This document shows positions 1 through 64,000 of a stretch of DNA of 64,000 bases, in pieces. The translations under genes were made by a program, and so were the position numbers. Within the stretch, counting starts at the first letter, position 1. Each line of letters starts with the position of its first letter. The stretch covers positions 1 to 64,000 of IMG/VR virus record IMGVR_UViG_3300042324_000568, one strand, 5' to 3'. Source of the stretch: a virus. The notes under the pieces were generated by a model. It saw nothing but the letters and a program-made list of their open reading frames with translations, was not told the DNA's origin and searched no databases.

Positions 1-252
1 AATGAGATAAAAGATTTTATTTACAAACAAGGTGCAGAAAGATTAGAATTTACCACAACCTTTAATGTTGGTGTGGAAGAACTTGAATTTGAAGATGACT
101 ACCAAACGATAATGAAAACTGCAATGTTTATTACTGTTGATGGTTTTGTTATTGACGAAGAAGAAACGGAAGTTAATTTGAGTGATTTAGATATAGTTGA
201 ATTAGGTTTTATACTTGACGAGTTGGAAGAAAATAAATTTGAAATATTTTAA
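1..252 (+). CDS. Acidic protein, 3' part only
   Basis: The reading frame is open from the first base and ends at TAA 250-252, so the start lies before the window. The 83 visible residues are rich in Glu and Asp, with clusters such as DEEETE and DELEEN, and have no recognised motif. A short zinc-ribbon-like gene follows 10 bases later, so the two are probably co-transcribed. Function unknown. Confidence 0.6.
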   Translation, partial: NEIKDFIYKQGAERLEFTTTFNVGVEELEFEDDYQTIMKTAMFITVDGFVIDEEETEVNLSDLDIVELGFILDELEENKFEIF

Positions 253-262
253 ATTAAATTAT

Positions 263-397
263 ATGAACCAAATTGAATGTGATAATTGTGGGAACTATTG
301 GCACAAATATTTGATTAACGAAACAGAAGATGGTCAAAATCTTTGTGAACATTGTTGGGGTTTTAAAAATGAAGATGAGGTGACCGAAAATAATTAA
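263..397 (+). CDS. Small zinc-ribbon-like protein (44 aa)
   Basis: I chose the ATG at 263, which sits just after the previous stop; an upstream TTG in the same frame would overlap that gene. The protein has two CxxC knuckles (CDNC near residues 6-9 and CEHC near 29-32) spaced as in a four-cysteine zinc ribbon. Such mini-proteins usually bind nucleic acid or a protein partner. The role here is unknown. Confidence 0.6.
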   Translation: MNQIECDNCGNYWHKYLINETEDGQNLCEHCWGFKNEDEVTENN

Positions 398-415
398 AAT
401 AAAATTATAAATTAA

Positions 416-447
416 TTTGGAATATACAAATATGTTCCGTACCTTTG
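416..447 (+). promoter_or_regulatory. Bacteroidetes-type promoter
   Basis: TTTG at 416-419, a 20-bp spacer, then TACCTTTG at 440-447, matching the TTTG / TAnnTTTG consensus. It lies 36 bases before the start of the gene at 484. Confidence 0.85.
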
Positions 448-483
448 TGAAACAATTTAACTAACTATAAAATTTAAACGAAA

Positions 484-1077
484 ATGACACAAATTAAATT
501 AAGTAACAATGTTAGGGTTTCCGACCCTTGTTATGACAACGATGTATGGTGTAAAACCAAACTGACTGATGTACTGCCAGGTAACTACAATGTATTTGTA
601 GAGAAAGGTGACGAAAGTGGATGGGGTATGAGAGTTAAAAGTTTACGAGTAATACACGAGGATTTTAGTGATACTAATATGTGGGAAGAACATAGTGAGA
701 TTGGTGTAGATAGTGGACAGGCTGGTATATTTTGTGAAACGAGTTATAGGAATGATACCATAGCCGAAAGTATTGTTACACCTGATAGTAAGTTTGATTT
801 ACCAGGTAGAGATAGTGAGGGTGATGTTTGGTACCTTAAAATGTGTAATTTTACTTTAAGTGACGACCAATGTGGTGTGTATGAAACAGGTGTAGTAACG
901 AGTAGTGGTATTGGTGATGGTGGTTACCCACTTGATATTATTAGAGAGAGAAATGGTTACATAGTAGGTATGAAGATTACTTACTTGTTTGATGAGGAAG
1001 AAGAAGATGAGGAAGAAGAAGATTATAACGATAGTTTAGAACAGGACGAACAAAGATATGAAGATAGTGAAAAATAA
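484..1077 (+). CDS. Conserved phage-type protein with SDPCY and SGQAGIF motifs (197 aa)
   Basis: It has its own promoter. The N-terminal half carries VSDPCY (residues 12-17) and VDSGQAGIF, the middle DVWYLKMCNF, and the tail is a long Glu/Asp run. The gene at 5891 is a diverged paralogue with the same order of motifs (GDPSK, PGNFYVF, NSGLAGIF, GDWYGHM). I do not know a biochemical activity. The invariant Asp-Pro, Gly-x-Ala-Gly-Ile-Phe and Gly-Asp-x-Trp blocks suggest a compact beta-rich ligand-binding fold; this is inference. Confidence 0.8.
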   Translation: MTQIKLSNNVRVSDPCYDNDVWCKTKLTDVLPGNYNVFVEKGDESGWGMRVKSLRVIHEDFSDTNMWEEHSEIGVDSGQAGIFCETSYRNDTIAESIVTPDSKFDLPGRDSEGDVWYLKMCNFTLSDDQCGVYETGVVTSSGIGDGGYPLDIIRERNGYIVGMKITYLFDEEEEDEEEEDYNDSLEQDEQRYEDSEK

Positions 1078-1102
1078 AATTTTATAAAAACATAAAAATA
1101 AA

Positions 1103-1134
1103 TTTGGAATATTAAATTATGTTTTGTAACTTTG
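1103..1134 (+). promoter_or_regulatory. Bacteroidetes-type promoter
   Basis: TTTG at 1103-1106, 20-bp spacer, TAACTTTG at 1127-1134. It drives the ParB-like gene at 1198 and leaves a leader of about 60 bases that contains a conserved motif at 1168-1187. Confidence 0.85.
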
Positions 1135-1167
1135 TATAACAAATGAATTTATTAATTTAACCGACAC

Positions 1168-1187
1168 GGGAACAGGTGTTCTGAACA
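1168..1187 (+). promoter_or_regulatory. Conserved leader motif, copy 1
   Basis: GGGAACAG, 5 bases, CTGAACA, ending 10 bases before the ATG. Near-identical arrangements precede the genes at 3494 and 14459. It lies in the transcribed leader, so it may act in the RNA. Confidence 0.55.
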
Positions 1188-1197
1188 AACAATTACC

Positions 1198-1965
1198 ATG
1201 AGTAAAAACTTAAAGGTGTTATTTACCACCAACTTAGGAATTTTTAAATTCCACGATGTAAATAGAGATTTTACCAATGCTGAATCCCAAAACAGGATTA
1301 GAAGGATTGAAGAAAGTATGAAAGAAGATGGTGTATTACCTATACCCATTATTGTAACAACCAAGATGTATGTGGTTGACGGACAACACCGATTGAACGC
1401 CGCTTTACGAGTTGGAGCAAAAGGTTTGTATTACATAGTAGATGAGAGCATACCAAATACACCGAAAGGTATTTTTGATTACGCTAAGAAGATTAACCGA
1501 AATGCTAAAGAGTGGGGTAAGAAAGATTACATACACGGATTAGCACGACAAGGTAACAAGAACTACGAGTTGTTGGAGTTTTTTGGAGAGAAGTACCCGA
1601 TGTTTAGTTTGACTGAACGAATTATGTTACTATTGAATAGTGGTAGTAAAAGTGTTGACAAGGGAGATTTTGCCGATGGTAAGTTTGAAATTGGAAACTT
1701 AAAGAAAGCTGAACTATGGGCGGGTTACTTGTTAGAGTTAAAACCTTACTTTGATAAGGGTTACAACAAAAGTGTATTTGTTAGAACTTTGTTGACCATT
1801 TTAGAGAAGAAGAAGGAGTTTAAGTTTGATGAATTTTTACACAAGGTAAAACTACGACCAACGAGTATTAAGTTGTGTGGAGATAAGAGAAGTTACGCTG
1901 AAATGATTGAGGAGATTTACAACTTTAAGAGAAAGAGCGATGACAAAGTTAATTTGAGATTTTAA
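1198..1965 (+). CDS. ParB/Srx-fold nuclease-like protein (255 aa)
   Basis: Residues about 25-80 form a ParB N-terminal-like domain: a lead helix (RIRRIEESMKEDG), a strand (PIPIIVT) and the signature VDGQHRLNAAL at 60-70. In this superfamily the signature binds nucleotide or phosphate. The block NRNAKEWGKKDY at 100-111 is typical of phage versions that continue with a helical domain. Phage members are usually regulators or DNA-binding factors rather than partition proteins; no ParA is nearby. It is transcribed alone from 1103-1134 and ends at the terminator 1996-2023. Confidence 0.88.
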   Translation: MSKNLKVLFTTNLGIFKFHDVNRDFTNAESQNRIRRIEESMKEDGVLPIPIIVTTKMYVVDGQHRLNAALRVGAKGLYYIVDESIPNTPKGIFDYAKKINRNAKEWGKKDYIHGLARQGNKNYELLEFFGEKYPMFSLTERIMLLLNSGSKSVDKGDFADGKFEIGNLKKAELWAGYLLELKPYFDKGYNKSVFVRTLLTILEKKKEFKFDEFLHKVKLRPTSIKLCGDKRSYAEMIEEIYNFKRKSDDKVNLRF

Positions 1966-1995
1966 GTTGGTTAGTTGATAAAGTGTAGTGGTAAA

Positions 1996-2023
1996 GGGTG
2001 TTCTTCGGGACACCCTTTTTTTT
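1996..2023 (+). terminator. Intrinsic terminator after the ParB-like gene
   Basis: GGGTGT and ACACCC arms enclose a TTCG-containing loop, followed by eight T. Confidence 0.85.
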
Positions 2024-2070
2024 GTTTATACCCGTCAACAGAGTCAGGAATTTGCGCGCTGATCCCGATG

Positions 2071-2110
2071 TTGTTTCGCATGGTACATCTATACATCAGG
2101 TGCGAAACAA
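2071..2110. repeat. TTGTTTCGCA inverted repeat, element 1
   Basis: TTGTTTCGCA at 2071-2080 and its perfect reverse complement TGCGAAACAA at 2101-2110, separated by exactly 20 bases. It lies between a terminator and the next weak promoter, in sequence that is GC-richer than its surroundings. Other members of the family occur across 2-8.7 kb. Confidence 0.8.
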
Positions 2111-2190
2111 CTTTATGGATTATGATCACACTGAGAAAAAATAAATTAAAAATAAGTGAACAAATATTAGGAACATAAAAGAAATTGTTT

Positions 2191-2198
2191 TATCTTTG
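2191..2198 (+). promoter_or_regulatory. Probable -7 element before the DUF932 gene
   Basis: TATCTTTG matches TAnnTTTG, but no exact TTTG lies 19-20 bp upstream, so this is a weaker promoter call than the others. Confidence 0.5.
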
Positions 2199-2231
2199 TA
2201 GTATATTAATTAACAACCTAAATTTATTATT

Positions 2232-3080
2232 ATGAATGAAAGAACAGTTGAGATTTTGAACACCACAGGACTAAATTGGAAAGTGAAACAAGAAGGTTTA
2301 GTTACTGATAGTGGAGTACCCGTAGAAGGACACACCGCTTTAGTTAGAGAAGACAACAACGCAATATTAAGCGTTATGAGTGATGGTTACTACCCGTACC
2401 AAAACCATGAGTTGATTGAGTTATTAGACAAAGTAAGTAACCAAACAGGATTGGAAGTTGTAAAGGGTGGAGAGTTTAAGAATGGACGTAGAGTTTACGT
2501 ACAATTAAAAAGTGCGGACTTACGATTAGGTAACGACAAGATTGAAGGTTACTTAACAGGTATTAATAGTTTTGATGGTAGTACGAGTTTAGCCTTTGGG
2601 CCAAGTAACATTACCATTAGTTGTATGAATACATTTTTTGCAGCATTTAAACAAATGGAAACAAAGATTAGACACACTAAGAACATGGTGATTAAGGTGG
2701 ATGAGTTTTGTAGAAGTTTAGAAAACATTTTAGATGATGAGCAACAAATGTTTAGAAACATTGAGAAGTTAAGTGAGAACAGATTTACCAACAAGATTAA
2801 GGATGAGGTGATTAGAAGTTTGTTTAACATTAAACATGATGTTGATTTGAAGGATGACGAACAAACAAGTACCCAACTTAAAAATAAGTTAAGTAGATTT
2901 TACATTGACTTGAATGGAGAGTTACAAGGTAAGGGTGATAACCTTTGGGGTTTGTTTAGTGGAGTAACGAAGTACACCACACATAGTTTAAGTAAAGGAG
3001 ATAACACCGAAGCAAAGATGTTTGACATTTACGGACAACGTGAGAAACAAATTTTTAGAAATTTAGTGGAGTTGGTATAA
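2232..3080 (+). CDS. DUF932 family protein (282 aa)
   Basis: The sequence follows the phage/plasmid DUF932 family from end to end. It has an N-terminal WKVKQEGL strand, the block DGYYPYQNHE near residues 56-65, a central GYLTGINSFDGS, and the family hallmark ISCMNTFFAA followed by RHTKN. The family is common on phages and plasmids and may act in DNA metabolism or anti-restriction, but no activity is established. The length is close to the family norm and the gene is a single unit ending at terminator 3105-3136. Confidence 0.9.
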   Translation: MNERTVEILNTTGLNWKVKQEGLVTDSGVPVEGHTALVREDNNAILSVMSDGYYPYQNHELIELLDKVSNQTGLEVVKGGEFKNGRRVYVQLKSADLRLGNDKIEGYLTGINSFDGSTSLAFGPSNITISCMNTFFAAFKQMETKIRHTKNMVIKVDEFCRSLENILDDEQQMFRNIEKLSENRFTNKIKDEVIRSLFNIKHDVDLKDDEQTSTQLKNKLSRFYIDLNGELQGKGDNLWGLFSGVTKYTTHSLSKGDNTEAKMFDIYGQREKQIFRNLVELV

Positions 3081-3104
3081 TACATTTTTTGTTTTTAGTT
3101 TAGA

Positions 3105-3136
3105 AACCCTCGAAGATATTCTTCGGGGGTTTTTTT
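3105..3136 (+). terminator. Intrinsic terminator after the DUF932 gene
   Basis: The arms AACCCTCGAAG and CTTCGGGGGTT enclose ATATT and lead into a T run. Confidence 0.88.
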
Positions 3137-3201
3137 GTGCCCATATATTAGAGTTAGCTACAGATATAAAGAGCTAACGCAGCGCAAACAACACACCGAT
3201 A

Positions 3202-3255
3202 TTGTTTCGCACAGATCTATGTGTTGATTATCAATGAGTTATGTATGCGAAGCAA
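3202..3255. repeat. TTGTTTCGCA inverted repeat, element 2
   Basis: TTGTTTCGCA at 3202-3211 and TGCGAAGCAA at 3246-3255 enclose 34 bases. The inner part (TGATTATCAATGAGTTATG) recurs reverse-complemented inside element 4 at 5105-5157. A further single copy, TGCGAAACAACATCG, lies at 3329-3343. The whole stretch 3140-3370 is non-coding and relatively GC-rich. Confidence 0.8.
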
Positions 3256-3404
3256 TATTCGCCCTGGCGCGCGCTGCTAAATTTGCTGGTAGCGCTGCTA
3301 AAGCAACTGCTAATGCCTGGTAGAATTGTGCGAAACAACATCGACTGATCTGCGCACAGGTGAATGATGTACCCAAAAAATATTTTAAAAAAAATATAAA
3401 TTAA

Positions 3405-3436
3405 TTTGTTTTGTAACTTTATGTTTCGTATCTTTG
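3405..3436 (+). promoter_or_regulatory. Bacteroidetes-type promoter
   Basis: TTTG at 3405-3408, 20-bp spacer, TATCTTTG at 3429-3436; drives the gene at 3494. Confidence 0.85.
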
Positions 3437-3463
3437 TATTGTCAATTTAATAATAACAAACTT

Positions 3464-3484
3464 GGGGACAGGAGTAACTGAACA
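3464..3484 (+). promoter_or_regulatory. Conserved leader motif, copy 2
   Basis: GGGGACAG, 6 bases, CTGAACA, ending 9 bases before the ATG at 3494; compare 1168-1187 and 14429-14449. Confidence 0.55.
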
Positions 3485-3493
3485 CCTACTACT

Positions 3494-4042
3494 ATGGGAT
3501 TAGATATGTATTTAACCAAAAAGACTTATGTTAAGCAGTGGAGCCACAAAACCCCCGAAGAACAATTTGAAGTGGTTGTTAAAAAAGGTGGTGTTACTTA
3601 CCCTAACATTAACCCAAGTAAAGTTACCTATGTAGAAGAAGAGGTAATGTATTGGAGAAAAGCGAACCATATACATAATTGGTTTGTGGAGAACACCCAA
3701 GAAGGTAATGACAATTGCCAAACGAGTTATGTGAGTAGAGAAAATATTAACGAATTGGTTAGTATTTTGAAACAAGTGAAACAGAGTTTGGAGAAGAGTA
3801 AGAAAGGTGTGGTGGAAGTTGTTGGTGGTTGGAAAAATGGTGAAGAGTACAAAGTACCTGTTGAGGTGTTTGAGGACACGGAAATAGCTGAAGAGTTATT
3901 ACCAACTGCAAGTGGGTTCTTCTTCGGGGGAACTGAATATGATGAGTATTACTTGGAGACCATTAACGAGACTTTGGAAGTATTGGAGAAGGAGTTGGAA
4001 GATGAGACCGCAGATAGTTTTTACTACCACGCGAGTTGGTAA
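3494..4042 (+). CDS. MGLDMY-type conserved phage protein (182 aa)
   Basis: It starts MGLDMYL and contains YWRKANHIHNWFV (about residues 53-65), the two hallmarks of a widespread small phage and plasmid family. The central part is helical with many Lys/Glu, followed by a GFFFGG turn and a final acidic helix. No catalytic activity is known for the family. It shares a transcript with the next gene unless the hairpin at 4046-4071 stops it. Confidence 0.82.
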   Translation: MGLDMYLTKKTYVKQWSHKTPEEQFEVVVKKGGVTYPNINPSKVTYVEEEVMYWRKANHIHNWFVENTQEGNDNCQTSYVSRENINELVSILKQVKQSLEKSKKGVVEVVGGWKNGEEYKVPVEVFEDTEIAEELLPTASGFFFGGTEYDEYYLETINETLEVLEKELEDETADSFYYHASW

Positions 4043-4045
4043 CAG

Positions 4046-4071
4046 AATGGTGGGGGTAACTCCCCACCATT
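4046..4071 (+). other. Strong intercistronic hairpin
   Basis: AATGGTGGGG and CCCCACCATT form a perfect 10-bp stem with a 6-base loop, 4 bases after the previous stop. There is no T run, so it may be an RNA processing or stability element rather than a terminator. Confidence 0.7.
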
Positions 4072-4102
4072 TATCATTATTAACATTTTAAATAACACAA
4101 CT

Positions 4103-4813
4103 ATGCCAAATTGGTGCAACAACTACATTACCATTAGTGGTAGTAAAGAAAAGATGAAACCCCTTTATGATTACTTTGAAAGTTCACAGAGTGAGCACGA
4201 GAAGTTTGTAGAAAAGAGGGCTGTAATACACAAGGAAAACCCTGAAGCGTGGAAGACGATTGATGAAATTTGCCCCGCACCAAAGGAGAACCTGGTGATG
4301 AATACCTTAGTACCGCATGATGACGAGTACGAAGCTATTAAAGCAAGTGGTGAATACTTACTAAGCCCACAGGTTGAGTTTTACGGAACGAAGTGGGACT
4401 TTGATTTTACCGAAGCAAATGTAAATGAGATTGGTAAAGAGCGTATTACATTTGGGCCACAGACTGCTTGGAGCCCACCAAGCCAATTTTGCCAAAAGCT
4501 AGCCATTAAGTATGGTGTTGAAGTTATGGTAGAGTATGATGAGCCAGGTATTGGGTTTATAGGGAAAGAAATATATGGGCCAAGTGGTGAAGTTGAAGAA
4601 GAGATATATGAGAACTACTTGGAGGGAACTTACATATTACAGAACGATATGTTTTGGGAGAACGAAGTAGAGAGCCATATGACATATAGTAAAGAAGAAG
4701 GTAAGACCTTTGAAGAGATACTACAAGATATGTTTAGTTTTATTACTGATGAGAAAGAGATAAAGCTATTAAAAGAGGTGTATGACGACATTGAGGTTGA
4801 AGTAAACGAATAG
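4103..4813 (+). CDS. MPNWCN protein, DUF1281/YubB-like ferredoxin fold (236 aa)
   Basis: The start MPNWCNNYITISG is the signature of the DUF1281 / YubB ferredoxin-like family found on phages and plasmids. Further family features are WDFDFTEANV and the WSPPSQFCQKLAIKYG block near residues 130-145, followed by YDEPGIGFIG. The C-terminal third is highly acidic. Function is unknown; the family often lies among early phage genes, as here. Confidence 0.85.
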   Translation: MPNWCNNYITISGSKEKMKPLYDYFESSQSEHEKFVEKRAVIHKENPEAWKTIDEICPAPKENLVMNTLVPHDDEYEAIKASGEYLLSPQVEFYGTKWDFDFTEANVNEIGKERITFGPQTAWSPPSQFCQKLAIKYGVEVMVEYDEPGIGFIGKEIYGPSGEVEEEIYENYLEGTYILQNDMFWENEVESHMTYSKEEGKTFEEILQDMFSFITDEKEIKLLKEVYDDIEVEVNE

Positions 4814-4834
4814 TAGTAGTAGTTAAATGACAAG

Positions 4835-4862
4835 AACCCCGACAGAGATGTTGGGGTTTTTT
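4835..4862 (+). terminator. Intrinsic terminator after the MPNWCN gene
   Basis: ACCCCGACA and TGTTGGGGT pair around GAGA, followed by a T run. Confidence 0.85.
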
Positions 4863-4905
4863 GTTATGCACCAAATAAATACAAGGTTGTATTTGTATCC
4901 GAATT

Positions 4906-4945
4906 TTGTTTCGCACAGGATCAGGATGTATTACATGCGAAGCAA
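4906..4945. repeat. TTGTTTCGCA inverted repeat, element 3
   Basis: TTGTTTCGCA at 4906-4915 and TGCGAAGCAA at 4936-4945 with a 20-base interior, the same spacing as element 1. The right arm extends to TATCG at 4946-4950. Confidence 0.8.
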
Positions 4946-4961
4946 TATCGGTGTGTTGTTT

Positions 4962-5080
4962 TCCTGATGTTCCTCTTGTACCCGATGTTCCTGATGTTCC
5001 CATAGAAGTACCACATGTTCCACAAGTACCACATGTTCCTCGAAAGAAGTACCACAAGTACCACATGTTCCACAAGTACC
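4962..5080 (-). pseudogene. Decayed collagen-like (Gly-Thr-x) coding repeat
   Basis: Read on the minus strand, this intergenic DNA is a run of 9-base units such as GGTACTTGT, GGAACATGT and GGAACATCA. They encode Gly-Thr-Cys or Gly-Thr-Ser triplets, about a dozen in all. A 5-base insertion breaks the frame in the middle, and there is no plausible start or flanking domain. The units resemble the GTS triplets of the fibre gene at 61600-63396, so I read this as a fragment of a former collagen-like gene. It lies between repeat elements 3 and 4. Confidence 0.5.
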
Positions 5081-5104
5081 TGTTGTGCTGCAGATCATCG
5101 GATT

Positions 5105-5157
5105 TTGTTTCGCATACATAACTCATTGATTATCAGTATACATTACGTGCGAAACAA
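5105..5157. repeat. TTGTTTCGCA inverted repeat, element 4
   Basis: TTGTTTCGCA at 5105-5114 and TGCGAAACAA at 5148-5157. The interior is largely the reverse complement of the interior of element 2. Direct copies of TGATCTGCAGC follow at 5169-5179 and 5190-5200, and a single arm TGCGAAACAATATCG lies at 5229-5243. Confidence 0.8.
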
Positions 5158-5290
5158 TATTGGACCAGTGATCTGCAGCGCAAACCAGCTGATCTGCAGC
5201 AATTTACCAGGCATTTGCCAGATGCTCATGCGAAACAATATCGGTAGCTCCTGATCAGATCAGCAATGTAAAAATAAATGTCATCATATA

Positions 5291-5322
5291 TTTGGATTAT
5301 AACTTTATGTTTCGTACCTTTG
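5291..5322 (+). promoter_or_regulatory. Bacteroidetes-type promoter
   Basis: TTTG at 5291-5294, 20-bp spacer, TACCTTTG at 5315-5322; 25 bases before the start at 5348. Confidence 0.87.
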
Positions 5323-5347
5323 TATACACAAATAAAAATATACTATT

Positions 5348-5839
5348 ATGGGTTACACACATTATTGGAATTTAAAGAAGAAAACAAAGAAGACAGCTGA
5401 ACAGGTGAAGATTGCCTTTAATGAGGTTGCCATTTTATTTGACAAGTTGCCACTGAACAGCACAAATGCTGGCGGTTATTACACCGATGAACCATTACGA
5501 TTGTTTGGTGGGGATGGTACAGGTAAGATGCATATTAGTGATGATACATTAATTTTTAATGGAGATGCGAAACAAAGTTTAGACCACGAGACTTTTTACT
5601 TTGACCTGACCAATTTAGGTGAGTTTGAGTTTTGTAAAACTGCACGCAAGCCTTACGACTTTGCGGTATGTGTTGCTTTGCTTGCAATGGCAAACCATAT
5701 AGATGGATTTACATTTAGTAGTGATGGAGACTTAGAAGATTGGAAGCCAGCAATTGATTTTTATAACACCCACATAGGATACATTGGCGAGGGCTTGAAA
5801 TTAAATGTTAGTAAGCTGACAGGATTAGTTGAGGCATAA
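5348..5839 (+). CDS. MGYTHYW-type conserved phage protein (163 aa)
   Basis: It starts MGYTHYWNL, the hallmark of a small phage family of unknown function. Family-like blocks are LRLFGGDGTG (about 54-63) and FEFCKTARKPYD (about 96-107). The conserved Cys, Arg and Tyr residues suggest a structured globular protein. It is transcribed from the promoter at 5291-5322; the next gene has its own promoter starting at the stop codon. Confidence 0.8.
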   Translation: MGYTHYWNLKKKTKKTAEQVKIAFNEVAILFDKLPLNSTNAGGYYTDEPLRLFGGDGTGKMHISDDTLIFNGDAKQSLDHETFYFDLTNLGEFEFCKTARKPYDFAVCVALLAMANHIDGFTFSSDGDLEDWKPAIDFYNTHIGYIGEGLKLNVSKLTGLVEA

Positions 5840-5871
5840 TTTGGATTGTGAGGATATATTTTGTATATTTG
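5840..5871 (+). promoter_or_regulatory. Bacteroidetes-type promoter
   Basis: TTTG at 5840-5843, 20-bp spacer, TATATTTG at 5864-5871. It excludes the TTG codon at 5861 as a start, because that codon lies inside the promoter. Confidence 0.82.
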
Positions 5872-5890
5872 TAAACTTTTAAGAAAACAT

Positions 5891-6460
5891 ATGAAACCAA
5901 TTGTGATTCAATTAAACGAAGACATAGTGATAGGTGACCCCTCAAAGAGTATTGAGGATACCTTACGATTTAATAATACCAAGCCAGGTAACTTTTATGT
6001 GTTTCATAAAACATACCAATGTGGAGATGAGGGTGAGAAGATTGGACAATTGATGGCCATACATGAACACCATTTAAACGATGTATTACCTTGGGTTAAG
6101 AAAGGATTAACTATTAATGTTAATAGTGGACTTGCAGGTATTTTTACTGAGGACACTTTTAGAAAGGATGATATCTTCCTTAAGAAGTCCGAGTACACTA
6201 AAGGACTACCAAAGGGAATTGTTGCTGATGGAGGTGATTGGTATGGGCATATGATTGAGAGTACCCTGAACGATGATAAACACGGGACGTACTTTAAGGG
6301 ATGTGTCTGTATGACACCAGCTACTGATAAGGCTTATGAGGTACACATTGCCAGGTTCCGTAGACGACCTGTAGGGATTATGATTGACTTTGACTTAGAC
6401 AATACACGTTATGCTAAGTACGATTGGTGGAAAGAAAGAAAACCTGTTACAGCACTATGA
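5891..6460 (+). CDS. Paralogue of the 484-1077 protein (189 aa)
   Basis: I start it at ATG 5891, after the promoter; the longer reading frame begins upstream of the likely transcript start. It shares with the 484-1077 protein a GDP block, PGNFYVF, NSGLAGIF, an FRKDDIF helix and GDWYGHM, so the two arose by duplication. The second copy lacks the acidic tail and has a basic FRRRPVG segment instead. Function unknown. The next gene overlaps by ATGA, so they are probably translationally coupled. Confidence 0.78.
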   Translation: MKPIVIQLNEDIVIGDPSKSIEDTLRFNNTKPGNFYVFHKTYQCGDEGEKIGQLMAIHEHHLNDVLPWVKKGLTINVNSGLAGIFTEDTFRKDDIFLKKSEYTKGLPKGIVADGGDWYGHMIESTLNDDKHGTYFKGCVCMTPATDKAYEVHIARFRRRPVGIMIDFDLDNTRYAKYDWWKERKPVTAL

Positions 6461-6738
6461 TAGAATATAGAGAAACTTTTGGCCCCCGAGTACTTGAGGG
6501 TGAGCTTACTATCAGTGACTTCAATGAATGGGCACAGAAGTATCAGGTGTCCACACTACATGTCGAATCCACAGATTCCCACAGGATGGATTATTACAGA
6601 GACAAGTTATCGATTATTCAGGATCACGAACCGATCACACTGAAGGAGATGGTGATTATTGCTTCGCACGGAGTGAGGGATAATATTATAGAATTTATTT
6701 TAAACAAGCACACAAACAAACAAGAATATGAAAGTTAA
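6457..6738 (+). CDS. Hypothetical protein (93 aa)
   Basis: The start is ATG 6457, in an ATGA overlap with the previous stop; an earlier in-frame ATG at 6424 would force a 37-base overlap. The protein is soluble and mixed-charge, with no recognised motif. A variant of the repeat arm, ATTGCTTCGCA at 6658-6668, lies inside the coding sequence. It overlaps the next gene by 11 bases. Confidence 0.65.
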   Translation: MIEYRETFGPRVLEGELTISDFNEWAQKYQVSTLHVESTDSHRMDYYRDKLSIIQDHEPITLKEMVIIASHGVRDNIIEFILNKHTNKQEYES

Positions 6739-7210
6739 CAAATTAGCAGATGGAGTTTTCTCAAGAATCGTGGGGAACACAAGAGAAATCAGTTCCTATG
6801 ACAGGTTCATGAATGTAGAGGATACAATCTCTTCTAATGAGGGTGTAAAGAAACACCTAGCTCCATACAAGGAGTTAATCAGCAAGAACAAATCAATCTT
6901 CCAAAAATTGGCACAGTATGAGGATCTCATCATGTTGTACCGCATACGTGAGAATCTTGACATCCAATTGTCGACTCAACGTGAGTATGTCTATGCGAGA
7001 CAAAGTTGTCCCAGGTCTGATACAAGAAATCAAGATATCAGAATCTGTATCGCCAAGACTGAGTTTCATGATGTGAACAATCTACAGTCAGATATGGTCC
7101 TTATGGACAAAGCATCCAAGAAGATTCGTGAGCAAATTGACGGTTTAATCTACGAAAAGGAGAGAGCCTTGGCTACTCGTGCCGTTAGAAAATCCAAACA
7201 AAATTTGTAA
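6728..7210 (+). CDS. Hypothetical helical protein (160 aa)
   Basis: Mostly predicted helix with heptad-like stretches (KELISKNKSIFQKLAQYEDLI and the final EKERALATRAVRKSKQNL region), so a coiled-coil protein is likely. No enzyme motif. It is the third gene of the 5891 transcript. Codon use has more C at third positions than the first genes of the window. Confidence 0.7.
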   Translation: MKVNKLADGVFSRIVGNTREISSYDRFMNVEDTISSNEGVKKHLAPYKELISKNKSIFQKLAQYEDLIMLYRIRENLDIQLSTQREYVYARQSCPRSDTRNQDIRICIAKTEFHDVNNLQSDMVLMDKASKKIREQIDGLIYEKERALATRAVRKSKQNL

Positions 7211-7235
7211 TATCCAAATAAATCACGTACCTTTA
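7204..7235 (+). promoter_or_regulatory. Bacteroidetes-type promoter, leaderless arrangement
   Basis: TTTG at 7204-7207, 20-bp spacer, TACCTTTA at 7228-7235. The downstream ATG codons at 7237 and 7243 fall at the expected transcription start, so the mRNA would have little or no leader. Confidence 0.7.
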
Positions 7236-7236
7236 T

Positions 7237-7545
7237 ATGTGTATGACACAAGAAGAATCTAAACGGTTCGATAATTTCTTCAAGGACATTGTCCAAGAAT
7301 CTACATCCAAGACATGTATTACTCAAGGTAGTACCGAAGGAGAGTTGGTTCTCAGCCAACCATTTGAATTCGTTAACGTTAACACCGATGTATTACAGAC
7401 AATTGTTGGTGTCGACTGTGAGACGGGAATCCTCGTGTGTAAGACAAAGTATATACGGTATACGGACCTGAGTTTGTATGACATCAGTAGACTCCACAGG
7501 TATGTGGTGGTGTTAAAGGACTATAGATTCGTATCCAATAAATAA
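7237..7545 (+). CDS. Hypothetical protein (102 aa)
   Basis: It starts MCMTQEES; the second Met (7243) is an equally good start given the promoter directly upstream. The middle part (EFVNVNTDVLQTIVGVDCETGILVCKTKYI) alternates like beta strands. No family recognised. The next gene begins 6 bases after the stop. Confidence 0.65.
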   Translation: MCMTQEESKRFDNFFKDIVQESTSKTCITQGSTEGELVLSQPFEFVNVNTDVLQTIVGVDCETGILVCKTKYIRYTDLSLYDISRLHRYVVVLKDYRFVSNK

Positions 7546-7551
7546 ACAAAT

Positions 7552-7758
7552 ATGGAAAGAGAAAAAAACAAACTGAGCTTCAAAGTTCAACCCAACGGAG
7601 ATGGATTTGATATCTATCAACGTGGGACCGACGGGGAATATAAGTTGGTCAAAGAGAATGTTAAGAATATGAAGGAGGTGATGGAATATCAGTCTGAACA
7701 GATTGGTAGAGACCTGAACCGCAGGAATTTCTTATCATGGATCACAGGGAAAAAGTAA
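7552..7758 (+). CDS. Small hypothetical protein (68 aa)
   Basis: A compact, charged protein with a beta-like N-terminal half (LSFKVQPNGDGFDIYQ) and a helical, basic end (IGRDLNRRNFLSW). It follows the previous gene closely and is followed by an island containing the repeat motif at 7781-7795. No function can be inferred. Confidence 0.6.
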   Translation: MEREKNKLSFKVQPNGDGFDIYQRGTDGEYKLVKENVKNMKEVMEYQSEQIGRDLNRRNFLSWITGKK

Positions 7759-7780
7759 TCCTGATCTGATCATGATCTGT

Positions 7781-7795
7781 CGATATTGTTTCGCA
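7781..7795. repeat. Single CGATATTGTTTCGCA motif
   Basis: Full 15-base form of the repeat arm, directly preceded by CTGATCTGATCATGATCTG, which is also rich in GATC palindromes. A shorter copy, TTGTTTCGCA, is at 8011-8020. Confidence 0.7.
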
Positions 7796-7814
7796 TAACC
7801 TAAACTAATATAAT

Positions 7815-8075
7815 ATGTTGAATTCACAGATGGTAAAGATATGGGTCATCACACAGTTGTTAACCCTAAGGAGTCAAGTGGCAATGGGAACCGTACTTGA
7901 GGTTGTTGGAAATGCAAAGATCCGACAGCTCGAGGAGTTCTATGACATCTTTAATATGGATAACATTTCCTTGGATGATGTTGAGTCTTCAGGATCAACA
8001 CTGTCGCATATTGTTTCGCACAAACTTAAACTTACATTACATGACAAAATTGAAGCAGTTCTTAACGGAGATTGA
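7815..8075 (+). CDS. Possible small protein (86 aa)
   Basis: An open frame with an acidic amphipathic part (LEEFYDIFNMDNISLDDVES). Its end contains a copy of the TTGTTTCGCA repeat (8011-8020) and overlaps the start of the next candidate gene by 35 bases. It may be genuine or may be a chance frame running into a repeat island. Confidence 0.4.
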   Translation: MLNSQMVKIWVITQLLTLRSQVAMGTVLEVVGNAKIRQLEEFYDIFNMDNISLDDVESSGSTLSHIVSHKLKLTLHDKIEAVLNGD

Positions 8076-8181
8076 TTGGAGGTGGGACTACTACTTCGGG
8101 TTCCTTCTGTTCAACGGAAACAAGGCCCACCGATACCACAGGTATATGAAGAGGAAATGGGGTGATAGATATACGGGTTAA
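8041..8181 (+). CDS. Small basic protein (46 aa)
   Basis: ATG at 8041 opens a 46-residue frame rich in aromatic and basic residues (WRWDYYFGFLLF, then AHRYHRYMKRKWGDRY). The composition suggests a small nucleic-acid- or membrane-associated protein. It overlaps the end of the doubtful frame at 7815-8075; this one looks the more protein-like of the two. Confidence 0.5.
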   Translation: MTKLKQFLTEIDWRWDYYFGFLLFNGNKAHRYHRYMKRKWGDRYTG

Positions 8182-8261
8182 AATAAATCCTATCAGATTT
8201 TGTTTTATCAAAAAAGAAGTTTATAATTTATTATAATAATAAACATTTAAACTTCATTAAA

Positions 8262-8441
8262 ATGAAAAAAACAACAACCCGTCGTCAGACAGTTACAACT
8301 TATGTTGCAGTTTCTGACAACATCTATCATGATGGTTCTAGCTACCGTGTACGAGTTTCAATCGATGGAACAAAGTACTCTAAGAATTTCTCTTCTAAAA
8401 GAAAAGCAGTTCAATTCCGTAACGAATTATTAGCTCGTTAA
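8262..8441 (+). CDS. Small AP2/integrase-arm-like DNA-binding protein (59 aa)
   Basis: The 59-residue protein has a basic start (MKKTTTRRQ), three short strands (SSYRVRVSIDG, KYSKNFSS) and a final helix (KRKAVQFRNELLA). This is the layout of the AP2-like / arm DNA-binding domain at the N-terminus of phage integrases, standing alone. A role as a small DNA-binding regulator is likely but inferred. It is followed by a strong terminator. Confidence 0.7.
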   Translation: MKKTTTRRQTVTTYVAVSDNIYHDGSSYRVRVSIDGTKYSKNFSSKRKAVQFRNELLAR

Positions 8442-8466
8442 TCCATCTTTAGTAGGATAGTTTAAG

Positions 8467-8499
8467 AAACCCTTGGTGTATGACACTGAGGGTTTTTTT
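8467..8499 (+). terminator. Intrinsic terminator at the end of the rightward block
   Basis: CCCTTGGTGT and ACACTGAGGG pair (10 bp, one G-T wobble and one mismatch-tolerant pair) around ATG, followed by seven T. The loop side contains the first TGTATGACA copy. Confidence 0.82.
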
Positions 8500-8751
8500 A
8501 TGCCAGTCAATATTGATTATGCCAGAAAAGTTAATGTTGTTTGGCAAACCTCCGTGCGAAACAACATTGTATGACAGACGTTGTTTAAACAACTATTATT
8601 ATACGGGGGAACTTCGTTCCCCCTTCATCCCGATGTATGACACCCATGCGAAACAACATCGTTGTATGACAGTGGGACCGACCCTACGAGTTTATGATTC
8701 TCTTAATCGGGGACACTTCGTGTCCCCTTCATCCCGTATGGGTGTATGACA
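8477..8751 (+). repeat. Five TGTATGACA repeats and twin hairpins
   Basis: TGTATGACA occurs at 8477, 8568, 8634, 8663 and 8743. Two 8-bp hairpins with the same TTC loop stand at 8605-8623 (GGGGGAAC/GTTCCCCC) and 8709-8727 (GGGGACAC/GTGTCCCC). Both are followed by TTCATCCCG. The stems differ but keep pairing. Two repeat arms TGCGAAACAACAT lie at 8555 and 8647. I see no gene here. Confidence 0.75.
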
Positions 8752-9214
8752 ACCACACCCTCATAGTGTATTACATATGGGTCATATATATGTATTTATA
8801 AAACACATAAAAACACCCTGAAGGGTCGACCGTAGGGAGACCCGTAACAGTGTACGAGGGTATGATTTTCATAAATTTCTGGAGAATGGTCGTTACTTCG
8901 CTCACGGGTCAATCCCCATGGTATTCACACGGATGTGGGAGAAAGTGGTAAAATGTGGATAATATATATAGAATGTGGAAAAATAGATAAAAAACTATCT
9001 TTTAGGATACTAAAATTGATCACGATAAAAAGGTGTGAATAAAGTACCGATATTAGGGGTAATAACAGGGATAAATTGGGGGTGTTGCCGGAACCTAAAA
9101 TATGAGCAGTAAAAGGTCTTAAATGTGAGCAGTAAAAGTGCCAAAGTCGGAAGTAAAACAGTGACAATCTCGGAAGTACGGGGTCCTAACGGACCCCTTC
9201 AAGAAGTAAAATAG
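8752..9214. other. Non-coding convergence zone with DnaA-box-like sites
   Basis: No credible gene lies here between the rightward and leftward blocks. TGTGGATAA at 8954-8962 is the exact reverse complement of the DnaA box TTATCCACA. TGTGGGAGA (8935), TGTGGAAAA (8974) and TGTGAATAA (9034) are near matches, and AT-rich sequence surrounds them. TGAGCAGTAAAAG and CGGAAGTA each occur twice at 9100-9180. Candidate origin or protein-binding region. Confidence 0.5.
9180..9197 (-). other. Hairpin after the kinase-like gene
   Basis: GGGGTCC, TAAC, GGACCCC: a perfect 7-bp stem 18 bases beyond the 3' end of the leftward gene. No T run, so termination is uncertain. Confidence 0.55.
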
Positions 9215-9799
9215 TTAAATATCGAGTGCCTTAAGGACACCTTTAGAATCGAATCCAAATTGTTTTTCGTGTAAATCGGGACCATCCTTTACATCGTGTA
9301 ATCTTTTAATCAGAGAATAGAACGTATCAATTTCATTGTATATGGAGGAGTCCTTTACATGGTCCAATAGGTTATCCCATTTATCTTCATATCCATCGTA
9401 CTCCATCATATCAATAAGTTTCACCTTATTAACTTTACCATTCACCTCATTCATCTGATTCCATAGGTTCAAAAACCTTTTAGTATCAAGTTCTTCAATC
9501 ACCACATAGTAGTACTTACTCTCATCAAAGAAATTATTCATTTGACTGTGCTGTATTCCTATTCTTCTAATCCATTCTCTATTTTTAAGTGGGAACATCC
9601 CATATACCTTAGGGAATATATCAGGGTTTTCTTCAAACACATAATACCATTCATTCACAATGAAATCAGGACCAACCTTGATTAGTTTATTCGGATATTT
9701 GATTGACCTGTAGATATTATGTTCTACACCGTGATTAACAATGGTCTTATCTTTTATATTCAATTCATTAACTCCTTTCTGATTCTTCTTAAAGTTCAT
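9215..9799 (-). CDS. Protein-kinase-like fold protein (194 aa)
   Basis: The end reads DGPDLHEKQFGF then GVLKALDI (172-194). This matches the kinase catalytic and metal-binding segments (DLHxxNFG ... DI), with Gln replacing the usual Asn. The N-terminal part (HNIYRSIKYPNKLIKVG) looks like the first strands with the ATP-binding Lys, and VVIEELDTKRF like the hinge. It is short for a kinase and may be a minimal phage version or inactive. A TATTTATA element lies 3 bases before the ATG. Confidence 0.55.
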   Translation of the reverse strand: MNFKKNQKGVNELNIKDKTIVNHGVEHNIYRSIKYPNKLIKVGPDFIVNEWYYVFEENPDIFPKVYGMFPLKNREWIRRIGIQHSQMNNFFDESKYYYVVIEELDTKRFLNLWNQMNEVNGKVNKVKLIDMMEYDGYEDKWDNLLDHVKDSSIYNEIDTFYSLIKRLHDVKDGPDLHEKQFGFDSKGVLKALDI

Positions 9800-9817
9800 G
9801 TATATAAATAGTTACTC

Positions 9818-10141
9818 TTAGAGATGATGAAGTAAACCCTGCACAACATAGGATAATTTATATCCCACAAATGCACCAAGGGTCGAAGGTATAGGAAAGA
9901 CAATCATCCTACCAAGGTCGGTTACATATCTGGGTCTATTCTGAATCCTTCCCAACATATAGTAATAAGATAGATACCCAAACAATACCATCAAATCGGT
10001 TCTTGTACTTATGAATACAACAATCATTGCACCCAAGAATCCAAAGAAGAAGTTATCCCTTACACCTTCCCATATCTCCATGGGGGTTGCGTCATTCCAT
10101 TCCTTTACAATCTTATCGAAGGGTCTCTTTCTTTTAGTCAT
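9818..10141 (-). CDS. Membrane protein (107 aa)
   Basis: A basic start (MTKRKRPFDK) precedes hydrophobic segments at about 33-60 and 78-100, so two or three membrane passes are likely, with the N-terminus in the cytoplasm. No family recognised. The gene abuts the next upstream gene (1 base apart), suggesting co-translation of the two membrane proteins. Confidence 0.7.
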   Translation of the reverse strand: MTKRKRPFDKIVKEWNDATPMEIWEGVRDNFFFGFLGAMIVVFISTRTDLMVLFGYLSYYYMLGRIQNRPRYVTDLGRMIVFPIPSTLGAFVGYKLSYVVQGLLHHL

Positions 10142-10435
10142 TTATATAGTATTTTTTGGTTTGAATAACTTATCCCATATCTGATTTCTTGGATTACCCA
10201 ATTTCATTCCAAGGTATTTCCCTATGACTGACCCAAGGATATAAAATATGATGATGGTGAAGTTTCCTTTAAGGAGATCATCGATTGCATAATAGGTGGA
10301 TACAAGTGAAACCAAATTTATCCATACAGAGTTTAATAATAAGGCTCTTACCTTATTCTGATAGGTATACTTTATCTCCAACACCTTAAATATATTATAT
10401 AGGATTTGGGAGGTTAATACAATAAGTTCTTTCAT
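10142..10435 (-). CDS. Membrane protein (97 aa)
   Basis: Two clear hydrophobic segments (about residues 33-50 and 58-78, [19 protein letters not shown]) follow a partly amphipathic start. The end is basic. Its start overlaps the 3' end of the HNH gene by 41 bases, so the HNH gene may have inserted here and extended into this gene. Function unknown. Confidence 0.65.
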
Positions 10436-10850
10436 ATATTAATCTATTAGTGTTTTCATCCATAACCCTATTAAGGTGTCTTAGTTCTTTGTTGTAGTGT
10501 TCATTGTTTTCACTAACCGTCGCCCATTCAAGATTACTGACATGATTGTTAAATGGGTCACCATCTATATGATTAACTACCATACCAAGTTCAGGACATG
10601 GACCAATAAAATGTTCTGCAACAAGTCTATGTACATAATCTCTAAGGTGTGTTCCACCTCTATTTCTTACCTTAACCTTTAAATGTGGATTCTTTTTATT
10701 ACCGTTAGTAACTTGTTTTTGTTCACGATTGGTTCTAAAATTCCACACCCTACCATATTCGTTTATAGTACAATGAGATAAGAGTGTTCCTTGTATGGTT
10801 AATGGTTTTTCTATATAACATAATATAGAAAATCTTTTTGTAAATTCCAA
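10395..10850 (-). CDS. HNH homing endonuclease (about 151 aa, start uncertain)
   Basis: It contains the HNH_3 core [28 protein letters not shown], with His and Asn ligands. A NUMOD-like start, [10 protein letters not shown], precedes it. Such enzymes nick DNA and spread their own gene. No ATG lies upstream in frame; the frame opens at TTG 10850, inside a promoter-like TTTG/TATATTAT pair, so the true start may be a rarer codon further in. Free-standing, with no intron visible. Confidence 0.78.
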
Positions 10851-10869
10851 ATAATTTTGTAACTATGTA

Positions 10870-11589
10870 TTAGTCCCAATAACCATGTGACTTCTTGAAG
10901 AACTCAGGGTTGTTCCTGTTGAGATAGGACTTAATCATTATCTTAAACATCCATATAACCCCTTTTGTTTGGAATCTTCTTGGGGATGTATATGTTCCCC
11001 ATACCTTATGTACCTTGAAGTTCTTTGACATAACCTTTTGTGATATCGAATAATCCTCCGCGAATAGTTCCTGTGGGTTATATCCCCCTACTCTATGGTA
11101 CGCATCTGTGTTCCATAACTGAAATCCTCCCACCGCGAACGGAGTTCCTAATAGTGAGGATAATGATTGGAACACATCGAACATACGGAATACCCATCTA
11201 TAAGGTTTATCTGTATAGAACGGAACGGTGATTAACTCCTTATCATACTCCATACACTCTATTAAGATATTGGGATTGGTTAAAAATATGTCCGAGTCCA
11301 AGAATAACATATATGGGGTTGTTACAAGTTTGGAACCATTTAATCTTCCTTGAGATGGGAATCCTCCTTCTATAACCTCTATGTTGAGTGAATGTTTGAA
11401 ATCTATCTGTAATCTCCTTATATACTGTAAGGACTTCTCTTCATCTGATATATCTGCTATGATGATTCTTACCCCCGAGATGTAGTTCTGACGGGATATG
11501 TTGTAGATACAATCATATAAGGTCCTATTTTCATTCTTGGACGGGATGACAATGGTAAGTCTGTTACTTAATGACCGTGTATTCATCAT
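10870..11589 (-). CDS. Family 2 glycosyltransferase (239 aa)
   Basis: The GT-A start LTIVIPSKNENRTLYDCI (about 11-28), the nucleotide-binding strand VRIIIADISD and the metal motif MLFLDSDIFL (DSD) are all present. Next come GGYNPQELFAEDYSIS, with the catalytic Glu-Asp, and a C-terminal helix. It transfers a sugar from a nucleotide donor to an unknown acceptor. It overlaps the LpxH-like gene by 26 bases, so the two are co-expressed. Confidence 0.85.
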   Translation of the reverse strand: MMNTRSLSNRLTIVIPSKNENRTLYDCIYNISRQNYISGVRIIIADISDEEKSLQYIRRLQIDFKHSLNIEVIEGGFPSQGRLNGSKLVTTPYMLFLDSDIFLTNPNILIECMEYDKELITVPFYTDKPYRWVFRMFDVFQSLSSLLGTPFAVGGFQLWNTDAYHRVGGYNPQELFAEDYSISQKVMSKNFKVHKVWGTYTSPRRFQTKGVIWMFKIMIKSYLNRNNPEFFKKSHGYWD

Positions 11590-12247
11590 TATTATAAATA
11601 ATGTAACTGTTATTTTCTATCCAGTCCCCACAATTTAGATATCTGATACCATCTATCATCTTGTCGTCAGGATGGTGTATATGACCACACATGACGGTCT
11701 TGCAGTTATGTTTGATTCCCTGTCTAACTATCTCTTTCTCGAAGCTGGTCATGAACTTAACCGCTTCTTTCACCGTATCCTTTAGATATTTGGATAGAGA
11801 CCGTTTGTACCCCCACGATTTGAGTCTCCTGTCTATGGATATTGCAAAGTCATAACCGATGGATCCTAAGATTCCTAACCACTTTAACTTCACCACCCCA
11901 TCATATAAGTCCCCATGGGTGATGTAGGTGTCCTTGTAGATATATTCGTTGTGTATCTCTATATTCCCGAAGTTTAGTTCGAGATAATCCCTCATGAATT
12001 CGTCATGGTTCCCCGGTATGTAGATAACCTTGGTTCCATTCTTGGAATAGGATAGAATCTTCCTGAGTACATTCGTATGTGATTGTGGCCACCTAAATTT
12101 CCTCTTTAACAACCATCCGTCTATGATATCACCTACTAAGAATAGATGTTCAGGTTGGTATTGTTTAAGGATTGTTAGGACATTTTCAGCATTGGAACCC
12201 TTGGAACCTAAGTGAACGTCGGAAATGAATAAGGCTTGTATCTTCAT
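11564..12247 (-). CDS. LpxH-like metallophosphoesterase (227 aa)
   Basis: All calcineurin-type metal motifs are present: DVHLG (10-14), GDIIDGW (39-45), GNHDE (79-83), HGD (111-113) and GHIHHP (188-193). NCGDWIEN follows at 205-212. The order and spacing match UDP-2,3-diacylglucosamine hydrolase-like enzymes, which act in lipid A synthesis. A phage copy could edit host lipopolysaccharide or act on another nucleotide-sugar. TATTTATA lies 3 bases before the ATG. Confidence 0.82.
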   Translation of the reverse strand: MKIQALFISDVHLGSKGSNAENVLTILKQYQPEHLFLVGDIIDGWLLKRKFRWPQSHTNVLRKILSYSKNGTKVIYIPGNHDEFMRDYLELNFGNIEIHNEYIYKDTYITHGDLYDGVVKLKWLGILGSIGYDFAISIDRRLKSWGYKRSLSKYLKDTVKEAVKFMTSFEKEIVRQGIKHNCKTVMCGHIHHPDDKMIDGIRYLNCGDWIENNSYIIYNNDEYTVIK

Positions 12248-12386
12248 CCCTATAAATAGTTCTTATAAAGGTCTTTGCCTTTATCATATTGTTACCCCTG
12301 ATTAAGTGTCCTAGGGGCTCTTGACACTCTGGAGATGAATCTATTACCTCATGCCGGTATTCGGGCGCCGGAACCCCCGTTCGCGG

Positions 12387-13682
12387 TTATACTCTTGGAT
12401 GTTTCTTTATATAGTCCTCCCAGTCAACACCCTTTAGTATCTTTATAATACTTCCACGGGTCTCTTCCCTTAAATGATAATTGGTTGATTGGTGTAACCA
12501 TCCATGTTCCGCTCTTGTAACCTCTAATAGATTCTTCTTACTATTATCCGAACCATCCCAATTAATATGATGAACCACATTCCCCTTCTTTAACTTTGTC
12601 TTATAATACTTCTCATATAATTGTTTGAGTTGGTATGTGTGAATCATCTTTACACCTGTCTCTTCTTCAACCATGGGTCTTGTCTTATGTCCCATTGATT
12701 GTATGGTCTTGTTGTTTGCTTGGGTGATAAAGTCAGCCCATCTTAGATTGCCAGGGTGGTATCCAATATTCACATCAATTCTATCCATGGATTCATTATC
12801 ACTTCGTCTGCCGGTATTGGCGTTGTGTCTCTCACCCAAGTTTGTTAATACATATTCCTTGAATGCTAGATAGTCATTAATCCATGGTTCATATACCGTG
12901 AGTCCTTTTCCACCATATGTACTATATCTCTTGTTATTTGGATTATAACATCTTTGTTTCATACCCATCCATACTTGATAGATGTACATGTGTTCACTCT
13001 TTCGATTGGAGTCACCGTGTTTTCTATTCTCCTCAACACGTTGTTTCATTAAATTCATCGCACTTTCTCTTGCTAAACATCCACAAGATTTGGTGTCACT
13101 TGATTTAACACTACAATACCTTAGTTCTTTTATGGTACCACAATCACATTGAGTTATTACAAATTTATCACCTTTTTTACTTCTTTTATCTGATGGACCA
13201 ATAATAGTTAACCTATTATATTTTTTACCGATTTGTAATTCCTCATTCTTAATATTTTTAATACTGTATGAAGTTACACCCATTGTATATCTGGCAGTAT
13301 CAACATAAGAAATAGAAACTCCGACAGCTTGTGCAATTTCTTTGTTATTATATTCTTTTAAAAGTGATAATTCTTTTATCGCTTTATATTTTTGTTCTTT
13401 TGTTATTAAACCCTCAATTTTAGGTACTACCCTTGTTTTTATTCTATTCTGTAAACATCCACAACTTGGTGTGCTCCCCCTTTTTACACATTTAATTAAT
13501 GATCTATACTCTCTATTAACGATATTACCACAATCACACACACATTCAACTTGTCTTTCCCAATAATTGTAACCGTCTTTATTTTTTCCTTTATAAACTC
13601 TTTCAATAAGTTCTTTTGTTACTAACAATATCCCAAACTTTTTATTAGTTTCTATTTTTGTTTTTAATGTATAATTGGCCAT
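12387..13682 (-). CDS. HNH endonuclease with duplicated cysteine modules (431 aa)
   Basis: Two copies of a CxCG...SCGCL module (about 48-78 and 178-204) probably bind zinc and resemble each other. Between them lies a helix-turn-helix-like stretch (EIAQAVGVSISYVDTARY). An AP2-like domain follows (YGGKGLTVYEPWINDYLAF then GYHPGNLRWA), and a C-terminal HNH (VVHHINWDGSDNSKKN, HGWLH) ends the protein. This is a free-standing homing-type endonuclease of unusual modular build. Confidence 0.78.
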   Translation of the reverse strand: MANYTLKTKIETNKKFGILLVTKELIERVYKGKNKDGYNYWERQVECVCDCGNIVNREYRSLIKCVKRGSTPSCGCLQNRIKTRVVPKIEGLITKEQKYKAIKELSLLKEYNNKEIAQAVGVSISYVDTARYTMGVTSYSIKNIKNEELQIGKKYNRLTIIGPSDKRSKKGDKFVITQCDCGTIKELRYCSVKSSDTKSCGCLARESAMNLMKQRVEENRKHGDSNRKSEHMYIYQVWMGMKQRCYNPNNKRYSTYGGKGLTVYEPWINDYLAFKEYVLTNLGERHNANTGRRSDNESMDRIDVNIGYHPGNLRWADFITQANNKTIQSMGHKTRPMVEEETGVKMIHTYQLKQLYEKYYKTKLKKGNVVHHINWDGSDNSKKNLLEVTRAEHGWLHQSTNYHLREETRGSIIKILKGVDWEDYIKKHPRV

Positions 13683-13733
13683 TTTTAAATATATAAAAAA
13701 TATATCTAAAAGCGAAATACTGATTAAAATATT

Positions 13734-13970
13734 TTAGTGTGAGTTTACATAATTATCCCACCCACGTTGATATAATGTTCTCTGATATTCAGTTAGATAC
13801 AATGGATGGTGGTCGATTGGAAGACCTCTACGAGCATTATCGTACCCAAATTCATAATAGTCATTATCTGTTGGTTCCGTGGTTCTTAATAAACTGTTTA
13901 ACACGTCTCCAATACTAACGACCCTTGCACCGACTATTCCTCTGAAAAACATGAATTCTCTTACTCTCAT
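13734..13970 (-). CDS. FKFF-tag protein (78 aa)
   Basis: It starts MRVREFMFFRGIVG, a variant of the FKFFxG terminal tag, and resembles the start of the 25230-25655 protein (FKFFRGYVG). The rest is polar, with YEFGYDNARRG and a Tyr-rich end. Function unknown. TATTTATA lies 9 bases before the ATG. Confidence 0.68.
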   Translation of the reverse strand: MRVREFMFFRGIVGARVVSIGDVLNSLLRTTEPTDNDYYEFGYDNARRGLPIDHHPLYLTEYQRTLYQRGWDNYVNSH

Positions 13971-14028
13971 CCTTTTAAATATAAATAAAACGATTGAGAA
14001 AAAGAAATTTAAGATATTCTAAAATAAA

Positions 14029-14060
14029 TTTGGAATATTCAAAATGTTGTTGTATCTTTG
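14029..14060 (+). promoter_or_regulatory. Bacteroidetes-type promoter
   Basis: TTTG at 14029-14032, 20-bp spacer, TATCTTTG at 14053-14060; drives the lipoprotein operon from 14089. Confidence 0.87.
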
Positions 14061-14088
14061 TGTTCTATTATTAATCAAATCAAAATAT

Positions 14089-14412
14089 ATGAAAAAGTTA
14101 TTGGTGTTGTCGTTGGTGTTTATATCGTTTGTTTCTTGTAGTAAAGAAGATATTGGATTAAACAAAATTGGTTGTGAATGTAATGACGGTGCAAAAATAC
14201 CATCAATTAATCAAGCCGATTGTTCTGCTATAATTACAACAACAGAACAAGTGTTAGTTAAAGATAGTAAAGGTATCCCAATATATCCAACAACATATAT
14301 TACAGTTAAAACAACGTCAACACATAAAGGATTTAAACAATTCTTATACGGTAAAGGAACATTTTGTGATAACTATGGTAACTCAACTTATTGTTTAGGT
14401 AGAAATTATTAA
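14089..14412 (+). CDS. Predicted lipoprotein (107 aa)
   Basis: I start at ATG 14089 because the longer frame runs through the promoter. MKKLLVLSLVFISFVSC is a lipoprotein signal with Cys at 17, followed by SKED, the acidic stretch that often exports Bacteroidetes lipoproteins to the surface. The mature part has four more cysteines (CECNDG, CSAI, TFCDN, YCLG), possibly in disulfides. Function unknown. Confidence 0.75.
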   Translation: MKKLLVLSLVFISFVSCSKEDIGLNKIGCECNDGAKIPSINQADCSAIITTTEQVLVKDSKGIPIYPTTYITVKTTSTHKGFKQFLYGKGTFCDNYGNSTYCLGRNY

Positions 14413-14428
14413 AATTTAAATAAAACCT

Positions 14429-14449
14429 GGGAACAGAGTTATCTGAACA
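14429..14449 (+). promoter_or_regulatory. Conserved leader motif, copy 3
   Basis: GGGAACAG, 6 bases, CTGAACA, ending 9 bases before the ATG at 14459. This copy lies between two genes of an operon, with no promoter in the gap, which favours an RNA-level role. Confidence 0.55.
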
Positions 14450-14458
14450 CAATCTATT

Positions 14459-14941
14459 ATGAAAAAGTTATTAGTATTAACAATGGTATCGGTAACATTA
14501 TTTTCTTGTTCACAAAGTCCAAAGGATAAAATTATATCTCAAGCTGAGGATTTAGTACAAAAAGAAATAGTGCCAAATCTAAAAGACCCAAAGTCATTTG
14601 AAAAAAGTGAAATTATTTTAGATACAATACCCACAAAAGAATGGTTAATTGAAATGATGGGTTCAAATTTAAACACAATGAACCATAATGTGGACATGTC
14701 CAATATATGGATTGGTACCGACAATGGTAAGGCAAGAGAATTTCTTAATAAAAATCTATCATTACAAAAAACTAATGATTCTTTAAGAGTTGTTCACGAT
14801 AAAACATCGGACACAAGTATTGCTCGAATTGAAGTTAATTACACATATAGAGCAAAGAATGGATTTGGAGCTTTAGATGTTCATACCGCTAAATTGTGTT
14901 ATGTTCCAAGTGAAGACAAATTAACAATTTGGGAAAAATAA
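14459..14941 (+). CDS. Predicted lipoprotein (160 aa)
   Basis: MKKLLVLTMVSVTLFSC is a lipoprotein signal with Cys at 17. The mature part starts SQSPKDKIISQAEDLVQKEI, continues LKDPKSFEK and ends with the beta-like ARIEVNYTYRAKNGFGALD. The DPxSFE block is common in small periplasmic proteins of Bacteroidetes, so host origin is likely. Second gene of the 14089 operon; it ends at terminator 14963-14989. Confidence 0.75.
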   Translation: MKKLLVLTMVSVTLFSCSQSPKDKIISQAEDLVQKEIVPNLKDPKSFEKSEIILDTIPTKEWLIEMMGSNLNTMNHNVDMSNIWIGTDNGKAREFLNKNLSLQKTNDSLRVVHDKTSDTSIARIEVNYTYRAKNGFGALDVHTAKLCYVPSEDKLTIWEK

Positions 14942-14962
14942 AAATGGTTCATAATAGAAAGG

Positions 14963-14989
14963 CCTCATCAGAAATGGTGAGGTTTTTTT
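14963..14989 (+). terminator. Intrinsic terminator
   Basis: CCTCATCA, GAAA tetraloop, TGGTGAGG (8 bp), then seven T. Confidence 0.88.
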
Positions 14990-15003
14990 ATATCTCAAAT
15001 AAA

Positions 15004-15035
15004 TTTGGAATATTCATAATGTTATTGTACCTTTG
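15004..15035 (+). promoter_or_regulatory. Bacteroidetes-type promoter
   Basis: TTTG at 15004-15007, 20-bp spacer, TACCTTTG at 15028-15035; 22 bases before ATG 15058. Confidence 0.87.
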
Positions 15036-15057
15036 TGGAACATTTAAAAACACAACC

Positions 15058-15342
15058 ATGTTAAAGAAAGCCAAAAAAGAGAACTTGTTAAAAAACAGTA
15101 AAGGACAATACCGTTACCTATTTAATTGGGTTGGTGGTGGATTTAACGATATATGGGCCAAAAATTTGGTGGAGTTTAGAACCGAATTGAAACGACAGTT
15201 TGGAACTAGTGGATTGAAGGTGAACTACGATACATTACGTAAGTGTACACCAACACAAAGTAAAGAATGGGACCGTGGATGGGAAACTATAAAAATTAAT
15301 TCAAACGGGAAATATGTTACGTGGACTAATATTTATAAATAA
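15058..15342 (+). CDS. Small basic hypothetical protein (94 aa)
   Basis: ATG 15058 follows the promoter; the longer frame runs through the terminator and promoter and is rejected. The protein is basic (MLKKAKKENLLKNSKG) with tryptophans spread along its length (NWVGGGFNDIW, EWDRGWETI, YVTWTNIY). A nucleic-acid-binding role is possible but unproven. No family recognised. Confidence 0.68.
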   Translation: MLKKAKKENLLKNSKGQYRYLFNWVGGGFNDIWAKNLVEFRTELKRQFGTSGLKVNYDTLRKCTPTQSKEWDRGWETIKINSNGKYVTWTNIYK

Positions 15343-15349
15343 AAATATT

Positions 15350-15475
15350 ATGAGCTCAAAGTTCTTCAGTAACCCACAAACTCCTAAACCTATCAAAGGT
15401 GATAAGAAAGTTAAAACTGCACAACCTAAACAGGTTAAGACCACACAAGTAAGAAAGACTGGTAGGGGGAATTAA
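15350..15475 (+). CDS. Tiny basic protein (41 aa)
   Basis: ATG 15350 opens a 41-residue frame that starts MSSKFFSNPQ and is then dominated by Lys, Gln, Thr and Pro, ending RKTGRGN. TATTTATA is 12 bases before the ATG. The stop codon touches the end of the opposing gene at 15476. In size and charge it recalls the tiny protein at 50237-50368. SKFF near the start may be a weak form of the FKFF tag. Confidence 0.55.
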   Translation: MSSKFFSNPQTPKPIKGDKKVKTAQPKQVKTTQVRKTGRGN

Positions 15476-15784
15476 TTATTCTCTAAACCTCACCCATCTT
15501 ATATTGATATAATCGGATGTGATTCCAAATCCCCAACCATCTACATATACACTATCCGCATCGTGTAATCTACCATTAGGTCCCACGATTGTTAATACAC
15601 ACGCAACAAATCCCGATGGGAATTGATTTAGAAATGAATGGATTCCGTAATAGTTTTCCTCAATAACATCATATTGTTGTTGGTCTAAGTTTTCTCTTTT
15701 AACAAACAACCAAGACGCACCATTATAAGGTTGAATTATAATTTCATCATCCTTATCATCCGATAGGAATTTAAATGATTTCAT
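15476..15784 (-). CDS. FKFF-tag protein (102 aa)
   Basis: It starts MKSFKFLSDDKDDE, with the tag at residues 4-8. The remainder is a mixed alpha/beta polar protein (WLFVKREN, VACVLTIVGPNG, YINIRWVRF) without a recognised fold. It is the last gene of the long leftward operon that begins at the promoter 22982-23013 and overlaps the gene before it by 4 bases. Confidence 0.7.
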   Translation of the reverse strand: MKSFKFLSDDKDDEIIIQPYNGASWLFVKRENLDQQQYDVIEENYYGIHSFLNQFPSGFVACVLTIVGPNGRLHDADSVYVDGWGFGITSDYINIRWVRFRE

Positions 15785-16395
15785 ATCAATTTTGGTTTTA
15801 TGTTAACATGATCCATACCGATGTCACCATTTTGTAATCGGTGTCTGTTGTGTAATATGTCCAAGTACCTTGGGTCAACTATTTTTAAAAACTTTAAGAG
15901 TTTATCCACATCTGATTTATCATTAAATAATCCATCATAGGTTGTCTTCAAACATCCATTGGTTGATATGTTTTGAATGGTGTAGAACATGATTCTTGTA
16001 ACATCCATCATCTTCTCTATTTCAGATTCATTCTCTTTAATCCATTCATCATCTACCTTATATGGTACGTGCATTTTATTACCATTGTTGGTTACTTCAA
16101 AGTAAGCTAAACTAATTGCAACATCTCTATGGTTACCTCTATTGTGAATAATAACTTTATCAAATTTAGATATAACATCGAGAAGTTTGTAACCTCTCTC
16201 TTCAATACGAAATGGAAAATCTTTAACAACTATATTATCATCAACCAATAGTTTTGTGTTAATATCTTCATCACTCATTCCATCCCCATTACCAAAAAAT
16301 GGTTCATGATAAAACTCATAATTTAATTCATGTGAAATGAATTTCATTATGGACATTCCACCACTTCTTGGATGTGTTAATATTAGCACTCTCAT
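15781..16395 (-). CDS. Sulfotransferase-like P-loop protein (204 aa)
   Basis: I start at ATG 16395, just after the previous stop; the longer frame overlaps the lipoprotein gene. MRVLILTHPRSGGMSIMKF is the 5'-phosphosulfate-binding loop of sulfotransferases. HNRGNHRDVAISLAYF sits where the 3'-phosphate-binding Arg/Ser helix is expected. The predicted reaction is transfer of sulfate from PAPS to a carbohydrate or protein. A second, diverged copy lies at 21023-21580. Confidence 0.68.
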   Translation of the reverse strand: MRVLILTHPRSGGMSIMKFISHELNYEFYHEPFFGNGDGMSDEDINTKLLVDDNIVVKDFPFRIEERGYKLLDVISKFDKVIIHNRGNHRDVAISLAYFEVTNNGNKMHVPYKVDDEWIKENESEIEKMMDVTRIMFYTIQNISTNGCLKTTYDGLFNDKSDVDKLLKFLKIVDPRYLDILHNRHRLQNGDIGMDHVNIKPKLI

Positions 16396-16396
16396 A

Positions 16397-16621
16397 TTAT
16401 ATATTTCTCCACAACCAGAATAAGAATTTATTTTCTCTACGTTTCTTATTTGGTTTGTTTTGTTCTTTGACAATTTGTTCGTGACTTAAATAAGTATTCT
16501 TCTCACTATACTTATTCAACGACGTGTTATGTTTTCTCATAACATTACCACCAATGTGCATGTAAGGATTGCACGATGTGATTGATATTTTTATTATTAG
16601 TAGTAGTATAATCTTTTTCAT
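16397..16621 (-). CDS. Predicted lipoprotein (74 aa)
   Basis: MKKIILLLIIKISITSC is a short lipoprotein signal with Cys at 17. The mature part is basic (NKPNKKRRENKF) and ends with an aromatic stretch (FLFWLWRNI) that could touch a membrane. It starts with the common TAATATG-type junction pattern. Function unknown. Confidence 0.65.
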   Translation of the reverse strand: MKKIILLLIIKISITSCNPYMHIGGNVMRKHNTSLNKYSEKNTYLSHEQIVKEQNKPNKKRRENKFLFWLWRNI

Positions 16622-16636
16622 AATCTATTATTTTCT

Positions 16637-17026
16637 TCAGTGTCTTGGGTTTATAAAGTTATATGTATCAACTAATATCTCCTGATTTGTTGCTCCACCC
16701 ATTTCCCACAGTTCAAATACTCCATATACCAAATCTGAATAAGCGCTATGAACAAATCTCCTTATCTCTTCGTGGGTTGTTATATGACCTCCATTAATAA
16801 ATCCAACCGTTCTATTATATAAATCTACCGACTCATTAAATAATGGATGATTTTCATTAAATATATTATAATGTGAAGTATAATGTGAATCCAACCTTCT
16901 ATGGTATTCTTTTAGGAAACGAAGATTGCCGGTTAAACTGATTGTTTGATAATGATTGGGATTGATTTCTCTATCATACATATCCAACATAGATTTCACC
17001 CCCGATAAAAATTTAAATGGTTTCAT
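16637..17026 (-). CDS. FKFF-tag protein (129 aa)
   Basis: It starts MKPFKFLSGVKS, tag at 4-9. The body is helical with many His and Tyr residues (YHRRLDSHYTSHYNIF, HPLFNESVDLYNRTVG). No family recognised. It overlaps the neighbouring tagged gene by 14 bases. Confidence 0.7.
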   Translation of the reverse strand: MKPFKFLSGVKSMLDMYDREINPNHYQTISLTGNLRFLKEYHRRLDSHYTSHYNIFNENHPLFNESVDLYNRTVGFINGGHITTHEEIRRFVHSAYSDLVYGVFELWEMGGATNQEILVDTYNFINPRH

Positions 17027-17381
17027 TGTTTCTTATTACTCCTCTGAATATTAGTCGTCTATCCCTTGGCATATCATCAAAATTATCTTCGTTATAATGT
17101 ATCATATTACTTATATCTGCATTGTCCACGAATTCATATGCAAATATAATATTATCCCTATTCATTTCCATAAACTGATTGTATGAGTACATATATCTAT
17201 TGGTAGCCACCACCGTCATTGTCTTCATCTCCTCTGTATAAAAATTTCCATCCCATCTACTTTCCATATAGAATATTACACCCACAGGTCTATACATCCA
17301 TTGTATTTGACCGAGGTAATCACTCCTCAAATACCATCTTTTCTTTATATCCTTTTGGAAGAACTTGAATGGTTTAATCAT
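17013..17381 (-). CDS. FKFF-tag protein (122 aa)
   Basis: It starts MIKPFKFFQKDIKKR, tag at 5-8. The following part is beta-like and aromatic (WYLRSDYLGQIQWMYRPVGVIFYM) and the end contains FRGVIRN. No known fold. Overlaps both neighbours, so all three tagged genes are likely translated together. Confidence 0.72.
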   Translation of the reverse strand: MIKPFKFFQKDIKKRWYLRSDYLGQIQWMYRPVGVIFYMESRWDGNFYTEEMKTMTVVATNRYMYSYNQFMEMNRDNIIFAYEFVDNADISNMIHYNEDNFDDMPRDRRLIFRGVIRNNETI

Positions 17382-17820
17382 TTCTTCTAAATGTTAAAGT
17401 TATGTCAGCGTTCGTGTGAAATACTTCTCCTACCATATCTTCATTCCATTTACATTGTTCATAAATAATATGATTTGTCTCCGCTTCAATATCAACTGTC
17501 ATAAAAGAATTAAATCGAATTTCTTGAACCATTCTTCTTGTATGTGGGGTGTTCATCGTGTGCATAACCACATCAATCATACCATTAATATCATAATCAC
17601 TATATGAATTATATTTGTCTCTATATAATTTAGTCATAATGATAATCAACATATGTTTAACCGTATCATAATCCATTAGATTATTATCTACAATATATTT
17701 CCACGTGATGTCCAATACACCAATCAATAATGGAACATTTGTTGCATCATCTAATAAACCGGTTAGTTGCCAATTTATTTTTGTTTCGTTAGATCTAAAA
17801 AATTTGAATTCTTTTATCAT
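17374..17820 (-). CDS. FKFF-tag protein (148 aa)
   Basis: It starts MIKEFKFFRSNET, tag at 5-8. The body reads as helices with Asp- and Tyr-rich loops (YRDKYNSYSDYDINGMID). The C-terminal part is beta-like (GEVFHTNADITLTF). Function unknown; 8-base overlap with the next gene. Confidence 0.7.
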   Translation of the reverse strand: MIKEFKFFRSNETKINWQLTGLLDDATNVPLLIGVLDITWKYIVDNNLMDYDTVKHMLIIIMTKLYRDKYNSYSDYDINGMIDVVMHTMNTPHTRRMVQEIRFNSFMTVDIEAETNHIIYEQCKWNEDMVGEVFHTNADITLTFRRND

Positions 17821-17996
17821 ATTTTTATTTTAAAGAAATTAACTATTCTATCTGTGAAAGGTACTTTATTCTTCTTTAACATCTCTTGATATTCCACCAC
17901 TTCAATCGCCTCACTCATTAAGATTGGGGTTCCTCTTCTTACCTTATCAGACAATTCTTCAAGACGTTTATCTGTGAGTGTTTTTCTAAATTTCAT
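17817..17996 (-). CDS. Small helical protein (59 aa)
   Basis: The start is ATG 17996, one base after the previous stop; the longer frame begins inside the upstream gene. The protein is basic and helical (MKFRKTLTDKRLEEL, EVVEYQEMLKK) and ends FTDRIVNFFKIKI. The end slightly recalls the FKFF tag but is not a clear match. Confidence 0.58.
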   Translation of the reverse strand: MKFRKTLTDKRLEELSDKVRRGTPILMSEAIEVVEYQEMLKKNKVPFTDRIVNFFKIKI

Positions 17997-17997
17997 A

Positions 17998-18228
17998 TTA
18001 TTTAATTTTGTTTTCAATATTTTTATTATGGAGTTCAACAAAATATTCCGCAATATTTTTATGTAACTCACCAGATCCAACTATCCAATATTCATCTTGA
18101 CCCCCGTCATCAAAAAGTATAGGTTCAATAGGTTTAATCGTTCTACACCAACATTTTTCTCCTTGCGAGCAAGTTCCAATTTCCCATTTTACGGTTAAAG
18201 ATTTTTCTTCCGCTTCTTCAAATTTCAT
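17998..18228 (-). CDS. Hypothetical protein with cysteine motif (76 aa)
   Basis: ATG 18228 is chosen because it directly follows the stop of the upstream small gene. CSQGEKCWC near residues 20-28 may bind a metal or form a disulfide. The rest is mixed alpha/beta. No family recognised. Confidence 0.6.
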   Translation of the reverse strand: MKFEEAEEKSLTVKWEIGTCSQGEKCWCRTIKPIEPILFDDGGQDEYWIVGSGELHKNIAEYFVELHNKNIENKIK

Positions 18229-18229
18229 A

Positions 18230-18394
18230 TTAATAATTTTTAAGTAATCCAAATAAGAAACTGATTTGTACTTTCATACCTTGTCCCCATTCTATATAAA
18301 ATAATGGGTGACCATAATTGATTTCTAAAATAGAAATCCAACTTCTTCCTACTCTGTAAAAATCAATTGCAAGTAATTCTACGTTTAATCTCAT
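18230..18394 (-). CDS. Small hypothetical protein (54 aa)
   Basis: A short frame from ATG 18394 to TAA 18230-18232 that fits exactly between its neighbours, with one base separating it from the next start. The sequence (MRLNVELLAIDFYRVGRS, then GHPLFYIEWGQGM) looks like a small beta protein. Its fit with the flanking stop and start codons is the best evidence that it is real. Confidence 0.55.
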   Translation of the reverse strand: MRLNVELLAIDFYRVGRSWISILEINYGHPLFYIEWGQGMKVQISFLFGLLKNY

Positions 18395-18408
18395 ATTATT
18401 TGTTTTGG

Positions 18409-18513
18409 TTATAGATATTTAAAATTTTTTAATAACGATATTGTAAATAAAATACCAATTACAAATCCAAGTATTATAGCAAATCTTAAATTGTTTTTTT
18501 CTTTATTAGTCAT
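18409..18513 (-). CDS. Single-pass membrane micro-protein (34 aa)
   Basis: ATG 18513 overlaps the previous stop (ATGA). The product has a charged start (MTNKEKNN), one hydrophobic helix (FAIILGFVIGILFTISLL) and a basic tail. Typical of small phage membrane proteins. Function unknown. Confidence 0.55.
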   Translation of the reverse strand: MTNKEKNNLRFAIILGFVIGILFTISLLKNFKYL

Positions 18514-18845
18514 AGGTTATTTGTTTTGGGTGGTGGAATTGTTGAACTATTATCAAATTCAAATCCATCATTACCTACGTTTGTTTGGTTATAGGTTTGG
18601 TTGTAGTATTCTTCTCCATATGAAATAGTATCCTCAACAAGACTATCCCTTAATTCATCTTTAGACATTTCATCAAGTTTTTCTTTATGTACTATTGTTT
18701 TAATAGAACAAGCATTACCTGCCTCTATTATCTGCTCTTTTTCTTTTTCAAGATAGTGTTCTGCGAGATTAATTATACCTAATACCATAGGTGACTCACC
18801 AATACGTTTAAGGTCACTAATTAGTTCTTGAATTGCTGTTTTCAT
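18510..18845 (-). CDS. Hypothetical helical protein (111 aa)
   Basis: Helical start (MKTAIQELISDLKRIG) and a YGEEYYNQTYNQT segment near residues 76-88 of a type common in small phage proteins that lie before membrane genes. The C-terminus is polar and Pro-rich. Function unknown. ATGA overlap with the next gene. Confidence 0.65.
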   Translation of the reverse strand: MKTAIQELISDLKRIGESPMVLGIINLAEHYLEKEKEQIIEAGNACSIKTIVHKEKLDEMSKDELRDSLVEDTISYGEEYYNQTYNQTNVGNDGFEFDNSSTIPPPKTNNL

Positions 18846-18858
18846 AGATTATTTGTTT

Positions 18859-19389
18859 TTAAATTATATCAGGAAAATTATACATTGGATGTTCAGGACC
18901 TATTCTTTGTCCTTGCACTGTGTTCCCCTCTTCAATATGTCTAAACAACATAAATTTATATGGACAATCACTATTAGGGTCAGGCATAACTTCCGTTACA
19001 TCAAAGAATACAAATTCATCTGTGTTATAATATTCAGGATATCTTTCGTCTATTGGTGGGTTAGGATTTACATTAACATAATTCATTCCCGTTCTACCAG
19101 ACCACCTCAAATGTCCTCTATTCCACAACTCAATCCATTCAGTAACCACAGGGTCATTGATGATACCTTCATATGGATTGATGGTGATATTATTGCGACC
19201 AGCTTCCCACCCCTCAATGTATATTTCCATATGTATTAGGGTTCCACCTCTCAAATCCCGTGGCAACATATTCCAATGACGATGTGATATACCAAATGGT
19301 GGTGCATGTGTTATCTGCAACGGAATATATGGTTCATGCAACTCATTTATATATGTGTATCCATTAAGTAGTTTAAATGGTTTTATCAT
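18859..19389 (-). CDS. FKFF-tag protein (176 aa)
   Basis: It starts MIKPFKLLNGYTYIN, tag variant at 5-9. One of the longest members of the set. It contains RDLRGGTLIHMEIYIEG, an acidic WIELWNRG region and a C-terminal DVTEVMPDPNSDC block. No known fold. It overlaps the next tagged gene by 4 bases. Confidence 0.7.
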   Translation of the reverse strand: MIKPFKLLNGYTYINELHEPYIPLQITHAPPFGISHRHWNMLPRDLRGGTLIHMEIYIEGWEAGRNNITINPYEGIINDPVVTEWIELWNRGHLRWSGRTGMNYVNVNPNPPIDERYPEYYNTDEFVFFDVTEVMPDPNSDCPYKFMLFRHIEEGNTVQGQRIGPEHPMYNFPDII

Positions 19390-19727
19390 ATGTATCTTAT
19401 TGTTGATGTTCCATCTAAATGTTCATTTAAAAAATCTTCCATAAATCCAATTACCTGTTCATTTATTGAAACATAATTTGCATATCTATATTTTAATTCA
19501 TCTACCATTGCTATAACGGATAATTCATCCATGTCACCATCGTAAATTAATTCTAATTGTGTATTTTGAACTCCCACATAAAAACTATGATTTTGTGTGG
19601 GACTAGAAAAAAAATGTGTTGGTGGTTCGTTTGATGTTATTACCTCAACAGGAATACCTCCAACCAATAGGTCGTAGTGATATAATCTTTTTGGTCTCCC
19701 CTCAAAAAATTTAAATTGGTTTATCAT
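19386..19727 (-). CDS. FKFF-tag protein (113 aa)
   Basis: It starts MINQFKFFEGRPKR, tag at 5-10. The body is beta-rich (LYHYDLLVGGIPVEVITS, YVGVQNTQLELIYDGD) and then helical. Function unknown. It sits in a run of tagged genes with 1- to 4-base junctions. Confidence 0.72.
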   Translation of the reverse strand: MINQFKFFEGRPKRLYHYDLLVGGIPVEVITSNEPPTHFFSSPTQNHSFYVGVQNTQLELIYDGDMDELSVIAMVDELKYRYANYVSINEQVIGFMEDFLNEHLDGTSTIRYI

Positions 19728-19728
19728 A

Positions 19729-20109
19729 TTATCCTCTTCTTTGTAAATTAACTAATGGGACACTTACTCTATAATTTTCAGTATTCCCGTCTCTTGTAAT
19801 TAAATAAACTATGTGAAACATTCCACCAATATTAATTCCACTTACAATCTTTAATAATGGATAACCATCAGGTTCAAATACATGCATTTGATATCCCCTC
19901 CAAGATAAACGAAGGTTCATACGTCTCCTTACAATATTAATAACCATAGCATCGTAGTTGGGTTCTGGTAGTGTTGCGAGATTTGGTACGGTCGGTAAGA
20001 TTGTTTGAATATATCCTCTACCTATGTGTTCTGGTGATCTCCTTACTCTTGGAAATTCAAATTCATCGGTATAAACCTTCCCCACAAAAAATTTAAATGG
20101 TATTATCAT
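19729..20109 (-). CDS. FKFF-tag protein (126 aa)
   Basis: It starts MIIPFKFFVGKVYTDE, tag at 5-10. Basic in the middle (VRRSPEHIGRGYI, IVRRRMNLRLSWRG) and beta-like at the end. It overlaps by 4 bases the gene whose product carries the tag at the other terminus. Confidence 0.72.
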   Translation of the reverse strand: MIIPFKFFVGKVYTDEFEFPRVRRSPEHIGRGYIQTILPTVPNLATLPEPNYDAMVINIVRRRMNLRLSWRGYQMHVFEPDGYPLLKIVSGINIGGMFHIVYLITRDGNTENYRVSVPLVNLQRRG

Positions 20110-20573
20110 CCTCTAAAAAATTTGAAGGTAAGTTTGTTTTGTTTCTTAGGTTGTTCTTGTAACGATTCCAAATAACCTAATCTATATCTTGCATATGCCT
20201 CATTAAAATTATGTTGGTTAATCAATTCATCTTTTAACTTTTGAAACTTTCTCCAATAATACCAACTAACTAATGACATAAACAAATGACTTTTGTGTAT
20301 GTATAGATTATCTGTTAGTTTTATATCACCATCAAGAAAGAATATGATATTAACACCAGTACGTATAAATGTTACAGTAGCAATATCGTAACTGTATAGA
20401 TAAAAATAATGTGATTCACCATAATCTGGTTCATACTTATACACTCCACGTTTCAATTCATCATATTTCTTTTTATATAACTCCACGTTTGGGTATGATA
20501 CCACATTAAAAATAAGAATTACGAAAAATATCACAGCAAAAATTACTGATATTACTATTTGTGCGTCGGTCAT
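20106..20573 (-). CDS. Membrane protein with C-terminal FKFF tag (155 aa)
   Basis: A hydrophobic helix at about 6-28 (VISVIFAVIFFVILIF) anchors the N-terminus in the membrane. A Lys/Tyr-rich soluble region follows, and the last residues are KLTFKFFRG, an exact tag placed at the C-terminus. The N-terminus is not free here, which fits a docking role for the tag. Function unknown. Confidence 0.72.
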   Translation of the reverse strand: MTDAQIVISVIFAVIFFVILIFNVVSYPNVELYKKKYDELKRGVYKYEPDYGESHYFYLYSYDIATVTFIRTGVNIIFFLDGDIKLTDNLYIHKSHLFMSLVSWYYWRKFQKLKDELINQHNFNEAYARYRLGYLESLQEQPKKQNKLTFKFFRG

Positions 20574-20773
20574 TATCTTTTGAATTTAACCTGATGTAAT
20601 AATAACATTGGAACAATTGCCCAAGCTATTAAACCAGCTGGAAAAATTTTAGCAATAACTTCCAATAATGTAAATTCATCATTGTCATCACCATGTCTTG
20701 ATGATGGATGTTTAATCAACCAATACACTCCGTATATTGTTGTTACTATCCAATAAATTAAAAATAGTGTCAT
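20573..20773 (-). CDS. Membrane protein (66 aa)
   Basis: Hydrophobic segments at about 2-20 and 44-62 flank a polar His/Asp loop, giving two membrane passes. The end, HQVKFKR, is short and basic and could be a degenerate tag. It shares one base with the next gene. Confidence 0.62.
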   Translation of the reverse strand: MTLFLIYWIVTTIYGVYWLIKHPSSRHGDDNDEFTLLEVIAKIFPAGLIAWAIVPMLLLHQVKFKR

Positions 20774-20774
20774 A

Positions 20775-21026
20775 TTAAACGTTTGGGTATTTTAAGAACC
20801 ATTGTGCAAATTTATATAACAACCGAATTATAACAACAACAATAAACATTGGTGCAGTTATGATCCAAGTTATTGAAAAGGACAAATAAGCCTGTGCGTT
20901 ATTTTCCCAATCATCATAATCAGATACGTGTGGTGGGTCGTAATCAATTCCCAACTTCTTACCGAATAACTTTAAGAATGTTAGTGTTAGAATAAATCCT
21001 ATTATGTAAATTAAAATGTAAATCAT
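20775..21026 (-). CDS. Membrane protein (83 aa)
   Basis: Two hydrophobic helices (about 2-20 and 50-70) separated by an acidic loop (DYDPPHVSDYDDWENN). No family recognised. It follows the sulfotransferase-like gene with a 4-base overlap. Confidence 0.62.
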   Translation of the reverse strand: MIYILIYIIGFILTLTFLKLFGKKLGIDYDPPHVSDYDDWENNAQAYLSFSITWIITAPMFIVVVIIRLLYKFAQWFLKYPNV

Positions 21027-21580
21027 ATTAAATCCTGTGTTTTATTTATTCTATATTTCTCACCCAAAGGAAATCCAACATTTTTAACTTCATCAATATT
21101 AATGTAGTTTACAATTTTTTCAAATCCATTATTATAATATAAATCTTCATATGAAATAGTGAAGTAATTTTCATTTAGATATTTTTCTTTGAATTCAGAT
21201 TTTAATGTATTAAAATATTCAGTTGTTTTTTTGGTAAACAAATTTTCTTTTTTTGTGTAAACATATGGTACGTGCCACTCATCTTTATTCAATGCGATTA
21301 AATACGATTCTAATTGTTCTTGTTCATTTTCTCTGTATAATATAATAATTTTATCCGACACATTTAATAATGAATCCCGATTTATATTTGGGTAATATAT
21401 TTCTTTTACACAAAGATGTTTAGTATCATATTTGTAATCTTTTGGTTCAATTTCGTTTTGATACCACCTGGCCGCAGAATTTGTTGGTTCTAATAGTGTG
21501 GTAAAATTTTTGTTAAGACGAAACCAATTGGCAAGATTTGTTGATCCACTCCTCGGTTCTGCTAAAATTGTAATAACCAT
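21023..21580 (-). CDS. Sulfotransferase-like P-loop protein (185 aa)
   Basis: MVITILAEPRSGSTNLANWF holds the PRSGST phosphosulfate-binding loop at 8-14. KIIILYRENEQEQLESYLIAL (about 72-92) corresponds to the helix with the 3'-phosphate-binding Arg and Ser. It probably moves sulfate from PAPS to a glycan. The second such gene in the same operon is at 15781-16395. Confidence 0.7.
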   Translation of the reverse strand: MVITILAEPRSGSTNLANWFRLNKNFTTLLEPTNSAARWYQNEIEPKDYKYDTKHLCVKEIYYPNINRDSLLNVSDKIIILYRENEQEQLESYLIALNKDEWHVPYVYTKKENLFTKKTTEYFNTLKSEFKEKYLNENYFTISYEDLYYNNGFEKIVNYINIDEVKNVGFPLGEKYRINKTQDLI

Positions 21581-21581
21581 A

Positions 21582-22733
21582 TTATATTAAAGTTTTATAG
21601 GTTATTGAATTTTTAATATCATATAATTTATCTAAAAAAACTTCTTTACATATTTGTTTACGATGATTAAAATTAAAATATAGTTGTTGATTAAACTTAC
21701 ATATATCTAACACTTCAGGTGTGTTATAAATGTTTGATAACTCTACCGCACTATCTATGATTTGTTTTATTTTATCTTTACCACTCATACTATCATATTC
21801 TTCATTGATAACAGAATTAAATGTTTTATATCCCATATCCCTCAAAGTTTTTAGATGTCCCTTTGTTCCATATATAACAAATGGAATCCCTAAATATATT
21901 GCCTTCCATGTCTTTTCGGTCATGTGAATTTCTGAGTCTAATAAACCTGTTTCAGTAATGATATTAACTTTACTTTTATAATACCAATTTGGATTTATCG
22001 TATAAAGATATTCCTCATGAACAGATAATTCACTACCATACATTACATCATTTTCTAATTGGATTGCTTTAAAATTATCTACATCTATTTTTAGATAATC
22101 ATTTAATTTTTTATTTGAAAAGTTTTTATCATTCTTGTTATCAACCCAACTGAATCTTGTATCATCTAACAACCCTCTATTATACAATTCTTCAATAATT
22201 TTAAATTTGTGATGATACATTCTTCGATTTAAACATAAAAATTTTTTATCAGGAATAATGGTATTATTTAAATCGTTATCCGTGATATAATTTTTTAATA
22301 TTGTATATGTTTGTAGATAAAAATAAGGAAAAAAACAGGTGTTCAATGTAAAATTACCATACTTAATTTTACGCAAACCTGCATGATTAGAATTATTAGT
22401 TAGATAAATTAAACGATTTATATCTACACCATTTAGTTTTAATTTATTTAAAAAAGATAAACTTAACTCATCCGTAAAACTATGTGCCTCGTGTGAAAAA
22501 TCCCCTATAAAATAAAAGTCTTTCTGTTGAAGTTTATTTAGTAATTCTATAAACTCTATGGAGTGTATATGTGTGGGACTAATTTTCCATTTAAAAACTA
22601 AAAAATTTAATTTGTTGGTATCAATTAAATCGATATCCACATCCTTAAATGAAATCGTTTCATCTATGTATTCAAGAGTCGATTGAATACAAGGATAGGG
22701 GTTAATTTTTGTATACCAAAAATCCATTTCCAT
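21582..22733 (-). CDS. Putative glycosyltransferase (383 aa)
   Basis: The C-terminal third carries VNIITETGLL, MTEKTWKAIYLGIPFVIYG and LRDMGYKTF. This is the pattern of virus and phage glycosyltransferases in which a Glu-Lys-x-x-Lys motif binds the nucleotide-sugar. The N-terminal half is Asn- and Lys-rich without clear motifs. The acceptor is unknown. Second gene of the operon from promoter 22982-23013. Confidence 0.65.
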   Translation of the reverse strand: MEMDFWYTKINPYPCIQSTLEYIDETISFKDVDIDLIDTNKLNFLVFKWKISPTHIHSIEFIELLNKLQQKDFYFIGDFSHEAHSFTDELSLSFLNKLKLNGVDINRLIYLTNNSNHAGLRKIKYGNFTLNTCFFPYFYLQTYTILKNYITDNDLNNTIIPDKKFLCLNRRMYHHKFKIIEELYNRGLLDDTRFSWVDNKNDKNFSNKKLNDYLKIDVDNFKAIQLENDVMYGSELSVHEEYLYTINPNWYYKSKVNIITETGLLDSEIHMTEKTWKAIYLGIPFVIYGTKGHLKTLRDMGYKTFNSVINEEYDSMSGKDKIKQIIDSAVELSNIYNTPEVLDICKFNQQLYFNFNHRKQICKEVFLDKLYDIKNSITYKTLI

Positions 22734-22734
22734 A

Positions 22735-22962
22735 TTATCTTCTATTTAATTGTCTACCCGCAGCAGATGGTGTACGTAAATAATTTTGATAGTTCATGTA
22801 ACGTTTTTCATTTGTCTCTTGGACTGTAAATTCAAACCAATTACTCCACATTCTAGTGACAATACAATAATACCCACAAAAAATAAATGTAGAACCGATT
22901 TGTAGTCTACACATCTCTTTGTGGATGTTTCTCGGAAAACCCTTGAAAAATTTGAAGTCCAT
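22735..22962 (-). CDS. FKFF-tag protein, first gene of the operon (75 aa)
   Basis: It starts MDFKFFKGFPRNIH, the tag beginning at residue 3. The body has beta-like strands and two or three cysteines (MCRLQIGSTFIFCGYYCIVT) and ends basic (GRQLNRR). It is the first gene after a strong host-type promoter. Confidence 0.72.
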   Translation of the reverse strand: MDFKFFKGFPRNIHKEMCRLQIGSTFIFCGYYCIVTRMWSNWFEFTVQETNEKRYMNYQNYLRTPSAAGRQLNRR

Positions 22963-22981
22963 AGTTTATAATTATCTAACT

Positions 22982-23013
22982 CAAAGATAATGAATATTTT
23001 ATGATATACCAAA
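22982..23013 (-). promoter_or_regulatory. Bacteroidetes-type promoter of the tagged-protein operon
   Basis: On the minus strand TTTG, 20-bp spacer, TATCTTTG, 20 bases before ATG 22962. It lies back to back with the plus-strand promoter at 23020-23051. Confidence 0.87.
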
Positions 23014-23019
23014 AAAATA

Positions 23020-23051
23020 TTTGGTGGTATTAAAATACATTATTAACTTTA
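23020..23051 (+). promoter_or_regulatory. Bacteroidetes-type promoter, divergent partner
   Basis: TTTG at 23020-23023, 20-bp spacer, TAACTTTA at 23044-23051; 17 bases before ATG 23069. Confidence 0.75.
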
Positions 23052-23068
23052 AAGTCTAAATTAAACCT

Positions 23069-23317
23069 ATGAGAACTGAACCAATTGCTTACGAAAAGTA
23101 TCTAGTGTCCCAAACCAACAAGATTATGGAAAATAATCCTTCTATGACATGTGCAGTTGAGATTGTTGCCGCAATGTTATATGAAGATTGTAAAAGGATA
23201 AATCACATGGCCTTCGATATTCTAAGTGAGGTATGTGAATCTGGATGGACTATTGAAACTTTTGATTTAGCAGCACAGAATGTACTAAACAGGGTAAATA
23301 GTGTTAGTGTTCAATAG
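23069..23317 (+). CDS. Hypothetical helical protein (82 aa)
   Basis: A single rightward gene in a leftward region, with its own promoter. The protein is helical and slightly acidic (AYEKYLVSQTNKIM, EIVAAMLYEDCKRI). It overlaps the opposing gene tail-to-tail by 14 bases. Function unknown; position and autonomy fit a small regulator, which is inference. Confidence 0.65.
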   Translation: MRTEPIAYEKYLVSQTNKIMENNPSMTCAVEIVAAMLYEDCKRINHMAFDILSEVCESGWTIETFDLAAQNVLNRVNSVSVQ

Positions 23318-23534
23318 GTACATCAATATTTCTAGTGTCACCGTATTCATAAATTTGGTCAATTACTTCTAAAAAGTAGTCGTGGTATGCCTTTTCACCA
23401 AATATTCCAACAACAATGGAACGGTTCATTTCCATAACATCGGAAATTCTTAACATTGGTGAATCCTTCCTCAATGTTATTGTGTCATTAAAATATTTAA
23501 ATGTTAATGAGTAGGGTACTTTGTTATTTGTCAT
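23304..23534 (-). CDS. Hypothetical protein (76 aa)
   Basis: It contains LTFKYFNDTITLRKDS near residues 10-25, which resembles the FKFF tag but is not at the terminus and looks like part of a beta hairpin. It overlaps the 3D-domain gene by 11 bases. Confidence 0.6.
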   Translation of the reverse strand: MTNNKVPYSLTFKYFNDTITLRKDSPMLRISDVMEMNRSIVVGIFGEKAYHDYFLEVIDQIYEYGDTRNIDVPIEH

Positions 23535-23949
23535 TTATTGCTATTATTTGAACGTTACTTAATTTAACTTGTTCGTCATCTTTACCAACTAAAATGTCAA
23601 TTCGATTCTTATATCTTTTATTCATAACATCTTTTACTGTGTAATCTCCATTGTATTTACCGGCTTTACGGATTCTAACTTTTTGGTTAAACTTCCACTT
23701 CTTTTTAAGATCTCGTGATATTGCAATGATTTTGTGTCTCTTTGGATTTAATGTGTCAATTTTAAAACCCGAAGCTGTTATGTTCGGAGTCGAGTCGGTT
23801 TGTCCCACAGAAGGACTATACGTGGTGAGAGTTACCACATCCACATTCACCACAGTTTTGGTTTCCGTGTGAAATACCCTCGAAGGTAATAAATCTCCCT
23901 TACCTAGTGTTTCGGGTAAAAGAAAGAATAATAGTATTATGTTCTTCAT
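23524..23949 (-). CDS. Secreted 3D-domain (double-psi barrel) protein (141 aa)
   Basis: The start is ATG 23949, 4 bases after the -7 element, so the mRNA is nearly leaderless. MKNIILLFFLLPETLG is a probable signal peptide. VTLTTYSPSVGQTDSTPN and ITASGF match the 3D domain of MltA-like lytic transglycosylases and RlpA-like proteins. The conserved later Asp may be in YTVKDVMNKRYKNRIDIL. Likely acts on, or binds, peptidoglycan. Confidence 0.72.
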   Translation of the reverse strand: MKNIILLFFLLPETLGKGDLLPSRVFHTETKTVVNVDVVTLTTYSPSVGQTDSTPNITASGFKIDTLNPKRHKIIAISRDLKKKWKFNQKVRIRKAGKYNGDYTVKDVMNKRYKNRIDILVGKDDEQVKLSNVQIIAINDK

Positions 23950-23953
23950 ACCA

Positions 23954-23985
23954 CAAAGGTACAAACATTATTTGAAAGCACCAAA
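23954..23985 (-). promoter_or_regulatory. Bacteroidetes-type promoter, leaderless arrangement
   Basis: On the minus strand TTTG, 20-bp spacer, TACCTTTG, then GGT? no: TGGT and ATG within 4 bases of the -7 element, at or before the expected transcription start. Confidence 0.8.
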
Positions 23986-24012
23986 AAATATTCTAAAATT
24001 AATTAGAATATT

Positions 24013-24171
24013 TCATTTCTTTTTCATTGATGCTCTGAGATTACAGATTCTTTTCTTAATTTCTTTTATTCTAAAATTCTTTAACCATTTACTAAAAAAA
24101 TTAGTTGGAGATTCTTCTTCTACAAGTTTTAGATTTTTTTCTAATTGTTTGATTAGTTTGAACTTAGGCAT
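24013..24171 (-). CDS. Small basic protein (52 aa)
   Basis: ATG 24171 to TGA 24013-24015. The product is strongly basic and helical (MPKFKLIKQLEKN, WLKNFRIKEIKKR, ASMKKK). The first residues resemble the FKLL form of the tag. It sits in a gap between two leftward genes, where the opposite-strand frame is low-complexity. Confidence 0.5.
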   Translation of the reverse strand: MPKFKLIKQLEKNLKLVEEESPTNFFSKWLKNFRIKEIKKRICNLRASMKKK

Positions 24172-24188
24172 TAGTTTAAGTTTAATTG

Positions 24189-24380
24189 TTAGTCAATTAT
24201 AAACTGTTCACACCCATCTTTTGATGTCACAGTTTTAATTAAAAACATGTGGGTCTCTTGTTTGCGTAGATTTTTCATTTTCTTTTCCGCAGATTCCAAT
24301 GAATCGCAGGTTATTACATGTTGTTCTTCCGCAGCAATTAGTCCAATGACCTCTATATGATATTTAATTTTTATTTCCAT
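24189..24380 (-). CDS. Hypothetical protein (63 aa)
   Basis: A small alpha/beta protein (MEIKIKYHIEVIG, CDSLESAEKKMKNLR, MFLIKTVTS). A near-consensus promoter (TTTG, 19 bp, TATCTTCG) lies upstream on the minus strand. Function unknown. Confidence 0.6.
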   Translation of the reverse strand: MEIKIKYHIEVIGLIAAEEQHVITCDSLESAEKKMKNLRKQETHMFLIKTVTSKDGCEQFIID

Positions 24381-24424
24381 TTAGCGAAGATATTGATATT
24401 TTCGGATATTCCAAAAAATTAATC

Positions 24425-24721
24425 TTAATCTCCACTATCAATGGTAAATGCACTTCCACAACCGTGTGTACATTTATAACTATTGTAACAATTACCTAAT
24501 TTTTGATCATGTACGAAATTATGTAAACATGGTGTTCCATCGGGTCTTAGGTTAACTTCACCTGAAGGTCTAGCAAACATACCATAACCACAGTTACCAC
24601 AAGGTAGAGTGTGGGTTTCAGAGTCATAACCCGAATAGACTCTATAGTGTTTTGATTCCTTGGTTGAATCACAAGGTTGTCTTTTGGTCCCATTACATGC
24701 GGGACAAGTTCCTTTTTCCAT
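24425..24721 (-). CDS. Zinc-finger-like protein (98 aa)
   Basis: Three cysteine pairs are visible: CPACNG (6-11), CGNCGYG (about 41-47) and CTHGCGSAF near the end, with further single Cys residues. The first pair resembles a DnaJ-type CxxCxG zinc motif. Similar proteins occur in phages without known function. Its promoter is at 24741-24772. Confidence 0.7.
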   Translation of the reverse strand: MEKGTCPACNGTKRQPCDSTKESKHYRVYSGYDSETHTLPCGNCGYGMFARPSGEVNLRPDGTPCLHNFVHDQKLGNCYNSYKCTHGCGSAFTIDSGD

Positions 24722-24740
24722 ATTAATAAGTTTTGTTGTA

Positions 24741-24772
24741 CAAATATACCAAACATAATATTAATCACCAAA
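24741..24772 (-). promoter_or_regulatory. Bacteroidetes-type promoter
   Basis: On the minus strand TTTG, 20-bp spacer, TATATTTG; 20 bases before ATG 24721. Confidence 0.86.
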
Positions 24773-24798
24773 TAAATTTTGGTATATATTTATCAATA

Positions 24799-25233
24799 AT
24801 GAAATTACAGGATATTCTATTGGAGTTATTGATGTTAGGTGTCGACCAAGAAAGGTTAAGACAGTACGGTGAAGACGTGATTGATGAATTTGAAGCTGGT
24901 CCTTACACAATGATATTAACCAAAAACAAACACAATGGAAACTACCAAGTTGGTTTGACGAGTGATGAACAAGAATTTACCTCAGTTGCTTCACAAATGA
25001 AGAAACCAACAACTAAATCAAATGGTGAAATTATTCAAACTTGGGGTAGGATATCGAGAAAATTGAAGGAATGGGTTAACGTCCATGAGAAAATTGCAAT
25101 AGGTTCGTTTAATAAAAGTAGAACCTCAAAGTATCGTAAAATCTTATTGAATTTCGGTTTAAATGTCACCGATATGTACACCCAAAGTCAGGGTGACTAT
25201 TTCTTTGTGTATAAGGATAAAAACGAAGATTAA
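24799..25233 (+). CDS. Hypothetical protein with propeptide-like start (144 aa)
   Basis: ATG 24799 is chosen; the longer frame crosses the opposing promoter. MKLQDILLELLMLGVDQERL resembles the short amphipathic leaders described in the findings (ILLE gives a possible L-x-E site). The body is a compact alpha/beta domain (YTMILTKNKHNGNYQVGL). TATTTAT is 5 bases before the ATG. Rightward gene in a leftward region; its stop overlaps the next gene by 4 bases. Confidence 0.65.
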   Translation: MKLQDILLELLMLGVDQERLRQYGEDVIDEFEAGPYTMILTKNKHNGNYQVGLTSDEQEFTSVASQMKKPTTKSNGEIIQTWGRISRKLKEWVNVHEKIAIGSFNKSRTSKYRKILLNFGLNVTDMYTQSQGDYFFVYKDKNED

Positions 25234-25655
25234 AACGCATTTAGTAATTTAGCAATTCCAATGATTGTAACCATTGTTAACAATATACTCACAACAACAA
25301 CACCAACAGGTTCTAACCTCCAACTTTCTTGAAGAACTATCTTTACCTTCGTCCAAAACTTTGGGTTAACGGTTGTTACTCTTGTTGATTGAAATAATCT
25401 TATTGGGTTATCATTTAAATCTCTATGTAATCTTTCCCCTTGTTCGGCAGCTGCGTCTCTATTCAAATTCCATTGTTGTTGAGTAATAACTTCACCTTCT
25501 ATAGGTCTTTGATACATCTCTCTAGTGTGGTACAATCTTCTTCTACCCATATGACCTTCAGGAGTGTCATCATTAAACGATGCGGTGGCATATGTTTGTC
25601 CATCCATTACATTTAATGTCCCAACATATCCTCTGAAAAATTTGAACTTGGTCAT
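25230..25655 (-). CDS. FKFF-tag protein with C-terminal membrane anchor (141 aa)
   Basis: It starts MTKFKFFRGYVGTLN, tag at 4-8. The middle is polar and Arg-rich, and residues about 115-138 form a membrane helix (VGVVVVSILLTMVTIIGIA). The N-terminus therefore stays in the cytoplasm with the tag exposed. One base is shared with the next gene. Confidence 0.74.
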   Translation of the reverse strand: MTKFKFFRGYVGTLNVMDGQTYATASFNDDTPEGHMGRRRLYHTREMYQRPIEGEVITQQQWNLNRDAAAEQGERLHRDLNDNPIRLFQSTRVTTVNPKFWTKVKIVLQESWRLEPVGVVVVSILLTMVTIIGIAKLLNAF

Positions 25656-26029
25656 TACTTAATATTTGAGGTGTAAAATGTGTTTGCTGTGCCTGTTGTT
25701 AAAGTTCCACCGAAACCTCCCGTTGTGTAAGTTATCCCATTTGGGTTTGATGTTGTTAAAGTAGAACTTGTTATGGTTCCTGTTGTTATTGTTCCGTAAC
25801 TTGGTATTGTAAATGTACCATAACCAGGTGTTGTTGTTATTGTATATGGTTGTGGAATTATGTAACCTGGATTAGTTACCCATGTAGGTGTATAGTTTAT
25901 CCCATTCCAATGTGGTGTGTATGGGGTGACAATTGTATTTAAATCATTTATTCTATTAATTGTACTCCAATCAATATTTGTTAATGGGTTTATTTCTTGA
26001 TAACCTCGTAATAATTTAAATTCTCTCAT
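25655..26029 (-). CDS. FKFF-tag protein, Thr/Gly/Tyr-rich (124 aa)
   Basis: It starts MREFKLLRGYQEINP, tag variant at 4-9. The rest is low-complexity, rich in Thr, Gly, Tyr and Pro (TITTTPGYGTFTIPSYGTI), so it is probably disordered or fibrous. It could be a structural or adhesive protein; inference only. Confidence 0.7.
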   Translation of the reverse strand: MREFKLLRGYQEINPLTNIDWSTINRINDLNTIVTPYTPHWNGINYTPTWVTNPGYIIPQPYTITTTPGYGTFTIPSYGTITTGTITSSTLTTSNPNGITYTTGGFGGTLTTGTANTFYTSNIK

Positions 26030-26033
26030 AACA

Positions 26034-26819
26034 TTAAAATTTTAAAACCTCTTTCCATAACAGAAAGATTTCATCATTATTTAGTGTAGAGACTTCATGT
26101 GTTGTTTGTTCGTTACCGAAAAACTTTGTGTTTGTGTAATGACATTCATCTTTAACCAAACAAGCCACTTCACCATTTGATGAATGATAGACTCTACCTA
26201 TACTATTATACATATCTTGTTTTGTATTTACATAACCCACAAATTCAACACATGGGTGATTTTCATATTTCTTTACATTTTCATTATAATATTCGTCCTT
26301 TAATATTTTACCATAAATGTAAATTTTTGTACATCCATCCTCCAACGCTCTTTCAATTGAAACATGTGTTTGTTTCCTTCGCTCAACGGTTCCAATAACA
26401 CCAGCAACCAAATTTAATTCAGGTTTATCGATTGGTGTCAATGGTTCTTTTGGATTTGGGATGACCATATAGGGTCCATCATATCTGTTATGATATTTTC
26501 TATGTTCTTCATGACTAAAAACTAAATTATCCCAATAATTTGGTATGTCCGCAACTTCAAACCACCATTTTTCATGACAACATAATACAATATTTTTCAC
26601 ATCTGGTCTTTTTTCTAATTTTATAAAATGTGTTAATAAAATATCATCCTTGTCTACTTTTATGTTATTTGACTTACCTGATTTACATTTATTTAAATGA
26701 AAATCATTAGGACCATAAAAAATTGTCTCAACCCCCTTTTCGTTAAATAAATTTGTTAAGTTGATTAAGATAGTTGTGGATCCTCCCTCACCTGAATATC
26801 CTGAAATTATTTTTACCAT
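26034..26819 (-). CDS. Glycosyltransferase-like GT-B protein (261 aa)
   Basis: The start MVKIISGYSGEGGSTTIL is a GT-B-type glycine loop. Residues about 135-215 show the C-terminal Rossmann domain: LVAGVIGTVERRKQTHVSIERAL, then KIYIYGKIL and VEFVGYVNTKQDMYNSI. The family transfers sugars from nucleotide donors. The final catalytic Glu region is short, so activity is not certain. It sits between tagged-protein genes. Confidence 0.72.
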   Translation of the reverse strand: MVKIISGYSGEGGSTTILINLTNLFNEKGVETIFYGPNDFHLNKCKSGKSNNIKVDKDDILLTHFIKLEKRPDVKNIVLCCHEKWWFEVADIPNYWDNLVFSHEEHRKYHNRYDGPYMVIPNPKEPLTPIDKPELNLVAGVIGTVERRKQTHVSIERALEDGCTKIYIYGKILKDEYYNENVKKYENHPCVEFVGYVNTKQDMYNSIGRVYHSSNGEVACLVKDECHYTNTKFFGNEQTTHEVSTLNNDEIFLLWKEVLKF

Positions 26820-27121
26820 TATATTATAAATTGAAATCTTATTTGGTTTATTAAATCGTTTGTAGTGTAATTCATTATCACTCTATGATAATCCTCAAGA
26901 TATGGCATCATTCCACCATCGTTAATTTTTATTCCTTCTGTTACACTTGATACGTAATATGAGTAACCCAAAAAATCATATTTTTTTGGAAATATTGTTG
27001 TTTCATATTCGCCACTTGTAACTAACTCACGAGCGAATAATTCCATTTGTGTATGGATTTCATTAACATCGTTTTCTGTTAAATTCAAAAACTCATCATA
27101 AAAAAATTTAAACTTCTTCAT
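26819..27121 (-). CDS. FKFF-tag protein (100 aa)
   Basis: It starts MKKFKFFYDEFLNL, tag at 4-7. The body is alpha/beta (EIHTQMELFARELV, YSYYVSSVTEGIKI) without a known fold. It overlaps the preceding tagged gene by 14 bases. Confidence 0.7.
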   Translation of the reverse strand: MKKFKFFYDEFLNLTENDVNEIHTQMELFARELVTSGEYETTIFPKKYDFLGYSYYVSSVTEGIKINDGGMMPYLEDYHRVIMNYTTNDLINQIRFQFII

Positions 27122-27494
27122 TGGGTATCATTATAAATTCAAATACAAATTCTGTGCGAGGATTTTCTAAAACAAACAACGGGAACACGTCGGTTGCTCC
27201 ATGAAGATTAATAACTTCTTGTTCTCTATAATCTTCATCAGGTCTTAACACAGCATATAAATAATATGTTACATCACCAGGATTATTATCAATCAAATGT
27301 CTCCATTCCACATAACTTCGGTGACATATATCTGATTGAAAAATCATATCTCCTCTTTCCATATAATATGGTTCATATCCCAAGGTATTGATTCCATTTT
27401 CATTAAAATCATTTACCAACCCAACTCCAAAAAATGGTGCTGTGGGTTGTTCAATACAAAAGGATGTTCCGTGAAAAAAAGTGAAGGGTAACAT
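27108..27494 (-). CDS. FKFF-tag protein (128 aa)
   Basis: It starts MLPFTFFHGTSFCIE, a tag with Thr in place of Lys at 4-9. The body is rich in Phe, Tyr and Asp and beta-like (VTYYLYAVLRPDEDY, FVFEFIMIP). An 8-bp inverted repeat with TATTTATA in its loop lies directly before the ATG. Confidence 0.68.
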   Translation of the reverse strand: MLPFTFFHGTSFCIEQPTAPFFGVGLVNDFNENGINTLGYEPYYMERGDMIFQSDICHRSYVEWRHLIDNNPGDVTYYLYAVLRPDEDYREQEVINLHGATDVFPLFVLENPRTEFVFEFIMIPNEEV

Positions 27495-27496
27495 AT

Positions 27497-27519
27497 GAAC
27501 TAATATAAATAATTAGTTC
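27497..27519 (-). repeat. Inverted repeat at the start of the 27494 gene
   Basis: GAACTAAT and ATTAGTTC (8-bp arms, 7-base loop) begin 3 bases before the start codon, so the mRNA leader could form a hairpin, or the DNA an operator. Confidence 0.55.
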
Positions 27520-27532
27520 GAAAAAACAAAAT

Positions 27533-27793
27533 TTAGTCGTTATAAAGTCCTAAACGTTCGGCGACTTCTGACATATCATCGTGTCCAAAGTCCTGTAGAG
27601 TACTAAGAATTTCGTCTCTGTTAGAATTGTTATTATTAGCAACTATGAGGGATATTTTACGTCTTTCGTGGTTAGACTTGGAGTCATCGAACATTTGCAT
27701 AATGGCTTTGAGTCTCCAATCCTTGGGTCCCATCTCATTGATGGTGGATTTAACTAAACTCTTTATTTCATCTTCAGATAGGAATGACTTCAT
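27533..27793 (-). CDS. Small protein with propeptide-like start (86 aa)
   Basis: MKSFLSEDEIKSLV followed by KSTINEMG forms an amphipathic helix ending in I-N-E, like T4-type capsid-targeting leaders. The rest is helical (WRLKAIMQMFDDSKSNHERR). TATTTAT is 4 bases before the ATG. A virion-associated role is possible; inference. Confidence 0.65.
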   Translation of the reverse strand: MKSFLSEDEIKSLVKSTINEMGPKDWRLKAIMQMFDDSKSNHERRKISLIVANNNNSNRDEILSTLQDFGHDDMSEVAERLGLYND

Positions 27794-27812
27794 GTAAATA
27801 AATACTCCCCAA

Positions 27813-28121
27813 TTAGACTTTATCTAAGTGAGGAGTAAGAAATTTCTGTTTGTATTTTATAAGGTAATCACATTTTTCATACTCTTCAAGGGATTCAAAA
27901 TGTGAAATGACCTCATCTATAAATGTTGGTAGGAAATCGTTTTCGATACTTTCACCTTTCCCAACTTCACTATATTGGATTGCGTAGTTTTGGAAAACCT
28001 CAAAAATTTTATCCATAAACCTTTTTCTGGTTTCACCCGATGATTTACCTCTTAAATTGGCTCTACTAACTAAAGCCCTATACATTTCCATCATCTGACG
28101 TAACCCCATTTCTTTTGACAT
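27813..28121 (-). CDS. Hypothetical helical protein (102 aa)
   Basis: All-helical, mixed charge (MMEMYRALVSRANLRG, RFMDKIFEVFQNYAIQYS). A clear host-type promoter lies 20 bases upstream. No family recognised. Confidence 0.68.
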   Translation of the reverse strand: MSKEMGLRQMMEMYRALVSRANLRGKSSGETRKRFMDKIFEVFQNYAIQYSEVGKGESIENDFLPTFIDEVISHFESLEEYEKCDYLIKYKQKFLTPHLDKV

Positions 28122-28140
28122 ATCATTGAATTTTAGAATA

Positions 28141-28172
28141 CAAAATTACTAATATTTTTATAATATTCCAAA
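28141..28172 (-). promoter_or_regulatory. Bacteroidetes-type promoter
   Basis: On the minus strand TTTG, 20-bp spacer, TAATTTTG; 20 bases before ATG 28121. Confidence 0.8.
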
Positions 28173-28183
28173 TAAATTAAGGA

Positions 28184-28426
28184 TTATTCAACTTCCTTGG
28201 GTTTAGTTTTTTCTCTAATTTCATTAATAACCACCTGTGACTCGTAATCGTGCAATACTATTCTTTTCGTATTTTCATCAGGAATACCCGACACCAATGG
28301 AAAGTCCTTAAATAACATTTTATCTAAATCTTCTTCGTCCATTTTTATTTCTCTTGTCACCACCACAAATTCATCCATTTCTACGGGTAATTTATTAACC
28401 CAATCTCTTAATTCTTTTAATAGCAT
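28184..28426 (-). CDS. Hypothetical protein (80 aa)
   Basis: It starts with an amphipathic helix (LLKELRDWVNKLPVEMDEF) followed by VVVTREIKMDEEDL. This ELRDWxNxLP layout is common in short phage proteins of unknown function. Acidic overall. Confidence 0.65.
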   Translation of the reverse strand: MLLKELRDWVNKLPVEMDEFVVVTREIKMDEEDLDKMLFKDFPLVSGIPDENTKRIVLHDYESQVVINEIREKTKPKEVE

Positions 28427-28482
28427 ATTCTTTTTTATATAATTTAAATAATTTTTTTGGTTTTATAAATTAAAATTATAAT

Positions 28483-29778
28483 TTATTTATAATATTTTTC
28501 CTTTAATCGCTTCGCGTAAGAATCATATTGATAGTAATCTTCCTCTATGAATTTATTACCCCTCCTTATAAAAACGGTTTTATTTTTAATCTCATTTGTG
28601 GGGCTTGTGTATGGGTCCATTCCCGTATCTGAATAGGTAATGTCTTTTTTTCCATCACCATTAAAATCATAATAAATAAGTTTGTTTCGATAATTGCCCC
28701 TTTTAGTACCCGATATATTTTCTATCCAACTAACATCTCTTATAAATGACCCGTCTTTCTGTTGAATGTACGCATCTATTGACCATTCTAAATGATTCGT
28801 TGCACTAATGTTAATATAATCATTAAGACCATCTAAATTCAAATCATCAACTATGTAGTCGAATACATTACCTTGGGTTACGTATGGTGTTGTTATTTTA
28901 TTAGTTAATACCGTTCCTTTTCCATCATTTAAAAATATTTGATTCTCAATATTGGTTGCAATGATTGCATCATTTATACCGTCCTTATTGATGTCTTTTA
29001 TTTTACAATAAAATGGTAAATCGTTCCTTTCTGATACCAAAAAATCTTTGTTGGTAAAATATGGGGGTGTGGATGTTCCCCAAAAAACGTAAACTCTTGG
29101 ATTTGCCATAATTAACAAATCAGGAATTTTATCCCCGTTTAAATCACCCACCGAACCATGTTCATAAACAACATTTTCATTTGGTAAAGGGGGTTGTAAA
29201 TCTAACTCAGTTAAATCGTATCCACCTTTACCGTCACTTAAACAAATGGTAATAGGTTCGATTCTATTTTTCGGTGAGGATTCATCTTGATGACCAAAAA
29301 TTACCAAATCAACATAATTGTCACCATTCAAATATATTGGTGACACTTTAGTCGGTGCACCAATAAAATTTGTTTTATTATTTATTAGATTCTTTTCTAC
29401 GAATGTAGTATCAACAGGGTCCCATATTAAAAAACTTAATCTAGATTTTTGTCCTCCGAATGCACTACCCCCATTAAAAACATCAATGTAACCATCATTG
29501 TTAAAATCACCATTACAAATAGCTTGAGTCCACGCACAATAGGCATCACCTTGTGGTAGTGCATAAACTTCAAAATTCTTTTGAAACACACCAATCATTA
29601 AATCACTTAATACTGGTGTATTCTCCCAATAATCAGTTCCTAGTTGACGAGCCTTAGGGTCAACAACATATCCTTTAAACGTTACAACATCCGTTAATTG
29701 TTTAATAGGTAAAATATCTTCTTTCTCACAAGAGAAAAGAAAAAATGAAACTAAAAGAATTAAATAGAATTTTTTCAT
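28483..29778 (-). CDS. FG-GAP/VCBS-repeat lipoprotein (431 aa)
   Basis: The start is ATG 29778, after the promoter. MKKFYLILLVSFFLFSC is a lipoprotein signal with Cys at 17, followed by EKED. The mature protein has at least five FG-GAP/VCBS calcium loops (GDFNNDGYIDV, GDLNGDKIPDL, KDINKDGINDA, DDLNLDGLNDY, YDFNGDGKKDI), as in beta-propeller surface proteins of Bacteroidetes. It is probably a host-derived gene displayed on the infected cell. Confidence 0.85.
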   Translation of the reverse strand: MKKFYLILLVSFFLFSCEKEDILPIKQLTDVVTFKGYVVDPKARQLGTDYWENTPVLSDLMIGVFQKNFEVYALPQGDAYCAWTQAICNGDFNNDGYIDVFNGGSAFGGQKSRLSFLIWDPVDTTFVEKNLINNKTNFIGAPTKVSPIYLNGDNYVDLVIFGHQDESSPKNRIEPITICLSDGKGGYDLTELDLQPPLPNENVVYEHGSVGDLNGDKIPDLLIMANPRVYVFWGTSTPPYFTNKDFLVSERNDLPFYCKIKDINKDGINDAIIATNIENQIFLNDGKGTVLTNKITTPYVTQGNVFDYIVDDLNLDGLNDYINISATNHLEWSIDAYIQQKDGSFIRDVSWIENISGTKRGNYRNKLIYYDFNGDGKKDITYSDTGMDPYTSPTNEIKNKTVFIRRGNKFIEEDYYQYDSYAKRLKEKYYK

Positions 29779-29795
29779 ACTATAATATTTGAATA

Positions 29796-29827
29796 CAAAT
29801 ATACGAATATTTCTAGTATATTCCAAA
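29796..29827 (-). promoter_or_regulatory. Bacteroidetes-type promoter
   Basis: On the minus strand TTTG, 20-bp spacer, TATATTTG; 18 bases before ATG 29778. Confidence 0.87.
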
Positions 29828-30175
29828 TTATTTTACAAATAGTTGTATAAGAACTATTGTAAACCCTAACATCAAACAGATTGCATTTTTTAAATCTAAT
29901 GGTTCTTTGAACAGGAAGTGGGACATTAATGTAAAAATGATAACGCCAACACCAAAACCAACCAATCTACTTGGCCAAATTTGACCACCAAATCCTACGA
30001 TAAAGTTATTAACTGATAAAATGTACACCCAACCAAGTGGAACACTTGCTAAGATAACCAACCATTGGTATTTCTCGTACCATCCATACTTATAAGATCC
30101 TTGTAATTGAAGGAAGGTTCCTACCTGTCCTATAATACCGAATAGGATTCCCAATAATATTTTATTATAATTCAT
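29828..30175 (-). CDS. Four-helix membrane protein (115 aa)
   Basis: Hydrophobic segments at about 5-25, 37-57, 68-88 and 95-114 give four membrane passes. Size and layout resemble small multidrug-resistance/EamA half-units, but the residues are not diagnostic. Its last bases overlap the promoter region of the lipoprotein gene. Function unknown. Confidence 0.65.
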   Translation of the reverse strand: MNYNKILLGILFGIIGQVGTFLQLQGSYKYGWYEKYQWLVILASVPLGWVYILSVNNFIVGFGGQIWPSRLVGFGVGVIIFTLMSHFLFKEPLDLKNAICLMLGFTIVLIQLFVK

Positions 30176-30204
30176 ATGTTATAATGTAAGAAAAATTTCT
30201 TGAA

Positions 30205-30232
30205 ATAAAAAACCCCACTTAAGTGGGGGTTT
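30205..30232 (-). terminator. Intrinsic terminator
   Basis: AACCCCACTT and AAGTGGGGGTT form a stem. On the minus strand it is followed by a T run (A run at 30206-30212). Confidence 0.85.
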
Positions 30233-30237
30233 ATGTT

Positions 30238-30795
30238 TTAGTTGATGTATAATCTTAAATTATTGTAGAGTGCTACAGGATTATCCTCCGCAATTAAACC
30301 ATACTCACCCGTCACCTTTTCGTGAATCACTTTCTTATCTTCATTGATGTACTTACTAATGATGTTTACAAATCCGTAATTAGATTCATCAACTTGGTCT
30401 TGTTCGGTACCAGGTAATCCACAATACAATGCCTCACCAACTTCGCTGATGAACATACCAGAATAGAATCCCTCAAGTTGGAAGGTGTCTACAAATTTGT
30501 CAGCATTACACCAAATAAAGACGCTGTTGTCCTTTTGTTTCAAAAGTGGTACAATCGATTGGTCAATGATGTAACCTCCGTATTTCGACCCACAATCAGT
30601 AAATTGACCTATATTGAAAAGTCCGCCAGGACTGCCGTGTCCCATCATCATAACTCGGTCATGTGATTCAATTAATTTAATCACCTCCATTTTACTCATA
30701 CCACCTGTTACAACTGTTTTGTTAGGGACGTTTTTATAAACAATTTCCAAAAACGTTGTGCTTTCATCCGAAGGATGTATAATTAATGTTTTCAT
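30238..30795 (-). CDS. Caspase-fold-like conserved phage protein (185 aa)
   Basis: VMMMGHGSPGGLF (49-60) and NSVFIWCNADKF (90-101) place a His-Gly and a Cys after hydrophobic strands, as in the catalytic pair (H53, C96) of caspase/clostripain-type peptidases. A conserved GFYSGMFISEVGEALY block follows. The family is frequent in phages but its activity is not established, so proteolysis is inference. It ends at the terminator 30205-30232 and follows the DnaA-domain gene. Confidence 0.6.
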   Translation of the reverse strand: MKTLIIHPSDESTTFLEIVYKNVPNKTVVTGGMSKMEVIKLIESHDRVMMMGHGSPGGLFNIGQFTDCGSKYGGYIIDQSIVPLLKQKDNSVFIWCNADKFVDTFQLEGFYSGMFISEVGEALYCGLPGTEQDQVDESNYGFVNIISKYINEDKKVIHEKVTGEYGLIAEDNPVALYNNLRLYIN

Positions 30796-30796
30796 A

Positions 30797-31177
30797 TTAT
30801 TCTATTTTTGATTTTATTTTGTTAAAAATTGAGTCTGCAACATCTTTATAATCATCATAACATTTATAACGATTGTTAAATTTTTTGAGTGAATCTAAAA
30901 TTGTTGTGTGGTCCCTGTCAACCATTCTACCAATTTCAGTTACAGGATATCTGAATATCTTTCTCATGACTGCTATGTACATATGACGAGCGTCAACTAC
31001 TTCTCTTTTCCTAATTCTTGTTAGTATCCTTGTCGAACTTACCGAACAATGTTGGGACACTATTAATAAGATTTCTTCTTTGGATATTTTATCTCTATCA
31101 AATTTCTTTACTTTAACATAGTCGGCGGTATCTTTAATACCAGGATATACGTATGGACTTATTTTAGACAATATCAT
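30797..31177 (-). CDS. Stand-alone DnaA domain IV protein (126 aa)
   Basis: Residues 58-100 contain REVVDARHMYIAVMRK and the DnaA signature DRDHTTILDSL (87-97). This helix-turn-helix domain reads the DnaA box. The AAA+ domain is missing, so it cannot form the usual replication initiator. It may bind DnaA boxes to regulate phage or host replication or transcription. It has its own promoter. Confidence 0.86.
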   Translation of the reverse strand: MILSKISPYVYPGIKDTADYVKVKKFDRDKISKEEILLIVSQHCSVSSTRILTRIRKREVVDARHMYIAVMRKIFRYPVTEIGRMVDRDHTTILDSLKKFNNRYKCYDDYKDVADSIFNKIKSKIE

Positions 31178-31194
31178 TAAGTAATTTTAGAGTA

Positions 31195-31226
31195 CAAAGG
31201 TACGGGTTTTTTTGGAATATTCCAAA
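31195..31226 (-). promoter_or_regulatory. Bacteroidetes-type promoter
   Basis: On the minus strand TTTG, 20-bp spacer, TACCTTTG; 18 bases before ATG 31177. GGAATATTCC, a 10-bp palindrome, lies in the spacer and could be an operator. Confidence 0.87.
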
Positions 31227-31231
31227 TATAT

Positions 31232-31465
31232 TTAGAAATTACCAAAAAGATATTGGTAAACTACTTGTGGGATTCTGGTACAAATGTGTGGTTCTCCTTG
31301 AGAATCAGTACATTCCAATGAAGGTAACGTATTAATATATTTCTTCATATAATTAGGTGCGTTGTTCAACTGAGAAACAATATGTCGCTTTGAGTAAAGC
31401 TTTTCAGGATTATAATATTCGTTCAAAATTGTTTTGTATTGACTTTCAGTTAGGATTAATTTCAT
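31232..31465 (-). CDS. Small protein with propeptide-like start (77 aa)
   Basis: MKLILTESQYKTILNEYYN is a leader of the TESQ type ending in L-N-E, similar in layout to T4-type capsid-targeting sequences. The remainder contains one CTDSQGEPHIC loop (possible disulfide). TATTTAT is 4 bases before the ATG. Likely virion-associated; inference. Confidence 0.65.
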   Translation of the reverse strand: MKLILTESQYKTILNEYYNPEKLYSKRHIVSQLNNAPNYMKKYINTLPSLECTDSQGEPHICTRIPQVVYQYLFGNF

Positions 31466-31497
31466 ACCAATAAATATCAGGTATTTTTTCTTTTTTT

Positions 31498-31563
31498 CCA
31501 GTATTTATCTAGTATACTAGAACTAGTTGCTTAAATCTAGAAAACAATACTAGTAGATACTGG
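31498..31563. repeat. Long imperfect inverted repeat rich in CTAG
   Basis: The arms 31498-31515 and 31547-31563 match at all but about three positions (CCAGTAT...TAGTAT). The perfect palindrome CTAGTATACTAG lies at 31509-31520. There is no T run on either side, so it is not an ordinary terminator. Confidence 0.7.
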
Positions 31564-31569
31564 ATAGGA

Positions 31570-32604
31570 TTAATTACCAAAATTAAACGAAGAGGGGGTT
31601 TGAGTTACCACATCAAGATTTTCTCTATTCTCATAAAGTGATTCCTCAAGTCTTTCTTCCTCCATTTGTTGTTCTAACATCGGCATTTCTTCAGTTTCTT
31701 CTTCCTGAACTCTCTCAATTCTATTTCTAATTCTTTCCGCTCTATTTTCACCAAGTTCTTCAATCGGAACCGAACCACTTTTATAAGAATAACCTATTTT
31801 TAAATTCTTTTCTTCTTTTCTTCTCTCCTCATCCGAAAGTAGAAATCTATTTGTTTTAGCACCCTTACCTTTAGATTCGTTGTAAATTACCAATCTTAAA
31901 TCATCTGTCAAATCAGTATCTAACGAGTCAACACGAGTGTCTTTTTGATTCCAAAATGAAAACTCTGGATCTCCTTTATCTAATGAATAAAAACTCGCAA
32001 CTTTATAACCTGTTTTTTTGTTGATACAATAAATCAACACACCTTTGTTTGAGTACTTCATAAAGTAGTCAGGATTATTCTCTTGAGTTGTGCACCATTT
32101 AGTATTAGAACCATACTTCCGAGATGATTGAAATGTTAATGGTCTAAGTAATAACCATTCTTCAGTATCCAAAACTACTTTAACTTGTTTTTCTAAATCT
32201 TTACCTTGGGAAATCATTTCAGCAACACTAACTGAATTTGTTATGTCTTCAAATGAATTATACTTAGATAAATCATTTTGTTTAATTAGATTTCTTTCAT
32301 TAAACTCACAAAACTTTTGAAATGTTTGAAGATCTGAAACATTAAACATTGTATCAATTAATCTATAAAAGAAAACGATTTGTAATTTACCAAATCCTTC
32401 CCATTCTTCTTTTGGTATGTTAAATTCGGTGGACAGCTTTTCTTTAATCTCATCAACATGGTCATCAATATTTCTGGTTTTTTTCATTAACCTCAACAAG
32501 GTGTCGACATATTTTGATTTTTTTTCGGGTACAAACTTCTCAAATAGTTCATAGAAGTTTAGATTGTTTTCTTGATTAGTTCTTAGTTCCCTTGCTTTCG
32601 ACAT
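31570..32604 (-). CDS. Conserved phage protein with TKWCTT motif (344 aa)
   Basis: The N-terminal half is helical. The core at about 160-205 reads RKYGSNTKWCTT, DYFMKYSNKGVLIYCI and TGYKVASFY, a domain seen in many phage proteins without known activity. The C-terminal quarter is very rich in Glu and Arg (EERRKEEKNLK, EEEERLEE-like) and probably coiled. The promoter at 32647-32677 carries an operator-like palindrome. Confidence 0.7.
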   Translation of the reverse strand: MSKARELRTNQENNLNFYELFEKFVPEKKSKYVDTLLRLMKKTRNIDDHVDEIKEKLSTEFNIPKEEWEGFGKLQIVFFYRLIDTMFNVSDLQTFQKFCEFNERNLIKQNDLSKYNSFEDITNSVSVAEMISQGKDLEKQVKVVLDTEEWLLLRPLTFQSSRKYGSNTKWCTTQENNPDYFMKYSNKGVLIYCINKKTGYKVASFYSLDKGDPEFSFWNQKDTRVDSLDTDLTDDLRLVIYNESKGKGAKTNRFLLSDEERRKEEKNLKIGYSYKSGSVPIEELGENRAERIRNRIERVQEEETEEMPMLEQQMEEERLEESLYENRENLDVVTQTPSSFNFGN

Positions 32605-32646
32605 ATTATGAAATTTTAATAATTTACAAAAAAGTTTAATTGTTCA

Positions 32647-32677
32647 CAAAGATAGTGATTTTTTGTGAAATCACAAA
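32647..32677 (-). promoter_or_regulatory. Bacteroidetes-type promoter with palindromic spacer
   Basis: On the minus strand TTTG, 19-bp spacer, TATCTTTG. The spacer contains GTGATTT and AAATCAC as an inverted repeat, suggesting a repressor site. Confidence 0.8.
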
Positions 32678-32682
32678 ATTTA

Positions 32683-32925
32683 TTAGTATTTATTTTTCTC
32701 TGATTTACCTAAATGTATGTGACCTTTAATTGTTCCATTTAAATTATCTTCCTCAATTTTTCTATCAACGACTACAACGGTACTATCAAGACTTACCATT
32801 TCTTGAAGTGTTTTCTTTGCAATTGAGCCAACATATTTTCTTTTGTGTTTTGTATTATCAACACCCAATAATGGTGCCTCAAATTCAACTTCCATTTCTA
32901 AAGTGATTGTGTATTTAAATAACAT
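32683..32925 (-). CDS. Hypothetical protein (80 aa)
   Basis: A beta-rich start (LFKYTITLEMEVEFEAPLLG) and basic KHKRKYVGSIAKK are the only clear traits. It lies alone between a promoter region and a terminator. Function unknown. Confidence 0.62.
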   Translation of the reverse strand: MLFKYTITLEMEVEFEAPLLGVDNTKHKRKYVGSIAKKTLQEMVSLDSTVVVVDRKIEEDNLNGTIKGHIHLGKSEKNKY

Positions 32926-32966
32926 ATATCTTGTTCTTTATAATCAAATATACTAAAATAATTGAA

Positions 32967-32996
32967 TAAAAAAAAACCTCACATTTCTGTGAGGTT
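32967..32996 (-). terminator. Intrinsic terminator
   Basis: AACCTCACA, TTTC, TGTGAGGTT (9 bp), followed on the minus strand by a T run. Confidence 0.87.
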
Positions 32997-33013
32997 CGTA
33001 TTATAATTTTTTA

Positions 33014-33235
33014 TTATTTATCGAATTTCTTAACAACCTCTTCGGTACCATCGGGATTGGTTTTGTAAAGAACATAACCTGTCGCACCAACCAATCCTAA
33101 TTTTAATTCCATTCCACCTTCTGAACTGTCATCGACACCGTCAATTTCGTCCAAATTAGCGTTCATATTTTCAGTAACAATCTTAGTTACAATTCTTTCA
33201 ATATCTGATTGTTTTATCTTAATAGTTTTTGACAT
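33014..33235 (-). CDS. Small protein with propeptide-like start (73 aa)
   Basis: MSKTIKIKQSDIERIV and TKIVTENMNANLDE form an amphipathic helix and an acidic linker, of the same type as at 27533 and 31232. The short mature part is beta-like (LGLVGATGYVLYKTNPDG). TATTTATA lies 15 bases before the ATG; the terminator 32967-32996 follows. Confidence 0.65.
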   Translation of the reverse strand: MSKTIKIKQSDIERIVTKIVTENMNANLDEIDGVDDSSEGGMELKLGLVGATGYVLYKTNPDGTEEVVKKFDK

Positions 33236-33289
33236 GATTCCTGTTTTATATATAAATACTTGTTATTAGGTTTTATTCTTATAAATACA

Positions 33290-33829
33290 CTATAAAGATA
33301 AAAAAGTGGGTAGTTCTAAGTCCTTACTTGATATTCTTTCTAAATAACCACTCACTCTCCATTTGATATTCAAAGTTGGGTCGTTGTATATAATTCCACC
33401 TTCACTTTCTTTGTTGTATGGGTTATCAACTTTATATTGGAATATTGTATTATCACTTAATGCTGAGAATCCGTGAGCACATCCTCTTGGTACGAACACT
33501 TGTTTGTTTTTTCCCCAACCAAGTTCAACCTCAACAACCTTACCATAACTTGGGGAACCCTTTCTAATATCAACGATAACATCCAATACTCGTCCGGTGA
33601 TACACGTAACAAGTTTAGCCTGTTCATAGTCACCAGTTTGAAAATGAAGTCCTCTAATGGTCCCTAAATGAGAAAATGACATATTATCCTGAATGAACTC
33701 CACTTCATACCCCACATTTTGATTGAATATATCTTTATTATATGGCACGGCGAAGTAACCACGTTCGTCCACATATGTGTCGTGGGTTATTACGTAACAA
33801 CCCTCAATATCTGTCTTATTAAATTTCAT
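33290..33829 (-). CDS. rfbC: dTDP-4-dehydrorhamnose 3,5-epimerase (179 aa)
   Basis: The whole length matches RmlC: DERGYF (21-26), FIQDNMSFS (45-53), IRGLHFQ with catalytic His62, DVIVDIRKGSPSYG (83-96) and VPRGCAHGFSAL (113-124). The enzyme epimerises C3 and C5 of dTDP-4-keto-6-deoxyglucose on the way to dTDP-rhamnose. RmlA, B and D are not in the window, so it must work with host or distant phage enzymes. It probably supplies donors for the glycosyltransferases here. Confidence 0.93.
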   Translation of the reverse strand: MKFNKTDIEGCYVITHDTYVDERGYFAVPYNKDIFNQNVGYEVEFIQDNMSFSHLGTIRGLHFQTGDYEQAKLVTCITGRVLDVIVDIRKGSPSYGKVVEVELGWGKNKQVFVPRGCAHGFSALSDNTIFQYKVDNPYNKESEGGIIYNDPTLNIKWRVSGYLERISSKDLELPTFLSL

Positions 33830-34110
33830 TATTGGTTTCCTCCTAAATCAAATTCATCTTCCCAATCCTTAGTTGTTTTGGGTTTGCGTTTGGTTCTAGT
33901 TTTTACAAATGGTTCTTCACTTTTAATTCCATCAAATTGTTTTGGATTTGGTTTTGATTGAAATGTAATCTTAACAGCATCCTTTTCCAACTTAGTTAAT
34001 CTTTCTTCTAACAATAGTAAACTATCATTTGTTAAAGATATTTTTTCAGTCCAAAAAACAATCCCTATTAATAATATAACCACAAATAAAATAACCATAA
34101 ATAATAACAT
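33829..34110 (-). CDS. Single-pass membrane protein with coiled coil (93 aa)
   Basis: A hydrophobic N-terminal helix (about 2-20, LLFMVILFVVILLIGIVF) is followed by a heptad-rich segment (SLLLLEERLTKLEKDAV) and a basic then acidic tail. One base is shared with rfbC. Function unknown. Confidence 0.65.
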   Translation of the reverse strand: MLLFMVILFVVILLIGIVFWTEKISLTNDSLLLLEERLTKLEKDAVKITFQSKPNPKQFDGIKSEEPFVKTRTKRKPKTTKDWEDEFDLGGNQ

Positions 34111-34135
34111 AATATTAGTTTTGATAAAATGTAAA

Positions 34136-34165
34136 TAAAAAAAATGGGATAAAAAAATTATCCCA
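34136..34165 (-). terminator. Intrinsic terminator overlapping a stop codon
   Basis: TGGGATAA, five A, TTATCCCA, followed on the minus strand by eight or nine T. The stop codon of the upstream gene (34158-34160) lies in the stem. Confidence 0.8.
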
Positions 34166-34811
34166 CAACATTTTTCATTCCATCTACATGATGATCATCA
34201 GGCCCAAGTTCAGAACCTATCGGTTGTTTCTTCATTGGGTTTAATATTTCATGATGTAAATCATATGGTCTAAATTCAAGATGTCCGTCCATACCAACAT
34301 CCATTCTTCTAAACAATATCTTCTTTTCATTTGGGAGATGAGAGTGTCCATGAAGATGGATACGACCCTTAGCAAGACTGTTCCAAGATAGTATTGGAAA
34401 GTGCATACATTCCATCGTTTCACCCATGTGATTTAATTGTAAAAACCATTGTGTACTTGTGAACAAACTTTGACAGTTCTCCCTATTGTTCACAATATGA
34501 TGGTCGTGGTTACCATAAATTAAATGTATCTCTTTACATGTAATTCTATTACGTAACTCTTCAATGTTTTCAAATCCACCAAATGACCAATCACCAAAAT
34601 GTATCAACACATCATCTTGACCAACAACCTCATTAATGTTATTAACTATTGATGCGTTCATCTTATCCAACGTTTCAAATGGGCGTGTTTGTTTTTCTGG
34701 TACCTCACCATTCGGCAATCTCCAATTAGTTATTCCACGACATATATTTGTGTGTGAATAGTGTGTGTCCGAAGTCACCCATACTTTCCTATCGTTTGGA
34801 ATCTTTAACAT
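34158..34811 (-). CDS. Phage-type metallophosphoesterase (217 aa)
   Basis: The motifs are VTSDTHYSH (with HTNI), HFGDWSFG, LIYGNHDHH, CMHFPILSW and HLHGHSHLP, in the order of calcineurin-like phosphoesterases often found in phages. Two metal ions would be bound by Asp, His and Asn. The natural substrate is unknown (a nucleotide, phosphoprotein or RNA end). It abuts the next gene with a one-base overlap. Confidence 0.87.
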   Translation of the reverse strand: MLKIPNDRKVWVTSDTHYSHTNICRGITNWRLPNGEVPEKQTRPFETLDKMNASIVNNINEVVGQDDVLIHFGDWSFGGFENIEELRNRITCKEIHLIYGNHDHHIVNNRENCQSLFTSTQWFLQLNHMGETMECMHFPILSWNSLAKGRIHLHGHSHLPNEKKILFRRMDVGMDGHLEFRPYDLHHEILNPMKKQPIGSELGPDDHHVDGMKNVVG

Positions 34812-35194
34812 TATTTCTGAAAAAATTTAAAATCTTTATTATTAAATCTTCTATTTGGTGGTTCTACTCTTGATATTGGTGGTGGGGGTGGAATAGTTCT
34901 ATTAGAATATACATGAGGTGGTATTCTTTGTCCAATATTACTTGTTCTTTCTCTGTTAATTAATCCCAAGGTTTGAAACCATTTCCTATGTCTTTCATTA
35001 CTTTCCATTACTCCATAATATTTCTTCTTCTCTTCAACATCCTTTCCCACTATTAAAGCTAATATTGGCCCTAACAATATTGCACCTATTATCATATCCA
35101 AACCCAATGTGTAATGTTTATTATGATAATACATTACATATGTTGATGACATTATCCAAACCAATATTAAAAAAACAATTAATAACGTACTCAT
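34811..35194 (-). CDS. Membrane protein with C-terminal FKFF tag (127 aa)
   Basis: Two hydrophobic helices (about 3-20 and 33-50) put both ends on the same side. The soluble tail is polar and Pro-rich (RTIPPPPPISRVEPP) and finishes NNKDFKFFQK. It has the tag at the C-terminus, as does the membrane protein at 20106-20573, and lies 7 kb from the main cluster. Confidence 0.74.
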   Translation of the reverse strand: MSTLLIVFLILVWIMSSTYVMYYHNKHYTLGLDMIIGAILLGPILALIVGKDVEEKKKYYGVMESNERHRKWFQTLGLINRERTSNIGQRIPPHVYSNRTIPPPPPISRVEPPNRRFNNKDFKFFQK

Positions 35195-35210
35195 TTAATA
35201 AAATTTATTT

Positions 35211-35513
35211 TTAATTATCGGGTAACATATCAGGATCATTTAATATTCCCCTTTTACTTTTAATAACATCTTTAATGTTTTCTTCGTAATTGGTTTTACC
35301 TGATTGTTGTGTTGTCATTGTTTCACCTCGACTTGTAAAATAATGAAAATGTGTTCCATCATAAAATCGATAAATCTTGACACCATCTTTTTCAAAAAGA
35401 TATGTAACGGAATAATCATCATTATTTGTTTTTAATTTTTCAACACCATCTCCATAGCAAGAAACAAATGTGATTGAAATTAAAAGTAATAATAAAAGTT
35501 TAGAGGTTCTCAT
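35211..35513 (-). CDS. Predicted lipoprotein (100 aa)
   Basis: MRTSKLLLLLLISITFVSC is a lipoprotein signal with Cys at 19. The mature part is beta-like (YSVTYLFEKDGVKIYRFYDG, HFHYFTSRG) and resembles small DUF4884-type Bacteroidetes lipoproteins. A 14-base overlap links it to the next lipoprotein gene. Probably host-derived. Confidence 0.75.
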   Translation of the reverse strand: MRTSKLLLLLLISITFVSCYGDGVEKLKTNNDDYSVTYLFEKDGVKIYRFYDGTHFHYFTSRGETMTTQQSGKTNYEENIKDVIKSKRGILNDPDMLPDN

Positions 35514-35766
35514 GGTTAATATATTTTGGGTGTTTTATTTCTTTAATAAATTGTTTCTTTGTAATCCATTCTTTTATTTCCCTGTTTGCACTACTCAATG
35601 ATGAGTGAGCAAAATAAGATTCCTTCCATACAAACCCAACTCTTTGTGTTGGTATATAGAAAACATTATTATCATCGTGACGAACGACTTTGACTTTATA
35701 ATTAACACATGACTGTACCGACAACACTCCCATTATCGATACCACTAATAAAACGATTTTTTTCAT
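35500..35766 (-). CDS. Predicted lipoprotein (88 aa)
   Basis: ATG 35766 directly follows the exonuclease stop; the longer frame overlaps that gene. MKKIVLLVVSIMGVLSVQSC is a lipoprotein signal with Cys at 20. The mature part is basic and aromatic (GFVWKESYFAHSSLSSANR). Function unknown. Confidence 0.7.
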   Translation of the reverse strand: MKKIVLLVVSIMGVLSVQSCVNYKVKVVRHDDNNVFYIPTQRVGFVWKESYFAHSSLSSANREIKEWITKKQFIKEIKHPKYINHENL

Positions 35767-35767
35767 A

Positions 35768-36424
35768 TTAATAAAATTTTCTAAGTACTTCAATAACATC
35801 CCAAGCATCTTCCAATGCGTTGTGGGTAACAATTCCATTAACACCCGCACGTTCTTTACATTGTGTTAAGTTTGGTAATGACTTATCATTTGTCCAATCA
35901 ACCATTAATATTGCAGGGTCCAATACTCTTTGACGAGTACGGATTAATTTTTGCCACCAAGGTAATTCTTGTAAGAATAGTTTATCAAACGTTCCAAAGT
36001 TTTTACCTGCAACATTTAATGTGATTGGTTTAGTTTTACCATCAATGATTGGTGTTAATTTTCCATTCACATGAGTTGATTGTGAATCTAAAAGTGAAAA
36101 TCCATTACACCATAGAAACATATAGAATTCTTTGGTTACCTCGTCTTCATGATAAAAACTATAATCGGAATGTGTTTGCATAAGATGTTTAGTCTCATCG
36201 GTACCCTCAAGATATTCACCAACCATTTGAATGATTCCTCCATTCATCGTGATTGCCCTTGGTGAACCGATGATTTCATTTTGAAGAACTATCGCATTGA
36301 ACTTAGGACATTCCTCGTAAGGTAATTTCTTTTCGGTATCTTCAATGATTGCACCGATAGATAATACTTTGTGTTTCTCGTGATCAAGACCTGATGTCTC
36401 GATGTCTATTGATACATATATCAT
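35768..36424 (-). CDS. DEDDh 3'-5' exonuclease (218 aa)
   Basis: VSIDIETSGL (4-13) is the ExoI motif with the catalytic Asp and Glu. NVAGKNFGTFDKLFL carries the middle Asp, and THNALEDAWDVIEVL the final His-x4-Asp. This is the RNase T / DnaQ fold, which removes 3' nucleotides from DNA or RNA. The phage copy is free-standing and may act in DNA repair, RNA turnover or dNTP recycling. Confidence 0.87.
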   Translation of the reverse strand: MIYVSIDIETSGLDHEKHKVLSIGAIIEDTEKKLPYEECPKFNAIVLQNEIIGSPRAITMNGGIIQMVGEYLEGTDETKHLMQTHSDYSFYHEDEVTKEFYMFLWCNGFSLLDSQSTHVNGKLTPIIDGKTKPITLNVAGKNFGTFDKLFLQELPWWQKLIRTRQRVLDPAILMVDWTNDKSLPNLTQCKERAGVNGIVTHNALEDAWDVIEVLRKFY

Positions 36425-36441
36425 ATTAAATGTTTATAATT

Positions 36442-36942
36442 TTAACAAAAATCATCTGATGATGAAACCCTAAGTCCATCTACAATTCTATCGTCATATT
36501 TTGGGTCATCAAAAAATGAACCCATACCTTTTGAACGTTGTTCTTTTCTATATTCTTGGTCCACAACCAAACCGTCGGGTTCACCCCAATTAAGTGCCAT
36601 CACAATAAACTCATTCACCTCTAATTCTTCCCCATATTCGTTAACCACTCGACCCGAACGAATAAATTCAAGTAGACTTTCTTTATCTTGATAGTATTTG
36701 TCTTTGTGAAAATTCCAACAGAACTTCCAACCTGAACTTCTTTTACCTAAATGAATATTTGTTCCATTGATAAACATTTCCCAAGGTGAAAACCATTCCC
36801 AATCTTTTGTTGGTGAAATATATTTCATTTCTCTTTCAAGGTTTTCAACAGACATATCCATTGATGTAACTTGTTGAATTAGAGTCTGTTGTCTCTTTAA
36901 CATCTCTTCTTTTGTGGGTATTCGATAATAGTTTGTTGACAT
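36442..36942 (-). CDS. Conserved phage protein (166 aa)
   Basis: It starts MSTNYYRIPT and has IHLGKRSSGWKFCWN near residues 73-87. Both blocks recur in a small phage family of unknown function, with a beta-sandwich-like centre. The C-terminus is acidic. Promoter at 36960-36990. Confidence 0.72.
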   Translation of the reverse strand: MSTNYYRIPTKEEMLKRQQTLIQQVTSMDMSVENLEREMKYISPTKDWEWFSPWEMFINGTNIHLGKRSSGWKFCWNFHKDKYYQDKESLLEFIRSGRVVNEYGEELEVNEFIVMALNWGEPDGLVVDQEYRKEQRSKGMGSFFDDPKYDDRIVDGLRVSSSDDFC

Positions 36943-36959
36943 TTTAGTAAGTTTATATG

Positions 36960-36990
36960 CAAATTTACGTATTTTTTATGATATAACAAA
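36960..36990 (-). promoter_or_regulatory. Bacteroidetes-type promoter
   Basis: On the minus strand TTTG, 19-bp spacer, TAAATTTG; 17 bases before ATG 36942. Confidence 0.8.
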
Positions 36991-36996
36991 ATATGT

Positions 36997-37027
36997 AAAA
37001 AAAAATCCCCACATTTCTGTAGGGATT
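36997..37027 (-). terminator. Intrinsic terminator
   Basis: AATCCC...ACA, TTTC, TGT...GGGATT with one bulge; a T run follows on the minus strand. A second hairpin (ATCCTTG/CAAGGAT) lies upstream at about 37051-37074. Confidence 0.82.
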
Positions 37028-37082
37028 GTTAACTGAAACACTAGTGTGTCAATCCTTGAATACTTACCAAGGATGGGTCCAA

Positions 37083-38465
37083 TTATTTAATTATTCTCTT
37101 CATTACATTTTGAACAATTGAATTAACATAACTTTCATTAAGTTGTGGTTCTTCTTGTCCTTGTGTTTGTTCTTCATCATCGTTAAACGCCGCTAAACGT
37201 GCCGCTCTATTTGATCTGATTTCTGCACGTTGTTCATCACTCAATTCGTAGTTTACAATCTTAGCTCTTGTTAATTGTTCAGGGATTGGTATTTCCATGA
37301 TTTGTTGTACAATCTCACTTAGAACTTCTTGTAATCCTTGTCTGATTGCCTCGTTGTTTGCAATTGTATCTTTACTCGATATGTCACCACTCAATGGATT
37401 TTCTTCCAAATCAATAGTTCTTGAAGCGGTAAAATTATAATCTTCAGCCAATTTTGCTCTCTCTATTTGACCATTGTTTCTAATGTTTTTACCATGTTCG
37501 GTTTTAAACGTTGCATTGATTTTATAATATTGAGTAACACCTTGACCTAACATACCATCGATAGTTAACAATGAAGTCACACAAGTATCAAACGTTGTTG
37601 GTGATAAACCATATTTTTCTAAATTGTACAATTCAGTAAACCCTTCCCATCGACCAGAACTCTTTTTAGTTTTATCCCAGTTGTCATAAACTTTATTAAA
37701 TTGACGACCTAAATGGTGTTCTCTATAAAATTTTTCATCGGCACTTGTTACACCATTTACATTTCTTACCGCTGAATTGTAGTAATCCCTAACATTTTCA
37801 TATGAATTAAATGAAAGTGTTTGATATGTAAATGCATTATTAGTAAATTTACTATGTCTATCTAAGAAAGCTCTTTCATTAATACTGATTTTTGGAATAC
37901 TATTTTTTTCTAAATAATCTTGAACTTGACTATTAATTGTCCGTTGAGCAATTGGATATAACATATACCTTTTGATGTACTCGGCGTCAGCTATCTCACT
38001 ATCAAATCTTACTCTTGCATCAATTGTTTGACGTTCACCTTCTGGTTCATATACTTCAAATTCTCCGGTTGTTACTCGAGGTTCGCAAGTTGGGTTTGTT
38101 TTCTTTTTTGATATGTAAAATTTACCATATTCTTCTTTTAACGCATTAATTGCCGATTGATGTGTTTGAATAAACTCATCAATTTGACTAAGACATGGGT
38201 AAATAATAACAATTGGTTGTTTAGTGGTTTTGTCTAAGATTTTGTGTCCAATATGACTACCTTTAGCCTTACCTGATCTTAACTCAGAACCTCTGGCTTT
38301 ATATGAACCCTCGTAACCTTTACTATCTTGAGGTTCACTCATGATTGGTTCCCAAGACTTTTCAGTTCCTTGTTGTTTTTTAAAGTCAGCTAATTCGTCT
38401 ATGTCCATTTCTAACGAGTTTTCGTTCAACATCGTTATCAATTCACTTTTTTTAAATTCTCTCAT
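37083..38465 (-). CDS. Probable virion-associated protein (460 aa)
   Basis: It begins MREFKKSELITMLNENSLEM, a propeptide-like leader with an L-N-E site. Near the end another L-N-E (QLNESYVNSIV) precedes a basic amphipathic helix (QNVMKRIIK). The middle is polar, without enzyme motifs. Leaders at one or both ends, the length and the strong terminator suggest an abundant late protein. TATTTATA is 24 bases before the ATG. Confidence 0.62.
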   Translation of the reverse strand: MREFKKSELITMLNENSLEMDIDELADFKKQQGTEKSWEPIMSEPQDSKGYEGSYKARGSELRSGKAKGSHIGHKILDKTTKQPIVIIYPCLSQIDEFIQTHQSAINALKEEYGKFYISKKKTNPTCEPRVTTGEFEVYEPEGERQTIDARVRFDSEIADAEYIKRYMLYPIAQRTINSQVQDYLEKNSIPKISINERAFLDRHSKFTNNAFTYQTLSFNSYENVRDYYNSAVRNVNGVTSADEKFYREHHLGRQFNKVYDNWDKTKKSSGRWEGFTELYNLEKYGLSPTTFDTCVTSLLTIDGMLGQGVTQYYKINATFKTEHGKNIRNNGQIERAKLAEDYNFTASRTIDLEENPLSGDISSKDTIANNEAIRQGLQEVLSEIVQQIMEIPIPEQLTRAKIVNYELSDEQRAEIRSNRAARLAAFNDDEEQTQGQEEPQLNESYVNSIVQNVMKRIIK

Positions 38466-38520
38466 ATCTGTTAAAATTTCTTATATGTATATAAATACTC
38501 CAATTATAGTATTTGTATCA

Positions 38521-38883
38521 TTACACATTCATTTTAAGAACACATTCGAGATGGTTGGTATTAACCAAATAGTCGGTATCCACATTTGAGGTGTCTCCAC
38601 CACAATATTCACAAACCCATTGACTCGTTGTGTCAATCTTTTCCATACCATAATTTTCGTAAAAATATTGTCTAATTTTACCCCCTAACTCAAAATTGTT
38701 GGGGTACGTTGTCACGTAATGTTTTGGGATGGTAATCATGTCTCTACTCTCAGGACCACCTTTAAGGTGACATTCTAAACATAGTTGACCAGCACCCTCT
38801 ATGTAACCAGTTCTAAAATCTACGTGTGTGTTAATGTTGGTTGTGGTTTCTTTACCACATAAAATACAAATTTCGTTTGGCAT
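38521..38883 (-). CDS. Zinc-binding hypothetical protein (120 aa)
   Basis: CILCGKE (6-12), LCLEC (about 34-38) and WVCEYCGGD (about 89-97) give three CxxC pairs, enough for one or two zinc sites. A His/Tyr-rich segment lies between them. No known family; nucleic-acid binding is possible. Confidence 0.68.
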   Translation of the reverse strand: MPNEICILCGKETTTNINTHVDFRTGYIEGAGQLCLECHLKGGPESRDMITIPKHYVTTYPNNFELGGKIRQYFYENYGMEKIDTTSQWVCEYCGGDTSNVDTDYLVNTNHLECVLKMNV

Positions 38884-38946
38884 AATAATAAATTTATAAT
38901 ATGAATATAAACTTATTATTTTGTATTAAAAAGTGTTTTTGGGGAA

Positions 38947-40482
38947 TTACACGTAAGTATCGGTTGATTTGTTCTTATTAAGAGAAGCATAAATTGGAGC
39001 CGCGATTCTATTTGCTTGAGCCGCAATTTTATTAATAGACTTCTCATATCCACCACTTGCATATCTTTGGTTGTTTTTATTGACAAAGTTTGCCAATAAA
39101 TCATTAGCGGTTTTACCTTTTACCAAGTAACTCCTTGCAATTAAATTATAATATGTGTCAATACCACTCTGAACGGTACCATGTTGAACGTTTGCTCCTG
39201 AATCTGTATTTCCTACGTTAAATGGATTGTTTGTTCTAATTGGTCTACTTTTAGGGTCCGAGTTTCCAATACCTCCTTCGGTAGCCAATTGAGCTAAAGC
39301 CAATTCAGGTGGAACATACTTATTATACTTTTGGAAGGCGTTTTTAGCTCCTTGGGTTAACATATTACCTTTAATACCCAATAAGTTAGGTGGTCTGGTT
39401 TTAATAAATTTATCACATATTTCAGAATATGCATTTTGACCCTCATTGGTTGTTAAATCTAAATCTGTAAATAATATACCACCACCTGTTGTGGATGCCT
39501 TATCTATATATGGGTCTAAGTCACTAGGTTTTAAATTTTTAACTAACAATTTAGAGACCATTGAATCAACCATTTCGGGACTTATAACCGACTCACTTCC
39601 GTTACTTGATTGGTTAGGTGTTGAGAAATCATAACCACCTTTACCTATAAAATTCATTGGGTTAACTAATTGTCCATCTTTTCTTAATGTAAAATGTAGG
39701 TGAGCCCCTCTAGAATTACCTTTACCAGAGTCGTTAGCATCTCCACCACTTAAACCCACAATATCTCCCGCATTAACATTTTGTCCTTGAGTTACTTTAA
39801 TATCTTTAATATGACAAAATCCAGATTGAAATCCACTTCCGTGTTTAATAATTATCGTTCCTCCACATCTTGGTGTTTCTCCTGCTTTTGTCACTACACC
39901 TTCAGCTGGTGACTTAACGGGTGTTCCCGATTTAGCCCTTAAATCCACACCAGGGTGGGTTTCATAACTTCTTTTTTCACCAAATGGAGAATTAACACTA
40001 TTAGAATCGATAGGAACAGGTTCCATTAATGCTGCCTCATGAATTAAGGCGGATTCTATTAATATCCTCATCGGGATTGATGATTCTTCAATTGTATCTT
40101 TATCTGTAATATTGTTATCTTTCTTGTATTGATTTACCGCTTTTGCCGTTTCAGGACCAAATAAACCATCAACACCGTGCAATGGTAAGTTATAACCTAA
40201 TAACATTAAACCTATTTGAACTGACTCAACATCGGTTTGATATTCCATACTTCCAACTCTTTGTTGGAATAAAGGTTGGTCTATATTTTTTAATGTATCT
40301 AAAAATTTAGTAACATCATTAGTTACGTAATCGGCTGTTTTTTGATTATCTACTTTTTTTACCTCTTCAGGTTCTTTATTTGATTTAGATAATAAATCAG
40401 ACATAAATGATTCATTCACCACATTTTCACCGTAAGTGATTGTGTGAATCCTTTTTAATTCTTCAATTAAGTTATTCTTCAT
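38947..40482 (-). CDS. Three-domain peptidoglycan hydrolase (511 aa)
   Basis: Residues 84-122 form a peptidoglycan-binding domain (GLMLLGYNLPLHGVDGLFG). Residues about 160-280 are an M23 metallopeptidase, with His176, Asp180 and HLHF (261-264) as zinc ligands. Residues about 345-500 look like a glucosaminidase (ELALAQLATEGGIGN, NPFNVGN). The leader MKNNLIEELKRI and a V-N-E site near residue 24 suggest virion location, so it may act at entry as well as lysis. TATTTATA is 5 bases before the ATG. Confidence 0.87.
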   Translation of the reverse strand: MKNNLIEELKRIHTITYGENVVNESFMSDLLSKSNKEPEEVKKVDNQKTADYVTNDVTKFLDTLKNIDQPLFQQRVGSMEYQTDVESVQIGLMLLGYNLPLHGVDGLFGPETAKAVNQYKKDNNITDKDTIEESSIPMRILIESALIHEAALMEPVPIDSNSVNSPFGEKRSYETHPGVDLRAKSGTPVKSPAEGVVTKAGETPRCGGTIIIKHGSGFQSGFCHIKDIKVTQGQNVNAGDIVGLSGGDANDSGKGNSRGAHLHFTLRKDGQLVNPMNFIGKGGYDFSTPNQSSNGSESVISPEMVDSMVSKLLVKNLKPSDLDPYIDKASTTGGGILFTDLDLTTNEGQNAYSEICDKFIKTRPPNLLGIKGNMLTQGAKNAFQKYNKYVPPELALAQLATEGGIGNSDPKSRPIRTNNPFNVGNTDSGANVQHGTVQSGIDTYYNLIARSYLVKGKTANDLLANFVNKNNQRYASGGYEKSINKIAAQANRIAAPIYASLNKNKSTDTYV

Positions 40483-40511
40483 ATTAATATAAATATATGA
40501 AAATCGAACTT

Positions 40512-40679
40512 TTACTTCTGACCGGTGTTGTTTTTATCATCTTCATCAAAAATCCCGAATAAATCGTCTCCTGTGTAATCAGGGTGATTCTTATGCATGT
40601 AGTCAATACCCCTAACCCAAAAGAATGAAACAATTGCCGCCAATACGAAACTACAACCAATACCAATTAATAATCCCAT
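40512..40679 (-). CDS. Single-pass membrane micro-protein (55 aa)
   Basis: ATG 40679 to TAA 40512. A hydrophobic helix (about 2-22, LLIGIGCSFVLAAIVSFFWV) is followed by a polar acidic tail (HPDYTGDDLFGIFDEDD). It lies just before the lysin gene and could take part in lysis; inference. Confidence 0.6.
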   Translation of the reverse strand: MGLLIGIGCSFVLAAIVSFFWVRGIDYMHKNHPDYTGDDLFGIFDEDDKNNTGQK

Positions 40680-40682
40680 AAT

Positions 40683-41213
40683 TTATCTGTTTAATTTTTT
40701 AACGCATTCATCAATCTTATCTCTCAACTTACCACCTTTACCCCAATCACCATCAACTTGTACGTGATGAAATTGTGGGATACCTAATGATTTATATCCA
40801 AAGTTTAGTTGCATATCATCAATAGAAATCCAATTGGTAGGTTTGAATGATTTAACCCATGTCTCAATTTCACACGCCCTATCCCATTGATTTGATGAAC
40901 TCATTTTCTTTTTGGGATTGAAGTGGGTTGTAGTATCTAATACGTTCCATCTACCAATACCATAATGTTCGAATATCATAGCTAAGTTAAGAATACCAAA
41001 ATGCTTTTTCCAATCAGATGATACCACTAAACTGGCATCAGTTTGTTTTATAATTTCAGCCAATGCATCACAATCTTCTTTAACCCACGGGTATGGTATT
41101 GTGAATTCACTTTTAGTTCCTTCCAATATTTTTACCTTACCTTCATCCCAAGTCCCCCACGATAATGGACCATCAACATCTATAAAAATTACTTTACCTC
41201 TCATTTGTATCAT
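40683..41213 (-). CDS. HAD-like phosphatase/nucleotidase (176 aa)
   Basis: VIFIDVDGPLSW (8-19) is HAD motif I with DxD, LVVSSDWKKH is motif II with Ser, and WISIDDMQLNF is the acidic motif IV. This layout resembles the HAD domains of phage nucleic-acid repair proteins. A phosphatase acting on nucleic acid ends or small phosphates is likely. ATGA overlap with the upstream micro-gene. Confidence 0.78.
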   Translation of the reverse strand: MIQMRGKVIFIDVDGPLSWGTWDEGKVKILEGTKSEFTIPYPWVKEDCDALAEIIKQTDASLVVSSDWKKHFGILNLAMIFEHYGIGRWNVLDTTTHFNPKKKMSSSNQWDRACEIETWVKSFKPTNWISIDDMQLNFGYKSLGIPQFHHVQVDGDWGKGGKLRDKIDECVKKLNR

Positions 41214-41347
41214 TTAAATAATTCGTGGTAAACTCCTGTTGCAATTGTATACATTAAAATGGACATCATAATAAATAAAAAAGTTCCTAATGAAATCATC
41301 ACCACGAACAAGAATACTTTAAATATGTTTTCAACTATATTTTTCAT
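41210..41347 (-). CDS. Membrane micro-protein (45 aa)
   Basis: ATG 41347, with stop TGA overlapping the HAD start. A long hydrophobic stretch (VFLFVVMISLGTFLFIMM, then ILMYTIATGVY) gives one or two passes. Function unknown. Confidence 0.6.
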   Translation of the reverse strand: MKNIVENIFKVFLFVVMISLGTFLFIMMSILMYTIATGVYHELFK

Positions 41348-41357
41348 ATCATCTGTT

Positions 41358-42038
41358 TTATTTTGTAAAGTTACGAAAATTCTTTTTAAATTCGTTTTGA
41401 TATATTTTTAATTCTTTTATATCTAAACCGTTATATAACCCTGTTGACATAAACGCTTGAATTTCATCATCTATGATTTTCTTATCATTCACATAACCCA
41501 TTTTGATTAATTTATTTTTTAATTTTGTGTAATGGGTTGGTTTAACATTACCAATGATTTTATTTACCTTTTTCTTATAATCCTTGTTGGTGAAATATAA
41601 ACCATGTGCAATTTCATGATCCATTGTTTTTAAATCCTTACTACTTGCCCCAATCAAATACCAATCACATCTTGTTCCATTATTTTTATTTTGTGAGTCA
41701 ATTGCACAATAAAAATAAATGTCATTCATTATTTCATCATACTCTGTGTCTTTACAAAAAATACCATTAGCTCGTTGAACTATATTACATGGAATATTAT
41801 ATCCAGACCAATCGTCGGGATATGTAAATGTTCTTTTCTTCCATGCCGATTTATAATGTCTCATATATTCCATCCAAGTAAATGGTTTACCTCTGAACTT
41901 CTTATATGGTGATTCGTAAAACTCTTGGTAACGACAAAATAACATTGCCCTGTCGTAATCATCATCGACAGTTACACAATATATTCTTGGGGATACTTCT
42001 TTAACTACACCTTTAACTAGTGGGTGTTTAATCTTCAT
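41358..42038 (-). CDS. Putative zinc metallopeptidase (226 aa)
   Basis: MDHEIAHGLYFTNKDY carries the HEIAH zinc motif at 141-145, and DDEIQAFMSTG about 50 residues later offers a third acidic ligand. The upstream part has IVQRANGIFCKDTEYD. The layout fits a gluzincin-like peptidase of phage origin. The substrate is unknown. Confidence 0.65.
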   Translation of the reverse strand: MKIKHPLVKGVVKEVSPRIYCVTVDDDYDRAMLFCRYQEFYESPYKKFRGKPFTWMEYMRHYKSAWKKRTFTYPDDWSGYNIPCNIVQRANGIFCKDTEYDEIMNDIYFYCAIDSQNKNNGTRCDWYLIGASSKDLKTMDHEIAHGLYFTNKDYKKKVNKIIGNVKPTHYTKLKNKLIKMGYVNDKKIIDDEIQAFMSTGLYNGLDIKELKIYQNEFKKNFRNFTK

Positions 42039-42138
42039 TATTTGGTAATCTTTTAATTTGTATCAACATGTTTATTAATCCGAACACCGATAGTGTTGCA
42101 AATAATACAAATCCAATAATTGTTAACATTTCAATCAT
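42028..42138 (-). CDS. Membrane micro-protein (36 aa)
   Basis: ATG 42138 to TAA 42028-42030. One hydrophobic helix (LTIIGFVLFATLSVFGLI) and a short charged tail. It overlaps the start of the peptidase gene by 11 bases and the methyltransferase end by 4. Confidence 0.55.
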   Translation of the reverse strand: MIEMLTIIGFVLFATLSVFGLINMLIQIKRLPNNED

Positions 42139-42749
42139 AAACAACTTTTTAATATTTCTAAACATAATTCGGCAGGTATCTTACTTCTCTCATAAGCATT
42201 GGCTCTACCTTGTGTTCCAGTTCGTGATCCTCTTGGTGCCGCGACGTGACAAGGGTCACCATTCTTACACATTTTACGAGGAGTCCACAAATCACTATTG
42301 GTCCATATGTCGGTTGGTTTCATACGTTCATCACCATACTGACAATATGTAACGGTATTTCTTTTATAACCTTCCATGAACGGCATCTTACGAAGAACCC
42401 CACGAGGATTCTCAATGAACCAGTATGTTGGATTAAAGTGTTCTATCACTTCTATTGTTTTCTTAACTAACTCAATACCTAATCGTGCTGTGTCTGTTTT
42501 GGGAATGTATGCACCTTTACCTCCAGCCCAATGATGTCCAATTGCTGCAACACTAAATCCAGTACATGGTGGTGATGCCCAAATAACATCGGGTTGAAAT
42601 GGTACCTTGGTTACATCAAAATCAAGGATACTCACAGGGTAGTGAATACCTTCAAATGGTGTAAGATCAGAAGAGAATACCTCCATACCTAAACCTTCAG
42701 CTATCTTACCAACCGAACGACTACCAGCAAATAATTCTAACACTTTCAT
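42135..42749 (-). CDS. Short C5-cytosine DNA methyltransferase (204 aa)
   Basis: LELFAGSRSVG (4-14) binds S-adenosylmethionine, ASPPCTGFS carries catalytic Cys62, and FIENPRG (111-117) is a form of the ENV motif. The usual target-recognition domain is very short. Such phage enzymes methylate their own DNA to escape restriction; the target sequence cannot be read from here. Second of three DNA methyltransferases in the window. Confidence 0.87.
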   Translation of the reverse strand: MKVLELFAGSRSVGKIAEGLGMEVFSSDLTPFEGIHYPVSILDFDVTKVPFQPDVIWASPPCTGFSVAAIGHHWAGGKGAYIPKTDTARLGIELVKKTIEVIEHFNPTYWFIENPRGVLRKMPFMEGYKRNTVTYCQYGDERMKPTDIWTNSDLWTPRKMCKNGDPCHVAAPRGSRTGTQGRANAYERSKIPAELCLEILKSCL

Positions 42750-42952
42750 TAACGTAAGTATTTAAATTTATTAGCAAGGTTATTAATAAAATTTTCTTCT
42801 TCTAGTGATAACAAGTCTCTACACTTTGTTAACTTTTCGAGACTTTCCCAAAATATTTGGTCGTTGATATTTGGATTACTAACAAGATTATTCTTACGTT
42901 TGATTTCTTCAGAAAACTCACTTGGGTTGGTTTCAGTTGTAAATTCTAGCAT
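42749..42952 (-). CDS. Hypothetical helical protein (67 aa)
   Basis: The start is ATG 42952, 5 bases after the upstream stop; a longer frame overlaps the membrane gene. It is helical and charged (SEFSEEIKRKNNLV, LSLEEENFINNLANKF). It shares one base with the methyltransferase gene. Function unknown. Confidence 0.6.
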   Translation of the reverse strand: MLEFTTETNPSEFSEEIKRKNNLVSNPNINDQIFWESLEKLTKCRDLLSLEEENFINNLANKFKYLR

Positions 42953-42957
42953 ATATT

Positions 42958-43293
42958 TTAATTTAAAATGTGTCTTAATATTATTGTTAAAGAAATCACA
43001 ATCCATATTGTGTTGAATAAGATTAATGTGGGTAATGACTTCCTCATACTTGCCCAAATCAATAATGATGATGTTAGTAATGTAAAGAAATGCATGTACC
43101 ATAATTCAATACCAAAAATTAACCCCGGTACAATGATGATTGCTTTTGCCATCCAAGATGCAAATTCAATTGTGTTATAATTAATCCAATATTCTCGTGA
43201 CTTAAACATCAATAGTTTACTCCATATTTTTTTATACCCAACAATGTAGTATAAACCCGCAATGAAAATAACGTAAGTTAAGATGTATTCCAT
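42958..43293 (-). CDS. Membrane protein (111 aa)
   Basis: Hydrophobic segments at about 3-20, 48-65, 68-85 and 88-108 suggest four passes. TATTTATA lies 9 bases before the ATG. No family recognised. Confidence 0.65.
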   Translation of the reverse strand: MEYILTYVIFIAGLYYIVGYKKIWSKLLMFKSREYWINYNTIEFASWMAKAIIIVPGLIFGIELWYMHFFTLLTSSLLIWASMRKSLPTLILFNTIWIVISLTIILRHILN

Positions 43294-43330
43294 ATCTTAA
43301 ATTATAAATAAAATAAACGATAAAAAAAAA

Positions 43331-43660
43331 TTATAAAGAAAAACTTTCACCACATCCACAAGTACGTGATGCGTTTGGATTCACCCAATGGAACCCCTTT
43401 CCGTTCAGACCGTCGGAATATTCTAATTGTGTACCATATAGGTACAAGACAGATTTTTTGTCAACAACAACTCTCAACACAGTCAAATCAATAACCTCAT
43501 CCATGTCGGTTGTTGTGTCATCAAAATCCATAACATATGATAAACCACTACACCCACCTCCCTTAACACCTACACGCAAAAAATGAGTCTCGGGAGTTAA
43601 CCCTTGACTCATCATTAATTCAACGACATGCTCAAGAGCATTATCACCAATTGTAATCAT
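43331..43660 (-). CDS. iscA: IscA-type iron-sulfur carrier (109 aa)
   Basis: LRVGVKGGGCSGLSY (28-42, Cys37) and the end RTCGCGESF (Cys101, Cys103) are the three conserved cysteines of A-type carriers; the length is normal. The protein passes a [2Fe-2S] or [4Fe-4S] cluster from the scaffold to target proteins. It is the third gene of an IscU-ferredoxin-IscA set, one base after the ferredoxin gene. Confidence 0.93.
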   Translation of the reverse strand: MITIGDNALEHVVELMMSQGLTPETHFLRVGVKGGGCSGLSYVMDFDDTTTDMDEVIDLTVLRVVVDKKSVLYLYGTQLEYSDGLNGKGFHWVNPNASRTCGCGESFSL

Positions 43661-43661
43661 A

Positions 43662-43970
43662 TTAATTATACTTTAAACCAAAGAACTCATAATTTTTATG
43701 TACTGATACTTCATCACCCGCTTTAATTGCAATATCTTCATCTTCATAAATTGCACTAACAGGACATTCAGGAACACACGCTCCACAATTGATACATGTA
43801 TCAGGATTTATATATAACTGTCCACCAGGAAATGCATCTTTACCTTGTTTACCCACTTCTGAACCTGATCCATCTATATCAATAGGTCCGTGAATACAAT
43901 CAACCGGACATACATTTGCACAAGCGGTATCCATACAATCAACACAAGCCCCCCCAATAATAAAACTCAT
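43662..43970 (-). CDS. Two-cluster ferredoxin (102 aa)
   Basis: The first site has C9, C12, C17 and C21 (CVDCMDTACANVCP). The second has C59, C62, C65 and C69 (CINCGACVPECP), typical of a 4Fe-4S bacterial ferredoxin with a possible 3Fe-4S site. It carries electrons at low potential. Placed between IscU and IscA genes, it is the likely electron donor for cluster assembly. Confidence 0.92.
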   Translation of the reverse strand: MSFIIGGACVDCMDTACANVCPVDCIHGPIDIDGSGSEVGKQGKDAFPGGQLYINPDTCINCGACVPECPVSAIYEDEDIAIKAGDEVSVHKNYEFFGLKYN

Positions 43971-43983
43971 GATTTATATTTTT

Positions 43984-44445
43984 TTATTTTTGTTTGTGTT
44001 CTAAAATGAACTGTTTAACACTTTCTTTTTTTTCCTCATTAAAGATATCCTCGAATTTAATTTCTTGTAATCCTTGCTTCTTTTTATAGTCATTTATTGC
44101 GGATTTAATAGCGTCCTCCGCCAATACCGAACAGTGTATTTTAACTGGTGGGAGATTTAATTCCTCAACCAAATCCATGTTATCAATCGTTAACGCCTCA
44201 TCTATACTTTTACCTTTTAACCATTCGGTTGCCACCGACGAAGATGCTATCGCTGAACCACACCCAAAAGTTTTAAATTTAGCATCAAATATAATGTTGT
44301 CCACCACCTCAATCTGTAACCTCATTACGTCACCACATTCTGGTGCACCAACCAACCCCGTTCCAACATTTTGTTTACTCTTATCAAGAGTTCCTACATT
44401 TTTTGGATTTGAGTAGTGATCCAACACTTTTTCTGAATATGACAT
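43984..44445 (-). CDS. iscU: IscU-type iron-sulfur scaffold (153 aa)
   Basis: The three ligand cysteines are in GAPECGD (Cys37), FGCGSAIASSS (Cys62) and KIHCSVLAED (Cys105), and Asp39 is kept. LPPVK at 98-102 is the motif recognised by the HscA chaperone. The C-terminal 25 residues are an extension. It receives sulfur from a cysteine desulfurase not present here, so it must work with host IscS/SufS. First gene of the trio. Confidence 0.94.
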   Translation of the reverse strand: MSYSEKVLDHYSNPKNVGTLDKSKQNVGTGLVGAPECGDVMRLQIEVVDNIIFDAKFKTFGCGSAIASSSVATEWLKGKSIDEALTIDNMDLVEELNLPPVKIHCSVLAEDAIKSAINDYKKKQGLQEIKFEDIFNEEKKESVKQFILEHKQK

Positions 44446-44448
44446 ATG

Positions 44449-44613
44449 TTATAAATATCGTTTTTTCTTTTTAAACAGGTCACTAAACTTTTTACCTGGT
44501 TTAGTTATTCTTCCTTGTTCATCCATTTCAGGTGCGGCATACATAAAATACGCCATAAGTATACCCGAAATAATCATAAAACCCCCAATAATTTCATATG
44601 TTTTCATTGTCAT
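44449..44613 (-). CDS. Membrane micro-protein (54 aa)
   Basis: ATG 44613 overlaps the previous stop (ATGA). One hydrophobic helix (IIGGFMIISGILMAYFMY) is followed by a very basic end (KKFSDLFKKKKRYL). Its last codons abut the IscU gene. Function unknown. Confidence 0.6.
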   Translation of the reverse strand: MTMKTYEIIGGFMIISGILMAYFMYAAPEMDEQGRITKPGKKFSDLFKKKKRYL

Positions 44614-44909
44614 GTGTTTTTTGGTTTCCAAAATTGATACCACTTTCTTTTCTCATTGGTTTTACACATTGAGAATGGATTATCAGTAAAGGTTACTTTA
44701 TTTAAATACTTTGAAGATAGAACATTGAAAAATATTTCATGGTATTTTTCGGGTATTTCCGCAAAGTCTGCCGTTATTTGTACATTTAACCTTATTGGTG
44801 TTCCGTCATCGTCAATTGTAAATGCTTCATATAACGTCACATTATTACTGGTTTTGATATTCATAAAATATCCATTACCCATATGTAAATCAGTCTCTTT
44901 TTTATTCAT
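44610..44909 (-). CDS. Hypothetical protein (99 aa)
   Basis: The start is ATG 44909, one base after the upstream stop. A soluble, beta-like protein (VTLYEAFTIDDDGTPIRLNV) with an aromatic basic end (RKWYQFWKPKNT). No family recognised. Confidence 0.62.
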   Translation of the reverse strand: MNKKETDLHMGNGYFMNIKTSNNVTLYEAFTIDDDGTPIRLNVQITADFAEIPEKYHEIFFNVLSSKYLNKVTFTDNPFSMCKTNEKRKWYQFWKPKNT

Positions 44910-44910
44910 G

Positions 44911-45195
44911 TTATTCTGTTTCGTGTCCGTAAAATTTTTGATACTCACTATTCACCTTTGGGTATTTTACTAACACCCCTTCTCTCGACATTTCATGTCT
45001 CATAATTTCAACATTTAAAATGAAATTTTCCTCACGTAAACTATCTGTTATAGCTTGTAAACTATCAGTTTCAAGTTTATACGTAGTCTCAAATTTATTA
45101 TATCTTGTATTGGTTGTATATAATAAAAACGTTAAAATAAAAGACGTTAAAGATAAAAAAACTAATAACGTTTTTAACCAATTTCCATTTTTCAT
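44911..45195 (-). CDS. Membrane-anchored coiled-coil protein (94 aa)
   Basis: One N-terminal membrane helix (about 8-26, LLVFLSLTSFILTFLLY) and then a heptad-rich coil (YKLETDSLQAITDSLREEN). The architecture is that of spanins or small scaffold proteins, but no lipoprotein partner is adjacent. The protein at 50596-50961 has the same layout. Confidence 0.65.
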   Translation of the reverse strand: MKNGNWLKTLLVFLSLTSFILTFLLYTTNTRYNKFETTYKLETDSLQAITDSLREENFILNVEIMRHEMSREGVLVKYPKVNSEYQKFYGHETE

Positions 45196-45196
45196 A

Positions 45197-45493
45197 TTAT
45201 AAATCTTTGATTTTATTTAATGTGTCCTCAACATCTTGTTCTGTTAAATAACCAAGTACATCATCTGTGATTGGTGTGTCATATGTTATGTGACCGTCTT
45301 TACCAAAGACCGCCAATTCGTATAAACCATCTTTACCACCATAGGTATGGTCACCCTTTACGATACTAGCCCCGTAACCATTTGGAAATTGTACTATACA
45401 TTGATTTCCTACTCCCATTGGATGAGGTTGGAATATCAATTCGTTGAACGTTGTCGGATTTACGTTGTTTACCGGTCTTATCTTTGTTTGCAT
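45197..45493 (-). CDS. Conserved phage protein (98 aa)
   Basis: [13 protein letters not shown] and [20 protein letters not shown] form a two-block pattern I know from small phage proteins without assigned function. The C-terminal helix is acidic ([15 protein letters not shown]). It abuts the coiled-coil gene with one base between. Confidence 0.7.
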
Positions 45494-45548
45494 TTTTTTG
45501 ATTTTTTAAACTTTTAACAAAAGCACTGATTAGAAAACTATTCATAAT

Positions 45549-45710
45549 TTATAATTCTTCTACGATTCCTAAAAATTCTGCAAGTATAAATAAAATACCC
45601 GCAGTGATAAAATATTGTTGGACTAAAGCCCCACCCGCACCAATTCTAAGTATTGACTTAGCAATACTGATTTTAAAGTGCCAATTTGTTTTTGATTCTT
45701 TCTCTTGCAT
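45549..45710 (-). CDS. Membrane micro-protein (53 aa)
   Basis: ATG 45710 to TAA 45549. A charged start (MQEKESKTNWHF), amphipathic middle and a hydrophobic helix (YFITAGILFILAEFLGI). Function unknown. Confidence 0.58.
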   Translation of the reverse strand: MQEKESKTNWHFKISIAKSILRIGAGGALVQQYFITAGILFILAEFLGIVEEL

Positions 45711-45749
45711 AATAGTACTAATTTAAGAAATTATGTTGATAATTCAAAA

Positions 45750-46739
45750 TTACTTGTAAAATTTCATGATGTGAGATGTTACTCCGATACACCAAGCATT
45801 TCCAATCATACGGATTCTTTGTGTATTTGATACACCTTTAACATTGGTATATCCCTTCTCTAAACATTGAAGAACTTCTATATGTTCAATCTTTAAAAGT
45901 TCAACATTACCTTTCTTGGTTAGATAATAACCAGTACCGTATCTCTTATCAGTACCTGATTTTTTTCCGTTGTTCCCCAATGAAGTTACAATCGTATTTG
46001 ATTTTAATTGTTTAGTATATGTTTTAAAGTATTCATACACACCATTTATCTTTCTTCCTCTAAACCCTGCTCCACAAATGGCATTTTTAATCACATCACC
46101 CAATTTAATATTTAAATCCTTTGGTTGTGTCACCCCTTCCAAACTTGTCCAAAACAAACGAACTCTATTTTGTGCCGATACTAATGCCGCATCAATCACA
46201 ATAGGGTTGACACCCATCGCCTTGGTGATTACATTTTCCCATTTAGTTGCCATCTTAACATTTTCTAATAAGAAGTCTAATACAGGTAAACCCATTTTAA
46301 TTTGTAATGCTTTAATCTCACGATATAATCTCACAAACTCCCAAAACAAATATGAATCACCATCATCTTTAGTGAATACGTGATTATTCTTTTTAAGTTC
46401 TGTGTAACTTTTAAGATCTGTAAGTTCCTTAATTTTTGTAGCCATTCCATTTCGACTACCCATCAAAGAAAAATTCTGACAAGGAGAACCCGCCGTAATC
46501 ATAGTGACATGTACAAAATCAATTGCTTTTAAATTTCTAACATCACCTACAGGAATCGAATCGGGAAATCTTTTTTTCATCACTTTAAGTGCATGAGGGT
46601 CAACTTCACTATAGTATTCGGTTTTAACTTTTAAACCTGCTCGTTCAGCAGATAACCTACCCCCACCTAAACCTGAAAATAGGTTTAACATGACAATTTC
46701 TTTACGACCTTTGTTAGTCTGATTTTTAGTAATTTCCAT
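45750..46739 (-). CDS. C5-cytosine DNA methyltransferase (329 aa)
   Basis: NLFSGLGGGRLSAERAG (19-35) is motif I, AGSPCQNFSL (83-92, Cys87) the catalytic loop, LLENVKM (157-163) the ENV motif, and RIRMIGNAW near 313-321 the final motif. The spacing resembles phage and eukaryotic Dnmt-like single-chain enzymes. It methylates cytosine in an unknown site. A TAAATTTG -7 element is at 46762-46769. Confidence 0.88.
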   Translation of the reverse strand: MEITKNQTNKGRKEIVMLNLFSGLGGGRLSAERAGLKVKTEYYSEVDPHALKVMKKRFPDSIPVGDVRNLKAIDFVHVTMITAGSPCQNFSLMGSRNGMATKIKELTDLKSYTELKKNNHVFTKDDGDSYLFWEFVRLYREIKALQIKMGLPVLDFLLENVKMATKWENVITKAMGVNPIVIDAALVSAQNRVRLFWTSLEGVTQPKDLNIKLGDVIKNAICGAGFRGRKINGVYEYFKTYTKQLKSNTIVTSLGNNGKKSGTDKRYGTGYYLTKKGNVELLKIEHIEVLQCLEKGYTNVKGVSNTQRIRMIGNAWCIGVTSHIMKFYK

Positions 46740-46761
46740 TTCTTAAGTTTATTTGTTGACA

Positions 46762-46769
46762 CAAATTTA
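46762..46769 (-). promoter_or_regulatory. Probable -7 promoter element
   Basis: TAAATTTG on the minus strand, 22 bases before ATG 46739; the -33 box is imperfect (ATTG). Confidence 0.5.
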
Positions 46770-46815
46770 AGAATAATTCGTGAAATAGCAATAAACTTTT
46801 TGATATTTTTTTATA

Positions 46816-48234
46816 CTAATTGTAACCTGTTGGAAATGAGTTAGTTATGAAATCGTATTTTTCTTTTTTCCATACGATGTTTGGGTCACTTTTAAACCTG
46901 TCAGATAGGATTTGAGTGGCCTTACCAAAGAGTTCTTCTTGAACTGTTGTGTTCGCCTTACCAAATGATTGAATTAAAGATCCTCTCTTATATTGTAGAT
47001 TGATTCGTTTACGACCTGTTTGAAGTGCAACATATAGGTATATAACACCATGTGGAAATTGTTTACTCATACAATTTTTCATAGTAAACCCCTCAATTCT
47101 AAACTCCTCTTCGGTTAATATTAATTTAGGTTTATATACAACACCTTCAATCAAGATATCTTTCTCAATCATATTAACAAAATCTTCAGATATATCGTAC
47201 TTAACTCTGTAACCACGTGCAAAGTGAAATTTAATTCCATACCACATTTCAGATGTGTTTTCAAATTCCGAATCGTTCTTGGGTTTAAATTTCAAATATA
47301 ATCCCCTGTTTTCCAATAATTCTCTTGTCGATAATAATTTGTTAAGACTATAAACTAAAGAATCTGATTTTAATGTGTCACATTCCCATTTGTTAATGAC
47401 ACTAACCATACATTTTTTTTCAGATTCATTTTTTAATTCGTGAATCCTTTTGTTTGGTGGTACGTCAAAACAATGCATTTCCCAAGGTATTAGTTTTATA
47501 TATTCAAGATGATTATCGCCAAACAATTTACATATGTAATTTAAAGATGCAATATTAATAGGTTTTCCTAAATTTTTATTTAATTCACTTACAAGATATT
47601 TTGATTTAATACCATAATAATCCAACACAGACGGTAAGAATTTATAATCGTTCTTTTCTAAAAACTTTTTTCTTGGGTATTCGTTTTGAATGTCGTAGTA
47701 TACGGTGTCGTGACCTTTAATTCCTTTCACATCCAAATGATAATCAACTATTAAATCATATAATGGATTTATTTGGTACTTGTCAATGTACTTTTTGTTT
47801 CTTATTGAATCAAGTTTAATTTTAGAATTCACTTTAGAGTATATTATCTGAAGTAATTCCGCTGTTGCCCTATTATACTTAACTCCCCAATATCCTTTTC
47901 TTTTTTCTCCTCTAACAAAACCATTTTCAGATAAATCAAATAGTAATTTAAAATCGTTCTTCTTATGTTTAGTTATATTCCTAAACATCTTTTCTTCGGT
48001 TAAATTATCGTTGATGATTTTATATGTTACAGTGAAGTCACCGTTATTAATGTTTAAATTAAATGAATGGGTAAATTCAATTAACTTTCTTGTACCATAC
48101 CTATTATAATCAAATTGAAATTTGGATTGGAATTCTAAATTGTTATCATCAAAAAATAACATTAGAGTACATTCAGATACCGCACCATACCTCTTATCTA
48201 TTTTCTTTTGTTCGTGTCTAAATAATAAATCCAT
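46816..48234 (-). CDS. PcfJ-like protein, copy 1 (472 aa)
   Basis: The C-terminal block FRIEGFTMKNCMSKQ (Cys388) followed by RINLQYKRGSLIQSFGKAN matches the PcfJ family core, a domain first named on conjugative plasmids and common in phages. The long N-terminal part is unique, apart from local similarity to the next gene (FLPSVLDYYGIKSK versus LLASILDMLGIKSK). Activity unknown. Confidence 0.68.
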   Translation of the reverse strand: MDLLFRHEQKKIDKRYGAVSECTLMLFFDDNNLEFQSKFQFDYNRYGTRKLIEFTHSFNLNINNGDFTVTYKIINDNLTEEKMFRNITKHKKNDFKLLFDLSENGFVRGEKRKGYWGVKYNRATAELLQIIYSKVNSKIKLDSIRNKKYIDKYQINPLYDLIVDYHLDVKGIKGHDTVYYDIQNEYPRKKFLEKNDYKFLPSVLDYYGIKSKYLVSELNKNLGKPINIASLNYICKLFGDNHLEYIKLIPWEMHCFDVPPNKRIHELKNESEKKCMVSVINKWECDTLKSDSLVYSLNKLLSTRELLENRGLYLKFKPKNDSEFENTSEMWYGIKFHFARGYRVKYDISEDFVNMIEKDILIEGVVYKPKLILTEEEFRIEGFTMKNCMSKQFPHGVIYLYVALQTGRKRINLQYKRGSLIQSFGKANTTVQEELFGKATQILSDRFKSDPNIVWKKEKYDFITNSFPTGYN

Positions 48235-48270
48235 ATATAAAATATATATGGATTCATTTACATTGTGTAG

Positions 48271-50163
48271 TTAAAATTCAAATGGAAGTCGATGTCCTTC
48301 AAAGATGTCTCCAGCCCTAACAATCTTTTGTTCGGGGACAATTGGTTTTCCATTTATCAAAACAGGAACCTTTTGTTTTTCTTTCCAATTTAATAATCCC
48401 CATCTCGCTCGTTTACTAATCCTATCTTCTAATAATAATAAAGCGTCTTTGAAATAGTCTGGTGGGTTTGCATTACAGAAATGACGTTGTTGAAGACATC
48501 TACCCGTTTGTATATCAAATTCACATGTAACCCTATTTGAACTATCTTTGTTTCTTACAGATATAACCATTGATTTATCTTTATCCGCATAAGTTGCAAC
48601 ACAATGGTGCATGAATGAACCCTCCTCAACATATTCTTCTTCCCTTTTCAATATATGTGGATACAGTTGTTCAATTTCTCCAACATTATCATCCACAAAC
48701 TCTAAAGGTTCTTCAACAACCTTAGTGGTTTCATCGTCGTACTTGTATTCTAATACCCAACCCTTTCTAATCGCCGAAACCATCTTTGAGAGTTCCCTAT
48801 GTTCTTCATTAAACTCCGACATAGTTTTAGCCTTCATAAATAAATTAGGGTCATAGGGTCGTATCTTCGTAATCATATTAAAATGATCCTCAAATAATCT
48901 AAATGTGTCCGCCGAAAATGCCCCTCTGATTAGATTATTTGGTATGTAAGATTCCATACTAACTGTAGAATTAATAATTTTAATTATATTCTCCCTTTCA
49001 ATATCCTTTAATTCATAATTAAATGTATAATTTTTTTTACTTAAAAGGGTTTTGTTGACACCGTCGTAAGTATCGTTACTATTTTTTCTTCTGTCTGATA
49101 AGTTAATAACTTCATCCTTAATATTTGCAATGTATTTTGAATAATTAGAGCCTAACATGTTACAAAATCTAACAAACCCCTCAATCTCAATATTTGGATT
49201 TAGGTGTAGAATTTTAACTGCAAATTTACTTTTAATACCCAACATATCTAATATTGATGCTAGTAACTTCCTATCATTCTTTTTTAGATATTTTTCGGTT
49301 GGATAGAATCTATATAACCAATATGAAACGTCACCATCGGGAACTTTAATTTGTTTCTTTTTGATAAACATACCCATTAAATCTCTAATGAATTGTTCTG
49401 GTGTATTTGAATAGTTAATACAACCAAAATCGACATCTAACGCTTCCTGTATTTTAATACTAAATTCTACATTATTAAATGTTTCAGATATTTCTTCATA
49501 AAGTCTGGATGTTTTATTAATACTCTTCATTGGGTTGAAAAAAGAGTGTGTTTTTGAAACGGCATTATTCAACGTTTGAAAACCATTTGTAACAAACCTT
49601 TGGACGTTTTTCTTACCACTTTTTTCTTTTTCTAAAACCGTGAAGTTCCCCGTTTTTAGATTTATAGTTAACGATATTACATAAAAAGACTTAGTGAAAT
49701 ATATTGAATTGAACTTTCTTCTTTTATATCCGTGGTAAATTTTAATGGTCACTTTATCACCAAATTTTCTTATCGAACGTTCAATTGTTTGAATACCAAT
49801 TGAACTGAAGGGTCTACCAAAATGTCTTTTAATTTGGTGATCTTTTGTTGTGTCAAAAGAAAAATCACTTTTAACGTTCTGATATGCGTATTGTATTTTA
49901 AATGTTTCATGTACTTCCGTATTATCATAAAAAAAATTAAGTTTTCTTTTATGGTACGATAATTTATCTGGAAGTGAATAAGTTCTTCCTGTTATGTCTT
50001 TGGTAAAAACACCCCTAATATAGTCCTCATTATTTGGGTCCAACACATCAACCTCATTTAATTCAAAGGTATTTAACGACGATTTTTTGTCCGATAGTTT
50101 TGAGTAGTCCTTATATGGGGTTATGGTCGCAAAGGTGAATTTCTGAGTTATTAAGGTTTCCAT
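48271..50163 (-). CDS. PcfJ-like protein, copy 2 (630 aa)
   Basis: EEGSFMHHCVATYADK (HHC at 519-521), then VTCEFDIQTGRCLQQRHFCN, is a clear PcfJ core. The shared LGIKSK segment and the overall order show that it is a paralogue of the 46816-48234 protein, 158 residues longer. A TATATTTG -7 element lies at 50184-50191. No activity is known. Confidence 0.75.
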   Translation of the reverse strand: METLITQKFTFATITPYKDYSKLSDKKSSLNTFELNEVDVLDPNNEDYIRGVFTKDITGRTYSLPDKLSYHKRKLNFFYDNTEVHETFKIQYAYQNVKSDFSFDTTKDHQIKRHFGRPFSSIGIQTIERSIRKFGDKVTIKIYHGYKRRKFNSIYFTKSFYVISLTINLKTGNFTVLEKEKSGKKNVQRFVTNGFQTLNNAVSKTHSFFNPMKSINKTSRLYEEISETFNNVEFSIKIQEALDVDFGCINYSNTPEQFIRDLMGMFIKKKQIKVPDGDVSYWLYRFYPTEKYLKKNDRKLLASILDMLGIKSKFAVKILHLNPNIEIEGFVRFCNMLGSNYSKYIANIKDEVINLSDRRKNSNDTYDGVNKTLLSKKNYTFNYELKDIERENIIKIINSTVSMESYIPNNLIRGAFSADTFRLFEDHFNMITKIRPYDPNLFMKAKTMSEFNEEHRELSKMVSAIRKGWVLEYKYDDETTKVVEEPLEFVDDNVGEIEQLYPHILKREEEYVEEGSFMHHCVATYADKDKSMVISVRNKDSSNRVTCEFDIQTGRCLQQRHFCNANPPDYFKDALLLLEDRISKRARWGLLNWKEKQKVPVLINGKPIVPEQKIVRAGDIFEGHRLPFEF

Positions 50164-50183
50164 GTAAGTTAATTGTTAGAATA

Positions 50184-50191
50184 CAAATATA
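50184..50191 (-). promoter_or_regulatory. Probable -7 promoter element
   Basis: TATATTTG on the minus strand, 20 bases before ATG 50163; no exact TTTG at -33. Confidence 0.5.
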
Positions 50192-50236
50192 CGAAAAAGT
50201 ATTATAAAATACTTATTAGTATAAAACACACAAATT

Positions 50237-50368
50237 ATGGCAGCAAAAAGTAAAGGTTCCTCTTCATCAATCAAGGTTACTTTCGGTAAAAGAAAGACCG
50301 GTAAGGCTCAAAAGAGTTGGGGTCCTAAAGCACAAAAACCTAAGAAGTACAAGGGTCAAGGTCGTTAA
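50237..50368 (+). CDS. Tiny, very basic protein (43 aa)
   Basis: ATG 50237 to TAA 50366-50368. The sequence is dominated by Lys, Gly and Ser (MAAKSKGSSSSIKV, FGKRKTGKAQKSWG, KKYKGQGR). Codon choice (GGT, AAG, CGT) differs from its AT-rich neighbours, as in highly expressed genes. It is an isolated rightward gene and overlaps the opposing stop by 4 bases. DNA binding or virion packing is plausible; inference. Confidence 0.65.
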   Translation: MAAKSKGSSSSIKVTFGKRKTGKAQKSWGPKAQKPKKYKGQGR

Positions 50369-50583
50369 TTAAGACCTAAGTATGAATTAAGTTTGTGTAA
50401 AGTCCAAACTGAATCATCCTGTTGATTATAGATAAAATCCCAAAGGGTTAAATCTTTTGAAACAGGGTGATTTTTGTATTTACAGTATCTCTTGGCACTA
50501 TTAAAATCCTTAACGGACCAACCAAAGCATTCTTTTGGTTCTCTTATGAAAAGTGAAATGAATTTTCTAAACAATATTAACAT
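50365..50583 (-). CDS. Hypothetical protein (72 aa)
   Basis: A basic, hydrophobic start (MLILFRKFISLFIREP) and a soluble end with SAKRYCKYKNHPVSKD. It may attach to the membrane. No family recognised. Confidence 0.58.
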   Translation of the reverse strand: MLILFRKFISLFIREPKECFGWSVKDFNSAKRYCKYKNHPVSKDLTLWDFIYNQQDDSVWTLHKLNSYLGLN

Positions 50584-50595
50584 AATTTATATTTA

Positions 50596-50961
50596 TTATT
50601 TTGGTGATTCCAACCTTTTTATATTTTCTTGTTCGTCTTGTCTATTAAAAATTTCTTTATGAGATAAAATTCTGTGAAACTCTCTATATGCTTGTGGCTG
50701 ATAGTTTTTTAAATGGTCAACCCCATATTCATACTCAAATAAAATTTCGGAATATCTTTTTTCTTTAGAATCAAATCCATCTGATTGCATTTTCAAATCC
50801 ATTTGTAATTCATTAATGACGTTTTGTAATGAATCTTCCTTACAGATTGTGGTTGTCACAACGGGTATGGGTTTATCATTAAAATACATTAACGAAACTA
50901 ATACACCAAATAGGGAAATAATCGCCCCGAATGCTAATATACTTGTATCTCTATTTTCCAT
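50596..50961 (-). CDS. Membrane-anchored coiled-coil protein (121 aa)
   Basis: The start is ATG 50961 next to the upstream stop. One membrane helix (about 8-28, ILAFGAIISLFGVLVSLMYF) precedes a long coil (EDSLQNVINELQMDLKMQSD). The arrangement matches the protein at 44911-45195. Possibly spanin-like; not proven. Confidence 0.65.
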   Translation of the reverse strand: MENRDTSILAFGAIISLFGVLVSLMYFNDKPIPVVTTTICKEDSLQNVINELQMDLKMQSDGFDSKEKRYSEILFEYEYGVDHLKNYQPQAYREFHRILSHKEIFNRQDEQENIKRLESPK

Positions 50962-50962
50962 A

Positions 50963-51154
50963 TTAATACCCTTCTTGTATTTGAAATCCAACCATATATG
51001 TTAACCACCTAACAGTTAACCCCCAAGATGGTGAGTAGACACCAGTCTCAAGAAACGTTTCTTTATTATGAAAGAAAACAATTGTTGGTAAGATAAACCA
51101 ATGATGCTTCTTGTTATAAACAAAGAAATCTTTAAGATATATTTTTTTCTTCAT
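50963..51154 (-). CDS. Small aromatic membrane-associated protein (63 aa)
   Basis: The start is ATG 51154. A basic start (MKKKIYLKDFFVYNKKHH) is followed by WFILPTIVFFHNK and a C-terminal WLTYMVGFQIQ. Probably associates with the membrane. Function unknown. Confidence 0.58.
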   Translation of the reverse strand: MKKKIYLKDFFVYNKKHHWFILPTIVFFHNKETFLETGVYSPSWGLTVRWLTYMVGFQIQEGY

Positions 51155-51159
51155 TTTAT

Positions 51160-51858
51160 TTATTTTTTTATAATGTAACAACCTGGAGGTAAACCCGAGT
51201 CATCATTTGTATACCTTAAATTAATGTCTAATTGTTGATTGGTTACGGGATGGTTTAAGAATTCAGGTATGTCTCTTTGTTTAAAAAATACTCTAATTGC
51301 ATCTAAGGATTCATATAGACCAGAATCATCAAATATAATGTATCCACCTGGTTGTACCTTATCGTATAATTCTTCTAAAGTTTCTAGTGTGGCGGAAAAT
51401 GCATCCACATCTATTCTTAATAATGATACTTTTTCTATTCCAGATGTTGGTAGAGTATCTTTAACAAATCCTTTTAAAAATTTAATTCGTTTGTCATCAC
51501 CTAATCCGTATGTTTTAAAGTGTGATTGAACTTCCTCTAAACTAATGGCTATCGGACCAACAGAATTGTGTGTGTATTGATCTGTATGTCTTTCCCTATC
51601 ATAACTATGTTTAGCAATTTCAATAGGTTGGAACCCTTCATATGAATCACATACCCAAATATTTTTATCCTGAAAAACATGACTTAAAAATATTGAAAAT
51701 CCACCCCTCCAAACACCACACTCTACTATATCCCCATCTACTTTGGATATTTCAGAATGATGGTTGAATATCGTTTTAAATTCATCGGGGCGAACCATCG
51801 TAATTTTGTTATCAATTAGATGTTTTATCAAATCTTCATAACTTGTAATTGTATCCAT
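51160..51858 (-). CDS. TylF-like SAM methyltransferase (232 aa)
   Basis: The start is ATG 51858, one base after the upstream stop. DIVECGVWRGGFSIFLSH is motif I, IWVCDSYEGF motif II, LLRIDVDAFSATLETLEEL and YIIFDDSGLY the metal-binding Asp region. All are typical of macrocin O-methyltransferase (TylF) relatives, which methylate sugar hydroxyls. It could modify glycans made by the phage glycosyltransferases. Confidence 0.82.
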   Translation of the reverse strand: MDTITSYEDLIKHLIDNKITMVRPDEFKTIFNHHSEISKVDGDIVECGVWRGGFSIFLSHVFQDKNIWVCDSYEGFQPIEIAKHSYDRERHTDQYTHNSVGPIAISLEEVQSHFKTYGLGDDKRIKFLKGFVKDTLPTSGIEKVSLLRIDVDAFSATLETLEELYDKVQPGGYIIFDDSGLYESLDAIRVFFKQRDIPEFLNHPVTNQQLDINLRYTNDDSGLPPGCYIIKK

Positions 51859-51859
51859 C

Positions 51860-52036
51860 TTATTTATTTTTTTTAGGTTTTCTAATGTAATCCAATATAA
51901 TGTTAAATGACCCAAGACTAATTACTCCCCACCCAAAATATTTAACCAATTCAGGGTCAGCACCTTTTAATCCATATTTTTCAATTAAGATTCCCGTAAG
52001 AATCAACATCACATAAATGACTTGTTTTATTTTCAT
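51860..52036 (-). CDS. Small membrane protein (58 aa)
   Basis: ATG 52036 is preferred to a TTG six bases earlier. Two hydrophobic segments (VIYVMLILTGILI, GWGVISLGSFNIIL) and a basic tail (RKPKKNK). The promoter upstream is near-consensus (52051-52082). Confidence 0.62.
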   Translation of the reverse strand: MKIKQVIYVMLILTGILIEKYGLKGADPELVKYFGWGVISLGSFNIILDYIRKPKKNK

Positions 52037-52050
52037 ATTCAATATTTTTA

Positions 52051-52082
52051 CTAATATACGGAATTATTATTAAAAATCCAAA
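52051..52082 (-). promoter_or_regulatory. Near-consensus promoter
   Basis: On the minus strand TTTG, 20-bp spacer, TATATTAG (one mismatch to TAnnTTTG). Confidence 0.55.
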
Positions 52083-52093
52083 TAATTATCAAT

Positions 52094-52468
52094 ATGGTAC
52101 ACATTAATAATCAAAGTTTTCCAGCCGAATATCTAACCACATCAGAAGAGAAACAAAGAGGTATGATGGGTAGAGATAGTTTAGAGGGTTGTATGGTATT
52201 CAAAATGGGTAGAGGCCACCATACGTTTTGGATGAAAAATTGTTTAATACCACTTGATATTGTGTTTGTTATGAATAATCGAATCAGTCACATACACCCG
52301 AATTGTGAAGTTCCTGATTCACATAGAATGAACCCGCCGAAATACACTGGTATGGGTGACCACATTATTGAATTCCCCGCGGGAACATCCAAAAATTGGA
52401 GAGTTGGTGACCGAGTTGCTATGTATTTGGGGACTCCTCAGAATCCAGTACGACCATCTTATTCATAA
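52094..52468 (+). CDS. DUF192 family protein (124 aa)
   Basis: The family hallmarks are all present: EEKQRGMMGRDSL (about 18-30), GHHTFWMKNCLIPLDIVFV (about 41-59), and the end IIEFPAGTSKNWRVGDRV. DUF192 forms a small beta barrel, often secreted in bacteria; function is unknown. Here it lacks a signal peptide. It overlaps the opposing methyltransferase gene by 50 bases at the 3' end. Confidence 0.9.
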   Translation: MVHINNQSFPAEYLTTSEEKQRGMMGRDSLEGCMVFKMGRGHHTFWMKNCLIPLDIVFVMNNRISHIHPNCEVPDSHRMNPPKYTGMGDHIIEFPAGTSKNWRVGDRVAMYLGTPQNPVRPSYS

Positions 52469-53108
52469 ACTCATACTTCACTCTTGGTTTTACCTTTTCA
52501 AACACCCAAAAATAACTATGGTATTTTCTTGCGTGTTCTTGTTTAGTCCATTTGGTACCAAAACTATTAATTCTCACGTTTGAATTTAAAATAAACAAAT
52601 CTCTTGGGTAGAACCCTATTTCCATGGCCATATTCATAATCAAACAATGTGAGAAGTGGTTCTTACCACCGGATACCGTGTCTTGACATTTCATGACCAC
52701 ATGACCACCTTTCTCACAAATTCTGTATAATTCCTTCAACGTGTTGTAATAGTTGACTGTGAGGTCGTTATATGTGTTGTAACCCTCAAACCTTTTAGCC
52801 ATAATAGAACTACCATCTTTATTATCTCTATAGGTTTTACCAGCAATAACAAATGGAGGGTCGTACATTATATTTTTCATTGATCCGTCCCCAAATGGTA
52901 AATTCTCAGAACTTGCTTGAACTACGTCTTCATTCACAGGATACAAATCAGATTTAAACTTTGGGGATGGTAGGTCTTTCCAAAATGCTCCCTTAGAATA
53001 GGTACAATCCAAATCGAATTGTTCTATATTATATAAAAACATAATGTTTTTAATCGTGTCAAAATTTGAATTGTAGACACTTTTTACTGGTTTGAAATCT
53101 TTATCCAT
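52419..53108 (-). CDS. DPPF-type DNA methyltransferase (229 aa)
   Basis: NIMYDPPFVIAG carries the DPPF catalytic motif of N6-adenine / N4-cytosine methyltransferases at 83-86. ICEKGGHVVMKCQDT fits motif VI/VII. FYPRDLFIL and KYHSYFWVFEK near the end are typical of phage versions. The target base and site are unknown. Convergent overlap with the DUF192 gene. Confidence 0.82.
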   Translation of the reverse strand: MDKDFKPVKSVYNSNFDTIKNIMFLYNIEQFDLDCTYSKGAFWKDLPSPKFKSDLYPVNEDVVQASSENLPFGDGSMKNIMYDPPFVIAGKTYRDNKDGSSIMAKRFEGYNTYNDLTVNYYNTLKELYRICEKGGHVVMKCQDTVSGGKNHFSHCLIMNMAMEIGFYPRDLFILNSNVRINSFGTKWTKQEHARKYHSYFWVFEKVKPRVKYEFMNKMVVLDSEESPNT

Positions 53109-53205
53109 TACTTCTATTGATTTTTTGTTTAAAATTGTTTATACTTTATTAAAATATAGAGAATAAATTTCAATAAAACAAAATATTTATAAAAAAACAA
53201 CAACT

Positions 53206-53334
53206 ATGGGATGCGGATGTAAAAAACCAAAACAAGAACAACCTACTCAACCTCCGGTTTCGATTAGGTTAACAGAAGTACAACAAACTGCGAGTCAACC
53301 AACTCCACAAGCAACAAGTACTAATAATCAATAA
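53206..53334 (+). CDS. Tiny Cys/Gln-rich protein (42 aa)
   Basis: ATG 53206 opens MGCGCKKPKQEQPTQPP and ends in a Gln/Thr/Ser-rich tail. The GCGC start could bind metal. TATTTATA is 14 bases before the ATG. I see no longer frame in this gap. Confidence 0.5.
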   Translation: MGCGCKKPKQEQPTQPPVSIRLTEVQQTASQPTPQATSTNNQ

Positions 53335-53410
53335 TTAATATTATATCATCTATTCTTAGGTGATATTTTTTATAATAAGGGTATATAAAAATTTATATAT
53401 ATAATACAAT

Positions 53411-53608
53411 ATGAAAGTAGAAATGAAATTAACAAGTGTACATGTCTTAGATGGTATTTACAAAAAATTTAAAATAAACGCAATAGATGGTAGCATAAAT
53501 CTTCAAAAATTAGTAAATCGTTCTTTGGATTTATATGTTAAAGATGAAAAATTTAGAGACACGATTAATAACTATACTGATTTAGCAGTAAGTGGTTCAA
53601 AATATTAA
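53411..53608 (+). CDS. Ribbon-helix-helix-like protein (65 aa)
   Basis: A strand (EMKLTSVHVLDG) followed by two helices (IYKKFKINAIDG, NLQKLVNRSLDLYVKD) matches the size and layout of Arc/MetJ-type regulators, which act as dimers on DNA operators. The gene comes first in the sugar-transfer operon and could be its regulator; inference. Confidence 0.65.
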   Translation: MKVEMKLTSVHVLDGIYKKFKINAIDGSINLQKLVNRSLDLYVKDEKFRDTINNYTDLAVSGSKY

Positions 53609-53609
53609 T

Positions 53610-54962
53610 ATGAGTAAAAAGAAAATTTTATTATTATCAGATGATTTAAGAATGACAAGTGGTATTGCCACCATGTCAAAAGAGATAGTACTTGGTACTG
53701 TTGATAAATTTGATTGGGTACAATTAGGTGCAGGTATTAACCATCCTGAAAGTGGAAAGGTTGTAGATTTAAATGATGATGTAAGAAAACGAACTGGTGT
53801 TAATGATGCTAATGTTAAAATTTATGCCAATAATTCATATGGTGACATTTTTTTATTACGAAAATTAATTAAAGATGAGAAACCAGATGCAATTTTACAT
53901 TTTACAGATCCACATTATTGGGAATGGTTATACGATTCTGAACATGAAATAAGACAACTCGTACCAATTCTATATTATCACATTTGGGATAACTTACCAG
54001 ACCCATCTTATAATAGAAATTATTACGAAAGTTGTGATTGGTTAGGGTGTATTTCTAAACTAACATATGGTATTGTTAGTAGGGTTGGGGGTTTGACAAC
54101 CAAACCTTCTTTTAAACCACTAGAAAAATGGCAAGTTAGTTATGTACCACATGGTATTAATCAAAATCTTTTTAAACCATTGGATAAAATATCTGATGAT
54201 GTTAAAACACTTGTGAATGGGGATAAAGAATATGATTTTATTTTATTTTATAACAGTAGAAACATAAGAAGAAAACAACCATCTGACGTAATTTATTCAT
54301 ACAGAAAGTTTTGTGATAAATTAACTAAAGAACAATCAAGTAAGTGTCTTTTATTAATGAAAACGAATCAAGTGGATAATAACGGTACTGATTTAGGTGC
54401 TGTGGTTGATACATTATGTAAGGATTATGATGTTAAAATTTTTGAAAATAAAATAGAACAAGAGACATTAAATGAATTGTATAATATTTCTGATTGTACA
54501 ATAAACATTTCAAATAATGAAGGGTTTGGTTTGGGTACAACTGAAAGTTTAATGTCGGGAACACCAATCATTGTTAATGTCACTGGTGGTCTACAAGATC
54601 AATGTGGATTTCCTTTAACTGCAGATGATTATATTGAGGTTGGTTCGTTACATCAAACAAACAGCGGGGTGACTGGTGAATGGGTAGTACCTGTTTGGCC
54701 ATCAGCAATTAATTTAAACGGTTCACCAATAACTCCTTATATATTCGACGATAGAGTGAATGATGATGAAGTTGCCGATGCAATTATGACAGTATATAAT
54801 TGGGGTCGTAAGGAAAGAAAAGAAAGAGGAAAAAAAGGTAGAGAATGGGCAATTGAAAATTTATCATCAAAAATCATGTGTGATAAAATGTCCGAAGGTA
54901 TTGAAACAACGTTAAAAAACTATAAACCAAAAGAAAGATTTAATTTATATAAAGTAATATGA
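53610..54962 (+). CDS. GT-B glycosyltransferase, GT4-like (450 aa)
   Basis: The start is ATG 53610, one base after the previous stop. KKILLLSDDLRMTSGIATM is the N-terminal glycine loop. YDFILFYNSRNIRRKQP begins the donor domain, and NISNNEGFGLGTTESLMSG carries the E(x7)E motif that binds the nucleotide-sugar. A retaining mechanism is expected. It overlaps the next transferase by 4 bases. Confidence 0.85.
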   Translation: MSKKKILLLSDDLRMTSGIATMSKEIVLGTVDKFDWVQLGAGINHPESGKVVDLNDDVRKRTGVNDANVKIYANNSYGDIFLLRKLIKDEKPDAILHFTDPHYWEWLYDSEHEIRQLVPILYYHIWDNLPDPSYNRNYYESCDWLGCISKLTYGIVSRVGGLTTKPSFKPLEKWQVSYVPHGINQNLFKPLDKISDDVKTLVNGDKEYDFILFYNSRNIRRKQPSDVIYSYRKFCDKLTKEQSSKCLLLMKTNQVDNNGTDLGAVVDTLCKDYDVKIFENKIEQETLNELYNISDCTINISNNEGFGLGTTESLMSGTPIIVNVTGGLQDQCGFPLTADDYIEVGSLHQTNSGVTGEWVVPVWPSAINLNGSPITPYIFDDRVNDDEVADAIMTVYNWGRKERKERGKKGREWAIENLSSKIMCDKMSEGIETTLKNYKPKERFNLYKVI

Positions 54963-56206
54963 GTAAACCGATAATTTTATTTAGAGGACCAGTTAAAACA
55001 AGAAGTGGTTATGGTGCACATTCAAGAGATTTACTGTGGGCATTAAAAGAAATAGATTTGTTTGATATTAAAATAGATAGTTGTTTATGGGGGTCAACAC
55101 CATTAACCGCATTGGAGGATGGTAATGAGTTTCATGAATGGATTGAAGAGAATACCGTTACACAATTTAATGGTCTTCCCGAAATTTACATTCAAGTAAC
55201 TGTACCAAATGAATTTAAAAGACTTGGTAAATTTAATATAGGTGTAACTGCGGGTATCGAAACAACGGTCGCACCAAAAGATTGGATTGACGGTTGTAAT
55301 GTAATGGATATGATTATTACAACATCAAATTTTTCAAAAGAGGTTTTATTGTCAACTGTTTATAATGAAAATGATAAAAACACAAATAGATTAATTAAAC
55401 AACATAGAATCGATAAACCTATTAATGTTTTATTTGAAGGTGTAGATAAAAAAATTTATAACAATAATGTAAATGATACTTTTAAATTAGATATTGAAGA
55501 GGATTTCGCTTATCTTTTTGTAGGTCACTGGTTAAAAGGAAGTATTGGTCAAGATAGAAAAGATGTTGGTATGTTAATTAAGTGTTTTGCTAATTCTTTT
55601 AAAGATGAAATAGATAAACCGGCTTTAATATTAAAAACATCTTCAGCATCATTCTCGGTTAAAGAACGTGAAAATTTAATCAATAGGATTCAAAAAATAG
55701 TTGGTGACGATAAAGTACCGGTATATCTTTTATTTGGTGATTTAAAGGATGAAGAGATGAATGATTTATATAACCACCCAAAGGTAAAGGCAATGGTTTC
55801 CATAACTAAAGGAGAAGGTTTTGGTAGACCTCTATTAGAATTTACAATGACAGGTAAACCTGTGATTGCATCTAATTGGTCGGGTCACAAAGATTTTTTA
55901 CCGATGGATTATGCCGCAATGATTGGTGGTAAATTAACAGATGTGGATGTAAGTGCACAGGACAATTTTATAATAAAGGATTCAAAATGGTTTACTGCAA
56001 ATTACGATGAATTTATTCATGTATTAAAATTAGTCAAATCGAACTATGATGAGTTTTTGATTAAGTCTGAAAAATTAAGAATTATGAATTCAGAAAAATT
56101 TACATTAGACAAAATGAAAGAACTTTTAAAATCTTATATGGAACCACATTCAATTATTTCAAAACAAATTAATTTGATGTTACCTAAATTAAATAAAATT
56201 AAATAA
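54959..56206 (+). CDS. GT-B glycosyltransferase, GT4-like (415 aa)
   Basis: FRGPVKTRSGYGAHSRDLL is the N-terminal donor/acceptor loop. DFAYLFVGHWLKG and VSITKGEGFGRPLLEFTMTG (E-x7-E) mark the donor domain, and KPVIASNWSGHKDFL follows. It resembles its upstream neighbour in layout, so the pair may act one after the other on the same glycan. Confidence 0.85.
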   Translation: MSKPIILFRGPVKTRSGYGAHSRDLLWALKEIDLFDIKIDSCLWGSTPLTALEDGNEFHEWIEENTVTQFNGLPEIYIQVTVPNEFKRLGKFNIGVTAGIETTVAPKDWIDGCNVMDMIITTSNFSKEVLLSTVYNENDKNTNRLIKQHRIDKPINVLFEGVDKKIYNNNVNDTFKLDIEEDFAYLFVGHWLKGSIGQDRKDVGMLIKCFANSFKDEIDKPALILKTSSASFSVKERENLINRIQKIVGDDKVPVYLLFGDLKDEEMNDLYNHPKVKAMVSITKGEGFGRPLLEFTMTGKPVIASNWSGHKDFLPMDYAAMIGGKLTDVDVSAQDNFIIKDSKWFTANYDEFIHVLKLVKSNYDEFLIKSEKLRIMNSEKFTLDKMKELLKSYMEPHSIISKQINLMLPKLNKIK

Positions 56207-56207
56207 T

Positions 56208-56453
56208 ATGCCAAGGAAAAAAAAGACATCAACTAAGGTTGAACTTGAAAACACCATTCAATATTTTAGTCCATGTGAATGGGTAGTACAATTTGACAAC
56301 GACGAACCAGTTGTCTTTACCGAGGCGGATGAAAACTCAACGAACAAAGAAGTTATAATCACATTAGGTAATGATAGTAATTCATATATAAAATTTACAG
56401 ATCCAAACACAGGTAAGTTTTTTAAATTATTTGCTAGAGAAAAACTATCATGA
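56208..56453 (+). CDS. Hypothetical protein (81 aa)
   Basis: A basic start (MPRKKKTSTKVELEN), a beta-like centre (EWVVQFDNDEPVVFTEADEN) and an end reading GKFFKLFAREKLS. The last segment vaguely recalls the FKFF tag. Overlaps the next, clearly tagged, gene by 4 bases. The layout resembles small phage proteins of unknown function. Confidence 0.6.
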   Translation: MPRKKKTSTKVELENTIQYFSPCEWVVQFDNDEPVVFTEADENSTNKEVIITLGNDSNSYIKFTDPNTGKFFKLFAREKLS

Positions 56454-56758
56454 AAAAATTTATATTTTTTGAAGGGATGGTTAAAGATACCTATGTGTTT
56501 AATAACATAGATACTGTTAACGTTGCTGGTGGTGTAAGGACATTAAGGGCAATGTGGACTCGTGAGGCGAATGAAGATTTAAATCAACATCATGGAATTG
56601 ACGCGGAAGCCGAACTAACAAGAATAATGTCAGAAGAAATTGCGAGAGGTATTGATGAAGATGTAATAAGAACAATAACAAGAAGAATAAATGGTGGTGA
56701 TAATCATGGTATTGATTATCTAAATCATTGGTTAAGAATAGGAGACAATAGAGCATGA
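56450..56758 (+). CDS. FKFF-tag protein with capsid-like helix (102 aa)
   Basis: It starts MKKFIFFEGMVKDTY, tag at 4-9. The second half, DAEAELTRIMSEEIARGIDE then DVIRTITRRING, resembles the E-x-L-x-x-I-L-S-x-E-I-x-x-E-I-x-x-x-x-I-x-x-I helix of T4-type major capsid proteins. This is the only tagged protein for which I see a possible homologue. The similarity is by eye and needs a profile search. Confidence 0.62.
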   Translation: MKKFIFFEGMVKDTYVFNNIDTVNVAGGVRTLRAMWTREANEDLNQHHGIDAEAELTRIMSEEIARGIDEDVIRTITRRINGGDNHGIDYLNHWLRIGDNRA

Positions 56759-57702
56759 AATGTGACAGACATATTTGGGACACGGATGATATAGAATGGT
56801 GTTGGAGGTGTGAAGAATTGACAGCAAATGAATATAAAAAAAATCTTAAAAAAACTATGAAGATACTTGTAACTGGCGGTGCGGGTTTTATTGGTTCAAG
56901 TTTAATTAAGCTTTTAATTAAAGAAGGATATATTGTTCATTCATTAGACAATTACAATAGTGGATTACATGAGAATGAAATCATTGGTTGTAATTACCAT
57001 AATGGTGATATAGAACAAATTGATTTAATGGATAAAGACTTTGATTTGATATACCATTTTGCAGCATTAAGTAGAATTCAACCCTCATTTAACAATCCAT
57101 CTGAAACGTTTAGAGTTAATGTGACAGGTACACAACTTGTTTGTGATTTTGCTAAAAAAATTAATAGTAAAGTTATTTACTCAGGTTCATCATCTCGTTG
57201 GCACAATCCACATATATCACCATACGCATGTTATAAACATATGGGTGAGGAGATATGTAAAATGTATAAAGAGGTTTATAAATTAAACATAGAAATTGCT
57301 AGATTTTATAATGTGTATGGTCCAAATGAAATTATGGATGGTGATTGGGCTGCGGTTATTGGACTGTGGAGAAGACAAATTAGAGATGGTCAACCAATAA
57401 CAATTGTAGGTGATGGTGAACAACGTAGAGATTTCACTCACATAGATGATATTGTTGATGGGTTATATAAACTTGGATTTACTAATGAGAAACACGAAGA
57501 CGGTTGGGAATTTGGTACTGGATTTAATTATTCCATCAATGAAATTTCCCATATGTTGGTGGATAGGTTTGGGTGTGAGGTAAAATATATTCCCAATCAA
57601 AAAGGTAACTACCAAGAAACTTTAAGAGAGAATAATGATGCATTAAATAAATTAAATTGGAAACCTCAAGATAGATTAAAACAATATATTAATAGTTTAT
57701 GA
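56755..57702 (+). CDS. NAD-dependent sugar epimerase/dehydratase with N-terminal extension (315 aa)
   Basis: From residue 35 the sequence is a short-chain extended dehydrogenase: MKILVTGGAGFIGSSL (NAD-binding GxxGxxG), DNYNSG, FAALSRI, SGSSSRWH and the YACYKHMGE active site (YxxxK). It makes or interconverts nucleotide sugars. The first 34 residues (MKCDRHIWDTDDIEWCWRCE) form a Cys-containing extension that may bind zinc; a start at 56857 would remove it. Confidence 0.85.
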   Translation: MKCDRHIWDTDDIEWCWRCEELTANEYKKNLKKTMKILVTGGAGFIGSSLIKLLIKEGYIVHSLDNYNSGLHENEIIGCNYHNGDIEQIDLMDKDFDLIYHFAALSRIQPSFNNPSETFRVNVTGTQLVCDFAKKINSKVIYSGSSSRWHNPHISPYACYKHMGEEICKMYKEVYKLNIEIARFYNVYGPNEIMDGDWAAVIGLWRRQIRDGQPITIVGDGEQRRDFTHIDDIVDGLYKLGFTNEKHEDGWEFGTGFNYSINEISHMLVDRFGCEVKYIPNQKGNYQETLRENNDALNKLNWKPQDRLKQYINSL

Positions 57703-58319
57703 AAATAAGTTACGCAATAACAGTTTGTAATGAACTGGAGGAGATAAAGAGATTAGTTCCGTTCCTATTAGAACACAAGAGAATTCATGACGAGATAGTA
57801 ATATTATATGATGAAAATAATGGTAATAAAGAAATATTAGATTTCTTATTACCATATAATATCAAACCAAATGTACAAACTTGGAGAAGTATTGATTGGA
57901 ACAACAACTTTGCCGATTGGAAGAATAAATTAAATGATTACTGTACTGGTGATTACATTTATCAAATTGATGCTGATGAAATGATTAGTGAGTACATGGT
58001 TAAAAATCTTCATGAAATATTAGAATTGAATCCCAACGTTGATTTAATATTTGTACCAAGAATTAATACTGTTTCAGGTATCACATATGAACATGTTGTT
58101 AAGTGGGGTTGGAGAGTTAATGAAAATGGATGGGTTAACTTTCCGGACGCACAGGGACGAGTATATCGTAAAGGAATGACATGGTACGGTAAAGTTCATG
58201 AACGAATAGTTGGTGGTCAGAAATTCTCATCATTACCATTGGATGAAGAATATTGTATTCAACATCATAAGACAATTGAACGTCAAGAAAAACAAAACAA
58301 TTTATACAATTCATTATGA
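57699..58319 (+). CDS. Family 2 glycosyltransferase (206 aa)
   Basis: SYAITVCNELEEIKRLV is the GT-A start, DYIYQIDADEMIS the metal-binding DAD motif, and the end has WYGKVHERIVGG and EEYCIQHHKTIERQEK. The latter segment is duplicated as a separate short frame at 58927-59070. Inverting mechanism expected, acceptor unknown. 4-base overlaps on both sides. Confidence 0.83.
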   Translation: MKISYAITVCNELEEIKRLVPFLLEHKRIHDEIVILYDENNGNKEILDFLLPYNIKPNVQTWRSIDWNNNFADWKNKLNDYCTGDYIYQIDADEMISEYMVKNLHEILELNPNVDLIFVPRINTVSGITYEHVVKWGWRVNENGWVNFPDAQGRVYRKGMTWYGKVHERIVGGQKFSSLPLDEEYCIQHHKTIERQEKQNNLYNSL

Positions 58320-58930
58320 GTTATCAATATCCGGAACATTTTAAATATCCCGAAGGAGAACGTTATTTCTTTTTAAATCATGTAGATGCGTGGGAACATT
58401 TTTTACCTAACTATGGTGATGAACCAAGAGTGTGTTTAGAAATTGGTGCGTTATATGGTGGATCTTCAGTTTATATTCTAGAGAACTTTTGTAAAATGAA
58501 TGGTTCTCAACATTATATCATGGATATTAATACAAATGAGTTTATTGAAAATAACATTAAACCATACGATAATAAGGTTACATACATTTTAGGGGAATCG
58601 GCCGATAGTTTTAAAATGTTTAATCATAATGGTGAAACAAAAGAATTTTTAGATTTTGTTTATATTGATGGTAACCATATGTCAAAATATGTTTTAGAAG
58701 ATGCTGTAAATGCATTTTACTGTTTAAAAAATAATGGTTACATTATATTCGACGACTATGGTGGTGGACTTGAACAAGAACAATATTTACAGGTTAAAAC
58801 AGGGGCGGATGCATTTTATCATGGTTATCACAAATATTTAGAAATAGTACACAATGGTTACCAAGTTATTATGAAAAAAATAAATTATATAAATGAAAAC
58901 GATTTAAAAGAAAATTATTATAAAGTATGA
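58316..58930 (+). CDS. SAM-dependent methyltransferase (204 aa)
   Basis: VCLEIGALYGGSSVYI is motif I, HYIMDINTNEF motif II, FLDFVYIDGNHMSKYVLEDA motif IV, and NGYIIFDDYGGG a metal-type Asp motif. The family methylates sugars and small molecules; in this operon a glycan is the likely substrate. It ends within an ATGA overlap. Confidence 0.82.
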   Translation: MSYQYPEHFKYPEGERYFFLNHVDAWEHFLPNYGDEPRVCLEIGALYGGSSVYILENFCKMNGSQHYIMDINTNEFIENNIKPYDNKVTYILGESADSFKMFNHNGETKEFLDFVYIDGNHMSKYVLEDAVNAFYCLKNNGYIIFDDYGGGLEQEQYLQVKTGADAFYHGYHKYLEIVHNGYQVIMKKINYINENDLKENYYKV

Positions 58931-59070
58931 GTTGGTATAATAGAGTACATGAAAGAATTATCGGTGGTAGTAAATTTGCGTCATTACCTGATGATGAAGA
59001 ATATTGTATTCAACACCATAAAACAATTGAAAGACAAGAGCGTCAAAATAATTTATATAGTAGAATTTAA
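58927..59070 (+). pseudogene. Duplicated 3' fragment of the GT2 gene (47 aa frame)
   Basis: ATG 58927 opens a 47-residue frame, SWYNRVHERIIGGSKFASLP then DEEYCIQHHKTIERQERQ. It matches the last 47 residues of the glycosyltransferase at 57699-58319 at most positions. The catalytic domain is absent. It is probably the tail of a second GT2 copy lost by deletion. The frame is intact and coupled to the upstream gene, so a product may still be made. Confidence 0.75.
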
Positions 59071-59075
59071 AAATA

Positions 59076-60194
59076 ATGAATATTAGTTTTGTTTTGGCGG
59101 TTTATAATAGATTAGAATTAACAAAAGAATGTTATAGTAGGTTACGCAAAATCTATCCGAGTGCTCCGTTGGTGATTAGTAGTGGTGGTTCATCTGATGG
59201 AACTAAAGAATGGTTAGAATCTTTGGATGATGATAACCTTTCATATATTCATGATGATGAGAGATTGACGTTTTCAGACAATTACAATTCAGGTATAAAA
59301 CTTGTTGATACTGAAAAATTAGTTCTTATACATAATGACATGGTAATTGGTGAAGGATTTTTAGAATCAATTGAAAGATTACTTACTCCTGATATGTTAT
59401 TATCATATACCACAATTGAGCCACCAATATTTGAAGGTCATAAAAGACCAGGTAAAGTGATATTAGATTTAGGTTCTAACTTTTTGGATTTTGATGACCG
59501 TAAGTTTAATGAATATGTTCATCAATGGAAAGATAGTGATACCCTATATTCAGGTGCAGTTTTCTTTATGAGTGGTTATAAAAAAATGTTTGAGGATGTG
59601 GGGGGATTTGATGGGTTTAGTTTTAAACCATGTTTTTGTGAAGATGACGATTTCTTAATTAGAGCAAAACTTAAAGGTTATAAGTTAATGACTTGTGAAA
59701 GTGCAATCACATATCATTTTGTTTCCCAAACTTCAAGGTTCAATGATGAGATTAAAAATGATAGACATAAAATTGAATTCAACTCTAATAAAAATTTTAT
59801 TAGAAAATGGGGTATACCAATCAAATCATTTAATGAGTTAAGATATTGGGAGGATTCTATATTTAAATTTGAAACTTTTAATATGAGTTTAATCACTCGT
59901 AATAAAAATAGGTTAGGTCAATTAGAACCTTTTTTTGATAAGATTTTTGTTGGTGATATTCCAGAAGATTATATTAATGAAGAACAACCTAACACGAATT
60001 ACGATTTAAAATCAAAATTCACGTTTGTTAACATATCTGATGTATTGATATATGAGATAAATGAGTTTACTGACCAAGACATATACACCCTCTATACGTT
60101 ACGATTGTCCATTCCACATTATGAACCAGGTGAGTATGAGATTGGTAATATGAAAATTGTTATAAAGAAAGATTTTCAGACTCCGAAAGCGTAA
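59076..60194 (+). CDS. Family 2 glycosyltransferase with C-terminal extension (372 aa)
   Basis: NISFVLAVYNRLELTKEC and VISSGGSSDGTKEWL form the nucleotide-binding start. KLVLIHNDMVIG holds the metal site (HND), and FCEDDDFLIRAKLKGY the catalytic Asp region. The last 100 residues are not recognised. It ends the operon and overlaps the opposing transferase gene by 19 bases. Confidence 0.84.
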   Translation: MNISFVLAVYNRLELTKECYSRLRKIYPSAPLVISSGGSSDGTKEWLESLDDDNLSYIHDDERLTFSDNYNSGIKLVDTEKLVLIHNDMVIGEGFLESIERLLTPDMLLSYTTIEPPIFEGHKRPGKVILDLGSNFLDFDDRKFNEYVHQWKDSDTLYSGAVFFMSGYKKMFEDVGGFDGFSFKPCFCEDDDFLIRAKLKGYKLMTCESAITYHFVSQTSRFNDEIKNDRHKIEFNSNKNFIRKWGIPIKSFNELRYWEDSIFKFETFNMSLITRNKNRLGQLEPFFDKIFVGDIPEDYINEEQPNTNYDLKSKFTFVNISDVLIYEINEFTDQDIYTLYTLRLSIPHYEPGEYEIGNMKIVIKKDFQTPKA

Positions 60195-60817
60195 TTACCA
60201 ATGTGTTTAATATCTTTACTTAATACAGTGTCGATATAAACATCGTATCCTAACTTCCTAAGTTTAGCAAGAAGATTAAAATCTTCACCATACCAATCTT
60301 GACTGTCCTCTTTATATGTGAACTCAAAGTATGGTTTAATCAATTTACTGAACACATTTGTTTTCATTAACATACATCCCATACCAACTCCTTCGACTTT
60401 AACAAGTCCATCTATCTTATCTAGTGGTAACCACGTATCCCAATCACTTACGTCCGTGTATGCGACCGTTTTATCTCCTTTGGTACGTTTCATATAGTTA
60501 CATGCAATGATGTCCTTATTGTGTTCTAAAAGACGTAATGCGGTGGTTGATGGGAACATCATATCACTATCTAACCACAACACATAGTCAGATTTAACTT
60601 CTTTAGCTTTTTCTATTAATTTTTCCCTTTGGTTTAATAGAATTGTACTTGAATCGTAAAACAAATAAGTATCAATCCCCATTTCTGATGTTGTCTTCAT
60701 TAATTGAGCTAAACAATATGAAAAGTGTGCATGTACCATGTCTCTTGTTGGTACTAAAATTGATAATTTGCAAGTTTTACCGTCCCATATGGAACTGTTA
60801 TAGAATGATTTACTCAT
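60176..60817 (-). CDS. Phage-type glycosyltransferase with DSD motif (213 aa)
   Basis: LSILVPTRDMVHAHFSYC is the start of a GT-A fold, DYVLWLDSDMMFP the metal-binding DxD, then DIIACNYMKR and VGMGCMLMKTNVF. GEDFNLLAKLRKLGYDVYID carries the catalytic Asp. This variant is common near phage tail genes. It may glycosylate virion proteins or DNA. Confidence 0.82.
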   Translation of the reverse strand: MSKSFYNSSIWDGKTCKLSILVPTRDMVHAHFSYCLAQLMKTTSEMGIDTYLFYDSSTILLNQREKLIEKAKEVKSDYVLWLDSDMMFPSTTALRLLEHNKDIIACNYMKRTKGDKTVAYTDVSDWDTWLPLDKIDGLVKVEGVGMGCMLMKTNVFSKLIKPYFEFTYKEDSQDWYGEDFNLLAKLRKLGYDVYIDTVLSKDIKHIGNYAFGV

Positions 60818-61260
60818 AGTCCTGGAATGTCGTTTGAAATGTCATCTGATTGATGTGTAACCTCTCTACCCAATTTAACCATCTCTTCAATTCGTTTCAT
60901 GACCAATTGAAAATCTTTAATAGGGAAGTTACTGATTATTGTGTATGTACCTCTTGAAAAGGAATTGGTTAATAGAATATCAATTGCGGCAATTCGAGCC
61001 CATTTTTCAATGAGTGCCCATCTTGATATGGTTTCGTCGTTGTTAAGGATACCCTTTAAGGTATCTTCATTATATTGACTATAAATTTCTAATAGGATTT
61101 GTAACTCTTCTCTTTTAGATGATGAGAAGATAGATAGGAATTTTAACCATTTAATACGTTTAACGAATAGTATTAGTTTGTCTTTATCAAATCCAATACC
61201 ATTCCATTTAATGTAATATAGTTCGTATTTACTTGGGAAATTTTTATAATTAATATCCAT
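60814..61260 (-). CDS. Hypothetical helical protein (148 aa)
   Basis: A Lys/Tyr-rich start (MDINYKNFPSKYELYYIKWN) is followed by helices (REELQILLEIYSQYNEDTL, SRWALIEKWARIAAIDILL). No known family. It lies between a glycosyltransferase and small structural genes, so a virion or assembly role is possible. 4-base overlap with the transferase. Confidence 0.65.
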   Translation of the reverse strand: MDINYKNFPSKYELYYIKWNGIGFDKDKLILFVKRIKWLKFLSIFSSSKREELQILLEIYSQYNEDTLKGILNNDETISRWALIEKWARIAAIDILLTNSFSRGTYTIISNFPIKDFQLVMKRIEEMVKLGREVTHQSDDISNDIPGL

Positions 61261-61301
61261 AATCTGATATTAATATAAGTAAAAAAATTGAAAATGTAAA
61301 A

Positions 61302-61526
61302 TTAATATGTGAATGAAGATGACATTCCACCAAAATCGGTACCTTCTTGTGTTGTACCTGAGGCTGCAATATTTGTGTTTTGTGCTACTGAACCTGATAA
61401 TTTAGAACGATTTACACCTAATGTTGAATTTAAACCAACGTTTGTAGTGGCTAGACCCATCGCTCCCGCAATTCTACCCATACTTATTTCTGATCCTGTT
61501 GCTGGTATAACACTAACTAAAGCCAT
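61302..61526 (-). CDS. Small tail/fibre-associated protein (74 aa)
   Basis: MALVSVIPATGSEISMGRIA and NVGLNSTLGVNRSKL follow the pattern of short phage tail proteins (xxSGxISLxxV...NxGLxxxxxR). The rest is Gly/Ser/Thr-rich. It precedes no other structural gene except the fibre at 61600. TATTTATA is 20 bases before the ATG. Confidence 0.65.
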   Translation of the reverse strand: MALVSVIPATGSEISMGRIAGAMGLATTNVGLNSTLGVNRSKLSGSVAQNTNIAASGTTQEGTDFGGMSSSFTY

Positions 61527-61599
61527 TTCTTATTTAAATTATATTTTATAAATACCTATCATATCTTTTTATCAACATGATAGGTATTATATTCTTCTA

Positions 61600-63396
61600 T
61601 TATTTTATTTTGGCTTCAAGTGCCTCAACTCTCTCTAACAATTCTTTATTTGTTTGGATTAACAAAGCGACCAATTTTTCATATTTAACAGCTTTATAAC
61701 CATTATCTCTTGTTGTTACAACTTCAGGTAGAACTTTCTCAACTTCTTGAGCTATCACCCCTATGTCGTGACCTTCATTCTCATGAACTCCTTCCATTGG
61801 AATCCAATCGAAAGAGTATCCATTGATTTGTTTTAATATATCTAAAGAATTTGGTATTGTCAACACATTCTCCTTTAATCTTTCATCAGAACTGTAGAAT
61901 GCAATAACGTCGTTGGTTGCTCTAATGAGACCTGCTGTTGCACCTGCTGCCGTTCCAACACCTAAAGCGTTAAATTGAACATTTGATGATGTTGCCACCG
62001 CTTGACCGATTGAGAACGTAACTGCTCCTGTTGCAGCACTTACACCAACACCTGTACCCGCTACCGCCGATGTTACAGCGGTTGAAAGATATCCAGCACC
62101 ATTGGTTAATTGGTTATTGTTAGTAATAGTATTTGTGATTGTAACTGCTCCTGTTGCACTTACGTTTGAACTTAAACCTGTATTTGTTGTGATTGACGTT
62201 ACACCTGCGTTTGTTAATGTCACAGTACCTCCTAACGATACCGCACCACCACCACTCATACCTGTTCCTGCTGAAACCGTTACAGATGAGTTAGTTAATT
62301 TACCGTTAGCAACCGATGCGTCAACTAATTGAGATGCATTTATTGTTTTGTTTGTAAGTGTTTGTGTACCAGTTGTTGTAACAATTGGTACTTCGGCACC
62401 AGTCAAACCAGCTTCCCACACATCCGCAGTTTCGTCCCATATTAAACTTGCATTTGTAGATGTTCCTCTTTCAATTTCAATACCACCATTTTGTGATGGG
62501 GTACCTATTTCATCTGAATTAAGAATTAAAATGTTATCTCCAATATTAACCGTATTTGAATTAACCGTAGTTGTTGTACCATTAACAGTTAAATTACCAC
62601 CAATTGTAACTGTTGTACCATCATCAGTTACTAATGAGTTAACCATAGTTCCTGAACTGAATTTACCAAGTACGTTGTTTGTACCCGATACTGTTACCGA
62701 CGTACCTGATGTACCTGCCGTTCCTGAAGAACCACTAGAACCTGAAGTTCCTGAAGAACCACTAGAACCTGAAGTACCAGCCGTTCCTGATGAACCACTA
62801 GAACCTGAAGTACCGGCTGTTCCTGATGAACCACTAGAACCTGAAGTACCAGCCGTTCCTGATGAACCACTAGAACCTGAAGTTCCTGATGAACCACTAG
62901 AACCTGAAGTTCCTGATGAACCACTAGAACCTGAAGTACCAGCCGTTCCTGATGAACCACTAGAACCTGAAGTTCCCGCTGTTCCTGAAGAACCAGCTGT
63001 TCCTGAAGAACCACTAGAACCTGACGTTCCTGAAGTTTGTGATGTATATGTTTGTCCGTTTAATTTTAAATCACCAAGGATATTAACGGAACCTGTAAAA
63101 TTATGAAAGTCTAAAGAATCGTTACCGAATGTATTCGAACCGCTCAATGTAGACTCTGTCACATAATAAACAGATGAACTCACAATATATTGTTGAGCTG
63201 TTAAGTTTCCCGTAACAAATAAATCACCGTTTATTGTTTGGTTTCCTTGAAAAGTGTTGGAACCCGTGGTTGCTCCACCACCAACGCTACCTTCAATGTT
63301 TGCTCGTAACGTACCCGTTACAATCAAATCACCTGTTATTGTTGCTGAACCTGATACCATTAAGGAACCGGTTACTACTGGATCAAATATATTCAT
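61600..63396 (-). CDS. Collagen-like tail fibre with S74-type chaperone domain (598 aa)
   Basis: Residues 1-117 hold beta repeats (SGSATITGDLIVTG, NQTINGDLFVTGNLT). About 118-232 are Gly-x-y triplets made only of Gly, Ser, Thr and Ala. About 235-495 are beta-helix-like repeats. From about 500, FYSSDERLKENV with the Ser-Lys pair starts an intramolecular chaperone that cuts itself off after trimerisation, ending in a coiled coil. It is a host-binding fibre. TATTTATT is 24 bases before the ATG. Confidence 0.88.
   Translation of the reverse strand: MNIFDPVVTGSLMVSGSATITGDLIVTGTLRANIEGSVGGGATTGSNTFQGNQTINGDLFVTGNLTAQQYIVSSSVYYVTESTLSGSNTFGNDSLDFHNFTGSVNILGDLKLNGQTYTSQTSGTSGSSGSSGTAGSSGTAGTSGSSGSSGTAGTSGSSGSSGTSGSSGSSGTSGSSGSSGTAGTSGSSGSSGTAGTSGSSGSSGTAGTSGSSGSSGTSGSSGSSGTAGTSGTSVTVSGTNNVLGKFSSGTMVNSLVTDDGTTVTIGGNLTVNGTTTTVNSNTVNIGDNILILNSDEIGTPSQNGGIEIERGTSTNASLIWDETADVWEAGLTGAEVPIVTTTGTQTLTNKTINASQLVDASVANGKLTNSSVTVSAGTGMSGGGAVSLGGTVTLTNAGVTSITTNTGLSSNVSATGAVTITNTITNNNQLTNGAGYLSTAVTSAVAGTGVGVSAATGAVTFSIGQAVATSSNVQFNALGVGTAAGATAGLIRATNDVIAFYSSDERLKENVLTIPNSLDILKQINGYSFDWIPMEGVHENEGHDIGVIAQEVEKVLPEVVTTRDNGYKAVKYEKLVALLIQTNKELLERVEALEAKIK
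62700..63045 (-). repeat. Tandem DNA repeat encoding Gly-x-y triplets
   Basis: Nine-base units and longer mosaics such as CCTGAAGTTCCTGATGAACC (plus strand) recur many times. Such repeats expand and contract by slippage, so the fibre length probably varies between relatives. The long opposite-strand frames here are a by-product. Confidence 0.85.
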
Positions 63397-63456
63397 ATCT
63401 TATATTGTATTATACAACAATAAATACTTCAATATTTTTATTTGGGACAAAGAAAT

Positions 63457-64000
63457 CTAAAATAATATAAAATTTATTTTGTCGATTACACTTTTTGATG
63501 TTATTTTTTTAGAACATTCAAATTCTCTCTCAGTTCCTTTGTGAATTGGGCACCAATTCCAATCTCCTGGATTAAATTCATGGGTTGACCAACAACCATG
63601 ACAAACTTCTTTATTAATAATACGTGACACTCCACCCTCTAAAGGTTCTAAGTCGATATCTGTGAATCCTGAAATTATTATTGTAGGAGTATCTGTGGCC
63701 CAAGATAACCAACTTAAACCACTACTAATTCCAATAAATAATTCAGACTCTTGTAGTGTTTTCATAATGGTTTCTAAAGACCCAACAGGTTGTTGAGTGA
63801 CTCCTTTGGGGTTTATATTACCCATATACCCATCTTCTTCTTTTGATAATAATCTAACCTCATACCCTTTCTCTGTTAAATAATCAACAACTTCTTGCCA
63901 ACCAAGTGGATTATTCCAATATTTTGCCTGTGCGGTCGAATGTATGGCTATACAAACCCTTTTTTGTTTTTTAACTTTAAATTTCTTTAATTTTGGTTTT
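63457..64000 (-). CDS. Heptosyltransferase-like protein, 3' part (181 aa visible)
   Basis: The frame is open to the window edge, so the N-terminus is missing. Visible are VCIAIHSTAQAKYWNNPLGW, EVVDYLTEKGYEVRLLSKEE, the donor-site stretch LFIGISSGLSWLSWATDTP and a Cys-rich end (CHGCWSTHEF, WCPIHKG). This matches GT9-type autotransporter O-heptosyltransferases, which glycosylate Ser in beta-solenoid proteins. Directly upstream of the Ser/Thr-rich fibre gene on the same strand. Confidence 0.78.
   Translation of the reverse strand, partial: KPKLKKFKVKKQKRVCIAIHSTAQAKYWNNPLGWQEVVDYLTEKGYEVRLLSKEEDGYMGNINPKGVTQQPVGSLETIMKTLQESELFIGISSGLSWLSWATDTPTIIISGFTDIDLEPLEGGVSRIINKEVCHGCWSTHEFNPGDWNWCPIHKGTEREFECSKKITSKSVIDKINFILF

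What the first reader, a model, noticed from the sequence alone, without database searches (positions are those of the whole stretch)
24799..40482. A second leader class resembling capsid-targeting propeptides
Several proteins begin with a short amphipathic helix ending in a [LIV]-x-E site. They are MKLILTESQYKTILNE (31465), MKSFLSEDEI...TINE (27793), MREFKKSELITMLNE (38465), MSKTIKIKQSDI...VTE (33235), MKNNLIEELKRI...VNE (40482) and MKLQDILLE (24799). T4-type prohead proteases cut after [LI]-x-E. The bodies again differ, and one is a lysin. These proteins may be packaged into the head and trimmed. The 460-aa protein has such a site near both ends.
Basis: partly seen in the sequence, partly recalled or inferred. 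Interest (0 to 1): 0.78.

Follow-up and report, generated by a model that had tools for sequence, protein, structure and literature searches.

The report
Cleavable head-packaging leaders in phage proteins
Several otherwise unrelated proteins of this large lake phage, among them a cell-wall-cutting enzyme, begin with a short tag ending in a conserved protease cut site, most likely so that they are loaded into the phage head, trimmed and injected into the host as in phage T4, although packaging and cutting have not been observed.

Summary
Relatives rescue the idea. In four ortholog families found here (460-aa, M23 lysin, 77-aa, 73-aa), the Glu ending the leader is invariant (17/17, 29/29, 12/12, 7/7), while most other leader residues vary. 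Leaders are swapped between orthologs while the cut site stays. The 460-aa family has a second site near its C-terminus (16/17). The lysin has one between its peptidoglycan-binding and catalytic parts (25/25). A 'TESQ' box heads 49 unrelated body families, 43 followed by [LIV]xE. Colinear near-complete relatives (287-311 kb) encode a T4 gp21-type protease, portal and gp23 capsid whose propeptide ends LINE|[SA]. The window's record stops short of that region. Best reading: T4-style capsid-targeting propeptides of divergent sequence, used on an unusually broad cargo (lysin; in relatives ArdC-like, CCA-adding, HD, exonuclease proteins). Leader 24799 has no support; 27793 is plausible but an orphan. 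Packaging and cleavage are inferred, not shown. New variant of a known kind.

The parts
38421..38465 (-). Leader of the 460-aa protein, MREFKKSELITMLNE (aa 1-15), predicted cut LNE|N
   Evidence: E15 invariant in 17 of 17 orthologs, one of only 8 invariant columns in the whole-family alignment
37134..38420 (-). Body of the 460-aa protein (aa 16-444), function unknown
   Evidence: No Pfam or PHROG match; AlphaFold model mediocre (pLDDT 67.8), no fold match at E<=0.001. A possible further site IDE|L at aa 24, Glu invariant in 17 of 17
37086..37133 (-). C-terminal propeptide-like tail SYVNSIVQNVMKRIIK (aa 445-460) after QLNE|
   Evidence: Glu in 16 of 17 orthologs; gp22-like scaffold of relatives ends VLSE|SKAYENPQFKRMKDLMTKIK
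40411..40482 (-). Leader of the M23 lysin, MKNNLIEELKRIHTITYGENVVNE (aa 1-24), predicted cut VNE|S
   Evidence: E24 invariant in 29 of 29 orthologs; four orthologs carry a different (TE[DN]Q-type) leader
40084..40410 (-). Peptidoglycan-binding module of the lysin (aa 25-133), ending in a second predicted site IEE|S
   Evidence: PG_binding_1 aa 83-126; a [LIV]xE site lies 14-28 residues past the GLFGPETA motif in 25 of 25 orthologs shown, before different catalytic domains
38950..40083 (-). Catalytic part of the lysin (aa 134-511): M23 peptidase, then a glucosaminidase-like region
   Evidence: Peptidase_M23 aa 175-275 (2.3e-26, above cut-off); Glucosaminidase aa 380-490 (2e-4, below the curated cut-off)
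31418..31465 (-). Leader MKLILTESQYKTILNE of the 77-aa protein, predicted cut LNE|Y
   Evidence: E16 invariant in 12 of 12 orthologs; one ortholog has a different leader MKLTTTYKQLVNE|N on the same body
33170..33235 (-). Leader MSKTIKIKQSDIERIVTKIVTE of the 73-aa protein, predicted cut VTE|N
   Evidence: E22 invariant in 7 of 7 orthologs
27734..27793 (-). Leader MKSFLSEDEIKSLVKSTINE of the 86-aa protein, predicted cut INE|M
   Evidence: Fits the leader class by eye; no homolog in the loci fetched
24799..24825 (+).
   Evidence: No homolog, no box, no Pfam match: not supported

Best explanation
The leaders are capsid-targeting propeptides that work like those of T4 internal head proteins. During prohead assembly the amphipathic leader docks its body into the scaffold core. 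The gp21-type serine protease then cuts after [LIV]-x-E, so the body stays in the head and is ejected with the DNA. The 460-aa protein is trimmed at both ends. The lysin is cut twice, after its leader and again after its peptidoglycan-binding module. Shown: a conserved site, modular and exchangeable leaders, and protease plus capsid with the same site class in colinear relatives. Inferred: docking, cleavage, packaging and injection.
For: Site Glu invariant in four ortholog families, 17/17, 29/29, 12/12, 7/7. Second site at the C-end of the 460-aa family, 16/17, and inside the lysin, 25/25. Leader swaps on the same body: lysin (L019, L022, L025, L030) and 77-aa protein (L065). A protein that stands alone with leader MRLILSEQQYQRLILE|ADKR or MKTINLIEQLILE|ANRK is fused behind the lysin in three contigs with LLLE|[AS]DKR kept at the junction. 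49 unrelated body families with a TESQ-like box at the start: 43 then have [LIV]xE within 22 residues versus 22% in internal windows; strict form 32 versus 3.9%. Box count at N-termini 9 versus 0.6 expected (G012) and 9 versus 0.4 (G022). Varied Ser and Thr codons argue for selection on the protein, not the DNA. S77 protease, portal and gp23 in relatives; gp23 propeptide LINE|[SA] and scaffold VLSE|[SA]. T4 precedent: 10-19-residue propeptides on unrelated bodies, cut at L/I-X-E, Alt cut at both ends (PMC9026906).
Against: No protein-level data. The window's own record lacks protease and capsid genes (truncated). Bare motif not enriched in the window. A few TESQ proteins lack a clear [LIV]xE (6 of 49). 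Fifteen incomplete records found with the TESQ pattern showed no S77. No leader-bearing body tested matches a known internal head protein.
Confidence: 0.82

Rival explanations
1. Chance: short N-termini with [LIV]xE picked by eye from a proteome in which the motif is common.
For: In the window the motif is no commoner at N-termini than inside proteins; two of six examples have no homologs.
Against: Invariant site Glu in four families, leader swaps, and enrichment in near-complete relatives.
Confidence: 0.06
2. The leaders target proteins to another site (membrane, replication compartment, tail or baseplate) and the [LIV]xE is structural, for example a helix cap, not a protease site.
For: No direct evidence of cleavage; some box-bearing proteins lack a clear site.
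Against: The same site ends the gp23 propeptide and precedes the scaffold tail, recurs at a C-terminus, at a fusion junction and between lysin domains, where a leader-helix cap would make no sense.
Confidence: 0.1
3. Targeting is real but trimming is optional or partial: the box docks proteins into the head, and only those with a good site are cut.
For: 6 of 49 box families have no [LIV]xE within 22 residues, e.g. MKIIITESQFEEIKSDVDAKK on an HD protein. In T4 IPIII targeting and processing residues are separable (PMC9026906).
Against: Most families keep the site, invariantly where orthologs are known.
Confidence: 0.2
4. The conserved start is a DNA or RNA signal (translation initiation in SD-less Bacteroidota hosts), not a peptide signal.
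For: It sits at the start codon.
Against: Ser, Thr and Leu codons vary freely, including TCN versus AGT serine; the same site occurs at C-termini and junctions.
Confidence: 0.02

Closest known systems
T4 capsid targeting sequences (IPI, IPII, IPIII, Alt) and gp21 processing
   Same: Short N-terminal propeptide on unrelated bodies, site L/I-X-E, gp21-type S77 protease and gp23 capsid in the same phage group; Alt is trimmed at both ends, as the 460-aa protein is predicted to be (PMC9026906).
   Different: Leader sequence differs (TESQ/LTESD box or L.E.L.RIH type, up to 24 aa); V is also accepted at P3; cargo is far broader and includes a multi-site lysin; no packaging data.
bS21-encoding huge phages of freshwater Bacteroidetes (PMC9723584)
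   Same: Relatives G010/G012 have a bS21-like gene on the opposite strand next to gp21, scaffold and capsid genes, as described there.
   Different: A word search of that paper found no mention of cleavage; whether it describes the leaders was not checked beyond that.
SPN3US/phiKZ-type ejection proteins cut by a prohead protease (PMC7411985, PMC10052503)
   Same: Many head-packaged, proteolytically trimmed proteins ejected into the host (abstracts).
   Different: Different phage lineage; no TESQ leaders reported in the abstracts seen.

Membership tests
T4-type capsid-targeting (internal head protein) propeptides | Short N-terminal propeptide (T4: 10-19 residues, Alt 7) shared by unrelated bodies | tested here: met
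   15-24 residue leaders; 49 unrelated body families with the box
T4-type capsid-targeting (internal head protein) propeptides | Propeptide ends in gp21 site L/I-X-E | tested here: met
   Invariant Glu with L/I/V (sometimes M/F) at P3 in four ortholog families
T4-type capsid-targeting (internal head protein) propeptides | Phage encodes an S77 gp21-type prohead protease and a gp23 capsid with the same site | tested here: met
   Met in colinear relatives G010, G012, G020 and (protease) G022; the window's own record is truncated and lacks both
T4-type capsid-targeting (internal head protein) propeptides | Leader sequence homologous to the T4 CTS | tested here: inconclusive
   No formal comparison was possible on 10 residues; distant relatives G014/G015 have leaders such as MKTIKDFINE|K that look closer to T4's
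T4-type capsid-targeting (internal head protein) propeptides | Leader is sufficient for packaging and is removed in the mature virion | not testable with these tools
   Needs virion proteomics or fusion experiments

The most novel reading that the evidence does not exclude
These huge Bacteroidota phages load roughly 25-35 different leader-tagged proteins into one head (rough excess estimate) as an injected first-strike kit. It would include a multi-part pro-lysin matured by the prohead protease and, in relatives, ArdC-like anti-restriction, CCA-adding, HD and exonuclease proteins. Leaders would be freely exchangeable modules.
Probability: 0.4. Interest if true: 0.85.

Novelty: new variant of a known kind. 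Interest (0 to 1): 0.68.

Why it matters
If true, a sequence signature now predicts which of the many unknown proteins of an abundant, mostly uncultured phage group enter the host with the DNA. It offers a catalogue of candidate early counter-defence and takeover proteins, and a set of natural leader tags for packaging proteins into heads. A head-borne pro-lysin split by the capsid protease would be unexpected.

Tried and rejected
Motif statistics on the window alone: no enrichment. S77 search in the window's record: negative, explained by truncation. gp23 hits in G001-G008 looked like a split capsid gene but are small FKFF-leader proteins with a gp23-like segment. AlphaFold and Foldseek of the 460-aa protein: mediocre model, no significant match. 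TESQ pattern scan then S77 search to test co-occurrence: 0 of 15, but all records were incomplete, so undecided. Search for leaders in cultured phages: one weak, probably chance hit to one query, none to the other, so no cultured model found. Paper search for the leader motif: no relevant hit. Translation-signal hypothesis: rejected by codon variation.

Full report
Observation. The window is 64 kb of a 70,758-base virus record. [LIV]xE occurs 17-19 times per 1000 positions between residues 11 and 22 of window proteins and 18.2 times internally. A helix-permissive version is found in 16% of N-termini versus 20% of internal segments.

Relatives. A scan with the 460-aa protein gave five related contigs, and a scan with its 166-aa neighbour gave 80. 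The near-complete relatives are G012 (288 kb), G020 (311 kb) and G022 (287 kb). Most window genes with hits map to G012 153-226 kb, and G001 (176 kb, 84% identical in the 166-aa protein) maps to G012 101-226 kb. G010 and G012 carry a Peptidase_S77 gene (PF03420, 79.7 bits; T4 gp21 structure 5jbl at 1.9e-12), gp23 (PF07068, 216 bits; T4 gp23 at 5e-25) and a gp20 portal (PF07230) at about 25-33 kb. G020 and G022 were reached through their own close gp21 homologs (loci L221 and L227). The head module therefore lies outside the window's record, so its absence there is uninformative. G010 and G012 have a bS21-like gene on the opposite strand beside gp21, as described for freshwater Bacteroidetes phages (PMC9723584).

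The site. In these relatives the gp23 propeptide ends ...ENQAS[YH]LINE|[SA]A, and the gp22-like scaffold ends VLSE|[SA]KAYENPQF followed by a basic tail. The predicted gp23 site lies just before the region aligned to the N-terminal part of mature T4 gp23*. In T4, gp21 cuts after L/I-X-E, propeptides of internal proteins are 10-19 residues, and Alt is processed at both ends (PMC9026906).

Conservation. In ortholog alignments the Glu ending the leader is 100% conserved in the 460-aa (17 sequences), lysin (29), 77-aa (12) and 73-aa (7) families, with a hydrophobic residue at P3 throughout; in the first three families most other leader positions vary. In the 460-aa family E15 and E24 are the only invariant Glu among 47, and a further [LVIM]xE lies about 17-20 residues from the C-terminus in most members, the Glu aligning in 16 of 17. 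In the lysin family a [LIV]xE site, mostly [LVI]NE|[AS], follows the PG-binding module in 25 of 25 orthologs examined, 14-28 residues after a common GLFGPETA motif and before different catalytic domains (M23 in some, no Pfam match in others). The precursor is therefore predicted to be cut at least twice.

Modularity. Four lysin orthologs carry a TE[DN]Q-type leader (for example MRVIISENQLKKVLKSSLNE|N) in place of the L.E.L.RIH leader, and one 77-aa ortholog has MKLTTTYKQLVNE|N in place of the TESQY leader. A second protein has leaders MRLILSEQQYQRLILE|ADKR, MKTINLIEQLILE|ANRK or MKIINLIEELIIE|ASKK when free. In three contigs it is fused behind the lysin with LLLE|[AS]DKR kept at the junction. 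The invariant positions before the cut are L13 and E16 (numbering of the first sequence).

Leader class across the group. A TESQ-like box (hydrophobic-[TSK]-[EQ]-[SAT]-[QDE]-hydrophobic) within the first residues occurs 9 times in G012 (0.6 expected), 9 in G022 (0.4), 4 in G020 (0.4) and 4 in G001 (0.3). Pooled over all loci it heads 49 body families; 43 have [LIV]xE within 22 residues after it (internal control 22%, other N-termini 34%), and 32 have the strict form (3.9% and 12.9%). Ser codons are TCA, TCC, TCT, TCG and AGT, so the peptide is selected. G012 has a cluster of such genes at 236-259 kb, including the ortholog of the window's 77-aa protein. Excess N-terminal sites suggest roughly 25-35 tagged proteins per genome; this is an estimate, not a count. 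More distant relatives G014 and G015 have leaders that look closer to T4's, such as MLNFNQFINE|S and MKTIKDFINE|K, with strict sites enriched 5-8 fold at residues 11-16.

Cargo. Most bodies have no Pfam or PHROG match. Those that do: M23 lysin (window), a CCA-adding-enzyme-like protein (PolyA_pol 2e-40) and an HD protein in G022, an ArdC-N plus M78 peptidase-like protein in L019 and an RNase_T-type exonuclease in L055. An anti-restriction-like body recalls T4 IPI, but the ArdC match is modest (4e-6, above cut-off).

Judgement. I take the leaders of the 460-aa, lysin, 77-aa and 73-aa proteins as prohead-protease propeptides of the T4 kind (0.82). 27793 is plausible, 24799 is not supported. Docking to the scaffold, cleavage, packaging and injection remain inferred. 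The kind is known from T4; the leader sequence, the breadth of cargo and the multi-site pro-lysin are new to me, and the paper searches I could run did not turn up a description.

Noticed in passing
window 56450-56758 (+): A 102-aa FKFF-leader protein contains a 60-aa segment about 43% identical to the gp23 capsid protein of relatives; homologs in G001-G008 share this.
   Followed up: partly
window 34811-35194 (-) and 20106-20573 (-): The FKFF motif of the first leader class also ends two proteins with hydrophobic N-terminal stretches (NNKDFKFFQK*, KLTFKFFRG*); the first is conserved in orthologs (DFKFFH*), so it looks like a tag usable at either end.
   Followed up: partly
window 43331-44445 (-): Three adjacent genes resembling iron-sulfur cluster assembly (IscU-like scaffold, ferredoxin, IscA-like), conserved in relatives; identification by eye only.
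   Followed up: no
L087:646-846 (-): bS21-like ribosomal protein gene on the opposite strand beside gp21 in G010/G012; identified by eye and by context with PMC9723584.
   Followed up: partly
record G000 69029-69715 (-), beyond the window's end (L001:9029-9715): Shortened homolog of the leader-tagged 518-534-aa protein, matching only an inner part (from about residue 73), without the leader.
   Followed up: partly
window 30797-31177 (-): 126-aa protein with a DnaA C-terminal helix-turn-helix domain (1.7e-14).
   Followed up: no
L160:10765-13251 (+): Scaffold and capsid genes read as one 828-aa frame, with the rest of gp23 in a separate frame; probably an assembly error in that contig.
   Followed up: no
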